From: Bolinopsis microptera
Taxonomy: Eukaryota > Ctenophora > Tentaculata > Lobata > Bolinopsidae
Length of the DNA stretch: 64,000 bases
Assembly (NCBI RefSeq): GCF_026151205.1
Contig: NC_087084.1
Span: forward strand, 7,613,394 to 7,677,393
Direction of reading: 5' to 3'
In this document: in pieces, positions 1-64,000 of the stretch
Position numbering within the stretch: position 1 is the stretch's first letter
How the letters are laid out: each line of letters starts with the position of its first letter
Made by a program: the position numbers and the translations under genes
The notes under the pieces: model-generated
The model's database searches: none
Told to the model about the DNA's origin: nothing
The model's input: the letters and a program-made list of their open reading frames with translations, nothing else

Positions 1-1176
1 TGTAACAGAGATCGCCGAACACGATTTTAAAAACTGGTTATACTGATCATTACTAATGGTTCAAATTGCTTTAAATTGCACGTGAATGAAATTATAAGGG
101 GGGAGGGGGGGGGTTGGGGGGAATCCAAAAAGGGCAAGGAATTGGCGAACATTAGCAGGACAAAAGTGGACAGCAAAAATTCTTGCTAATGTGGCGGGTG
201 ATGATGTTTTCATTAAAAGTCACATTTTTTTGGTTCATCCTGTTGATCTGTTTTAAAGTTAATATTGGGGCCGATGTGAGTTCGAGGGACTGTTTGTATT
301 GGAACAATTACATGAATCTAGACCTTTCAGAAATGCAAATTGTGGCATTTTTTATGAAAATGACTTGGGCTTCGAGGGTCAATTACAGCTGAAATTAAAA
401 ACAGGCAGGCAAAAATTCTTTGATTCTTGTTCATCATCAAATTTGTTATGGTTAAAAAGTCGGAGGGAAAAGAACGGAAATACGAGGTCAGAAGATAATG
501 ACTTTCATACAGGTGTAAAAACATTATAAGTACCAGATTAGAAGCACTACTGGTCAGAGTGTGGGTATTTATAGACATGCGCCTGGTGCGAAATCAGAAT
601 GCAGGATCGATATCACGTGGACCATGGGCAAAGCCATATTACTTGTTGGACAGAAACAATGTTGGCTTTGTTTAGGGTTTAGGGTTAGGTATACAAGGTT
701 AGTTTGAACCAAAGTGGTTAAATTTCCTATAAGGAAGAAGCAACGATCAATGCCCAACCTGTCCTGAGATTTAACACGTGTTTTTATAACTGATGCTCCG
801 ATAATAAGACGATACAGAAATTAGTTGACATCGAAATCATAATGATTGGAAAATAATCTCGTAGTTTATTTGAAATTTTATTGTTCTGGAAAGCCAATCA
901 ATTCAAAAGTAATAATGTGTTCTATGCTATCTAATTATTCGTTAAATTTGTTGAACCATCTATAATTTTGGACCCTGCGACTAGTGTCTAGCGTGTCTGG
1001 CTTGTTGATTAAAAATTACTGTATCAGACATTAATTCTGTAGATTGTATTTCTTCTCTCTCATTACCTGTGCATTGGTTTTTTGCATCGCGAAGAAGAGC
1101 AGGCTGCAGCAAAAGTTAAAGCAAACCCGACAGTACTTTTTCTACGTTTTATGCCAAGATGTTTTTCAAACGAATC
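1..1176. other. unassigned sequence left of the satellite array
   Basis: AT-rich DNA with a G-rich homopolymer stretch near 98-121. Only short ORFs (under 85 codons) occur, and none resembles a known family. I saw no exon-like conserved block, RNA gene or transposon terminus. It joins the array at about 1,177 inside the palindrome core of a unit, so this side is a truncated junction and not a unit boundary. Confidence 0.5.
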
Positions 1177-4100
1177 AATAGATTAAGAAGAATACCCAAA
1201 GGCAGTAGCATGCTTTGGGTAGTTCTTTTTACTTATTATTAAGTTATTCTTATAGAATTAGCTGAGTTTATTGGAATTTTTGCAGTATCAGCTGTACTCG
1301 GCAAAGAAATTTCAATAAACTTCAAGCTAATTCAATAAGTAATAACTACCAACCTTACCCCGAAATACTAGGATCGACCCGAACGCAACCAACGTGATTT
1401 TTACTGCATCTGATGATGTAATCAATCGAAACTTATTAACGATTGTAGCCGTGAATGAATGGGGAAAAGGAGCGACCGATTTCATTCTCGTATCATTTGC
1501 ATTTGAGTAACGGTCAATCAAATTTTTATCATTTCTTTTGTTTGGGATGAGAGACACTGGCAGCGGTCCACTTCTACCCATTGTTTATGGGTTTTGGTCA
1601 AATATCATCGTTTTTGATTAATGTCTGCGGGTACTTTATAAAGTCGAAATATAAAATGATATCTTATGAATAAGGAGGAAGTTTTCAACGATTTTCGAAA
1701 TGTTTCCTTTGAGAAAACATTTCCTTGTGTTTGGGTAAGACATATCGGTCGATCACTGACTGCGAATTTGCCACTTTATACTCATTCATGTTGGCATTAA
1801 ATTTATATATATTGACTTTGACTGTCGGTGTAAAGCAGTGAATTTTGTTCGATATCACGATATGAGCAAAATTATCACCTTTCCGACTCGTGCAATACTA
1901 TGAGCCGGCCGTGCGATGCGCATCCAATATGAATCGCCGTAATTTCGCCGTGTTGGTTGTTTTTCTATATGGTTTGATAAGCATGACAAAGTTTCAAAGT
2001 ATTTCAGAAGACTTGTTTAATCACAACGGCACTCAACGTTTACAGAATATGGTAAAAACAGCATATTTTCAGTGATTTTAGCAATTTTTAATCAATTTGG
2101 GGCCGTGTCCCCAATGTGCAAACTTTTCGATAGTTCAACTTTAAAACTAGCCCTTATTCACAATTTATACCTATAGGAAGCAGAACTGAGCTCCAACAAC
2201 CCAAGGGATAGTTGAAAACACCAGAGAATACTAAATCGCAAAATGACGTTTTTATAAAATAATCTTTAAAAGCACAAACTTCAATGGCACAACAAATATC
2301 TTTATGAGGAGCAGGTAGGAGAAACTTTCCGGTTTCGGATTTCAGAATGCTTGAACTATTATCTAAGGTGAAAATGTCCTCAGTTTTTGAATAAAAAGTA
2401 CTCTTACTGGTGTAAACTCGTTTGAAAAGTTGTTTATTTGTCAAAAATCAAGTTTTAAAAGACACTTAATTTGATGCCGTCATCCAAGTGGTGATGATGA
2501 CGTTTAAATTTTTTTTCGATATAATTAAAATGATGTGTTAACAATTATCTTTAAGACCTTGTGGTCGGAAATTGCTGTATCTTTTATACTTTTGAATCTA
2601 CCGGACACTAAATTCAGGCTACATTGACTACATTTGACTGGCAAAGCGTATATCCTGGTATATCACAGTGCTGGCAAGCACGAGCGGTGTCTTTGTTGGG
2701 GTATCTAAGTTATCCCCTTTACTTTTGTACCCCTTTTATATTATACCCTTTACTAAATATAACCCTTTTGAACTGTCGGAAGCCTCTTTCAGTGAACGCG
2801 TAGCGTGCACTACGGCGAGGCGGCGGCCTTCGGCCCGCCGCCTCGGCTAGGATGTTTTTAGGCGTTAAGACTCATCGGAAGTCGTCAGCAGATTTTTTTT
2901 AGTTCAAAACATTCTAATTGTGTCGAAGATGACAGGATAAAAAATTAGTTTATGTTGGGGTTTTTAAGAAATTTAGCTAAAATACTCGCCAGCACTGTAT
3001 ACGAATTTCGGTAAAAACCCAAATTCGCCATATTAGGTGCCTTAAAACCATGTTAAATTGAGTTAGAGATCTGACATTTTTAGGGCGGTCTAGACGTTCT
3101 GACCAATTCGGGACTGCAAAAAAGTTTCAGGTTTAGGAGCATCGGAAATGGGTTTTCTAGAACCCTGTTTTTTCGTAGATTGTCGTGATATTTATTATAT
3201 ATTATATATTATTTGACCAAAAACCCATAACAGGGTAGAGTGGACCACTGCCAGTGTCTCTCTTTCCCAAACATAAAGATTGATATTATATTTGATTGAC
3301 GTTCTCAAATGCAAATTGATACCGGAGAATGAAATCGGTCGCTCGCTTTTCCCATTCATTTACAATTGTAATAGTTTAAGAAGAACTACCCAAAGGCAGC
3401 TAGTGCCTTTGGGTAGTTCTTCTTAATTATTATTAAGTTATTACATATTGAATTAGCTGATTTTTATTGAATTTCTTTGACCGAGTACCTGTAACTCGGC
3501 AAAAAATTCAAAAAATTCAGCTAATTCAATAAGTAATAAATTACCATACCTTACCGAAAATACTAGGTATCGACCGGAACGCAACCAAAGAGATTTTTAC
3601 AGAATCATGATTGATGGAATCAATCGAAAACTTATTACAATCGTTAGCCGTTTGAATGAATGAATATGGGAAAAAGGCGAAGGACGATTTCATTCTCAGG
3701 TATCATTTTGCATTTTGAGAACGGTCAATCAAATTATATCATTTCCTTTTGTTTGGGAAAGAGAGACAATGGCAGCGGGTCCACTCTACCATGATTATTG
3801 GGTTTTGGTCAAATATCATCGCTTTTTGATTAATGTCAGCGGTACTTTTATAAAGTCGAAATATAAATGATATCTTCATTATAAGGTGGAAGTTTCAACG
3901 ATTTTCGAAAATTTTTCCTTTGAAATCATTTCCTTGTGTTTGGGTAAGCATATCGTCGATCACTGACTGAATTTGCCACTTTTATTACTCATTCAGTGGC
4001 TTTAAATTTATATATAATGACCATTGAACCGTCGTGTATAGAAGAATTTGTTCGAAATCACGAATGAGCAAAATTATCACTTTTCGCACGGAGCAAACTA

Positions 4101-7100
4101 TGAGCGGACGTTGCGTGCGCATCCAATATTGAAAGCCGTAAATTTCGCGTGTTGGTGTTTTTATTGTTTGATAGCTGCAAAGTTGCAAAGTATTTCAAGT
4201 GAGAACTGAATCACAACGGCACACCACGTTTACAGAAAATGGTTAAAACAGCAATTTTCAGTGATTTTTAGCAATTTTTAATCAATTTGGGCGTTTCCCC
4301 ACGTGTTGCAACTTTATTTCAACTTTAAAACTAGCCTAATACACAATTTATACCTTTAGAAGCAGAATGAGCTCCACAACCCAAGGGATAGTGCAACACC
4401 AGAGAATACTAAAATCGCAAATTGACTGTTTTATAAATAATTCCTTCAAAATGCACAAACTTCAATGGCAAATATCTTTATGAAGGCAGCAAGGTTAGAG
4501 AACTTTCGGTAGATTAGTCTGAATGCTTGAACAATTATCTAAGGTGAAAGGTCCTAAGATTTGATAACATTACTCCTTAAGTGTTAAATCTGTTTGAAAA
4601 GTTTGTTATTTTGTCAAAAAATAAGTTTTAAATACACTTATTTGATGACGTCACAACGTGGTGATGATGACTTTAAAATTATTTTTCGATATAAGTAAAA
4701 CTGAAGGTAACAATTATCTTTAAAGACCTGTGGTCGATATTGCTGTATCTTTTATACTATGAGTCTCCGCGACACTTAATTCAGGCTACAATTGACTACA
4801 TTTGACTGGCAAAGCGTCTATCCCTGAATATCACAGTGCTGGGGGCAAGCACTGAGCGGTGTCTTTGTTGGGGGCTATACTATGTACTCCCTTACTATTG
4901 TACCCACCTGTAATATTATACCCTTTACTAATATACCCCTTTTGTACTCGTCGGAAGCTCTTTACGTGCACGCGAAGCGTGCATCCGGCGGAGGCGGCGG
5001 CCTTCGGGCCCGCCGCCTCCGCAGGAGTTTTTCAGGCGTAAGACACATCGGAAGTCGTATCAGCAGATTTATTTTTAGTTCAAAAAACATTCTATTTTGA
5101 TGTCGAAGATGACAGGAATAAATATAGTTATGTTGTTTTATAAGACAATATTGCATAAAAATACTCGCCAGCACTGTTATACGAATTCGGTTTAAAAAAC
5201 CCAAATTCGCCATATTCAGGTGCTTAAAACCATGTTAAAATTGTGTTAGAGATTGTCATTTGTTTCCAGGGTATAGACGTTGACCAATCGACTGCAAAAA
5301 AGTTTCAGTTTCAGGAGCATCGGGAAATGGGTTTTCTAGAACCCCTGTTTTACGATAGATTGTCGTGATATATATATATATTATATTTTGGACCAAATCC
5401 CTAATCATGGGTAGGTGACCTTGCAGTGTCTCTCTTTCCCAACAAACGAATGGATATTAATTTGTTTGACGTTCTCAAATGCAAAATGATACCGAGAATG
5501 GATATCTGTTCGCTCGCTTTTCCCATTCATTTCAATTGTAATAGATTTAGAGAACTACCCAGGCAGCTAGTGACTTGGGGTAGTTTTCTAATTATTATTA
5601 AGTTATTGCTTATTTGAATTAGCTGAAGTTTATTGAATTTTTTGCCGAGTACAGCTGTATCGGCAAAAAAATTCAATAAACTTCAGCTAATTCAATAAGT
5701 AAGTAATAACTACCAACCTTACCGAACTAGGTATCGACCCGAACGCACTAAGAGATTTTTTACAGTTCTGATTGATGTAATCAATCGATACTTTTTACAA
5801 TTCGTTAAGCCGTGAATGAATGGGAAAGCGAGCGACGATTTCATTCTCGTATTCATTTTGCATTTGAGAACGGTCAATCAAGGTAATATCATTTCCTTTT
5901 GTTTGGGGAAAGAGAGACACTGGCGCGGTATGTCACTCTACCCATGATTTATGGGTTTTGGTCAAATATCATCGCTTTTTGATTAATGTCAGGGGTACTT
6001 GATAAAGTCGAAATATAAACTGATTTTCTTCATTATAAAGGAGGAAGTTTCAACGATTTCGAAATTTTTCCTTTCCATTTGAAAACATTTCTTGGTGTTT
6101 GGGTAAGCATATCGGTCGATCACTGACTGAATTTGCACTTTATGACTTCATTCAAAGTTGGCATTTCTAAAATTTATATATAATGACATTGAACTGTCGT
6201 CGTGGTAAAGCAGATTTGTTCGAAATCACGAAGGAGCAAAATTATCACCTTTCGCACGTGCAAAATATGAGGCGGACGTTGCGTGGCATCCAATAATTGA
6301 TCGCGTAAATTTCGCGTGTTGGTGTTGTATTATATAGTCTGATAAGCATGCAAAGTTTCAAAAGTATTTCAAGAAGAAACTGTAATCACTATAACGGCAC
6401 ACCAACGTTTACAGGAAATATGGTTAATAAAAAAAACAGCAATTTTCTAGTGATTTTAGCATTTTTAATCAATTTGGGGCGTGTCCCACGTGTGCAAACT
6501 TTTCGATTTTCAACTTTAAAACTAGGGGGGGGGGGGCTAAGACTCCAATTTACTACTATAGGAAGCAGAACTGTGCTCCACACCAAGGGAACTAGTGCAA
6601 CACCAGAGAATTACTAAATCGCAAAATTGAAGTTTTTTTAAAATAATTCTACAAAAAAAGCACAAACTCTCAATGGCAAATACTTTATGAGGAGCAAGGT
6701 AGAGAAACTTTCCGGTTAGATTTTCTGAATGCTTGAACAATTATCTAAGGTGAAAATGTCCTTCTGATTTTGAATAAAATTACTCCTTAATGGTGTAGAA
6801 TCAGTTGAAAAGTTGTTATTTTGTCATAAATCCATGTTTAAAAACACTTAAATTTGATGGACGTCATCAAGTGGTGATTGTGACGTTAAATTATTTTTCG
6901 ATATATTAAAACTGAAGTGTAAACAATTATCTTAAGACCTGTGGTCGGAAAATTGCTGTATCTTTTATACTTTGAATCTCCGGACACTTAATTCAGGCTA
7001 CAATTTGACTAATTGCTGGCAATGCGTCTAGCCCTGATATCCACAGTGCTGGCAGCACGAGCGGTGTCTTGTTGGGTATACTTTGTACTCCCTTTACTAT

Positions 7101-9943
7101 TGTACCCCTTTAATATTATACCCCTTTACTAATATTAACCACTTTTGTACTCGTCGGAAGGCTCTTTCGTGCAAGCGAAGCGGTGCACTCCGGCCGGAGG
7201 CGGCCGGCCTTCGGCCGCCGCTCCGGCAGGAGTTTTTCAGGCGTTAAGATCTCTCGGAAGTCGTTCAGCAGATTTATTTTTAGTTTCAAAACATTCTAAT
7301 TTGATGTCGAAGATGACAGGAATAAAAATAGTTATGTTGGGGATTTTTAGAAATTTGAATAAATACTCGCCAGCCACTGTTATACGTTATTCGGTAAAAA
7401 AACCCAAAATCGCCATATCAGGTGCCTTAAAAAAACCATGGTTAACATTGAGTTAGTGATTGAATTTTCAGGGGTCTAGACGGTTGACAATCGACTGCAA
7501 AAAAAGTTTCAGGTTTCAGGAGGCTCGGGAAATGGGTTTTCTAAGAACCCTGTTTTACGATAGATTGTCGGGATTTTAAAACATATATATATATATATTA
7601 TTTGACAAAACCCATAATCATGTAGAGTGGACAACTGCGGTCTCTCTTTTTCCAAACAAAAGAAATGATTATTAATTTGATTGCCGTTCTCAATGCAAAA
7701 TGATCCGAGGAATTGAAATCGGTCGCTCGCTTTCCCATTCAATTTACAAATTGTAATAGATTAAAGAACTACCCAAGGCAGCTAGTTGAATTTGGGTAGT
7801 TTCTTCTTAATTATTATTAGTTATACTTATTGAATTAGCTGAAGTTATTGTATTTTTTGCCGAGTTCAGCTGTACTCGGCAAAAATTCAAAACTTCAGCT
7901 AATTTCATAAGTAATAACTACCAAAAAACCCTTACCCCGAAAATACTAGGTATCGACCGAACGCAACCCCAAGAAGATTTTTACTGCATCTGATTGATGT
8001 AATCACTCGAAACTTATTAAATTCGTAAGCCGTGGAATGAATGGGAAAAGCGAGCGCCCGATTTCATTCTCGGTATCATTTTGCATTTGAGATACGGGTC
8101 AATCAAATTAATATCTTTTCCTTTTGTTGGGAAAGAGAGACACTGGCAGCGTCCACTCTACCATGGTATGGGTTTTGGTCAAATATCATACGCTTTTTGA
8201 TTAATGTCAGCGGGGTACTTTATAAAGTCGAATTATAAAACTGATATCTTCATTAATAAGGAGGAGGGAAGTTTCAAGATTTCGAAATTTTTCCTTTGAA
8301 ACATTTCCTTGTGTTTGGGTAAGATATCGGTCGATCACTGACTGAATTTGGCACTTTATACTCTTTCAAGTTGGCATTAAATTTATTTTTAATGTCATTG
8401 AAATGTCGTGGTAAAGCAGATTTGTTAGAAATCGATGAGCAAAATTATACCTTTCGCACCGTGCAATACTTATGAGCGGACGTTGCGTGGCGCATCCATA
8501 TTGAATTCGCCGTTAAATTTTCGCGTGTTGGTGTTTTTTATATTGTTTGATAAGGCATGCAAAGTTTCAAGTATTTCAGAAGTAACTGTAATCACAACGG
8601 CACCAACGTTTACAGAAAAATGGTATAAAAACAGCATTTTTCTATGATTTAGCAATTTTTTTATCAATTTGGGCGTGTCCCAACGTGTGCAACTTTCGAT
8701 TTTCAACTTTAAAACTAGCCTAATACACAATTTTTACCTATAGGAAGGCAGAATGAGCTCCACTACCCAAGGGATAGTGCAACACCAGAGAATACTAATT
8801 CGCAAAATTGACGTTTTTTTAAAATAATTCTTCTAATAACAGCACAAACTTCAATGGCAAATGTCTTTATGAAGAGCAAGTAGAGAAACTTTCCGGTAGA
8901 TTTTCAGAATGCTTGAACAATTTATCTACAGGTTAAAAATGTCCCTCAGATTTGAATTTAATTACTCTAATGGTGTAAATATCAGTTTGGAAACAGTTGT
9001 TATTTTGTCAAAAATCAAGTTTTAAAAACACTTAATTTGATGTACGTCATCAGTGGTGATGATGATTTAAATTATTTTTCGATATTAATAAAACTGAAGT
9101 GTAAACAATTATCTTTAAGACCTGTGGTCGGGTAATGCCTGTATCTTTATACTTCGTTTGAATCTCCGGACACTTATTCAGGCTACAATTGACACTTTTG
9201 ACTGGCAAAGCGTCTATCCTGAATTTCACTGTGCTGGCAAGCTCGAGCGGTGTCTTTGTTGGGGGGTATACTATGTATCCCTTTACTATGTACCCCCTTT
9301 AATATTATAACCCTTTACTAATATAACCCCTTTTGTACTCGTCGGAAGCCTCTTTCGTGCACGCGAAGCGTGTGCAATCCGGCGGAGGCGGCGGCTTCGG
9401 CCCGGCCGCTCCGGCAGGAGTTTTTCAGGCGTTAAGACTCATCGGAAGTCGTTCAGCAGATTTATTTTTAGAATTCAAAACATTCTAATTTGATGTCGAA
9501 GATGACAGGAATAAAAAAATATTTATGTGGGATTTTTAAGAAATTTGCATAAATACTCGCTCAGCATGATTTTATACGAAAATTCGTAAAAAACCAATCG
9601 CCATATTCAGGTGCCTTAAAAAACCATGTTAAATTGAGTTAGAGATTGACATTTTTCAGGGGTTCTAGACGTTGACCACATCGACTGCAAAAAATGTTTC
9701 AGGTTTCAGGAGCATAGGGAAATGGGTTTTCTAGAACCCCTGTTTTACGATAGATTGTAGTGATTATATATATATATATATTATTTGACAAAAACCATAA
9801 TCATGGGTAGAGTGGAACCACTGCCAGTGTTCTCTTTCCCAACAAAGGAAATGATATTAATTTGGTTGCCGGTTCTCAATGCAAAATGATACGAGAATGA
9901 AATCGGTCGCTCGCTTTTCCCATCATTTACAATTGTAATAGAT

Positions 9944-9991
9944 TAAGAAAGAACTACCAAAGGCAGCTAGCTGCCTTTGGGTAGTACTTAT
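9944..9991. repeat. PAL1: ~48-bp near-perfect palindrome (one of 15)
   Basis: Arms of about 22 nt meet at a CTAG centre; the core CAAAGGCAGCTAGCTGCCTT is self-complementary. The same palindrome recurs once per unit, for example near 3375, 16620, 23231 and 32163, with copy-to-copy indels. The consensus across copies is a perfect inverted repeat with arms beginning AAGAAGAACTACCC and ending GGGTAGTTCTTCTT. It could form a cruciform or, if transcribed, a hairpin. The left edge of the whole array also falls at a PAL1 copy. Confidence 0.85.
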
Positions 9992-12900
9992 TAATTATCT
10001 ATTAAGTTATTACTTATTGAATTCAGCTGGGATGTTTATTGAATTGTTTTGCCGAGTACAGCTGAACTCGAGCAAAAAATTCAATAACTTCAGCTAATAC
10101 AATAAGTAATAAATAACCTACCTTACCCCGAAATACTAGGTATCGACCCGAACGCAACACAGAGATTGTTTACTCAGCATTCTGATTGATTGTTAATCAA
10201 TCGAAATATGTACAATTCGTAAGACCGTGAGGAGAATGGGAAGCGAGCGACCGATTTCATTTCGGTATCATTTTGCATTTGAGAACGGTTCAATCAAATT
10301 AATATCATTTCCTATTGTTTGGGAAAAGAGAGACACTGGCCAGCGGTCCACTTACCATGAATAGGTTTGGTCAAATATCATCGCTTTTTGATTTTGTCAG
10401 GCGGTACTTTTAATGTCGAATAATATTAAACTGATATCTTCATTATAAGGAGGAAGTTTCATCGATTTCGAAAATTTTTCCTTTGAAACATTCTTGTGAT
10501 TGGGTAAGCATATCGTCCGATCACTGACTTGAATTTGCCACTTTATTACTCATTTAGTTGGCATTTTAATTTTTATATAATGACATTGAACTGTCGTGGT
10601 AAGCGAATTTTGTTCGAAATCACGAATTGAGCAAAATTATCACCTTTCGCACGTGCAAACTATGAGCGGACGTTGCGTGGCATCCAATATTGAATCGCCG
10701 TAAATTTTCGCGTGTTGGCTGTTTTTTATATAGTTGATAAGCATGCAAGTTTCAAGTATTTCAGAAGAACTGTAATCACAACGGCACAACAACGTTTACA
10801 GAAATGTTAATTAAAATTAAACAGCAATGTCAGTGATTTTAGCAATTTTTAAATCAATTTGGGCGTGTCCCCACGTGTGCAAACTTTTCGATTTTTCAAA
10901 CTTTAAAACTAGCCTTAATACACAATTTATACTCATCTAGGAAGACAGAACTGAGCTACACAACCCAAGGGGATAGTGCAACACCAGAGAATAATAATCG
11001 CAAAATTGATGTTTTTATAAAATATTCTTCAAAAAGCACAAACTTCAATTGGCAAATATCATTATGAAGGAGCAAGGTAGAGAAACTTTCCGGTAGATTT
11101 TCATGAATGCTTGAACAATTATCTAAGGTGAAAATGTCTCAGATTTTGAATAAAATTATCTCTAATGGTGTAAAATCAGTTTGTAAAGTTGTTATTTTGT
11201 CAAAAATCAGTTTTAAAAACACTTTATTTGATGGACGTCAATCAAGTGGTCATGATGACGTTAAATTTTTTTTCGATTAATTTAAAACTGAAGTGTAACA
11301 ATTATCTTAGACCTGTTGGTCGGAAATTGCTGTATCTTTTTACTTTTGAATCTCGACACTTAAATTCAGGCTTTACAATTGACTTAAATTTGACGGGCAA
11401 AGCGTCTATCCCTGAATATACTAGTGCTGGCAAGCACGAGCGGTGTCTTTGTTGGGGGTATACTATGTACTCCCTTTACTATTGTAACCCTTTTAATTTT
11501 TATAACCTTTACTAATATAACCCCTTTTGTACTCGTCGGAGCCTCTTTCGTGCACGCGAAGCGTGCACTACGGCCGGAGGCGGCGCTTCGGCCGCCGCCT
11601 CCCGGAGGAGTTTTTTTCAGCGTTAAGACTCTTCGGATAGTCGTCAGCAGATTTAGTTTTTAGTTCTATACATTTAATTTGATGTCGAAAGATGGACAGG
11701 GAATATAAAAGGTTATGTTTTTCTTGGATTTTTAAGAAATGTGCATAAAAGAATATCGCCCAGCACTGTTATACGAAATCGGTAAAAAACCCAAATTCGC
11801 CATATTAGGTGCCTTAAATACACGTTAAAATTGAGTTAGAGATCTGACATTTTTTTCAGGGCGTCTAGACGTTGACCAAAATCGATGCAAAAAGAGTTTC
11901 ATGTTTCAGGTGCATCGGGAAATGGGTTTTTAGAACCCCTGTTGGTATTACGATAGATTGTGTGATATTTATAATTTATTTATATTATTTGACCAAAACC
12001 CATTAAATCATGAGTAGTGTGACCACTGCAGTGTCTCTCTTTCCAAACATAAAGGAAAAGATATTAATTTGAGTGACCGTTCTCAAATGCATAAGATACC
12101 GAGAATGAAATCGCGTCGCTCGCTTTTACCATTCATTTACAATTGTAATAGATTAAGAGAACTACCAAAGGCTGCTAGCTGCCTTTGGGAAGTTCTTCTT
12201 ATTTTTTTAAGTTATTACTTATTGAATTACCTGAAGTTATGAATTTTTTGCCGGGGTACAGCTGTATGGCAAAAAAATTCTATAAACTTCAGCTAATTCA
12301 ATAAGTAATTTACTACCAGCCTTACCCCCGAAATATAGGTATCGACCCGAACGCACCCAAGGAGTTTTTTACTGCATCTGATTGATGTAATCAATCGGAA
12401 ACTTATACAAATTCGTAAGCGTGAATGAATGGGAAAAGAGAGCTGACGATTTCATTCTCAGGTTATCAAATTTTGCATTGAGAACGGTCAATCAATTAAA
12501 ATTCATTTCTTTTTTGTTTGGGGAATGAGAGGCACTGCAGCCGGTCCACTCTACCATGATTATGGGTTTTGGTCAAATATCATCGCTTTTTGATTAATGT
12601 CAGCGGGTACTTTATAATGTAGAAATATAAACTGATTTCTTCATTAATTGGAGGAAGTTTCAACGATTTCGATATTTTTCCTTTTGAAAACATTTACTTG
12701 TGTTTGGGTATGCATATCGGTCGATCACTGACTGCAATTTGCCACTTTTACTCATCTAGTTGGCATTAATTTATATATAAGACATTGAACTGTCGTGGGT
12801 TTATAAGCAGAATTTGTTCGAAATCTCACGAAGAGCAAATTATCGCACCTTTTCGACGTGCAAACTATGAGCGGACGTTTGCGGTGCGGTCATCCAATAT

Positions 12901-15900
12901 TGAATCGCCAGTGTAATTTTGCGTGTTGGTTGTTTTATATATAGTTGATAATGCATGCAAAGTTTCAAAGTATTTCAGAAGAAGACTGTAATCACAACGG
13001 CACCACCAACGTTTACAGAAAATGGTAGAAAAACAGCAATTTTCAGTGATTTTTAGCCAATTTTTCACAATTTGGGCGTGTCCCCAGCTTGTGCAACTAC
13101 TTTTCGATTTTCAACTTTTAAAACTAGGCCTATATACACAATTTATTCCTATTGGAAGCAAACTGAGCTCCGCACCCAAGGGATTGTGGCAACACCAGAG
13201 AATACTAATCGCATATTGGGGAACGTTTTTATAAAATAATTTCTTCAAAAGCACAAACTTCAATGGCAAATATCTTAAGAAGGAGCTAGGTAGAAGGAAA
13301 CTTTCCGGTTGATTTTCAGAATGCTGATCAATTATCTAAGGGTGGATAAATGTCCTCTGATTCTGAAAAAATTACTCCTTAATGGTGTAAAATCAGTTTG
13401 AAAAGTTGTTTTTTTTTGTCAAAAATTCAGTTTTAAAAAACTTAATTTGATGAATTCATCAAGTGGTGATGGATGGGCGTTAAATTATTTTTTCGATATA
13501 TTAAAAAATGAAGTGTAAACCAATATCTTTAAGAATGTGGCGGAATTGCTGTATTCTTTTATACTTTTGAATCTACGGACACTTAATTCTGGCTTCAATT
13601 GATACATTTGTCTGGCCCAAGCGTCTATCCTGAATTTCACAGTGTGGCAAGCAGAGCGGTGTCTTCTGTTGGGGTATACTTTGTACTCCCTTACTATTGT
13701 ACCCCCTTTATATTATATACCTTTACTAATTATAACCCTTTTGTACTCGGCGGAAGCCTCTTTTCGTGCACGCGAAGAGTGCACTCCGGCCGGAGGCGGC
13801 GGCCTTTGGCCCGACAGACTACAGGCAGGTGTTTTTCAGGGTCAAGACTCATCGGAGTCGGTTCAGCAGATGTATTTTTAGTTCAATAACATTCTAATTT
13901 GATGTCGAAGTTGGACAGGAATTTAAAAATAGTTTTGTTGGGGATTTTTAAAGAAATTTGCCATAAAATACTCGCAGACTGTTATACGAAATTCGGTAAA
14001 ATAAAAAAAATTAAAACCCCCAAAATCGCCATATTCAGGTGCCTTAAAAACATGTTAAATTGAGTTAGTGATCAGACATTTTTCCCCCCAGGGCGTCTAG
14101 GACGTTGACCAAATCGACTGCAAAAAAGTTTTAGTGTTTCAGGTGCATCGGGAACTGGGTTTTCTAGAACCTGTTTTACGATGATTGTCGTGATATATTT
14201 ATATTTATTTATTATTGACCATAACCATAATATGGTAGAGTGGACACTGCAGTGTCTCTCTTTCCCAAACAAAAGGAAATGATATTAATTTGATTGACCG
14301 TTCTCATATGCAAAATGATACCCGAGAATGAAATCGGTTCGCCGCTTTTCCATTCATTTACAAATTGTAATAGATTAAGAGGAACTACCCAAGGCAGCTA
14401 GCTGCCTTGGTTAGTTTACTTAATTATTATTAAGTTATTACTTATTGGTATTTGATGAAGTTTATTGAATTTTTTGCCGAGTACAGCTGTACTCGGCAAA
14501 AAATCATAAACTTCAGCTAATTCAATAAGTAATAACTACAACACTTACCCGGAAATACTAGGTATAGACCCGCAACGCAACCAAAGAGATTTTTTACAGA
14601 CATGTCTGATTTGATGTTGTCTGTAATTCAATCGAATCTTATTACATTTTGTGAGCCGTGAATGATTGGGAAAAGCGAGCGACCGATTTCATTCTCGGTT
14701 TCATTTTGCATTGAGAACGGTCAATTCAAATTAATATCATTTCCTTTGGTTGGAAAGAGAGACACTGGCAGCAGGTTTCACTGAACCATGATTATGGGTT
14801 TTTGGTCAAATTTCATCGCTTTTGATTAATGTCTGCGTGTTCTTTATAAAGTCGAAATATAAATGAAATCTTCATTATTAGGTGAAGTTTCATCGATTTC
14901 GAAATTTTTCCTTTGAAAACATTTCTTGTGTTTGGGTAAGCATATCGGTCGATCACTGACGAATTGGCCACTTTATACTCATTCAAGTTGGCTTTAAAAG
15001 TTATATATAAATGACATTGAACTGTCGTGGTAAAGGCAGATTTGTTCGAAATCACGAATGAGCAATTTATCACCTTTCGCACGTGCAAACTATGAGCGGC
15101 CGTTGCGTGCGCATCCAATATTGAATCGCCGTAAATTTTCGCGTGATGTTGGTGTTTTATTTTATAGTTTGGATAAGCATGCAAAGTTTCATAAAGTATG
15201 TCAGAAGAACTGTAACACACGGGCACACCACGTTTACAGAATTGTTAAAAAACAGCAATTTTCAGTGATTTTAGCCAATTTTTAAATATCAATCTTGGGC
15301 TGTGTTCCCAAGTGTGCAACTTTTCGATTTTCAACTTTAAAACTAGCCTATACACATTTAAACCTATAGGAGCAAGAACTGAAGCTCCACAACCCAAGGA
15401 TAGTACTGCAACACCTGAGAATACTAAATCGCAAAATGACGTTTTTATAAAATAATTCTTCAAAAAGCTCCTAAAAAAAAAAACTTCAATGGCATAAGAT
15501 CTTTATGAAGGAGCAAGGTAGAGAAAATTTCCGGTAGATTTTCTGAATGCTTGATCTATTATCTAAGGTGAAAAATGTCATCAGTTTTATTTTGAATAAA
15601 AATTACTCCTTATATGGTGTAAAATCAGTTGAAAAGTTGTTATTTTGTCCAAAAATCATGTTTAAAACACTTTAATTTTGATGACGTCATCATGGGGTGA
15701 TGATGACGTTATAATTATTTTTCGATATAATTAAAACTGAAGTGTAAACCCAATTATCTTAAGACCTGTTGGTCGGAATTGCTGTACTTTCTTACTTTTG
15801 AATCTCCGCGGGGGGACAACTTTTAAAAGTCAGGCTACATTTGACTTACATCTTGACCTGGCAAAGCGTTCTATACCTGAATATCACAGTGCTGGCAAGC

Positions 15901-16013
15901 ACGAGCGGTGTCTTTGGTGGGGGTATACTATGTACTCCTTTACTATTGTACCCCTTTAATTATTATACCCCTTTATAATATAACCCCTTTGTACTCGTCG
16001 GAAGCCTTCTTTC

Positions 16014-16072
16014 GTAGCACGCGAAGCGTGCACTCGGCGGAGGCGGCGGCTTCGGCCGCCGCCTCCGGCAGG
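16014..16072. repeat. GC-rich double hairpin (one of 14)
   Basis: A ~60-bp GC-rich island in otherwise AT-rich DNA. It holds two adjacent stem-loops: GCACGC-gaa-GCGTGC, then a longer one whose arms are GGAGGCGGCGGC and GCCGCCGCCTCC around a TTC loop. It follows a run of short CCCTTTACTA-type repeats. All array units have it, but the solitary copy at 60.6-62.6 kb lacks it at the matching place. The form recalls the GC clusters and double-hairpin elements known from organelle genomes of some fungi and green algae. That is only a similarity of form; no organelle gene is present. Confidence 0.85.
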
Positions 16073-17879
16073 ATGTTTTTCAGGCGTTAAGACTCATCGG
16101 AAGTCGTGCAGCAGATTTATTTTTAGTTCATAACATTTAATTTGGATGTCGAAGATGACAGGAATAAAAAATAGTTATGTTGGGATATTTAAGAAATTTG
16201 CATAAATACTCGCCAGCACTGTATACGAAATTCGGTAAAAAAACCCAAAATCTGCCCATATTTCAGGTATTGCCTTAAATAACCATGTTTTTAAATTGGT
16301 GTTAGAGATACTGCATTTTCAGGCGTCTAGACGTTGACCAAAACGGACTAGCGCAAAATAAAAGTTTCAGGTTTAGGAGCATCGGGAATTGGTTTTATAG
16401 AACCCTGTTTTACGATAGATTGTCGTGATATATATATATATTTTATATTTGACAAAACCCATAATCATGGGGTTAGAGGTGGGACCACTGCCAGTGTCTC
16501 TCTTCCCAAACAAAAGGAAATGATTATTAATTTGATTGAATAACGGTCTCAAATGCAAAATGATACGAGAATGAAATCGGTCGCTCGCTTGTTTCCATTC
16601 ATTTACAATTGTAATAGATAAGAAGAACTACCCAAAGGCAGCTAGCTGCTTTGGGTAGGTTTTCTTAATTTTTATTAAGTAATTTACTTATTGAATTGTG
16701 AAGTTTATTGATATTGTTTGACGAGTACAGCTGTCTCGGGCAAATAATTCAATAAATTCAGCTACTCAATAAGTATTACTACAACCTTACCCCGAAATAC
16801 TGGTATCGACGAACGCAACCCCAAGAGATTTTTTACGGCATTGATTGATGTAAATCAATCGAAAGTATTACAATTCGTAAGCCGTGAATGAAGGGAAAAG
16901 CGAGCGACGATTTTCATTTCTCGGGTTCATTTTGCATTTGGAGAACGGTCAAGCAAATTTAATATCATTTCTTTTGTTTGGGAAAGAGACATGGCAGCGG
17001 TCCACTCTACCATGATAAGGTTTTGGTCAAAATATCATCGCTTTTTGATTAATGTCAGCGGTACTTATAAAGTCGGAAATATAAAACTGATATCTTCTTT
17101 AATAAGGAGGTAGGTTTTCAACGATTTCGAAATTTTTCCTGTGAACATTTCCTTGTGTTTGGGTAAGCATACGGTCGATTCTCTGACTGAATTTGCCACT
17201 TTATAATATTCAGTTGGCATTTAAATTATATTTAATGTCATTGAACTGTCGTAGGTAAAGCAGAATTTGTTCGAAATCACGATTGTGCAAAATTTAGCAC
17301 TTTCGCACGTGAAACTATGAGCGGACGTTTGCGTGCGCATCCATAATGATCGCCGTAAATTCTTCGCGTGTTGGTTGTTTTATATATTGTTTGATAAGCA
17401 TGCAAAGTTTCAAAGTATGTTCAAGAAGAATGTAATCACACGGCCACCAACGTTTACAGAAAATGGTAAAAACAGCAATTTTCAGTGTTTTAGCATTTTT
17501 TAATCTATTTGCGTGTCCCCACGTGTGCAACTTTTCGATTTCAACGTTTAAACTGCCTAATACCTATTTATACCTATAGGAAGCAGAACTGAGCTCCAAA
17601 ACCCAAGGGATAGTGCAACACAGAGAATACTAAATCGCAAAATTGGACCGTTTTTATAAAATTATTCTTCAAAAAGCACAATACTGCAATGGCAACTAGT
17701 CTTTATGAAGGAGCAAGGTTAGAGAAACTTTCGTTAGATATTTTTCTGGATAATTCTTGAAACAATTATCTAGGTGATAATGTCTCAGATATTTGAATTA
17801 ATTTATACTCCTTAAGGTGTAAATTCAGTTGAAAAGTTGTTATTTTGTCCAAATAATCAAGTTTTAAAACACTTAATTT

Positions 17880-17916
17880 ATTTGATGACGTCATCAAGTG
17901 GTGATGATGACGGTAA
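17880..17916. promoter_or_regulatory. CRE-like palindrome TGATGACGTCATCA plus a second half-site
   Basis: Each unit carries a TGACGTCA palindrome followed some 20 bp later by TGATGATGACGTTA. TGACGTCA is the known full binding site of CREB/ATF bZIP factors in animals. The clean copy in the solitary element lies at 61936-61951. An E-box-like CACGTG sits elsewhere in the unit, within 'tgtccccacgtgtgc'. Whether the satellite is transcribed cannot be judged from sequence. Confidence 0.4.
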
Positions 17917-20900
17917 ATTATTTTTTCGTGATAATTAAAACTGAGTGTAAACAATTTCTTTAAGACCTGTGGTTCGGAAATTGCTGTATCTTTTTATACT
18001 TTTGAATCTCCGGCTCATTAATTCAGGCTACCATTGGATTACATTTGACTGGAAATAGCGTTCTATCCCTGAATTATCACAGTGCTGGCAAGCACGAGCG
18101 GGTCTTTTGTTGGGGGTTATACTAGTACTCCTTTACATGTACCCCCTTACTTTAATATTATACACCTTTACTAATAGAACCTTTTGTACGTCGGAAAGCC
18201 TCTACGTGCACGCGAAGCGTTTTGGGGCCCCCCCCCCCCCCAACTCCGGCCGGAGGCGGCGGCTTCGGCCGCAGCTCCGGCAGGAGTTTTTCGGCGTAAG
18301 ACTCATCGGAAGTCGTTCAGCTGATTTATTTTTAGTGCAAAACATTTTAATTTGATGTCGTAAAGTTGACTGAAGAAAAAATAGTTATGTTGGGATTTTT
18401 TTAAAGGTATTTTGCATAAAATTCTCCGCAGGTACTGTTATACGAAGATTTCGGTTAAAACCCAAAAATATCCTTATTCAGGTGCCTTAAAACCATGTTA
18501 ATTGAGTTAGAGATCTGACTATTTTTCAGGGGTATTGACGTTGACAAATCGAATGCAAAAAAAAGTTTCAGGTTTCAGGAGCATCGGGAAATGGGTTTTC
18601 TACAACCCCTGTTTTAGATAGATTGTCGTTGATTTATTTATATATATATATTATTTGACCAAATACCTAATCATGGGTAGAGGGACCACTGCAGTGTCTC
18701 TCTTTCCTAAAAAACAGGAAATGTATTAATTTGATGACCGTTCTCAAATGCAAATGATACGAGAATGAATCGGTTCGCTCGCCTTTTCCCATTCATTACT
18801 TTTGTATCGATTAAGAAGAACTACCCAAATGGCGCTAGCTGCCTTTGGGTTGTTCTTCTTAATATTATTAAGTTATTATTATGTAATTAGTGAAGTTTAT
18901 GAATTTTTGCCGAGTACCAACTGTTCTAGCGCAAAAAATACAATAAACTTCAGCTAATTCAATAAGTTATAACTACCACCTTACCCGTAAATACTAGGTA
19001 TCGACACGAACGGCACCATGAGATTTTTACAGAATCTGATTGATGTAATCAATCGTTACTTATTACAATCGTTAAGAAACCGTGAATGAATGGGAAAAGC
19101 GAGCGACCGATTTCATTACTCGTATCATTTTGGATTTGAGAACGGTCATTCAAATTAATATCTTTTCCTTTTGTTTGGTAAAGTGAGGACACTGGCACGC
19201 GGTCACTCTTCCCATGATTATGGGTTTTGGTCAAATATCATCGCTTTTTGATTAATGTCATGCGGGTAATTTATTAAGTAGAATGTTATAAAATGATATC
19301 TTCATTTTAAGGAGGAAGTTTCAACGATTTTCGAAATTTTTCTTGAAAACATTTCTTGTGTTTGGGTATGCATATCGGTCGATATCATGTCTGAATTTGC
19401 CACTTTATACTAAATTCAAGTTGCATTAATTTATATATATGACTTTGAACTGTCGTGGTCTAATGCAGAGTTTGTTCGAAATCACGAATGAGCAAAATTA
19501 TCACCTTTCGCACGTGCAAACTATGAGCGGACGTTGGTGCGCATACAATATTGATTCGCCGTAATTTTCGCGTGTTGGTGCTTTTTATAATAGATTGATA
19601 AGCATGCAAAGTTTCAAAGTATTTCAAGAAGAAAGATTAGCTTGTTAATCAAAACGGGCACCCAACGTTTACTGAAATGGTAAAACAGCAATTTTCTGGG
19701 ATTTTAGAATTTTTAATCAATTTGGCGGTGTCCCCCAGTGTGAACTTTTTCGATTTTAACCTTTAAAACTAGCATTAATACACTATTTTATACCTATGGA
19801 AGCAGGATCTGAGCTCCACACCCAAGGGATAGTGCAAACAACCAGAGAATACTAAATCGCAAAATTGACGTTTTTATTAAAATTAATTCTTCAATGCCAC
19901 ATCTTCAAATGGCAAATATCTTTATGAAAGGAGCCAAGGTAGAGAAATTTCGGTAGATTTTCAGAATGCTTGAACATTATTAAGGTGAAATGTCTCAGAT
20001 TTTGAATATAATACTTCTTAATGGTGTTAAATCAGTTTGAAAAGTGTTATTTTGTCTAAAAATAAGTTTTAAAAAACACTTAATTTGTAGACGTCTTCTA
20101 GGTGGTGATGTGAAGTTTTATATTATTTTTCGATATAATTAAAACTGAAAGGAAGTGTAAACAATTATCTTTAAGACTGTGGTCGGAAAGGCTGTATCTT
20201 AATACTTTTGAATCGGACACTTAATTAGGCTACAATGAACTAACATCTGACTGGCAAAGCGTTTATCCCTGTATATCCACAGTGCTGGTAAGCAGAGCGG
20301 TGTCTTTGTTGGGGGTATATATGTACTCCCTTTACTTTGACCCCTTTAATATTATACACCTTTACTAATATAACACCTTTTGTACTAGTCGAAAGCCTCT
20401 TGTTGACGCGAAGCGTTGCACTCCGACCGGTGGCGGCGGCCTTTTCGGCCGCCGCCTCCAGGCTGGAGTTTTTCAGGCGTTAAGACTCATCGGGAAGTCG
20501 TTCAGCAGCTTTTTTAGTTCAAAACATTCGAATTTGATGTCGAAAGGTGACAGGAATAAAAAATAGTTATGTTGAGGATTTATAAGAAAGAAATTTGCAT
20601 AAAATACTCGCAGCACTGTTATACAAATTCGGGTAAAAACCAATTCGCCATATGCTGGTGGCCTTAAAAAACCATGTTAAATTGAGTTAGAGATCTGACA
20701 TTTTTCAGGGGTTCTATACGTTGACCAAATCGACTGCAAAAAAAGTTTAGGTTTCGGAGCATCGGGAAATGGGTTTTCTTAGAACCCTGTTTTACGTAGA
20801 TTGTCGTGATATATATATATATATTTATTATTTGACCAAAACCATAATCATGGGTTGAGTGGACCACTGACAGTGTCTCTCTTTCCCTAAACAAAAGGAA

Positions 20901-23900
20901 AATGATATTAATTTGACTTGACGTTCTAGAAATGCCAAAATGATACGAGAATGAAATCGGTCGCTTCGCTTTCCCATTCATTTACAATTGTAATAGATAA
21001 GAAGAAACTCCCAAAAGGCGCTAGCCTGCTTTGGGTAGTTCTTCTTTAATTATTATTAAGTTTTACTTATTGAAATTAGCTGAGTTATTGAATTTTTTTG
21101 CCGAGTACAGCTGTACTCGGCAAAAAATTCATTAAACTTCAGCTAATTCAATAAGTAATAACTACCAACCTTTACCCCGAAATACTAGTATCGACCGAAC
21201 GCAACCCAAAGAGATTTTTACAGCATCTGATTTGATGTAATCAATCGAAACTTGTTACAATCGTAAGCGTGAATGAATGGGAAAAAGCGAGCGACGATTT
21301 CATTCTCGGTTTTCAGTTTGCATTTGAGAACGTCAATAAATTATAATTTCCCAAATTTTTTTTTTTTTTTTTTGTTCCTTTTGTTTGTGGAAAGAGAGAC
21401 CACTGGCAGCGGTCACTCTACCCATTGATTATGGGTTTGGTCAAATATCATCGATTTTGGATTAATGTCAGCGGGGGTCTTTATAAAGTCGAATTATAAA
21501 CTGATAATCTTCATTAATAAGGAGGGAAGTTTCAACGATTTGAAATTTTTCCTTTGAAAACATTTCCTTGTGTTTGGGTAAGATATCGGTCGATCACTGA
21601 TGAATTTGCCACTGATATACCCATTCAAGTTGGCATTAAATTTATATATAATGACATTGAACTGTCGTGGTAAAGCAGAATTTGTTCGAAATCACGATGA
21701 GCAAAATTATCACCTTTCGACGTTGCAACTCATGAGCGGAAGTGGCGTGCGCATCAATATTGAATCGCCGTAAATTTTCGCGTGTTGTGTTTTATATATA
21801 GTTTGATAGCCATGCAAAGTTTCAAAGTATTTTAGAAGAACTGTAATCACAACGGCACCCAACGTTTACAGAAAATGGTATATTTAAAATCAGCAAATTT
21901 TCAGTGATTTTAGCAATTTTTAAATCAATTTGGCGCGTTGTCCCCACGTGTGCAACTTTCGATTTTAACTTTAAACTAGCCCCTAATACACAATTTATAC
22001 CTATAAGGAAGCAGATACTGAGCTCCACAACCAAGGTTAGTGCAACACAGAGAATTTAAATCGCAAAATTGACGTTTTTATAAAATATTTCTTCAAAAAG
22101 CACAAACTTCATTGGCAAATATCTTTATGTTGGATGAAGGTAGAGAACACTTTCCGGTAGATTTTCAGAATGCTTGAACCAATATCTATAGGTGAAAATG
22201 TCCTCTGATTTTGAATAAAATTACTCCTTAATGAAAATTTCGTGTAAAATCGTTTGAAAAGTTGTTATTTTGTCAAAATCAAACGTTTTAAAAACAATTA
22301 TTTGATGACGTCATCAAGTGGTGATGATGACGTTAAATTATTTTTCGATATAATTAAAACTGAGTGTAAACAATTATCTTTAAGACTGTGGTCGGAATAT
22401 TGCTGTATCTTTTATACTTTTGAATCTCCGGACACTTAAATCAGGCTACTATTGACTACCATTTGACTGGCAAAGCGTCTATCTGAATCACAGTGCTGGG
22501 GGGCTGGGTGGGGGGGGATGGCAAGCACGAGCGGGTCTTTGTTGGGTTACTATGTACTCCCTTACTATTGTTACCCCCTTTAATATATATACCCCTTACT
22601 AATATACCCTTTTGTACTCGTCGGAAAGCTATTTCGTGCACGCGAAGCGTGCACTCCGGCCGAGGCGGCGGCCTTACGGCCGCCGGCCTTTTCGGCAGGA
22701 GTTTTTCAGGCGTTAAGACTCATCGGAAGTCGGCTCAGCAGATTTATTTTTAGTTCAAAACATTTAATATGTTGTTCGAAGATGGGACAGGTATAAAAAA
22801 TAGTTATGTTGGGATTTTTAGAAATTTTCGCTAAAATACTCGCCAGCATGTTATACGAAATTCGGTAAAAAACCAAAATCGCATCCATATTCAGTGCCTT
22901 AAAACCATGTTAATATTGAGTTAGAGATCTGACCATTTTTCAGGGCGTTCTAGACGTTGACTAAATCGACTGCAAAACAAAAGTTTCTTGGTTTCAGGAG
23001 CATCGGACAATGGGTTTCTAGAACCCCTGTTTTACGATAGTTTGTCGTGATTATATATTTATATTATTATTTGACCAACACCATAATCATGGGTAGAGTG
23101 GACACTGCCAGTGTCTCTCTTTCCCAATCAAAAGGAAATGATATTATTGATGACCCGTTCTCAAATGCAAAATGATACCGGAATGAAATCGGTTCGCGCG
23201 GCTGTTTCCTTATTTACAATTGTAATAGATTAAGATGAACTACCCAAAGGCAGCTAGTGCCTTTGGGTAGTTCTTCTTAATTTTTATTAGTTATTACTTA
23301 TTGAATTAGCTGAAGTTTATTGATTTTTTGCCGAGTACAGCTGTACTACGGCATAAATAATTCAATAAACTTAAGCTAAATTCAATAAGAATAACTACCA
23401 ACCTTACCCGAAATACTAGGTATCGACCCGATACAGAACCCAAGGAGATTTTTACAGCATCTGATTTGATGTAATCAATCGAAACTTATTCATTCGTAAG
23501 CGTGAATGAATCGGGGGAAAAGCGAAGCGACCGATTTCATTCTCGTGTATCATTTGCATTGAGAACGGTCAATCAAATTAATATCATTTCTTTTGTGTTT
23601 GGGAAAGAGAGACCACTGCAGCGGTCCATATACCCATGATTATGGGTTGATTGGTCAAATATCCTCGCTTTTGATTGAATGTTCAGCGGGTACTTTATTT
23701 CTTCGATAAAGTCGAAATATAAAACTGTATCTTCTTTAATAAGAGGAAGTTTCTACGATTTCTCGAAAATTTTATTCCTTTGAAAAAACATTTCCTTGTG
23801 TTTGGGTAAGGCATATCGGTCGATACTGACTGATTTGCCACTTTATACTCATTCAAGTTGGCATTAAATTTATAAATAATGACATGGAACTGTCGTGGTA

Positions 23901-25530
23901 AAGCAGAATTTGTTCGAAATCACGAATGGCACAAAAATTATCCACCTTTCGCACGTGAAACTATGGCGGACGTTGCGTGCGATCCATATGAATCGCGTAA
24001 ATTTTCGGTGTTGGTGTTTTTTATATATAGTTTGATAAGCCATGCAAGTTTTCAAAGTATTTTCGAGAGAACTGTAATCAACAACGCACACCAACGTGTA
24101 CCAGAAATGGTTAAAACAGCAATTTTCAGTGATTTTAGAAATTTTTAAAATCATTCTGGCGTGTCCCCACGTGTGCACTTTCGATTTTCAACTTTAAAAC
24201 TAGCCTAATTTTTAAACACAAAATTTATACCTTTAGGAAGCAGAACTGAGCTCCACAACCCAAGGGATAGTGCAACACCAGAGAATACTAAATCGAAAAT
24301 GACGTTTTTTAATAATCTTCAAAAAGCACAAAACTTCAATGGCAATATCTTATGAAGGAGCAAGGTAGAGAAAACTGTCCGTAGATTTTCAGGAATGCTT
24401 GGAACAATTATCTAAGGTGAAAATGTTCTCAGATTTTGAATAAAATTACTCCTTAATGGTGTAAAATCAGTTTTGAAAAGTTGTTATCTTTGTCAAAATC
24501 AAGTTTTAAAAACACTAATTGATGACGTCATATAGTGGTGTTGTTGTCGTTTAATTTTTTTTTCGGATTAATTAAACTGAAGTGTAAACAATTAATCTTT
24601 TAGTCATGTGGTCGGAATTTGCTGTATCTTTTATACTTTTGAATCTCCTGACACTAAATTCTAGGATAAATTGACTACATTTGACTGGCCAAAGCGTCTA
24701 TCCCTGAATATCACAGTGCTGGCAGAAGCACGAGCGGTGTCTTTGTTGGGGGTATACTATGTTACTCCCTTTACTATTGTACCCCCTTTAATATTATACC
24801 CTTTACTATATAACCCTTTTGTAATCGTCGGAAGCCTCTCTTTCGTGCACGCGAAGCGTGCACTCGGCCGGAGGCGGCGGTTCGGCCGCCGCTCCGGCAG
24901 GTAGTTTTTAGGCGTTAAGACTCATCGGAAGTCGGTTCAGCAGATTTATTTTAGTCAAACATTCTAATTTGATTTCGAAGATGACAGGAATATAAAAAAT
25001 AGTTATGTTGGGATTTTTAAGAAATTTTGCATAAAATTTCTCGCCGCAGACCACTGTTATACGAAAATTCGGTAAATAACCAAAATCGCCATAGGTCAAG
25101 TGCTTAAAAACCATGTTTTAAAATTGAGGCGTTAGTGCTCTGACTTTTTTTCAGGGCGTCTAGACGTTGACCATCGACTGCAAAAATAGTTCAGTTTCAG
25201 AGCATCGGGGAAATGGGTTTTCTTGAACCCCTGGTTTTACGATAGATTGTCGGATACTATATATAGATATATATTATTGACCAAACCCATAATCATGGTA
25301 GAGTGGAACACCTGCAGTGTCTCGCTCTTTCCAAACAAATAGGAAATGATATTAATTTGATGACCGTTCTCACATGCAAAAATGATACTCGAGAATTGAA
25401 ATCGGTCTTGCTCGCTTTTCCCATTCATGGTAAAAATTGTTAATTAGATGGTAAGAAGAACTACCAAAAGGCGCAGCTGCCTATTGGTAGTTTCTTCTAA
25501 TTATTATTATGTTTTTACTTATTGATTTTA

Positions 25531-25596
25531 GCTGAAGTTTATTGAATTTTTTGCCGAGTACAGCTGTACTCGGCAAAAAATTCAATAAACTTCAGC
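25531..25596. repeat. PAL2: perfect 66-bp core of a ~100-bp palindrome (one of 15)
   Basis: Positions 25531-25596 are exactly self-complementary around the centre GTACAGCTGTAC. Across copies the palindrome extends outward through GAATTAGC and TTATTACTTATT on one side and their complements on the other, for about 100 bp in total. Other copies lie near 1260, 3440, 5610, 7820, 10010, 12215, 14440, 16680, 18870, 21060, 23300, 27720, 30005 and 32225. Perfect palindromes this long are unstable in most genomes, so keeping one in every unit suggests active homogenisation or a role for the structure. Confidence 0.9.
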
Positions 25597-28500
25597 TATT
25601 CAATATGTAATTAGAAGTACCAGACCTTTACCGCCCGTAAATACTAGGTTTTCGACCGAACGCAAACCCAGAAGGATTTTTACAGCATCTGATTGATGTA
25701 TGTAATCAATCGAATATTATTACAATCGTAAGCCGTGAATGAATGGGAAAAGCGAGCGGTACGATTTTCCTTTCTCGGTTTATCATTTTGCATTGAGAAA
25801 GGTCAATTAAATTAATATATTTCCTTTTGTTTGGGAAGAGAGACACTGGCAGCGGTCCACTTCATGATTATGGGTTTTGGTCAATTATCATCGCTTTTTG
25901 ATTAATGTCAGCGGGTACTTTATAAAGTCGAAATATAAACTGATGGCTTCATTATTAAGGAGGAAGTTTCATCGATTTCGAAATTTTTCCTTGAAAACAT
26001 TTCTTGGTGTTTGGGTAAGCATATCGGGTCGATCACTGACTGAATTTGCCACTTTATATCATTCAAGTTGGCAGTAAATTTTGTATATAATGACATTGAT
26101 GTCGTGGTAAAGCAGAATTTGTTCTGAAATCACGAATGAGACTAAATTGTCACTTTCGCAGTGCAAACTATGAGCGGGTACGTTGCGTGCGCATCCAATT
26201 TTGAATCGCGCTAAATTTTCGCGTGTGGTGTTTTATATATACGTTTGATAAGCATGCAAAGTTTCAAAGTTTTTTCAAGAAGAACTGTAATCACAACGGA
26301 CACCAACGTTTACAGAAATGGTTATTTTAAACAGAATTTTCAGTGATTTTATCAATTTTTATCAATTGGGCGTGTCCCCAGATGTGCAACTTTTCGATTT
26401 TCAACTTTAAAACTTAGCCTAATACACAATTTATACTATAGGAAGCAGAACTGAGCTCCACAACACAAGGGATAGTGCAACACCAGAGAATACAAAATTC
26501 GCCAAAATTGACGTTTTTATAATATTAATTCTTCAAAAAGCACAAACTTCAATGCAAATATCTTTATGAAGGAGCATGTAGAGGAAACTTTCCGGTAGTT
26601 GATTTTCAGGAATGCTTGATCAATTATCTAAGGTGAAAATGTCCTCTGATTTTGAATTAAACTTACTCCTTGTAGAAGGGTGTAAATTCAGTTTGAAAAA
26701 GTTGGTATTTTGTCAAAAATCAAGTTTTAATAAAACTTATTTGGATGACGTCATCAATGGGATGATGACGTTAAATTATTTTTCGATAAATTAAAACTGA
26801 GTGTAACACAATTATCTTTAAGACCTGTGGTCGGACAATTGCTTGTAATCTTTATACTTTTGGAATCTCCGGACACTTAAATTCCCAGGGGCTTTTTATT
26901 TACAATTGACTACATTTGATGGCCAAAGGTTATCCCTGAATAATAACAGTGCTGGCAAAGCACGAGCGTGTCTATGTTGGGGGTATATATGTACTCCTTT
27001 ACTATTGTACCCCCTTTTATATTATACCTTACTAATATAACCATTTTGTACTAGTCGGATGCCTCTTTCGTGCACGCGAAGCGTGCACTCCGGCCGGAGG
27101 CGGGCGGCCTTCGGCCGCCGCCTCGGCTGGGTTTTTCAGGCGTTAAGATCATCGGAAGTCGTTCAGCAGATTTATTTATTGTTCAAAACATTCTAATTGA
27201 TGTCGAAGATGACAGGAATAAAAAATTGTTATGTTGGGTTTTTTAAGAAATTTGCATAAAATATCGCCTGCATGTTATACGAATATTCGGTAAAAAACCC
27301 AAAATCGCCATATTCAGGTGCCTTAAAAACTGTTAAAATTGAGTTAGAGATCTGACTTTTTTCAGGGCGTCTAGACGTTGACCAATCGACTGCAAAAAAA
27401 GTTTCAGGGTTTCAGGAGCATCGTGGAAATGAGGTTTCTAGAAACCTGTTTTACGATCTAGATTGTCGTGATGATATATATTATATATTATTTGACCAAA
27501 ACCATAAGTCTTGGGTTAGAGTGGACACTGCAGTGTCTCTCTTTCCCAAACAAAAGGAAATGATATTATTTTGATTGACCGTTCTCAAATGCAGTAAATA
27601 TGATACGAGAAATGAAAATCGGTCGCTCGTGTTCCCATTCATTTACTCAATTGTAATAGTTAAGAAGAACTACCAAAGGCAGCTAAGCTGCTTTGGGTAT
27701 TCTTCTTAATTATTATTAAGTTTTTACTATTGAATTAGCTGAATGGTTTATTGTAATTTTTGCCGATACAGCATTATCTCGGCAAAAAATTCAAAAACTT
27801 CAGCTAATTCAATAAGTAATAATCTACCAACCTTTCCCCGAAATACTAGGTATCGACCCTGAACCGAACGCTCTGAAACACGCTTCGCAAAGAGATTTTT
27901 ACAGCATTGATTGATGTAATCAATCGAAGCTATTACAATTTCGTAAGCGTGAATGAATGGGAAAAGCGAGCGACGATTTCATCTCGGTATCATTTGCTTT
28001 TGAGGAACGGTCAATCAAATTAATAATCATTTCCTTTTGTTTGGGAAAAGAGGACACTGGCAGCGGTCCACTCTACCCATGATTTTGGGTTATGGTCAGA
28101 AATTATCATCGCTTTTTGATTAATGTCAGGGGTACGGCGCTTTTTTGATAAAGGCGAGATTTACTAAGATATCTTGTTTATCTTCTTTACTTATAGAGAT
28201 TGGAAGATGTTTTCAGAACGAGTTTGTCTGCGATATATATTTTGTTCCTTTGTAGAGATTGATCGCAAGTTTTCCTTGTGTTTGGGGTAGCTATCGTCGA
28301 TACTGACTGAATTTGCCACTTTTTACTCATCAAGTTTGCATTAAATTTATTTATAATGACATTGAACTGTCGTGGTAAAGCAGAATTTGTTCGAAAATCA
28401 CGAAATGTGCAAAATTATAACCTTTCGCACGTGCTAACTATGAGCGGGACGTTGCGTGCCGCACCAATATGACTCGCCGTAAATTTTCGCGTGTGTTGTG

Positions 28501-31500
28501 TTTTATATAATAGTTTGTTAGCATGGCAAAGTTTCAAGTATTTCAAGAAGTACTGTATACAACGGCACACCACGTTTACAAGAAAATGGTTAATAAATAT
28601 AGAAAAACAGCAATTTTCAGTGATTTTAGCAATTTTTAATCAATTTGGCGTGTCCCCACGTGTGCAAGCTTTTCGATTTTCAACTTTTATAAATTGCCTA
28701 AAACAACAATTTTATACCTATAGGAAGCAGAAGACTGCGCTCCACGCAATACCAAGGGTTAGTTGCAACTCATGAGACATACTAAATCGCAAATTTGTCG
28801 TTTTTATTAGAAAATAATTCTCATGAGAAAAGCACAAACTTCTATGGCTCAAATATCTTTATGAAGGAGCAAGTAGAGAAAAACTTCGCGGTTTAGATTT
28901 TCAGGAATGCTTGATACATTATTCTAAGTGAAAAGGTCATAAGGATTTTGAATAAAATTAGCTCACTTAATGGTGTAAAATCAGTTTGAAAAGTTGTGTA
29001 TTTTGTCAAAAAATCAAGTTTTATAAACACTTATTGATGACGTCATCTCAAGTGGTGATGAAGAACGTTCAATTATTTTTCGATATAATTAATACTGAGT
29101 GTAAACAATTTTCTTTAAGACCTGTGGTCGGAAATTGCTGTATCTTTTATACTTTTGAATCTATCGCGGACACTTAAATTCAGGTACAAATTGACTGTAC
29201 ATGTGACACTGGCAGAAGCGTTATCCTGAATATCACGCGTGCTGCAAGCAACGGCGGTGTCTTAGTTGGGGTATATATTTACTCCCTTTACTATTGTACC
29301 CTCTTTTAATAGTATTCCCTTTACTAATATAACCCCTTTTGTATGTCGGATAGCCTATTTCGTGCACGGAGCGTGCACTCGGCGGAGGCGGCGGACATCG
29401 GCCGCCGCCCTCCGGCAGGAGTTTTTCAGGCGTTAAGACTCTTCGGAGTCGTTCTGCAGATTGATTTTAGTTCTACATTCTAATTTGATGTCGAAGTGAC
29501 AGGAATAAAAATTGTTATGTTGGGATTTTTAAGAAATTTGCATAAAATACTCGCGCCAGCATGTTTACGAAATTCGGTAAATACCAAAATCGCCATATAC
29601 AGGTGCCTTAAAAACCATGTTAAAATTGAGTAGAGATTGACATTTTTTCAGGGGTCTAGAGTTGACCAAATCGACTTGCCAAAAAAAGTTTCAGGTTTCA
29701 GAGCCATCGGGAAATGGGTTTTCTAGAACCCGGTTTTACGATAGATTGTCGTGATATATATTTATTATATATATTATTTGACCAAACCCATAATCATGGG
29801 TAGTGTGGACCACTGCAGTGTCTCTCTTTCCCAAACAAATGGAAATGATATTAATTTGATGTCCTGTTTAATGCAAATGATTACGAGAATTGAAATCGGT
29901 CGCTCGCTTTTCCCATTCATTTACAATTGTAAAAGAAAAAAATAGATTTAAAGAAAGAACTAACCAAAGCAGTAGCTGCCTTTGGGTAGTTCTCTTAATT
30001 ATTATTAAGTTCTTACTATTGAATTAGCTGATGTTTATTGAATTTTTTGCGAGTAACAGCGCTGTTCTCGGCAAAAAATTCAATAAACTTCAGGCTAATT
30101 CAATATGCTAATAACTACCAACCTTACCCCGGAAATATATGTTATCGACCCTCGAACGAACCCAAGAGATTTTTACTTGCATTCTGATTGATGTAATCAA
30201 TCGAAACTTATTACAATTCGTAAGCGTTGAAATGAATGGGAAAAGCGAGCGACCGATTTCATTCTCGGTATCATTTTGCATTTGAGAACGGTCAACAAAT
30301 TTAATTAGTCGTTCTTATTGTTTGGGAAAGAGGAGACAATGGGCTGGGTCCACTATACCCATGATTATAGGGTTTAGGTCAAAATATCATCGCTTTTTGA
30401 TTAATGTCAGGCGGGTACTTTGTATAGTCGAAATATAAAAATGTTATCTTCATTTAATAAGGAGAAGTTTCAACGATTCGATATTTTTCCTTTGATATAA
30501 CATTTCCTTGTGTTTGGGTTAGAATATCGGTCGATCTTGACTGAATTTGCACGTTATTCTCATTCAAGTTGGCATTAAATTTATATATAATGTCATTGAA
30601 CTGTCGTGTAAAGCAGAATTTGTTCGAAATCCTCGATGAGCAAATTATCACCTTTCGCGCTGCAAACTATGGCGGACGTTGCGTGCGCATCCAATATTGA
30701 ATCGCCGTAAATTTTCGCGCGTGTATGGTGTTTTATATATAGTTTGATATGCATGCAAAGTTTAAAGTATTTCAAGAGATAACTGTAATCACAACGGGAC
30801 CCAACGTTTTACAGAAAAAATGGTTAATACAGCAATTTTCAGTGATTTTAGCATTTTTAATCAATTTGGGCGTGTCCCCACGTGTGCAACTTTTCGATTT
30901 TCAACTTTAAAAACTAGCCTAATACACAATTTAATACCTATGGGAAGCAGAAACTGAGCTCCACAACCCAAGGGTTAGGCAACACTGAGAATACTAAATC
31001 GCTAAATTGACGTTTTTATTAAATATAATTCTTCAAAGCACAACTATCAATGGCATAATTTCTTTATGAAGGAGCAAGGTAGAGAACTTTCCGGTAGATT
31101 TTCAGAATGCTTGAAACAATTATCTGAGGTGAAATGTCTCAGATTTGATAAAAATTACTCCTTAATGGTTGTAAAATTCAGTTTGAAAAGTTGTTATTTT
31201 GTCAAAATCAAGTTTTAAAAACACTTATTTGTTGACGTATCAAGTGGTGTATGATGACGTTAATTATTTTTTCGATATAATTTAAACTGAAGTGTAAACA
31301 ATTTTCTTTATGAACGTGGTCGGAAATTGCCTGTATCTGTTTATACTTTTGAATATCCGGAACCTAAATTCTGGCTACAATTGACTATCTTTGACTGGCA
31401 AGCTCAATCCCTGTAATATCACCGTGCTGGCAAGCAACGAGCGGTGTGTTTTGTTGGGGGTATACTTATGTACTCCCTTTATATTGTACCCCTTTAATAT

Positions 31501-33227
31501 TATACCCCTTAAGATACTAATATAAACCCTTTTGTACTCGTCGGAAGCCTCTTTCGTGCTCGCGAAGCGTGCCTCCGGCGAGAGGGCGGGGCCTTCGGCC
31601 GCCGCTCCGGCAGGTGTTTTTCGGGCGTTAAGGACTCATCGGAAGTCGACTTTTTCAGCCAGTTTTTTTTTAGTTTAAAATACATCTAATTTGATGTCGA
31701 GATGCAGGAATTAAAAATAGTTTATGTTGGGATTTTTAAGAAATTTGCATAAAATACTCGCCAGCACTGTTATAGAAATTCGGTAAAAAACCCATATCGC
31801 CATATTCAGGTGCCTTTAAAAAACCATGTTTAAAATTGGTTAGAGATCTGACATTTTTCAGGGCGTATAGACGTTGACCAAAATCGCTGCAAAAAAAGTT
31901 TCAGGTTCAGGAGCATAGGGTGGAAATGGTTTCCTAGAACCCTGTTTTTTAACGATAGATTGTCGTGTTATATTTTATATATATATTTTATTTGACCTAA
32001 AAAACCCATAATCCTTGGGCTTAGAGTGGACACTGTTGCCGTGTCTTCTCTTTCCCAAACAAAAGGAATGTTATTAATTTGATTGACCGTTCTCAAAGAA
32101 TTGATACCGAGAATGAAATCGGTCGCTCGCTTTTCCCATTCATTTACAATTGTAATAGATTAAGAAAGAACTACCAAAGGCAGCTAGCTGCCTTTGGGTA
32201 GTTTCTTCTTAATTATTATTAAGTTATTACTTTATTGAATTAGCTGAAGTATATGTATTTTTTGCCGGTACAGCTGTACTCGGCAAAAATTCAATAAACT
32301 TCAGCTAATTCAATAAGTAATAACTAACAAACCTTACCCGATATAATAGGTTCGACCCCCAGAACGCAACCCCAAAGAGATTTTTTCTAGGTCATCTGAT
32401 TGATGTAATACAAATCGAAACTTATTACAATCGTAAGCCGTGAATGAATGGGAATAGCGAGCGACCGATTTCATTCTCGGTATCATTTGCATTTGAGAAC
32501 GGTAATCAAATTAATATCAGTTCCTTTTGTTTGGGAAGAGAGACACTGGCCGCGGTCACTCTACCCATGGATTATGGGTTTTGGTCAAATATCATCGCTT
32601 TTTGATTTAATGTAAGGCGGGTACTTTATAAAGTCGAAATATAAACTGATATCTTCATTAATAAGGAGGAAGTTTCAAACGTTTTCGAAAATTTTTCATT
32701 GTAACATTTCCTTGTGTATTGGGTAAGCATATCGGTCGATCATGACTGATTTTGCCACTTTATACTCATTCAAGTTGGCATTAAATTTTATATAATGACA
32801 TTGAACTGGTGTGGTAAAGCAGATTTTTGTTCGAAATCAAGGAATGAGCAATATAATCACCTTTCGCACGTGGAACTATGAGCGGACGTTGCGTGCGCAT
32901 CCAATTTTGAATCGCCGTTAATTTTCGCGTGTTGGTGTTTTATATATAGTTTGATATGCTTGCAAGTTTCAAAGTTTTTCAAGGACGAACTGTAATTACA
33001 ACGGCCACAACCATCGTTTACAGAAAATGGTTATAACAACAGAGCAATGTTTCGGTTTTTAAGCAATTTTTTTTTAATCAATTTGGGCGTGTCCCACGTG
33101 TGCAACTTTTCGATTTTCAACTTTAAAACTTAGGCCCTAATACACAATTTATAACTATAGGATGCAGAACTGAGCTCCACTAACCAAGGGATAGTGCTAC
33201 ACCAGAGATACTAAATCGCAAAATGAA

Positions 33228-34432
33228 TCAGTCAAACAAGAAATTAGTAAACAAAAATTATTTGTATTTACGTCTAAGAAAAACCCCAGGATAAAAAATT
33301 TAATAAACATTAAAAGGGAAAATTTAAATACTATATTGGGTTGCACCTTACCTTGTTTACAGTTTATTCATGTGGTGTCCCCTTAAAAGTAACACTCCAC
33401 ATTAATTTAGGGGGATTTTGCCCTTCTGGATTTTTTCACCGGGCTCATTGTTATCTACAACAGGGATTGCTGTTCTAGAGGATTAAGGGTGAAAAAGGTT
33501 TTGAAAATTTTTTTAAATTTATAGTTTCGCCCCGGGTGTTTGAATTTGAGTGAGAAAGCCTGGAAAAACCTTAAAAGTGTTTTGGTTTTCTTTTTGGGGT
33601 TTTGTAAGCTGGGGTTTTTTTTAAATACATTTTTTAAATAACCAGCTAAAGGGGGTCTAATCTGCAGGTATTGTCGGGCTGAGTTTGGTTCTTTAAACAC
33701 TTATTTTTTAAAAAACATAGGTTACAGTTTTTCCAGTATTACCAGAGTATTACCAGTATTACCGTAGTATCACCATTTTTACCAGTATATCACCATTTTT
33801 ACCATAATTAATAACAATCGTTAATCTCGGGGTTATGTCGGTCGGGCTCTGTGGAGCTGTCGAGTATGTTGTGGACAGTCCTGTACAAGATTGTTTTGCG
33901 GGGTAAAGGGGTCGTTATTCAATCACCCAGGAGGCAGTCCACACTTGTGAAGCCCAAAGTTTTGGAAATCTTTGAAAACTTTTCGAGGGAATACTTTGAA
34001 GAAGTATGATTTAAAGTTATTTCGATAAGCTAGGGTTTTCATCTGAAAAAATTCTTTTATTTTTTTTTGCCAAATTAGAATTTGCTGGGCCTTAATTCCA
34101 ACTTTTTTGTATCAACCCCCCCTCTCACCACGCCAAGTGACGATCTGGGAACTTTCCTTACAGTCTGCGGGTGCAAGCCAGCCCCAAACACTGGTGGAAC
34201 GGAGTTGTGCCCCGAGCTTCGATGGCAACATTGCTGGAGATATTTCGATAATTTAATGTGTCAAACCACACTGGGGGTTTTCATTTTGAAAAAGATTTAT
34301 TTCAATGGGAAACTAAATGTATTAAATAAATTTGATGATTAAAAGCAGGGATAGCAAAATTTTTTCAAATGTGCCCAATAAAAAGCCCTTATTTTTTTTA
34401 TAACTTGTTAATTACCATGTAACTTTCTCCAG
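33228..34432. other. junction between the array and the lectin gene; one possible exon
   Basis: AT-rich DNA with many homopolymers and an interspersed 'accagtattacc' motif near 33,733-33,790. At 34,157-34,260, behind a 'ccttacag' acceptor-like site, one frame reads CKPAPNTGGTELC and then further cysteines. This resembles the P..GG..C part of a thrombospondin type-1 repeat, so it may be an early exon of the downstream gene. The support is weak. I found no signal peptide or start codon for that gene here. Confidence 0.3.
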
Positions 34433-35146
34433 TGGGCTAGTTGCTCTCAAAGGAAACACAGTTGACGGATACTGGAAACTTGACTTTGATGTGCTGTGGT
34501 GAAAAAGTCGTCACTACAACGAGGGTTGTTGTGCTGACCCAATCAAAAAGGAGTCAGGAATTAATTATTTGTTAAATAATTGTATATTATTTGTTGAATA
34601 ATTGCATATATTGATTAATTTACCAACATAATTTGAAAGGAAATGACGGCAGGTTTTGCCATACTCTGATAATTCCAGTTTATTCCGGTTTATCTTCGAC
34701 CATTCTAAGCTTGCTATTTAAATAAATTTTCTGACTACAAGTCAGGTCTCCTCTGTAAGCTCTTTCAGCTCCATCGCAAAGTTATTTAATCTGGTGGATT
34801 CGTGTAGTGTTATCGAGTCTCATGATTTGATAGTTCTTTCATTCAAATTTCTGATTATTTCTGAATAGACTCAGTGAAGACAGATTCTAATGGAAATAAA
34901 TAGCTGAATAACGTATCGAAATTTTTACGTCATACTCATATTCTGAAATAGTATTAATTCAAAGTATTTAATTCAACACAACATTCCCCACTTCCCCAGG
35001 TATTCGCTGGAGACACACTTTGTGGTAAGATTGCCTATGTGGAGGGACAGAAAGCTTACAAGTTGGTTGTAATAGTGATACAGTGAAAATGTTTGAAAGT
35101 GTTACTATTAAAGCAGCACCCAACTATACTTGACTCTCTGCGAGGT
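34433..35146 (+). CDS. F-type lectin (FTP/fucolectin) domain 1, two exons with frame breaks
   Basis: The exon at 34433-~34558 reads YWKLDFDVL, then, after a frame change, GCCADPIKKESG. The exon at 35000-35146 reads LCGKIAYVEGQKAYKLV, then NYT-LTLCEV, and ends at a good donor (gag|gtaagt). The pattern W-x-[VL]-D, a CC pair, LCG and a terminal LTLCEV is typical of the fucolectin-tachylectin-4-pentraxin family, whose members bind fucose on cell surfaces. Single bases appear to be missing, for example in 'ttggttgtaat' and 'actatacttgac', so the frame is broken as given. This is either sequencing error or decay. The N-terminal part of this domain was not located. It is probably part of the same gene as the exons up to 49305. 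Confidence 0.55.
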
Positions 35147-35208
35147 AAGTCATAATTAGCAAGTCATAATTAGCAAGACATAATTAGTCATAATTAGTCA
35201 TTAATTAG

Positions 35209-35269
35209 TGTTACCATCAAGGCAGCACGTACCTAACCAATACGTCTTGCTTACTTAACTCTTTGTGAG
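35209..35269 (+). CDS. duplicated 3' end of an FTP exon
   Basis: A second copy of the end of the preceding exon: VTIKAA, then, after a frame change, AYLTLCEV, closing with gag|gtaaaa. It is separated from the first copy by a short tandem of 'cataattag'. It would be an alternative or dead exon; both copies end at a usable donor. The frame is broken, as in the neighbouring exons. Confidence 0.4.
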
Positions 35270-35461
35270 GTAAAAATGTATGCTTTTATAAACTATAACT
35301 ATGCGTATACCTTATCACCATTTATAATAGTTATATCTTTTTAACTAAAAAAGTAATGTTTTGATCAATTTTTTCAGACGGTTTATAAATGTTTGTTCAT
35401 AAGTCTTTATACTTTTATAAATGTAAGTATTTTAACTGTAATATTAACCATTAAATTATAG

Positions 35462-38400
35462 GTGAAAGTACTGGCAGATCCCGAGTAGAATCCGGAGATG
35501 AACATCTCGCTAACCTTGCCTTCGGTAAACCAACTTCACAGACTTCAACTGGATGGGGAGGTGTCTCTAGCCGTGCTGTTGATGGCAAAGAGGCTGGTAA
35601 ATGGACTGCGTAGTAGAGATTAATTGAAATATTGAGTTGCTTAGGTGTATGTAACAAAGTAATGCGAATGATCGATCACATTGATTTTAGTCTCTTCGTT
35701 TAGGATTGAAAGGTCAAAGAACATATTATATATAATTTGTATATATATAAGGACACGTTCATTGAAGTTTGAGGATATTGGTAAATTTCTAAAATAGCGT
35801 TTTGTGACGATAGTGGCTTAATTTTAGCATCTATTAATCTAGCGTGTTCATAAGTTCTGAACATTAGCCACGTGACCATACTCCCATATGCACTGCTCAG
35901 AAATAAAATGTATTGCTTTTAGGCACTATAATGTAAAAAATGTCACATTTTTGTGACATTGTTTACCATAGCTGCCCAATTATCATTCCTTGGTCTGAAA
36001 TATAGTAGATTAGGTCAATCTAACAATTATGATACAACATTGGTTAAAGGGCACGGATCGAACGGCTTTAAGGCAATATTTCGTAAACTTTGTCACACTC
36101 AGAATACGAGACCTCTTTTCTACTGTGAGGTGTCCTCAAAACCCTTTCAACTCATTATTTGATGGTTCTTCTGCCAATCATAGCCCTAGAATATGTTGTT
36201 TTGAAAGTTAGCTAATACATGCACTTGGTTATTCGGAAATGATGTAAATTCTGTCACATTATATGGAATTTGAAATTCTGGGTGAATTTCCGAATCATTC
36301 TATATCTGATTTTGGTTTGGGAAGGCGGGAAAACTCTATAAAGGACGATACACGAGATACGTTGATTCAAGTATAGGGCACTTGATTGTAAAAAATCGTC
36401 ACAAAAATGATACGACAACGTAAATAAGTTACATTTTTGCGGGAAAACTCTATATAAGGGACGATACACGGATACAGTTGATTCAAGTATAGGCAGTTGA
36501 TGTAACATCGTCACAAAATGATAAGACATCATAAATAGGTTAAATTTGGAAACAATGCAATGATTATAGAATGGATAGTCTGTGATTAACATATTACATA
36601 CATTATAAAATGTTCTTCCAGAAATTATTGGTTGGTTATTGTTTAGCAAAATAAAACTCAAGTTTAACAATGCTGAGTTTAATTTTACCAAGTTACTGAA
36701 ATGTGACGAAATTTACTTTTCCTGCCCCAACAGTATAATTTCAATGTGATGAAAAATTGGCATGGGTTTCTATATTTCTGTATAAATCCATTTAACTATA
36801 ATAAGGGACTATTGATATGAAAGAAAATCTATCTAAATTTTAAAATGACGTATGTGACGAAATTTACATTTCTTGCCCCTATTTGAAGAACCATTACCAT
36901 ACCTCGGTTAAATTCAATTTTCCTCCAGGAATTATTGGTTGGTTATTGTTCTGCAAATTAGAACTCAAGTTTAACAATGCTGAGTTTAATTTTACTAAGT
37001 TACTGAAATGTGACAAAATTCACTTTTCCTGCCCCAACAGTATAGTTTCAATGTGATGAAAATTGGCATGGGTTTCTACATTTCTTGTATAATCCATTCT
37101 TGCTATAATAAGGGCAGTTGATATGAAAGAAAATCTATCTAACTAATGCTATGGCTAATGTGACGAAATTTACATTTCTTGCCCCTATTTTGAAGAATCA
37201 TACCTCAATTAGTATATAATGTTACTTTATCACCATCACTATGTCGATAAATTAGTTATTTTGCCAACACGGAGCAAATAAGTTATATATTTTTTTGTGA
37301 CGAAAATTTACAAATTTTTACCCTGTTCAGGTGTTGAATTTTGCCAATGTTAAACATATTCACTGCCATATAATAATTTATATGACCGGCGTATGGTTGA
37401 AATATTGTTAATTGATCCATAGTACGTATATAGGGGTTTAAGTTGGTATACTAATATTTACTCAATTTCACACATGTTGAGATATCATACAAATTTATGT
37501 GACTAAATTTACCTATTTCTGCTTCTGTATTTGTATTTGCCTATAACAATGAAAATGTGAACAATTCCAAACACATTCAGCTCACAAAATAATGCTAGAC
37601 TATTCGGCATTTCTTGTCAGGATGTCATAAATATCCCTCATATAAATTCTTAAATGTGGTGACGGAGTTTACATGGTGCTACCATTTAACGAAAAAAGTC
37701 GCTAATATTGTAGATAATAGGCATTTGCAACCATCCTATAAATTTGAAATTCGAAAATTTGGTTCAAAACGGCTACAAGGGGTCATATAACTCTGTCACA
37801 TTTTTATAGTGTGACAAAGTGTTACAACTCATGACGGCCGCATTTTAAGCGAGATTTATCGTCCTGATTAAGATATCGTTATGCGGACAAAGTTTAATCT
37901 AGACGATGAAACGATTATCACTAACCATTGAGGGTTTATAGAGTTTTTTGTGTGACACATTTTACACCTTCGTGACCATTTAGTTTGGGTCACTACTATA
38001 TACAATATCTCAATCTTCAATGAAAAGTGTCCATAAAGTAATTAATATAAATATTTCCTCCCAGTGAAGTTGCATCACTCTAACGGTGCAGGATCGTGGC
38101 AAGGTTAATCTTCGGACCAACTTCAGTGCATCAAGAGTGCTGTGGATCGAGAACCGAGAGTAGATTGCTGCAGGTAACCGTATTAATGGGGTTCAGTATG
38201 GAATTGTACAGTGTTACACTTCATTATCAGTGCATGGCTGTTTTTTAATTAAATGAGACTTGTATAAGTGTTATTGCAATCATAAAGTGAAACAATTTTG
38301 TCTTCGATTCATTAAACTGTATGCGTTCAGGGCACCAACCTTCCAGTTTTGGCACAGAGAGCTTTTCTTTGTAGAGATTCTATACCAATCAATAACTGCC

Positions 38401-38805
38401 CCTCAGTTTTTATTAATATGTTTTTTTCATGTATTTTTTTTATAAAATAAATTTTTAAATTTAACACATTCCCTCAGATATTAGTACGGAGAAGCTCTGT
38501 GCGGTTCTATCGTGTACAACACCAATAAGTTCAGCTATCAGTTACTGTGGAGATAACGGAATTGTTGGATCTTAGTAAAAGGGTCCTATAAAACATTATA
38601 TAAATAACTTATAAAACTTATAAAGTATAAACCAAACCATTATCTACTATCTAACACCTTGGGGTGTCTCTCAAAGCTCTTTTTATTAACCATTATATAT
38701 TTTATAGGTTGTTGTAACATCCATTATCACATCTCACCCTGTGTGAGGTCAAGGTATGGGGACCTGCTGATCCTGTTGTTATCGAGGAGACTACTGATGA
38801 AAGAG
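35462..38805 (+). CDS. F-type lectin (FTP/fucolectin) domain 2, four exons
   Basis: Exon 35462-35596 reads NLAFGKPTSQTSTGWGG followed by VSSRAVDGKEAG, the classic N-terminal signature of FTP lectins. Exon 38065-~38195 contains KVNLRTNFSASRVLWIENR, then VDCC and NRINGVQ in shifted frames. Exon 38478-~38574 reads LCGSIVYNTNKFSYQ. The exon ending at 38805 reads HLTLCEVKVWGPADP. Together they cover one complete FTP domain, which in known members is a jelly-roll fold binding fucose and calcium. The 2.5 kb first intron is full of repeats. Frame changes occur inside exons at 38100, 38176 and 38540, each mended by one or two bases, so the protein cannot be read straight through from this sequence. 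I judge this to be one gene with domain 1 upstream and the EGF/Ig exons downstream. Confidence 0.6.
36328..36540. repeat. ~113-bp tandem duplication in an intron
   Basis: Two adjacent copies begin with 'gggaaaactctata' near 36328 and 36441. Both continue through 'acgatacac', 'ttgattcaagtata' and a 'cgtcacaaaatgata' segment. They lie inside the 2.5 kb intron of FTP domain 2. Confidence 0.7.
36613..37225. repeat. ~313-bp tandem duplication in an intron
   Basis: Two consecutive copies start near 36613 and 36925. Both contain 'attattggttggttattgtt', 'aacaatgctgagtttaattt', 'cctgccccaacagtata' and 'gtgacgaaatttacattt' in the same order. The motif GTGACGAAATTTAC, or close variants, also recurs outside the two copies through about 38,000. 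Confidence 0.8.
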
Positions 38806-39270
38806 GTATGTAGTTTACAGTGCCTCACTTTACAGGGTGCTACAAGACTCGTGTCAATTTTACAAGACTCGAGTCCAAAATTTTGAAAATGGCTACTCAA
38901 TACTTAACAAATGAGAAGAAATACAGGGGTCGATTTTGTTTTAAATTGTAGATTATTAGTTTTACCATTTTCATGAAATACAAGTTTATAATTTCAAATT
39001 TGGACCCGGGTCTTGGTACCGCCTATAAGTATTTAAAAGTATTTTGTTGTATGTTCAGTATTACATGATTATAAGAAAACACCAATCTTAAGAATGCAAT
39101 ATATATAAGCATATATAACGTTTACAATACATTCTGTTTTAATTCTAACCCTGATCTAAGTGTAGTTCATATTCCAATCTTAAAGCAAATTACTTGAAAC
39201 TTTTGATAATTGTAACTTCTTGATAATAACCACAACATCTTCTTGACTATGACCACAATTTCTACAACAG

Positions 39271-40380
39271 GTGTTGGAGACAACGAGTGAAGACTGTAGA
39301 TGATGCCGTGTCACAGGCCAAGTGCCGAGTGGAAAGGTGGGAATTTAAAATTTTAAATTATTTAATTAATTAATTATTTAAAAAATTAATAATTAAGATA
39401 TAAATTCATCTACAAATTAATAAATCCATCCCTGATATTTCCAATCCCTACACACTCTCACAAATAATTTATCATAAACAGAATAATCATCATACCTTTG
39501 TCATAAGGGTTATACTTTTATTAACTTTTATTAACCTTTTTCCCAATCTTTGAATTTTTTTAACGTTTGGTTCTATCGAGTCCTTGTTTTAACATTTTTT
39601 ATTAACTCATTTATTGTCCACCACGGTTGTGTCTTCTGTCCACGGTTGCTACTGGAAATCTGCTGTTAAGTGACGGTGCTCTTGTAAACGGTGGATGGCG
39701 GGGAGATCGGGTAGCTCACAAACGGACTGGGCGTGGTCAGGGAGTTATTGTAAGTATTTACACTGTTATTTTCATAAGTTGTATTATTAAATATTGTGCA
39801 TAATTACTAATTGAATTATCACAACATAAGTAATTGATTCGCTTTTCGACCAATTATTTGCATTGACCCTGAGGCCTGATTTGCAGCATTATATTTGTTC
39901 ACTAACAAAATCTAAAAATAAAGGCCCGAGCCATACCTGCTCAGAACTAGTACAAATAGCAAGCCCTCTGCAAACGGCCCCAACTGAACCTGTACATAGA
40001 AAACTGTTACGCTAGAGGTACCGTCCATAGATTGAAGTGTCCTGCGGGTTTTGAGCTTTCATTTGTAAGCTCTCTCCTTCTGGTGGAAACATGGGCAGTG
40101 GCTGGGAATGTTTACCATTGATCTTTTTTTGAATTTTATAGCTGATAGCAATTGAGCGATTTTGGTTAGTTAACATTACTAGCTATAGTAATTTTGTAGT
40201 ACAAATTGAGTAGTGTAGATTTTGATTAAAACAAACTTCCACTCCTATATTGATACCTAAATTCACCCTAACAGGCTGGGATATCAACGTTGATGCTAAC
40301 GGTATCATCTATAACGACAAAGGACTGGTGTTGTTACCAAGCTGCACGCCAACAAAATTGGTCTCTGTCGCCTATTACCC
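39271..40380 (+). CDS. possible exons of the lectin-EGF-Ig gene
   Basis: The segment 39271-39336 follows 'tctacaacag' and ends at ag|gt. Read with one frame change it gives TSEDCR and DDAVSQAKCRVER. The segment from about 40274 follows 'cctaacag' and reads AGWDINVDANGIIYNDKG. I do not recognise a domain in either. Their splice-like borders and position between exons of the gene are the only support. Confidence 0.3.
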
Positions 40381-40387
40381 TCGTGTG

Positions 40388-40810
40388 CAAACTATGGAGG
40401 ATATGTGGAGTTATCTGCATATTATGTTGTTGTTTATGACGGAACTACTGCTTTAATGTTTGCAGAAACTAATTGAGGATATGTGAGTGCTCTGCAATAT
40501 TTTTGTTGTTGTTTATGTAGAACTTCAGCTTTATTATTTTGCCAAACTCATGGAGGATATGTGGTTTGTCTGCATATTATGTGTTGTTTATGAAGAACAT
40601 AAAGCCTTTAATTGTTTGCAAACTCATGGAAGAGATGTGAGTTATTCGCATTTATGTTGTTGTTTATGCGGAACTACAGATTTTAATGTTTGCAACCTCA
40701 TGGAGGATATGGAGTTCTTCGGACATATTATGTTGTTGTTTAGGTAGGATAATGCTTTAATGTTTGGCAAACTCGTGGTGAATATGTGAGTTCTTCTGCA
40801 TATTATAATT
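40388..40810. repeat. minisatellite with a ~77-bp period, about five copies
   Basis: Copies begin with variants of 'caaactcatggaggatatg' near 40388, 40463, 40541, 40618, 40693 and 40767. Each continues with 'ctgcatattatgttgttg'-like sequence and 'gaactac...tttaatgtttg'. A stray partial copy appears at 41141-41205, introduced by 'gaggcttgcatataatgaac', which also occurs at 40813. It lies in a presumed intron, and ORFs across it are by-products of the repeat. Confidence 0.85.
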
Positions 40811-41640
40811 CTAGAGGCTTGCATATAATGAACATATTGACATGGGTTGCAGGTTGAGTCCTGTTACGGAAACTATAGTTTCAGTCACTTGTTTAACTTG
40901 CCGTCCAGCAAGGACATCCACTACTTTAGCCAGGCGACGGAAATAAACTCGCTCTACATAACTCCATGTCAATGTTTCTTAGATACTAGCCAAGTTCACA
41001 AGATTTTATCCTGGTGTTTGAGAAGCGATCGTTAGAAACTGCTTCCTTTCCCTTCAGTACTCCCACAGTCCCTCGACGTTGTCGTAACTTGACAGAGAAC
41101 TTCTTAATACATCATTACTAGGACCGAGTGATTATAAATCAAGAGGCTTGCATATAATGAACATTTTTATGTTGTTGCTTATGTAGAACATACTAATGTT
41201 TGGAGATTTTTCACTTGTCTGTAGGACATACGTGTCGATTCCGCACTATTTAATCAAATCAAATAACGGTACACAACTTCGGTACGTGTAACGTGAGTAG
41301 CCTCAAACTAACTGCTAAAACGTTTTGAAAGGAAGTTTATAATGCCCGTCTTTATGTATTCACAAGCTGCTTTCATTTTCAAGCACAGGTCGCTCTCAAA
41401 ATTACGATAATGTAGTATCCTTTACGCTTGAAACCTCCTCCAAGCCCTCCACTGAATTACTTTATCGTTGTATTGGTAGGGGGAATTCGTTCCGTTAAAA
41501 AAATAAATAATACCCCACTATTGCCACTATTGCCAATATTACCACCACTAATTACCGTCGGTTGCCTCGTTTGGCTTGAAGCGCTCCCATTTCTCTTTTG
41601 TTCAGCGTCGCTTGATTCTACGGCGATTCCATTTTTTTAA

Positions 41641-42075
41641 AGATAATAAAACTTCACTCTCCCACATTCTCGTTCGACTCTCGTTGAATAATTCAATTTG
41701 TTTTTGAAATATGTTGCTAAATTCATAAATTCGAAAATTTTCACAGTTCTGTTCCCTCCGCATACTGTTCCCTGTCGCATACAATACTGATTCCACATAG
41801 TCACTCCGTTTCTCGTCGCTCTAGGCGTGTGAACCCTCATTTAGAAGAGGCATTTTCAAGATCCTTCTACTCAGCAAATATTGCATTTAAAATATATGAA
41901 AATAACTATATATTACCTTTTATGCGTTACAATATGACTAATGAAATATGTTGCAATTCATAAATTAAAATGTCCACCAGTTCTTTTTCACTCCGCTTCA
42001 TACTTTTCCCTTCGCATACAATCCACATAGTCACTCGTTTTCGTGCTCTATGCGGTGTGTGCACCCCACATTAAT
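41641..42075. repeat. diverged direct duplication of ~130 bp
   Basis: The block near 41708-41845 ('aaatatgttgctaaattcat' through 'cacatagtcactc' to a 'gtgtgaacc' segment) recurs near 41945-42070 with many differences. Neither copy resembles a gene. They lie in the presumed large intron between 40.4 and 42.9 kb. Confidence 0.6.
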
Positions 42076-42159
42076 TTGTGACCACCACCGAATGAGCTGT
42101 ATAAAACCTTTGAACCGGTTAAACCTAGATGTATGGGGGCAAAGAGAGCTCTATATTCA

Positions 42160-42612
42160 GTGATCGACCGAGGGTCCTCGCCTCAGTTTTACCGAGGAAT
42201 GACGATTTTTCCTCGGCCTCGGTCAGAAGAATGATTCCTCGGGTTGCCTCGGCCTCGGTTAAAAAGTCGAGTTGCCATTCCTCGACCTCGGCAAAATTTG
42301 AAGATTTAAACCGAGGATTTAACGAGGACTTTGTACAAATTTTACCATGAAAAAAAATGCTATAGGCACTTTTAAATCGTAATTTTGGAAAATTGGTACG
42401 CAACTTTTGTTTGAAAGCTTAAAATAGACTTGTTAAAGGTTGAAAACTAGTGCAAGATTAAAACACAACTAACTATGTCAATTTTGTACAAAATTTGTAC
42501 CAAAATCCTTGGCTTCGGTTGAAAAAAATTCAAACCTCGGTTCTCCTCGGCATCGAAGCTGTAAATTACTAATTTACAATATGCTTCCTCGGCCTCGGCC
42601 TCGTTCGCTAAT
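42160..42612. repeat. cluster of CCTCGG / CCGAGG hexamers
   Basis: CCTCGG and its complement recur many times at irregular spacing, notably 'cctcggcctcgg' near 42210, 42249 and 42590. In between lies ordinary AT-rich DNA. The short ORFs across it on both strands follow from the repeat composition. It is not a strict tandem array. It may be a degraded short element or a GC-rich binding-site cluster. Confidence 0.6.
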
Positions 42613-42944
42613 CCTGCCCTCGGTCTTCATGACTATAGTGATTAGGGGGCTAACCACGTCTGTTACCTTTTTAATCTTCTTGTCGGTATTTTTTTTAACA
42701 GTTTTGAAAATAAATTTCTTAATGTAAACAAATGTTAATATGTTTCTATAAAGACGACATATTGGTGTCGCTGTGTCTTGGTTGAATAAGAAATTGAGGA
42801 CGTTTTCTCACGGGCATATAATAACTTTTTAATGGTACACTCATTTTCCCTTTCAGTCTCATGAGTAGCTCAAATTTCATTAAATAACTTTAGTAAATAC
42901 CTTAAGACGTTTCATGTGTAAATAGCTCTAACGTATAACCGCAG

Positions 42945-45006
42945 GGATGCCTACGCAGAAGCAGTGTGCCCAACCTTGTGACGGATACAGCTGCGAGGAA
43001 GTTTCGAGTGCCAATTGATAGATGATGATGAGATGACAGTGACAAGAAGTTCCATCTGTGTTGAGAGCAGACCGGTTGTGGTGTCGATAGTATGTGTTTA
43101 CACTAAACTAACTAATGACCTACTATATATCCCAATTAAAATTCCCATTTATTAAATTAATTAATTAATTAATTAATTATAATGTGTCCCTTACAGCAAG
43201 ATGCGCGGATAACGGTGATTGCGTAACATAAAAGGAGCTGATGATGATTTCTGTATCTGCTGTGACGGATACGAATTTGATGAGGATTGCCGGAACTTGC
43301 ATGCCAGTACAAACTAAATGTTAGTACTTAATTTATTAATTAGTTAATTAACTTTGTTAATTAAATAATCCTTCAATTACATTAGTTATTAATTTGTTGT
43401 ATATGGCGGTTCAGAGGGGACAGTTACAATTTTATGCATCAGTGATGTTTTCAATGTGAGTACTTTATCACGTGTTACTTTTGTCAAGTGCGTACTTTAT
43501 CACGTTTTTGCTGATCTCTGCCAAACTTTTCAGACCGATACAGTTTACGGAGATGAAGCTATCGGTGATGATGCTCACAGTGTCGCTACCTGCTCATTGA
43601 ATGGAGAACGAGTTTTACAGGTTATTATTTCAAAATTTCTTTATTTAAGTAAATACAAACAAAATTATTTTTCTTGGTTTTCATAGATGTGAACGTCATA
43701 ATATATTACTGCAGCACAAATTTTCAAGCATTTGTTGTTTTTCTTAAATTGCTGTTTATGATGCTGAAAAATTAATACTATTAATAACAATAGTATTAAA
43801 TCACATATTAATAGTTATTATAAAATTAACGGTGCCACATCCATTAGGAGCGCCAAGTTGGCAAGCCTGATGGAGTACCATTGCCAACACTACGGATGGT
43901 ACGATGTGAAAGCTAGAGCTTCTCATAGCAAGAAGTTCCCCTGTCAGGGTTAAGTCTAGTGTTGATTTATGTTATTTGTTCTTTTATTAATTAAGTTACT
44001 TTTATTTATTTTATTTATTATCTATTAATTAAGTTAGTTGTACTTATTGAAATATTTTATTCGCCAGGCTGTTGGATACTGTGGGGAAGATAACATCTTC
44101 ACTGGACCATTGTAACAGGAAGACATTACACCACGAGCGGAATACACGGTACTTACTTTATTTTACTTTACTTTAACAGCCTTGCGTTCGAACTGAACAC
44201 AATTCCCGGAATATTAGCGTAACTTTTAATACTTAATTGTCAGTGTTGATATATGGTATAGGCGTTCGTCATTATTTTGTGTAGGTAAAAATGTTTAAAT
44301 TAATTTACTGATAATAAAGCGAAGGTCACTTATATACAAATAGTAAACTAATGATAGGGCTAATACTCTAATAATAACTTATGGTAAACTAATGGTAACT
44401 AATGCAATGGTAACCTAATGGTAACTAATGGTAACTAATGGTAACTCCTCAACAGGATTGATGCTGGACCTTTCTCCCTCATCAGCTGTCCTGATGGATA
44501 CTTGATGGAAAGCTGTATCTCCACAGCCCCTGGACACAGGTAATAAATTGACTCATAAAGACGTAATATCTTAACGTGACACGTGTTCACATGTGTTGAC
44601 CATGTGTTGACCACGTTTCGCACAATTACAATCTAAAGATAAACCTTACATAAACTTACTGATATTTAATTAAATAATTAATTACAACACCTCTATAAGT
44701 CTATATATCTGTACCTCCTGGTAACTAATGGTAACTAATGGTAACTAATGGTAACTAATGGTAAACTATAAATGGTAACTAATGGTAACACCTCTCAGGC
44801 TATAGTATATTAATATAATTATATATTAATTAATTAATTAATTACAACACCTCTCAGGCGCTTAACTGATGTAAACAGAGCTCGGATTAACAGTATCGCG
44901 CTGTCGGTATCAACGATGACGGTTCATGCTCCATGACTGATTGTTTGAAGAATCCTCACGGTCACCAATGGTGCAAACTTACTGCTGTCTGCAAAAAACT
45001 GACCGG
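42945..45006 (+). CDS. cysteine-rich extracellular exons of the lectin-EGF-Ig gene (several frame breaks)
   Basis: A run of short exons with AG/GT borders: 42945-43089 (CAQPCDGYSCEE, then FECQLIDDDEMTVTRSSIC), 43197-~43306 (CADNGDCV, ICCDGYEFDEDC, GTCMPV), 43534-43620 (open, includes ATCSLNGERVLQ), 43848-~43948, 44068-44148 (GYCGEDNIFTGP), 44456-44539 (SCPDGYLMESCISTAPGH) and 44858-45006 (GINDDGSCSMTDCLKNPHG then WCKLTAVC). The Cys spacing and DGY motifs are EGF-like or related small disulfide modules; I cannot assign most of them to a named family. Three of the seven need one-base shifts to stay open, as in the FTP exons. They link the lectin part to the clean EGF exons downstream. Confidence 0.5.
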
Positions 45007-45220
45007 GTAAGAAAACCTCTCCTATCAATTCTTAAGTTTAATTTAGTTACAAAGCTAACCTCAAAATAACACGACTTATCAAGCTTCAAAGTTGACATTC
45101 AGCTGGATAGTTCTCGATTATTGTAAATGTCACTGAATATTAGTGAAGAATGCAGGCGAAGAAGTAATTTCATAATTATATTTTTCTCTTAGCAACTCGA
45201 AAGAAACAAGGGTGATCAAG

Positions 45221-45374
45221 ACACCATATTATTAAGTAACTTATATCTACTTGTTTTCAGTTCCATATTATTAAGTTAACTAATATCTACCTGTTTTCAG
45301 TTCTGAGTACATGAAGGCAGCATGCCCAACCTGACACCATATTATCAAGTTAACTAATATCTACCTGTTTTCAG
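45221..45374 (+). repeat. threefold repeated 3' splice site
   Basis: The tract 'atctac(c/t)tgttttcag' preceded by 'ccatattat(t/c)aagt' occurs with acceptors ending at 45260, 45300 and 45374. The second copy is followed by the same exon start as the third ('ttctgagtacatgaaggc'), so intron end and exon start were duplicated together. All three AG sites look usable. The upstream duplicate keeps a CCC where the exon at 45375 has CC, which bears on the frame break described for that exon. Confidence 0.75.
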
Positions 45375-48300
45375 TTCTGAGTACATGAAGGCAGCATGCC
45401 ACCCTGTGACGATGTCAGATGTCCAGATGGTCAGGAATGCGGAATGGTAGAAGATCTGCCACTCTGTCTCCCGAGAGTACCTGGAGGTTGCGATGCAGAC
45501 AAGTGTGGAGAGAACGGTATGTTTTTGGTTTTGGTTCCGGTTTTAGATATTCATTAAATGGTTACAATTTAATCCAACTTAGCTAGGGAATATATGTTTT
45601 GCTCTCATAGGACCATTTCGACTCGAAATGGTGTTTCAAAATCCAAATCCACACTCACCCATTAAGTAATAAGTATCCATAATATTCTGCACCCCTTGAA
45701 TAAAGTTCTGACAAACCCCACGGCTCTCAGGCGAGTGCAAGGAAGACGGAACCGACTACGAATGCCTCTGTAAGACCGGATACAAGTTCGACAGTGTCAC
45801 GTGTATCGATATCGACGAGTGTGCTGAGGAACCATGTGGTAACGGGGACTGTACCAACACTGCCGGATCTTACACGTAAGGAAATGCGGTTGAGAGCTGT
45901 TGATTGCCTGATTTTTAGAGCTGCCAATTTACCAATTTTACTAATTGTACCACCAGGAATGACACAGCTGATTTTCAGCTATATAACGTTCACTGATCTC
46001 GCATTTGATTTTATGACATTTTGTTGTTATAGCCTACATTTCTATTCTTAATATCTGCTATTTCGATTACTATACTAATATAAATCTGAATTCGCTCGTC
46101 AATTATAAAATAATTCTCAGTTGTGACTGCAAGAAGGGATACGAAGCTGTAAAGGGAACATGTGAGGATGTTGACGAGTGTGCTGATAGTCCTTGCTCTG
46201 AAACTGAGAGGTGTTCCAACATTGAAGGTGTGTAATAAGAGGGTCATTAGAGGGTGATTAGAGGTAATTACAGGGTAATAAGAGAGTTATTACAGGGTAA
46301 TTACAGGGTAATTACAGGGTAGTTACCGGGTAATTACAGGGTAATTAGTGTAATAAGTGTAAACTACTAACTAAGTTAATAAAAGCGACAGATGACCAGC
46401 TATTTTTGTACACTAAGACACCAGTATTAGAAACCAATTAATATAACAGTCATTTTTGATATTTTTCAAGCCCACTTGCTCCAACAAATAAAACATTCAG
46501 GAAGCTTCATCTGCGATTGTCTGGATACTTTCATCAGAGTAAAGAAATCTAAGGAATGTGTCTGTGCTGACGGGTTCGAGAACCAGGATGGGTCCTGTGC
46601 TGATATTGACGAGTGTGCTTTACCTGATAGCTGTGGAGAAAATGAGGTACGGGGTTTTTCAGACATTGGTCTGTTTTAGTTCATAAAAGTTTTTTGACTT
46701 ACGTATATTCAGGTCTCATGATGTAGTTTTTCTACGAAAATTTCAACCGGAACCTTGTGTGTTTACTTACTGTGTGCCCAACCAAATAAATTAAAAGGAC
46801 GGGGTTACTGTTTGTCTTTGGTGGCGTTCATTTTTGCTATTCAATGTGGACGAGCTCAGTTATTATAGGAGATATTTCGAGTGATTAATACATACGTTAA
46901 AAATGGTAACATAAAGAATTGTACCAATTTCATAAATACAAGCTTGGATACATGAAAATGGGTTATCAATCGTTAATGAATAATTTGCAATCAACCATTT
47001 AATTGTCTTACGGAAGATAATAAATATGCAATAGTTTACCAAACTTATATTACATTGTGTTTCTTAATTTGATTTTGTTATAATATATAATAAATATGTA
47101 ATAGTTTACCAAACTTATATTACATTGTGTTTCTTAATTTGATTTTGTTAACAAAAAGTTAAATTTACATTACTTCTGCAGGTCTGCACAAACTCAGTCG
47201 GAAACTACCAATGTGAATGCAAGGAGGGGACAGAGAAGGGATCTGATGGAGTGTGCAAGGAGTTCCTTCCGCTGGAATGTGATGTTAAGGCAAAGAAGCC
47301 AATTGTTAAGGGAATCAAGGGAACCAATGTCAATGTCAAGGTAAGAACTGGCAATTTTTTATAGAATCATGCCTTAATAGTGGAATGAAGCATACTTAGA
47401 ATAGGTTTGATACCTGTAGAAACACTTGATATTTGGTTAACTTTGAAGCCAAAACATTACTTATATTGATGTATATGACAGATTTAACTAACAAACACAA
47501 CTTCAGTTGGCCGGTGAAGTTAAGAAGACCTTCAAGAAATACGCCACAATCAAGTGGGAAAAGAACAACGAACCCTGGGATCCTAAATCCGACGGCAAAT
47601 CTAAATTCAACGGATTCACCATCAGGTAACATCTTGTTTCGGTACTCCTTATTTATTATTATCTTATAACTTTATTCAAATCAAAGATAGAACAAATCGT
47701 TTGTATTTACAAACGGAATTTAACTATTATCTAAATCAAATTTCTCCATTCTACTTTTTTAAATCGTTCGTGTGAAACATTAAAAGTAGGACTGCAAAGA
47801 TTACCTTAACTAATCTATTATGATTTTTTAATTATCTTGAATAATCATGAATGACCCTACAAGATTTTCATCATCACCATTTAAACTTCATCACGCAGGA
47901 AGTTTGATGCCGAAGATGCGGGTATTTATGTAGCTTCCATCTACATTGAGAAGGATGGAGAAAGCTTCAAATGTGAGGTCGAGGTCAAGCTTGTCCTTCT
48001 AGGTAAGATCAGGCTGTTTTCAAACACAAGGATTTATTTCTTGTCGCAGATTTGCGGATATTTGAATACCGAGGCTTCTCGACTATTTTCAGATTTTTTG
48101 CTTTTCTTTAATGATCATTAAGCTATTGATATGTCGTTCAACACTATCAATAGCTTAATAGTTCTCGCTAATATTTGCTATTGGTGGTCCAACACTATAT
48201 AATCCACTAAACTTGCTTTTTCTGATTCTCATATAAAACAACTTGTTCCTAATTCTATAAAGCAACATTCATTACCAAAAATACATTTCCTCTCTGTAAT

Positions 48301-49305
48301 CAAGGACGGAAAAGATTAAAAAACTTACTTTTTAACATACTTTTTCTTTTTCAGAGGGATCTGTGAAACTGAACATTGCCAATGCTAAACAACTGTCTAA
48401 AAAGCAGAAGTCTGGACAACCTCTCACTATCAAGTGTGACGTTGATATTGACAACGTAAGTTTACTGTTTAACGATGTAAAATTGTCAAATGTCTCGACT
48501 ACTTGGTTATGGTAGATTTTGATATCAACAAAGCCCCAATGACTCAATGACAAAACTAATTTTGGAGGCCTAGTTTTTGGAGAGCACGAGTAAGTAAAGT
48601 AGGTAAATTGTGAGCCGGCGGTGCTTCGCCGATAGTAATGCAACAGTAAGTGTGATTAGGGTGAGACTCCCAGCATCCTCGTATTTTCGTCATTGGTCGA
48701 GGACAAGGAATACACGTCGAGAGGCTTCGTGCAGAGTGCAGACCAGCGTTTAGTTGAATCGCGTATTTGAAATTCGGGTAATGATCATTATACCACGAAA
48801 GCTAACATTTTATATATTCTCAGCTGAAACTGAAAGACCCTAAGAGTCCAGATAACATTAACTGGTACAGAGTAACTGATGACGGTGATGAACTTCTTGA
48901 TGATAGTGATACTATCAGTATCGAACGAGGAAAAGGTTATTTTTTTGGATACTTTATCCTTTAATTATATTATCTTGAATAATAACATTTTGTAAAATAT
49001 TGTAATGTTAGTCTAAAAATCGATTGCCAAAAGTTAATTTTTTATATATACTGTTTTTATTCTGGGTTTATTCTGACATACCACTCATAATTCAATGCAA
49101 TAAGTAACTGGAATATCAATCTTTACCTAAATAATTAGTACAATTAATGTAATTATTAGTGTATAAATCTTAACCTGTGTTTATTTCAGGAACCTACCAA
49201 ATGATCCTCAAGAACCCGAGCCCCGAAGACAGCGGCACCTACAGATGTGAGTTTGATCAACAAGGAGTGGACACATCTACAGACGTCACTATTGAGTTCA
49301 AGTAG
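45375..49305 (+). CDS. EGF-CA / Ig-domain 3' part of a secreted lectin-like protein (11 exons)
   Basis: Exons: 45375-45516, 45731-45875, 46121-46227, 46501-46646, 47182-47340, 47507-47625, 47899-48002, 48355-48455, 48824-48935, 49190-49305 plus the matching phases between them; every junction I checked is GT...AG and keeps frame. It begins with a Cys-rich module (CDDVRCPDGQECG), then EGF-CA repeats marked by DIDECAEEPC, DVDECADSPC and DIDECALPDSC, which are calcium-binding consensus starts. Two Ig-like domains follow: the first closes with DAEDAGIYVAS, the second has the WYR core and SPEDSGTYRCEF. The stop at 49303-49305 comes with no transmembrane segment or GPI tail, so the product is probably secreted or in the matrix, binding glycans through its upstream FTP domains. 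In the first exon one C seems to be missing (TGCCACCC for TGCCCACCC); the rest are clean. The count given lists ten intervals; an eleventh may lie within the upstream duplicate. No orthologue is claimed. Confidence 0.8.
46262..46350. repeat. intronic tandem repeat of GGTAATTACA
   Basis: About eight imperfect copies of a ~10-bp unit lie in the intron 46228-46500. Each unit contains both a donor-like GGTAAT and an acceptor-like TTACAG. Similar 'ggtaactaat' tandems lie in introns at 44380-44450 and 44718-44790. Confidence 0.75.
47020..47152. repeat. 68-bp tandem duplication in an intron
   Basis: Two almost identical copies begin 'aataaatatg(c/t)aatag' near 47020 and 47088 and run through 'ttacattgtgtttcttaatt'. 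They lie in the intron 46647-47181. The high identity suggests a recent event. Confidence 0.85.
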
Positions 49306-49526
49306 ATTACTCGCAAGATTGCAGGGCACATGTATAAGGACATGTACAGGTTTTTTTTATTATGGAAATAGATTTTTATGGAAATGGACTGAACTGATTT
49401 TTAAATTTTTAGTAAGTTGATATTTGATTTGCGACTTGACTACGATCTGAAGTGATATTTTTGTTGTACAATTTTTATCACACATGCATTCAAAACATAT
49501 TGTTTTATTTTTTGTTATGTATAAAA

Positions 49527-49532
49527 AATAAA
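49527..49532 (+). terminator. AATAAA polyadenylation signal of the EGF/Ig gene
   Basis: The canonical AATAAA lies 222 bp after the stop codon at 49305, inside an A-rich stretch. It is the best candidate for 3' end formation of the + strand gene. Confidence 0.5.
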
Positions 49533-49739
49533 AACAAGAAATAACTTAAATTAGAGATTCATCCAATTCATCTGGAAAGCAGAAATATTTGGCCGCCCCA
49601 AGAAAGAGGGACACTGTTTATACTTCAAAGTGTAAGCCCGGGAAGGAACACTACCAGAAAAGCAGGAAGGAACACTATTCACTATAATAATAGTATATTA
49701 TCGAGATGTGTTGTATTTGTCCACAAAAATACCATTACT

Positions 49740-49924
49740 ACTACCAAATCAAATGATGGAATAGTTCGCTGTTTATTAGTCTCATGATTGGAATACTGAT
49801 AGTTGGATAATATCCGGTTGGAAGAGACAAGGACAAATGAAGCAGCCTACATTCCTAACTTCCTGTTTCATTTGTCCTTGTCTCTTCCCACCGGATATTA
49901 TCCAACTATCAGAACTACCAAATC
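49740..49924. mobile_element. small foldback element: 47-nt inverted repeat with a 23-nt loop
   Basis: Arms at 49796-49842 and 49866-49912 are complementary except for one position (GGTTGG against GGTGGG on the same reading). The arm sequence starts CTGATAGTTGGATAATATCC. The 11-mer ACTACCAAATC occurs at 49740-49750 and again at 49914-49924, directly after the right arm. It could be a target duplication, but the left copy is 45 bp outside the arm. It may be a very small MITE or a local foldback. It lies downstream of the EGF/Ig gene. Confidence 0.55.
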
Positions 49925-50844
49925 GTTAAGACTCCGAGCTAGACTTACCTCTCCAGTCGCCGTGTTACCAGGGGACCCCAGGCTTATAGCGTTATTATAC
50001 CTGTACATGGTTGTAGAATCTTTTGCTTGACAGGATCCTATGGTTGACCTCCAGCTAACCGTTTTTGAAATTACAGATAATTGAAGATCTCCAAGGGCTG
50101 TAGGATCTTCTGCTTGACAGAATCCCGTTGAAAATATTTGAATTCACTTTAAAATGGCTCTTCCTGATCCAGTTTCAACCATAAATTAGACACAAAGCTC
50201 ATTTGCAGAAATAAAATGTTATACGACAAAGCATTAAAAAGTGTTGGGTTAGCACTTATCCATGCTAATATTGGAGCCCAATTACTCAATGATAATCTGA
50301 ACTGTTCTCACCAGTCACCACTGCACAATTGTAATTTTTATTTTGAAACCAATCTAACACGTTTGTCAATACGTCACATAATTATTTTAAACAACAGTTA
50401 AAAGTCGTGCTTTTATTAATGTTCTAGATACTAAAATATCAGCATAATTCAATAATCCAATAAAAGTTCCAATTAATCTAAAATAACATAGCATTATAAT
50501 CAATATTTTGATTCAGATGTATAAATTTTCCGTTATGTAGACGATATGTTTTTATTGTCTTCTTTTTTTTTGTTTTCATTTTTTTGTTGTTTTATATTCA
50601 TAATATATTATTATATTACATAATAACGATACTAGTGTCTAGTAATATCTTATTCAAAATCAACCTTGCGATCTATGGTCTTCCAATTAGTTATACAACA
50701 AAGTTTGTGGAATTTGTATGATATTATGAATAAGTTATTACGTAAAACCACTCATAATTTAACATTACTATCATCACTTTACTAATTACAGATAAGTTTC
50801 TAAAGATAAGTGATAGAAACTATATCATATCAATATCAGCGTAT
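49925..50844. other. intergenic DNA between convergent genes
   Basis: AT-rich. The phrase 'gaatcttttgcttgacagga' near 50016 recurs as 'ggatcttctgcttgacagaa' near 50102, a short local duplication. No gene is recognised. Confidence 0.5.
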
Positions 50845-51852
50845 AATGTACTTAGTATACTTAATGTAATTAATGTACTTAGTATACTTAATGTACTTAA
50901 TGTACTTAATGTACTTAATGTAATTAATGTACTTAATGTACTTAATGTAATTAATGTACTTAATGTACTTAATGTACTTAATATAATTAATATACTTAAT
51001 GTACTTAATGTACTTAATGTACTTAATGTACTTAATGTACTTAATGTACTTAATGTTATTAATGTACTTAATGTACTTAATGTACTTAATGTACTTAATG
51101 TACTTAATGTACTTAATGTACTTAATGTACTTAATAAGCTTAATGTACTTAATGTGCTTAATGTACTTAATTTACTTAATGTACTTAATGTGCTTAATGT
51201 ACTTAATGTGCTTAATGTACTTAATGTGATTAATGTACTTAATGTACTTAATGTACTCAATGTACTCAATGTACTCAATGTACTCAATGTAATCAATGTA
51301 CTCAATGTACTCAATGTACTCAATGTACTCAATGTACGTAATGTACTCAATGTACTCAATGTACGTAATGTACTCAATGTACTCAATGTACTCAATGTAC
51401 TCAATGTACTCAATGTACTCAATGTACTCAATGTACTCAATGTACTCAATGTACTCAATGTACTCAATGTACTCAATGTACTCAATGTACTCAATGTACT
51501 CAATGTACTCAATGTACTCAATGTACCCAATGTACTCAATGTACTCAATGTACTTAATGTACTTAATGTACTCAATGTACTTAATGTACTCAATGTACTT
51601 AATAAACTTAATGTACTTAATGTACTTAATGTACTTAATGTACTTAATGTACTTAATGTATTTAATGTACTTAATGTACTTAATGTACTTAATGTACTTA
51701 ATGTACTTAATGTACTTAATGTACTTAATGTACTTAATGTACTTAATGTACTTAATGTACTTAATGTACTTAATGTACTTAATGTACTTAATGTACTTAA
51801 TGTACTTAATGTACTTAATGTACTTAATGTACTTAATGTACTTAATGTACTT
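50845..51852. repeat. 9-bp minisatellite (TACTTAATG)n, about 1 kb
   Basis: Roughly 110 copies of TACTTAATG. The block between about 51250 and 51560 instead has TACTCAATG, with scattered TACGTAATG and TAATCAATG variants. The 5' end is more mixed (TAGTATACTTAATG, TAATTAATG). Because the period is a multiple of three, open frames arise in several frames on both strands (Leu-Asn-Val, Met-Tyr-Leu and Ser-Thr-Leu repeats). They are not genes. It lies between the 3' ends of two convergent genes. Confidence 0.97.
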
Positions 51853-52052
51853 TACAAATATTAATTTGTCCTGTTAAACTGACTCCCCTTCATAATTGTA
51901 TCTCATGTTTTAATTGCCTCTATTTTCATTGCTCATCTACTTTTGCTGCATATTATTTAAGTCGTTCATTTCTGGCGTTATCATCTAACTTGATCGTTTT
52001 TATACTGCTTTATCTCTCAAAATGCCGTCATAAGCTCTCTTCTTTGTCTTAG

Positions 52053-55000
52053 CTAATCATTTCTTTGTTTATCTCGTACTTCAGTCATCTCTGCTGTGCC
52101 TGGAACTTCTCCGTCTTGTACTGCCACACAATCCATCTCAATGGTCTCAACTGGTGATGATCGGTAAATTCTTGAACCAGTGATTAGGGTTCCGAGTCTT
52201 TGGATAGGTAAGCTTATAAGGTTTGTTACTGTTTTATCATAGATTAGTGGGTTTATGACGGAGTTGATCGGTAAAACAATCATGGAAAACAGGCCATACC
52301 AGGGTGTTGCATTTAGAACCTCAAGGGAATGTAGAACACATATCACTATGAAGGGTACCCAGCAAATGAAATCTGTAGTGATAATGATGGCGATTCTTAA
52401 GTTCATTTTCCTATTGCGTTGTGAAATCTGTTGGTTCCCTCCTGACTGTGTCAAACTTTTAGAGGATTTGCGAGATATGATGCCAATGATCAAGTATGAG
52501 GCTGTAATGAAAAAGAAGCACACAAAGTTCAGGGCAAGAATTGCCCATACCAAGTGCCTCTGTGGATCATTTTCTTTGACAAAATATTTGAAGAGGCAAA
52601 CACCATCGTTTCCATAGAAATTCACCTTTTGGATGTTTTTCGTGTAGTCTTCATAACCATTATCGTGAGAATACATCTCGGACATCATTTTGTTGATCAT
52701 ACGCCAGCTTAGTGTTGTTTCCTTCATTCTACCAAAGTATCCTTGAAAGACAGCAAATAGTGTCTGCTTGTTCATTGTTCCAATAAATACCTTTATCTCT
52801 TCTGCATACTTCATTCCATTGACAAAGAAATCCTCGAATTTGGAAATAATTGGGATTACAGCAATGACAATGGACGCCAACGTCATCATTAAAACACCTC
52901 CTGCAACTTGGAGTGATTTTACCAATGTAACTTCTCCCGGAATTCTCATGGAGTTGTGTATTCCGTAAATTCGGGTGAGGCTCAATGCACACATAGCAAA
53001 AAGCGAGACTTGAGATCCTATGGTGCTAAGAACTCCAATAGTTGAACATTGGATGCTGGTAATCCATCCGATCTGTTGGGTACAATATTCTTCCTTGAAG
53101 ATTACACCATCATAAATTGATATGACCAATAAGTAGATACCAACTAAAAGGTCTCCAAACGATATCATCATGATGAGGGACTTATTAAACAGAGCTACGG
53201 TAGTTCTACAGTTCTTTAAGGTTCCAGTATTTTTGGATATGATGATAAAATTAGCCAGGACGGCTAGAAATCCTATAATCCATGATGAAAATTTGAGAGC
53301 ATTCCCTTCTAGAATTTCTCTAGAACACTGATTATTGCATTCGTCTGTCAAATCCAGGCAGTCAAATGATCCGTCACATTTCTTTGTCACCGGTATGTAA
53401 CAACCGTTACATTTGAAATTGTTTGTGCAGCTGTCCTCATCCGAACCATCCCCGCAATTATCGATGAGATTGCATACTTCGGAATAATCAATGCAAGTGA
53501 TATTATTGTCACAGACGAAATATCTATTCGTATAAATATATCCATATGATTTTGTGACAAATGTTAGGAATTCGTTATTGGCTATCGTCCCTATTCTTTT
53601 ATGATGTTGTCCTGGGCACGCCTCATATCTAGGAATATTTCTCAGTGGACAGGAAGAGTTGACACACTTTTCTGCACAACTAGTGTACAAATATTGTTCT
53701 CCAAATATGTGGTCACAATTTTGAGTAACATTTGGCATTATAACCGTTGTATTGGTTCCTCCGTAAACGTTTTCATTTGAAAATATAAACGTGCTAATCG
53801 TGAAGCAATGATTTTTGAAGTTTTTAGTGTTTTTTATCCCCTTTATGCAGTATGATAAATGCTTTATTAGGCTTTTGTCAGTTGTTAAAACAGTTGTGGA
53901 CAGTTTCGGTTGTTTGCGGGACTCAGAGCAGATCTTATTTTCATTTCCACATGTTTCAACTCCATCACATAGTTTACTGAATTCCACATATCCAGGATCT
54001 CCCCATGGACAAAGGTACACATTTTCACACAACGTGTCTTTGCTGATAACATATCTTAATGATTTGGTGCTCCCACAAGTAGGCCAACTGTCATCTTCGT
54101 CGATTTCACTCAAACAGTCCTTAAACCCATCTCTTAACCAAGCTAGAGGTATTGGGAGTTCCCCTTTCTGGCCGCCACGTCTTTCACACTTTACCAGTGT
54201 CATGGTGATGCAGATACGATCAGTTTCATCACTTTTATCATTGCAGTCTGGTTGACCATCACACATTAAGTGCCTGTGAACAGTACACTGGCTAGAGGTT
54301 TGTATGCAATGATTCTCAAAGTTATCGTCACATATTGCCTTTTTACCAAAGCAGATCATTAGTTTTGATACAGAGGACAAGTATCCGTTAACAAGACATC
54401 TTACCCCTACTTTGGCGGGATCTTTACAGTTTGTTTGAAATGAAGCATAATCACTGCTGCTGCAGTAATCGCCACGAAAGTTAAAATGACCCATTAACTG
54501 GTAATTTAACACTGCACATCTTGTAAAGTTGTGTAGTGGTACTGTACGTCCAGTATTCCAATGTTCACAAGTATACTGTGTTTCATTAGTAACGGTACAC
54601 TTAGCTTCGTCCTCTCCGTTAACACAGTCTTTATTTCCATCACATATTATGTATGGTGTTATGTACTTTACTATTCCTGGTGTATACTTATCGTCACAAT
54701 ACATACCATATCTATATCCGTTACAGGTAGCCTCGTCCTCACAGTCGTAATTATCACATTCATCATTACAGATTTTGCTGGACACTACCTTTTTCCCACT
54801 CGGCATAGTTATTAGTTCGCTGCATCCCTCCTCATCTAATTCTGTATTAACACAGTCATGTTCACCGTGTACTGGTACTGTAAGTTTAGTATGGTAATGT
54901 TTACAAGTGTACTGTGTTTCATTAGTAACGGTACAGATAGCTTCGTCTTCTCCGTTAATACAGTCTTTTCGTCCATCACATATGATGTTTGGTGGCATGT

Positions 55001-55767
55001 AGTTTACTATTCCTGTTGTATACTTATCGTCACAATACATACCGTATCTGTATCCGTTACAGGTAGCCTCGTCCTCACAGAAGTACCCATCACATTCATC
55101 ATTACAGATTTTGCTGGACACTACCTTTTTCCCACTCGGCATAGTTATTAGTTCGCTGCATCCCTCCTCATCTAATTCTGTATTAACACAGTCATGTTCA
55201 CCGTTACAAATTATTTCACTATAATGTACTGAGTTCACGATGTCCCACGAAAGGTTACAGATAAATCCTCCACAAAGCATGTTGCCATTTCTTACGTCAA
55301 TATTATTTACAGTGACACTGGCATCATCACAAGCCTGATAATAGTGCGGATCATCGGAACATAAAGCTGTCCCTTCTTTCCCGTTGTTCGTCGAATAATA
55401 CTCCTCTGTGTTGTGGCACTTATAGAGTGTGTATTTATCGTTCCTCTGGTTTGTACATACCTGTTTCAAGAATCCTCTGTCTTCTTGAAAACTGCACAAT
55501 TCTGCAAAGTATTTTCATGAGCAATGTGCAATAAACTAAGCTTTTTATTCATTTACTTAAAACAAAAATAACTATCTTTAAACTGATATAGGTCGATTTT
55601 AATTTTTACACGTAATGATATAACTACTCAACTATATATAAGTAATAATTACCTTCGGACCATGACAAAGGATCTGTCATTCTGAATGAGCTTGTGGTAG
55701 TATAAATCGATGTCGCTGTATCTGATTTACCAAGTTTCAACAGGATCAGTAATATTGCAAGTTTCAT
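52053..55767 (-). CDS. LDLa-repeat rhodopsin-type GPCR, two exons, 1,187 residues
   Basis: Exon 1 is 55653-55767 and exon 2 is 52053-55501; the 151-bp intron has GT/AG ends and a phase-1 junction that restores Glu-Leu-Cys. The start MKLAILLILLKLG is a signal peptide. Residues ~110-770 form the ectodomain, with about eight LDLa-type repeats (ending such as CDGRKDCINGEDEAIC and NCGDGSDEDSC), modules that bind calcium and ligand in other receptors. Residues ~775-1140 form a 7TM domain with TM6 CWVPF and TM7 NPLIY. TM3 carries TRIY where DRY is usual. The TM4-TM5 loop is long, near 90 residues. The architecture recalls LDLa-bearing receptors such as relaxin receptors and snail GRL101, but no leucine-rich repeats are seen. 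A 112-residue block is duplicated in the ectodomain. The ligand is unknown. Confidence 0.9.
54532..55203 (-). repeat. 336-bp internal duplication encoding 112 residues of the GPCR ectodomain
   Basis: The segments 54868-55203 and 54532-54867 are consecutive in-frame copies. Both encode GEHDCVNTELDEEGC, MPSGKKVVSSKICNDEC, CEDEATCNGYRYGMYCDD and TVTNETQYTC in the same order. Differences are mainly in the linker (TTGIVNYMPPNI against TPGIVKYITPYI). Each adds half of one and all of another LDLa-like module. The near identity of some stretches points to recent duplication or conversion. Confidence 0.9.
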
Positions 55768-55782
55768 AGCTGCATAGATAAT

Positions 55783-57237
55783 ATGTTAATTAAGATGGGA
55801 TTTAAAGGTGTTTGTAAATTTGTTCAAACACCGTTTATGGCCACAACTGTTTATGGCTACTACCGACTCAAGTACACACAAAGCAACCTTAGACAGATAG
55901 AATCACACACTCATCACCCCCACACTTCAACACAACAAACATTTGGCTCCAGACCGCCGCCGCCTAAAAGTAACACTGTGCACATCCCTGCCTCTCACCT
56001 TACGACACCCTCACAAACTTTGACATACCAGCTCCCACATTCCATTTACCTCTTCTCATCATCCACCCCAAAGAAAGACACCACAGCTAAGACAGTCATC
56101 AACCTCTCCGGACAGACTCTTTCCACAGCAGAAAGCGACGTACTCTCTTTTGGCCTGAAATTCGTCCCGACACCCACATCAGATCCCACCCTTGAACTAA
56201 CTCCCCTTATTCAAAATGTCATCAAACAGCTTGGTGAAGGGACGGAAGCTCCCGCCACCTATCAGGTTACCTCTGTGTTATAATCCAAATTTTACAAACA
56301 ACGTGACATGACCCATGACAAATTGACTCCCCAACAACGTACAGCTCTCAAATCATTAAAATTTAATAATTATCTGAATTGAAATTTCTTCCTGCTGATA
56401 AGGGAAACCCCATTGAGGTGTTAACCCACTAACAATACATAAAAAAAGTTAACGGTCACTTGACCTCAGGTAGTTATACCCTTTTGAACAAACACCCCAC
56501 ACAATTTGTTACCTCCAAACTGTATAAACTTATAAAGTACTCAAGAAACTCCACAACGACAAGAAGATCACGACAGACCACCTCAAAAAGATGCGGAACC
56601 TCCACCCTAGATGGCCGGACAACCTAAGATCCATAAACCTGGCGCACCTATCCGTCCCGTAGTTAGCTTTTTCAAAATTCCCCTGCAAGCGCTCCACAAA
56701 GTCCTTGCTACATTCCTCAAACCCCTATGCCTCAAAGACTCCTCAGACTTCAAACACCGTCTCGACTCATTTCTTAATCCCCTTACTCATATCACACCTC
56801 CCTAGATGTCCAATCCCCTTACACCTCCTGTGACATGCGCCTGGCCCTTAAAACAATCATCTAGTCTTACGAACAGAATCCTACTCTCCTTCCCTCTTAC
56901 CTCACCACCACCACCATAAGTTCCTCATCAACTTTTGCCTCGATGCAACTCCTACCTCCAATTTAATGGCTCCCAATACGAAGGTGGCACCATGGGTTCC
57001 CCTTTATCGTTGAAATACGCCTTGCCGAGATAGAGCCCTTAGCCCTCTCCTCGTGTCTTGAGTGTCCTGACCCCCTAATTATATCTTCTCCCACTTCGTT
57101 GACGATGGCCTCGGATCCTTCAGAGACAGACAACACGCAGAATCCTTCCTCACCTTCCTCAACTTCTTCACCGAAGACCTCAAATTCAGCCAAGAACACG
57201 AAAAAGAAGAATCTCTAGGCTGCCAAGTTTCAACAAA
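55783..57237 (+). pseudogene. degenerate Penelope-like reverse transcriptase
   Basis: An open stretch 55783-56283 ends with NLSGQTLSTAESDVLSFGL and KFVPTP, the N-terminal signature of Penelope-like elements. Further on, in changing frames, come FLPADKGNPIEV (near 56386), YIKKVNGHLTSGSYTLL, QPKIHKPGAPIRPVVS (56614-56661), GGTMGSPLSL (near 56985) and FVDD (57095-57106), the last being the catalytic YVDD-type box of the polymerase. At least three frame changes and stop codons break it, and no GIY-YIG endonuclease follows, so it is a dead, 3'-truncated copy. The N-terminal 100 residues are Pro/Thr/Ser-rich and not recognised. It lies head-to-head with the GPCR gene, whose start is only 16 bp away, so it may contribute to that promoter region. 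Confidence 0.75.
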
Positions 57238-57411
57238 ATAATTAATATTGCAAGTCTTTTTTCTTCTATCAGTTGTGACGGAATTGTAATGAAAAAAATC
57301 CATATATAATTATTTATGATATGTTTGATTTCTTGTTATTGTATGTCATTCAAATTTGGTAGACGGCCCCAACGTTAATGTGGCTTTTGCTATGTAGTCC
57401 GAGACGAAACG

Positions 57412-58764
57412 GAATCTCGTTAGCTTTTCGTGTTAAAAGCGATTTCTCGACGGTTATCACCTCTCTAGATGATTCTTAAAACATTTAGACTTCATGGCAA
57501 GGTTGAAATACATGCAATGAGGGCGTTTTCGGCCACACCCTTTTTCAGGGTTTCGCGGTCACTCGAATTATTGTATTTCAGCCCAGGAAGGTCTTAAAGA
57601 CTATTCCGATACACCAAAATGTGCCTAATAGCCTCATTTATATACAACTTATGAAGCAACATATACCTTAAAATGCTTTGTTTCGGAAATATGGCCGAAA
57701 AACGGTTTTTGGCTTGACGCAGTTCATAATTTCCGTGATTTTTGGCATTTCCGCCTAGGAAGGTCGTAGAGACTATTCTGATACACCAAAATGTGCCTAA
57801 TAGCCATATTTATATACAACTTATGAAGCAACATATACCCTAGAAGGCTTATTTTCGGAAATGTGGCTGAAAAAACGGATTTTTGTCGAGCAAACAATGA
57901 CAATATTCACAAATGGGCTATTGGACTGTTAATTAGAGCAACATGAGCAACACAGCATTTGTCACAAGATGTAAGATGACTCACTTTGTGTCCAGAAACA
58001 CCTACAAAAATTGGAGAATGATCTACTTTATTGGGCATCTCTTTTAATGGGCCAGGCCAGCAGCATATTTGTGTCTTACGAAATGGCAATTTTTCAAAAT
58101 TACGGTTTCTTTAGTAAAGGTCAATGGGTCAGTTGCAAACAGCAAATTGTTCGCAATTGCCGACTTATGCACATCATATACTCAAAAACGCTCACATTAG
58201 GAGTCATTAGTAAATAACTAATACATGATTTGTGAAAACTCCAACAATTTTTCCTTGGTACCAATTTAAATAAAATGTGTGACGTGCCAGACCAAAATTC
58301 AACTTCAAATTTTTTATTTATTCATGCCATGAAACCATGATATATGTTCCATGAATACCGGACCTAAAATAAATCGGCACTGGATCCGGGCCAGATTGAC
58401 GCTTGACCACTGACCAGTATAAGTACCCCACTTTATAATCATAATTGACTTCACTGCCTCGACCAATATTGGTCTGTAATCCCTGGATTGAGATCTGTTG
58501 GCTGCAGTTTAATTTAGCTCATTTACCATAATAGTAATACCGCAGTGGTTTGGTTCGCATAGATTTTCCCATCGTATGATAATGTGTGTCATTCCCTCGT
58601 TTTTTAATCAAGTGGTTACTAGCTATACTAGCTCTTTTTTATTACAGCTGCCTCGAGATCTTATCTAGGGCACTAATACATTAGTACTAGAACATTAGAA
58701 CTGTAATTCTAGAACTTCAGATTAAGATTACTTGGCCGAATGGCAGGGTTCGAGATTCGACTCT
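57412..58764 (+). repeat. left arm of a long inverted duplication
   Basis: This segment is repeated in inverted orientation at 60275-60575 and 62576-63833. Within it, two ~175-bp tandem subunits ('tgtgcctaatagcc...ttatgaagcaacatatacc') start near 57590 and 57763. A 68-codon ORF (58011-58217) has a twin in the right arm (63018-63224, minus) that differs at one residue. That reflects shared ancestry of the arms and not coding, since flanking parts are equally alike. No terminal target duplication was found. Confidence 0.85.
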
Positions 58765-58830
58765 AAAACGCTCAGTTTAGGAGTGATTAGTAGATAACTA
58801 CTGCATGATATGCGAAAACTCCAACTAGAC
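58179..58830. repeat. direct repeat of ~70 bp at the inner edge of the left arm
   Basis: The block 'aaaacgctca...ttaggagt.attagta.ataact' followed by 'gaaaactccaac' at 58184-58246 recurs at 58767-58828. The second copy begins right where homology to the right arm stops, so it may mark the break that produced the inverted duplication. Confidence 0.65.
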
Positions 58831-58908
58831 AAGGATCATGCTTAATCAAAGTGTTCCTCGAATTGAACTTAAGTCTTGTAACCTACTGGAGTTTGGGCCA
58901 CTGAATTG

Positions 58909-59425
58909 ATCTAGGTAAACCTAAGATGAGGAGTACGAATGAGTCGGACTTTTCAATTTACTCGTGTCGTACGTACTTTTCAATTCTACTGAAAAGTTCT
59001 CCTTCTAGAAATCGATGGAAGAGTTCTAAATCGCATGTTACGGACTAATATTGAGCGTTTTCAAAAACTTGTGTTTCTATATTTCAATCGTCGATTAACT
59101 TAAACTTAAACTTTAAGAGAAACAAGCAGTTTAAATAAGTAAATTGTCTGGTAATTTTGTAGAATTTTTGTTTCACTTTTAAATGCTTGCCTGGCCTAAG
59201 AATTCTGTCTTTAATTTGTTCGCGAACGGTATCAGGTATATTTTCTCTAACATCGGCAATTAACAATTACATTTTACAACGGCCCCGATGATAATAATTC
59301 AAAAACAAAAAAATTCTATCTGAATCGTACGTCGTATGAGTCGGACTTTTCAAAAGTGCGTACAAGTACGTACTTTTCCCCCTAAACGAGTCCGTACTTC
59401 TCATCTTAGAGGTAAACTATAGGTA
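58909..59425. mobile_element. possible ~0.5 kb MITE-like segment with ~30-bp inverted ends
   Basis: 'ggtaaacctaagatgaggag' near 58914 and its imperfect complement ('cttctcatcttagaggtaaac' near 59396) bound the segment. Inside both ends lie related 'gagtcggacttttcaa' blocks and 'cgtacgtac' motifs. It encodes nothing recognisable. No clear target duplication was seen, so the element call is tentative. Confidence 0.4.
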
Positions 59426-60274
59426 AAAATATAATATTAATCATAAGCTAAAATGTACTAATCTTTGTATTCTAAATGGGGAAAAGAAGAAACATTGTCA
59501 GTCAGTCGAGAAAATTGTCAGTCAGGCTATATATATATATATGAATACGAACTGATATTAATTTTAGAATGTCGGGAAATTCATTAAGATTTTTATTCTT
59601 TGGTTTTTTAATTGTGCTACGAATCCGAGTTTGAGTTGATAACCCCGAATTTCCTGTTTGACTCTCAAAGAAAGGAACCAAGGCTTACGTTCCTCTTTTT
59701 GGCTCTGAGATCCAACTTTAAGATCGGACTTCGGAGATCCTCGCGTCGGAGATCATGTAAGTGTAACATCAGTACATGACATCAGACTTTTTTGCTTGAT
59801 ATTGGACCTATAAATCTAATTATATATTCGAAACAGCACGAGATGTAACCAAGGTTAATATAGATAAGATATACCAGCTTTAGGGGTTACAAGACCCCAC
59901 GAAAGGCAGGCAGAGCATCCTAAATCCTCATGCTATCCTCACGTTGACCATCTAGGTCAAAACTCCAGCCTCTCATTAAAAAACAGCTATTAGGCCCGAG
60001 ATCCGTCCATTGTCCCGTAGTGTCCCGTAAGTAAGAGATCGTTCAGATTTTGGTCATTTAGACCCCCTCCCCGCTCTAAAATCCACTTTACCCAAAGCTG
60101 GAAAAATGTCACATGTGAAACCTAAATAGCTAAATCAGCATCTCGAGACCTTCTATTATAAAACCCCGTGATCCTACTATAAGATTATAACTTATAAGGC
60201 ATAAAGGCATTGCATGCCGAAATTAAGATTCACTTCAACTGGTGATGTGAACCTGGTATGTTACCTGAATGCCC
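59426..60274. other. spacer of the inverted duplication
   Basis: AT-rich, with one (TA)n tract at 59529-59541. I saw no exon, RNA gene or repeat apart from the microsatellite. Confidence 0.5.
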
Positions 60275-60583
60275 TCAGTCAAATCTCGAACCCTGCTAAT
60301 GCTATTCTGCCAAGTAACCTTAATCTGAAGTTCTAGAATTACAGTTCTAATCTTCTAATGTTCTAGTATTTGTGCCCATGCCCCAGATAAGATCTCGAGG
60401 CAGCTCACAGCTGTAATAACAGAAGAAATAGCCAGTCACCACTTGATTAAAAAACGAGGGAATGACAGTTGACACACATTATCAAACGATGGGAAAATCT
60501 ATGCGACTGAAAAAAAGAATATGGGGTCATTCTGAAGTGGGAACCAGACCACTGCGGTATTATAAGAAATTAGCTAAATTAAA

Positions 60584-62575
60584 TTTGACCAAAACCCATA
60601 ATCATGGGTAGAGTGGACCGCTGCCAGTGTCTCTCTTTCCCAAACAAAAGGAAATGATATTAATTTGATTGACCGTTCTCAAATGAAAAATGATACCGAG
60701 AATGAAATCGGTCGCTCGCTTTTCCCATTCATTCACGGCTTACGAATTGTAATAAGTTTCAATTGATTAGGTACATCAATCAGATGCTGTAAAAATCTCT
60801 TTGGGTTGCGTTCGGGTCGATACATAGTATTTCGGCGTAAGGGTGGTAGTTATTACTTACTAAATTAGCTGAAGTTTATTGAATCTTTATTGCCGAGTAC
60901 AGCTGCCTTTGGGTAGTTCTTCTTAATATATTACAATTGTAAATGAATGGGAAAAGCGAGCGACCGATTTCATTCTCGGTATCATTTTTCATTTGAGAAC
61001 GGTCAATCAAATTAATATCATTTCCTTTTGTTTGGGAAAGAGAGACACTGGCAGCGGTCCACTCTACCCATGATTATGGGTTTTGGTCAAATATCATCTC
61101 TTTTTGATTATAATGTCAGGGTACTTTATAAAGTCGAAATATAGACTGATATCTTCATTAATAAGGAGGAAGTTTCAACGATTTCGAAATTTTTCCTTTG
61201 AAAACATTTCCTTGTGTTTGGGTAAGCATATCGGTCGATCACTGACTGAATTTGCCACTTTATACTCATTCAAGTTGGCATTAAATTTATATATAATGAC
61301 ATTGAACTGTCGTGGTAAAGCAGAATTTGTTCGAAATCACGAATGAGCAAAATTATCACCTTTCGCACGTGCAAACTATGAGCGGACGTTGCGTGCGCAT
61401 CCAATATTGAATCGCCGTAAATTTTCGCGTGTTGGTGTTTTATATATAGTTTGATAAGCATGCAAAGTTTCAAAGTATTTCAAGAAGAACTGTAATCACA
61501 ACGGCACACCAACGTTTACAGAAAATGGTAAAAACAGCAATTTTCAGTGATTTTAGCAATTTTTAATCAATTTGGGCGTGTCCCCACGTGTGCAACTTTT
61601 AGATTTTTAACTTTAAAACTAGCCTAATACACAATTTATACCTATAGGAAGCAGAACTGAGCTCCACAACCCAAGGGATAGCCCAACACCAGAGAATACT
61701 AAATCGCAAAATTGACGTTTTTATAAAATAATTCTTCAAAAAGCACTAACTTCAATGGCAAATATCTTTATGAAGGAGCAAGGTAGGGAAACTTTCCGGT
61801 AGATTTTCAGAATGCTTGAACAATTATCTAAGGTGAAAATGTCCTCAGATTTTGAATAAAATTACTCCTTAATGGTGTAAAATCAGTTTGAAAAGTTGTT
61901 ATTTTGTCAAAAATCAAGTTTTAAAAACACTTAATTTGATGACGTCATCAAGTGGTGATGATGACGTTAAATTATTTTTCGATATAATTAAAACTGAAGT
62001 GTAAACAATTATCTTTAAGACCTGTGGTCGGAAATTGCTGTATCTTTTATACTTTTGAATCTCCGGACACTTAAATTCAGGCTACAATTGACTACATTTG
62101 ACTGGCAAAGCGTCTATCCCTGAATATATGTATCACGACAATCTATCGTAAAACAGGGGTTCCAGAAAACCCATTTCCCGATACTCCTGAAACATGAAAT
62201 TTTTTTTACAGTCGATTTGGTCAACGTCTAGACGCCCTGCAAAGTTTCAGATCTCTAACTCAATTTTAACATGGTTTTTAAGGCACCTGAATATGGCAAT
62301 TTTGGGTTTTTTACCGAATTTCGTATAACATGCTGGCGCGTATTTTGCGCAAATTTCTTAAAAACCTCCAGATAACTATTTCTTGTTCCTGTCATCTTTA
62401 ACATTGAATTAGAATGATTTGAACTTAAATATACCTGATGAACTACTTTCGATGAGTCTTAATGCCCGAAAAACAATAAAGGGTTATAAAAGTAAAGGGG
62501 GTAAATAGTAAAGGGGGTAAATAGTAAAGGGGGTAAATAGTATTGTGAATATAAGAGGCACGGTCATGCTTGCCA
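60584..62575 (+). mobile_element. solitary, rearranged copy of the 2.2 kb satellite unit
   Basis: It matches the array unit without the indel noise. Arms at 60584-60733 and 60942-61091 are perfect 150-bp inverted repeats. The 208-bp spacer between them is inverted compared with the array and carries only half of PAL2 joined to half of PAL1 (GAGTACAGCTGCCTTTGGG, near 60894). From 61092 to ~62126 it is collinear with the array. From ~62127 to 62575 the last module is inverted and lacks the GC hairpin, having instead three 17-bp 'taaagggggtaaatag' repeats near 62490-62540. The flanking sequence compared with the uninterrupted left arm shows no clear target duplication. Non-coding; ORFs at 61083-61346 and 61270-61473 (minus) resemble nothing known. 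Confidence 0.85.
62490..62541. repeat. three tandem 17-bp repeats AGTAAAGGGGGTAAAT
   Basis: Three near-identical copies stand where array units have diverged CCCTTTACTA repeats (on the other strand) followed by the GC hairpin. They are G-rich on the + strand. Confidence 0.85.
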
Positions 62576-63833
62576 GCATTGTGATTGCGGCCAACAAATC
62601 TCAATCCAGGGATTACAGACCAACATTGGTCGAAGCAGCGAAATCAATCATAATTAAAAAGTGGGGTACTGGTCAGCGGTCAAGCAACAATCTGATCCGG
62701 ATCCAGTGCCGATTTATTTTAGGTCTGGTATTCTTGGTACATATATTAAAGTCACTATTGTGACGGTACATTAGAACTAGACAGAAACAAAGTGTGAAGG
62801 GCCTGAACGGAACCCCTCGGTTTCAATTCCTTGTTTAACACTGCCGTACAGCAAGGACATTCGCCGGGTTCTCCAAGGATGGGCACATAACTCATTATGG
62901 TTTCATGGCATGAATAAATAAAAAGTTTGAAGTTGAATTTTGGTCTGGCACGTCACACATTTTATTTAAATTTGTACCAAGGAAAAATTGTTGGAGTTTT
63001 CACAAATCATGTATTAGTTATTTACTAATGACTCCTAATGTGAGCGTTTTTGAGTATATGATGTGCATGAGTCGGCAATTGCGAACAATTTGCTGTTTGT
63101 AACTGACCCATTGACCTTTACTAAAGAAACCGTAATTTTGAAAAATTGCCATTTCGTAAGACACAAATATGCTGCTGGCCTGGCCCATTAAAAGAGATGC
63201 CCAATAAAGTAAATCATTCTCCAATTTTTGTAGGTGTTTCTGGACACAAAGTGAGTCATCTTACATCTTGTGACAAATGCTGTGTTGATCATGAGTCTTT
63301 AAGACCTTTCTAGTTAACAGTCCAATAGCCCATTTGTGAATATTGTCATTGTTTGCTCGACAAAAATCCGTTTTTCAGCCACATTTCCGAAAATAAGCCT
63401 TCTAGGGTATATGTTGCTTCATAAGTTGTATATAAATGTGGCTATTAGGCACATTTTGGTGTATCAGAATAGTCTCTACGACCTTCCTAGGCGGAAATGC
63501 CAAAAATCACGGAAATTATGAACTGCGTCAAGCCAAAAACCGTTTTTCGGCCATATTTCCGAAACAAAGCATTTTAAGGTATATGTTGCTTCATAAGTTG
63601 TATATAAATGTGGCTATTAGGCACATTTTGGTGTATCGGAATAGTCTTTAAGACCTTCCTGGGCTGAAAAACAATAATTCGAGTGACCGCGAAACCCTGA
63701 AAAAGGGTGTGGCCGAAAACGCCCTCATTGCATGTATTTCAACCTTGCCATGAAGTCCAAATGTTTTAAGAATCATCTAGAGAGGTGATAACCGTTGAGA
63801 AATCGCTTTTAACACGAAAAACTAACGAGATAG

Positions 63834-64000
63834 CCTTTTAGAACGGTTGGGATCCGACTAATGTGTTGGTTCAGCCGAATTAATTATTATGTAATCAAGT
63901 TTATTTTTCTCTTTTAGTTAGTTGTCATCCGGCCAAACATTAAGCAACTTATATTGCAGTACCATTTATCAATTAGTATGTCAAAATATGTCATTGTAAT
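63834..64000. other. unique sequence after the inverted duplication
   Basis: AT-rich DNA outside the right arm. No feature was recognised. Confidence 0.4.

Follow-up and report, generated by a model that had tools for sequence, protein, structure and literature searches.

Tandem and centromeric Helitron arrays and Helitron-derived satellites are known (reviewed in PMC12628747, which also refers to the plant Helitron arrays of Xiong et al. 2016), and composite monomers with several pieces of transposable elements have been proposed (PMC12628747). For tandem Helitrons in plants, concatemers generated by rolling-circle read-through were proposed and the arrays ascribed to lost terminators (PMC12628747; PMC5148889). 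Helitron-derived satellites, tandem Helitrons and composite monomers derived from transposable elements are thus to be regarded as already known or proposed (PMC12628747; PMC7492417, PMC8268682). In most cases, the birth of a satellite from mobile elements has to be reconstructed once its parental arrangement no longer exists.

Here, we describe a satellite array in a stretch of 64,000 nucleotides of the ctenophore Bolinopsis microptera (NC_087084.1, positions 7,613,394 to 7,677,393 of the forward strand; termed the window). One assembly (265 Mb searched, 232 contigs, 13 of them chromosome-sized; contigs are denoted C1, C10, C11 and C13) holds the presumed parental nest of three Helitrons (X>Y>Z) on C1, similar nests without recurring array junctions, and the amplified array on C13. 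The array is very probably a young satellite derived from nested non-autonomous Helitrons, its unit being a segment of the C1 nest that was amplified after an exchange between X and Z.

Organisation of the array and its unit

The window contains a head-to-tail array with a period of approximately 2.2 kb (unit of approximately 2.19 kb) at positions 1187–33222 (plus strand), consisting of 14 full units and one partial unit, in agreement with the tandem satellite recognized in the initial annotation. The full units start at positions 1187, 3380, 5549, 7763, 9948, 12156, 14379, 16622, 18815, 21001, 23234, 25455, 27664 and 29954; the partial last unit, from 32165, corresponds to positions 1–1043 of the majority consensus of the array units (2174 bp).

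The unit is composed of one Helitron (Z; end palindrome plus core) fused to the 5' end region of a second one (Y). In unit 2, given here as example (palindromes, hairpins and the TA run without strand), the outer arm, which is the 3' terminus of Z (reading ...ACCCATGATTATGGGTTTTGGTCAAA|T in Helitron orientation), enters at 3213–3379 on the minus strand, followed by a 54-bp palindrome (ATTAAGAAGAACTACCCAAAGGCAGCT/AGCTGCCTTTGGGTAGTTCTTCTTAAT in the clean copy; 3376–3422), a 106-bp perfect palindrome with the centre GTACAGCTGTAC (3435–3540, an approximate span in this noisy unit) and the inner arm, an inverted copy of the Helitron 3' end (3659–3815, plus strand). The Z core, a non-coding deletion derivative (3816–4831, minus strand), extends to the X/Z exchange block CTATCCCTGAATAT and includes a CRE-like TGACGTCA (4647–4654) that is also present in dispersed copies. 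The array-specific junction of core and Y 5' end, CTATCCCTGAATATCACAGTGCTGG (4818–4842, plus strand), leads into the Y 5' end region (4832–5367, plus strand; inverted relative to Z) with its 5'-TCACAGTGCTGGCAAGCAC hairpin, repeats of CCCCTTTACTATT of approximately 16 bp and GC hairpins, among them the GC-rich GGCGGCGGCC-TTC-GGCCGCCGCC (4985–5024). The unit closes with the TA run of Y (5368–5386), the insertion site of Z (A|T target).

The palindromes had originally been estimated at ~48 and ~100 bp: both are present and longer, the first measuring 54 bp (perfect in the clean single-copy homologue on C1) and the second 106 bp (perfect in the array consensus), and perfect palindromes of these lengths are far beyond chance expectation. 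The enclosing inverted arms, initially given as 150 bp, measure approximately 155 bp, with an arm identity of approximately 95% in the array consensus and 99% in clean copies; the GC-rich double hairpin and the CRE palindrome (TGATGACGTCATCA, CRE-like) were found in both the consensus and the clean C1 homologue. That all 15 copies keep the palindromes applies to the consensus only: single units as assembled show a self-complementarity of 61–81% for the 54-bp and 64–79% for the 106-bp palindrome.

The dispersed Helitron family and its autonomous partner

The 24-bp palindromic end TGACCAAAACCCATAATCATGGGT gave 1417 forward and 1406 reverse matches genome-wide (two mismatches at most), and its reversed control gave none under the same conditions; at two arms each, approximately 1,400 elements are estimated, a rough figure since more-diverged copies are missed and some copies are one-armed. 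Complete dispersed copies are approximately 2.0 kb long, mutually 98–99% identical and located on many chromosomes. One of them lies in the window (60584–62584, minus strand); its centre is inverted, and over 1195 bp it agrees with the array consensus at 97.9% identity. The search of other scaffolds suggested at the outset thus yielded both these dispersed copies and the clean single-copy homologue on C1.

Dispersed copies have sharp boundaries (A|TTTGACC...TTGTGA|T). In its own orientation, the element begins with TCACARTG and a hairpin and ends with a long palindrome followed by ACCCATGATTATGGGTTTTGGTCAAA or GGTAAAA: two inverted arms of approximately 155 bp surround a variable centre, and the element closes in a hairpin and GGTCAAA|T. 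The 5' TC is present (TCACAATG / TCACAGTG), and the 3' hairpin ACCCATGATTATGGGT is followed by about 11 nt up to the element end, within the 10–12 nt expected. Both termini carry hairpins (5' GTGCT..AGCAC, with an AT-paired variant in dispersed copies; 3' ACCCAT..ATGGGT). A 3' CTRR is absent, the ends reading GGTCAAA or, in the C11 copies, GGTAAAA; a candidate asymmetric terminal repeat of approximately 9 bp (GACCGTTGC versus GACCGCTGC) was spotted by eye only.

The joined flanks of six copies were searched against the genome, and uninterrupted empty sites were found for three of them. For the copy at 60584–62584, empty sites exist at several loci (262 of 262 bp at 100% identity, with neither duplication nor loss); two further copies have contiguous empty sites at 94–95%. 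Since these sites are intact without duplication or loss, the mode of insertion is that of Helitrons. In the copies examined the insertion took place between A and T without target-site duplication; the 5' flank of one autonomous copy is not A.

Matches to Helitron_like_N occur at 41 places of the genome. At C11:3832000–3854499 the two ends of the element enclose an insert of approximately 7 kb with an ORF of 1759 aa, which comprises the domains Helitron_like_N, REP_ORF2-G2P, PIF1 and Pif1_2B and a PHAH (HUH) motif; the Pfam scan of this ORF revealed no endonuclease family. From end to end this autonomous Helitron measures 9.4 kb. Another Helitron family with PF14214 (loci L068 and L069) was discarded as partner, its ends being not fully common and the neighbourhood of L069 containing a mere fragment of the element. 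The dispersed copies are internal deletion derivatives of the Rep-PIF1 Helitron, and the parts of the array unit are the two ends of such a ~2.0-kb derivative of a Rep/helicase Helitron. The element is best classed as a Helitron without subgroup, because CTRR is absent and asymmetric terminal repeats are unproven, and it resembles Helitron2 more than Helitron1 or Helentron.

The presumed parental nest

At C1:12770194–12780169 the order is X core (plus), inverted Y 5' end, TA run, complete Z (plus), 186 bp, and Y core (minus) with the Y arms: Y is inverted inside X, and Z resides in the TA run of Y in the orientation of X. As a result, the Helitron core is present twice in the same direction, the Y 5' end lying between the copies, and the two CTATCCCTGAATAT blocks, one in X and one in Z, are spaced by 2186 bp. 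Between this 2186-bp segment and the array consensus (2174 bp) the identity is 99.4%, with 13 substitutions. The Y part of the array is 98.7% identical to the Y on C1 (1 mismatch in 538 columns), other copies compared reaching 90% at most; for the array core the identity is 98.5% with Z and 88% with X, and its junction with Y, CTATCCCTGAATATCACAGTGCTGG, has the same letters as the X/Y junction on C1. The array unit corresponds to the 2186-bp segment of C1, with a Z-type core joined to Y.

The pattern of the core/Y junction has 27 matches genome-wide, about 22 of them at loci outside the array, and within the assembly junctions at multiples of approximately 2.2 kb are found solely at C13:7.618–7.638 Mb. 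Among ten other junction loci, which were partly read, two have the order X>Y>Z (C10:3520368 and C11:4768795) and four X>Y. Self-insertion into TA runs is a recurrent habit of this family. A flipped 5' region was rejected as sole source of the core/Y junction because, at L077, L078, L079 and L083, the Y 5' end is succeeded by a core in opposite orientation.

Short Y pieces at some of the other junction loci are 98.7–99% identical to the Y on C1, and a locus other than C1 could be the closer parent. Three further observations count against the nested origin. Approximately five substitutions are fixed in the array and absent from the C1 copy; the 3' end of the element is not CTRR; and, the seed lying on C1 and the array on C13, a transfer, a misplacement or a lost seed on C13 must be assumed.

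Errors in the assembled letters and placement of the array

Single units are 85–91.5% identical to the consensus; compared with the C1 copy they show on average 3.35% mismatch, 4.4% insertion and 3.2% deletion. Most substitution variants (688 of 818) are confined to one unit, approximately five being common to most units. Given this spectrum of singletons and the identity of the consensus to the dispersed copy of the same window (97.9%) and to C1 (99.4%), the apparent divergence of 10–15% among units is raw long-read error and not evolution; an old true divergence between units is ruled out by the spectrum and the C1 match. The supposition that the palindromes are either selected or constantly homogenised holds as regards the low true divergence between units, but neither continuous homogenisation of the satellite nor selection is needed, since a recent amplification of a single composite suffices. 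As a long head-to-tail array of 14 full units plus a partial one, with a consensus approximately 0.6% off the C1 copy, the locus is a satellite by structure, its placement being provisional.

The right flank (33223–34700, plus strand), likewise error-rich, duplicates C13:7566069–7567600; from C13:7566069 onward the identity is 83–87% and then switches abruptly to 99%. The left flank (1–1170, plus strand) is an 86% duplicate of C13:7687835–7688957, and a noisy duplicate of window positions 47.9–55.9 kb exists at C13:7604127–7612244, where the receptor ORF of the window (1148 aa) is interrupted. Because the stretch around the array is rich in errors and its flanks recur 40–80 kb away, the C13 site and the copy number of the array are provisional. 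The published assembly comprises 13 chromosome-scale scaffolds and was built from long reads with wtdbg, filled with TGS-Gapcloser and polished with Illumina reads and pilon (PMC10232365); the array region resembles a gap fill that was left unpolished and is bordered by duplicated flanks. In keeping with a ctenophore genome, a glutamate-receptor chain of Mnemiopsis (ML032222a) ranks high against one of its iGluRs.

In consequence, an assembly effect has to be considered, i.e. true reads misplaced or multiplied by gap filling, with an array that might be located on C1 (in one haplotype) or be shorter, and with an artefactual site on C13. We regard this as a possibility of some weight, though not a probable one. 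Besides the raw-read error in the array and its flanks and the history of the likely source assembly, it is favoured by the position of the parental arrangement on C1 and by both flanks duplicating the same C13 region in an order that requires a duplication of 42–48 kb. However, the right junction of the array with unique C13 sequence lies within raw-like letters, as from one crossing read, and a genuine tandem duplication that encloses the array would look identical; the setting is either a true 42–48 kb tandem duplication or a gap-fill placement. Long-read chimaeras, moreover, are mostly inverted and not 14-fold head-to-tail. The concern about an assembly artefact raised in the initial annotation was justified with respect to the unpolished letters and the doubtful placement, but the unit itself is real.

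Origin and amplification of the unit

The origin from nested Helitrons would proceed as follows. An exchange inside the ~30 bp that X and Z have in common, immediately ahead of the Y junction, would yield a first tandem copy or release a circle of 2.19 kb; the copies, at least 14 in number, would then stem from unequal crossing-over or from a circle that was replicated in rolling-circle mode and reinserted. That an X/Z exchange made the unit is suggested by the spacing of the blocks (2186 bp), which matches the observed unit, by the Z-type core and by the X/Y junction letters; the exchange block is narrowed to approximately 30 bp, and the model predicts the unit length. The amplification step is inferred; a circular route is appealing in view of the separate contigs of nest (C1) and array (C13) and of the circular intermediates of Helitrons (PMC5148889; PMC12628747).

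Amplification might also have been the work of the Helitron machinery, a Rep-driven rolling circle running past the terminator to give a concatemer that was then inserted. Such a step could go together with a nested origin of the unit but seems rather unlikely. Helitrons do transpose via circles (PMC12628747; PMC5148889), the genome contains an intact Rep/helicase partner, a 2.19-kb X/Z circle would contain a Helitron 5' end, and seed and array on separate contigs fit a mobile circle; yet the unit is bounded by the X/Z homology block instead of a Helitron 5' or 3' terminus, the array lacks the multiple 5' and single 3' ends of the model, and ordinary homologous exchange is enough.

On the nested origin, the palindromes would serve the transposon (replication termination, strand transfer) and not the satellite, and their survival would result from the young amplification together with mutual conversion of the arms. 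Indeed, in 22 elements a variant was shared by the two arms of its carrier in 83 instances and restricted to one arm in 12; variants private to one element were present in both arms in eight cases and in one arm only in nine. The mean arm identity was 98.4% within a copy versus 94.8% between copies, and some copies have the centre between the arms in one orientation, others in the opposite one; the GC hairpin has the loop TTC in the array seed and GAA in the remaining copies that were read. In the dispersed copies, at the level of the element, one arm is thus overwritten by the other and the centre flips: homogenisation acts inside single copies, from arm to arm of a palindrome, and is presumably caused by hairpin or inverted-repeat recombination or by template switching. 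One might speculate, with little confidence, that the long 3' palindrome is a working part of this Helitron lineage, the end signal being present in both arms in opposite directions so that Rep could stop or cut either way; hairpin processing during rolling-circle replication would rewrite one arm from the other and flip the centre, and such elements would be prone to mutual insertion into TA runs and to satellite arrays.

Selection at the level of the satellite for a centromere, origin or amplification element, as initially considered, is highly improbable. The perfect long palindromes of the consensus, the position of the array near the middle of a 16.35-Mb contig and the concerted evolution of the arms could be taken in its favour, but the palindromes are no property of the satellite, the same terminal palindrome occurring in the ~1,400 dispersed copies and in autonomous Helitrons, and youth accounts for their conservation. 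A centromere-like function received no support from the genome-wide junction search, in which recurring array-type junctions were confined to one place of one contig; centromeric satellites would be expected as arrays on most chromosomes, which were not found in the assembly, although arrays collapsed during assembly would escape such a search. A derivation from a foldback element or a cut-and-paste MITE with long terminal inverted repeats, which the arm-centre-arm structures of 323–588 bp resemble, is equally hard to credit and was dropped on the one-sided flank and the autonomous partner: both arms are at one end of a longer element whose other end is TCACARTG, the empty sites lack a target-site duplication, and the partner encodes Rep/helicase.

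Comparison with known systems

Canonical Helitron1 elements possess a 5' TC, an A|T target without duplication, a 3' hairpin approximately 11 nt from the end and a CTRR 3' end; the present family shares all of these features except the last, its 3' end being GGTCAAA (or GGTAAAA). With Helitron2 (FoHeli, PMC5148889) it has in common a Rep-PIF1 protein without endonuclease, a hairpin near both ends, a 5' TCA... and an AT-rich target, and self-insertion in opposite orientation was described there as well. In contrast to the 12-bp asymmetric inverted repeats of FoHeli, it carries a 3' palindrome with arms of approximately 155 bp, the arms co-evolving and the centre flipping; clear asymmetric repeats are not established. 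The non-autonomous DINE-1/HINE elements of the Helentrons (PMC4067079) are likewise high-copy rolling-circle elements with short internal tandem repeats and terminal hairpins, and oyster Helentrons are rolling-circle elements that give rise to satellites (PMC7492417, PMC8268682). The present family differs from Helentron/DINE-1 by the absence of an endonuclease domain in the Pfam scan and by its A|T instead of TT target, and, relative to the Helentron satellites, by a unit that is the whole composite and not a short internal repeat. A limited literature search yielded no description of the family in ctenophores, and the papers found say almost nothing on ctenophore Helitrons.

The closest resemblance is to Helitron-derived satellites, whose monomers also consist of Helitron parts and possibly arose via circle replication or unequal exchange (PMC12628747). 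Here, however, the unit combines two Helitrons, the 5' end of one facing the opposite way to the other, and the parental nest is still present in single copy (2186 bp, 99.4% identical). What is new is this surviving single-copy parent that predicts the unit, the 3' palindrome with ~155-bp concerted arms, and the lineage itself, ctenophore Helitrons whose 3' palindrome is unusually long and active in recombination.

Duplicated segments flanking the array

Both flanks of the tandem array recur on contig C13: window positions 33223-55921 have a second copy at C13:7566069-7612244 and positions 1-1170 one at C13:7687835-7688957; together, these segments represent a 42-48 kb duplication that is either real or a haplotype or gap-fill artefact. 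The first of these segments harbors an intact receptor-like ORF of 1148 aa (52053-55499, minus strand). By eye, its product has cysteine repeats of the LDL-receptor type together with a seven-helix part, and the ORF contains an internal 336-bp tandem duplication (54531-55204); in its upstream duplicate (L063) the frame is broken by noise. At loci L009, L045 and L050 of the genome, long frames without introns were seen: those of TRPM-like genes span 1386 aa, those of iGluR-like genes 917-949 aa. Window positions 50844-51852 are occupied by a minisatellite, (TAATGTACT)n, of about 112 copies of a 9-bp unit, in which several reading frames are open. A dispersed repeat family separate from the Helitrons is represented at 35741-37998 (copies 91-97% identical, present on most contigs; internal tandem duplication of 307 bp at 36609-37201).

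Autonomous copies and the 5' hairpin

At C11:3832000-3851999 (L065/L066), autonomous Helitron copies and an adjoining receptor-gene fragment are repeated together every 10-12 kb, with 99.96% identity across 8.2 kb; a third Rep match lies at C11:3856595. Subfamilies of this Helitron differ by a compensatory change in the 5' hairpin, seen for example at window 4833-4850 and at L005: the hairpin reads GTGCT..AGCAC in the array and the autonomous copies, whereas the dispersed copies carry ATGCT..AGCAT.
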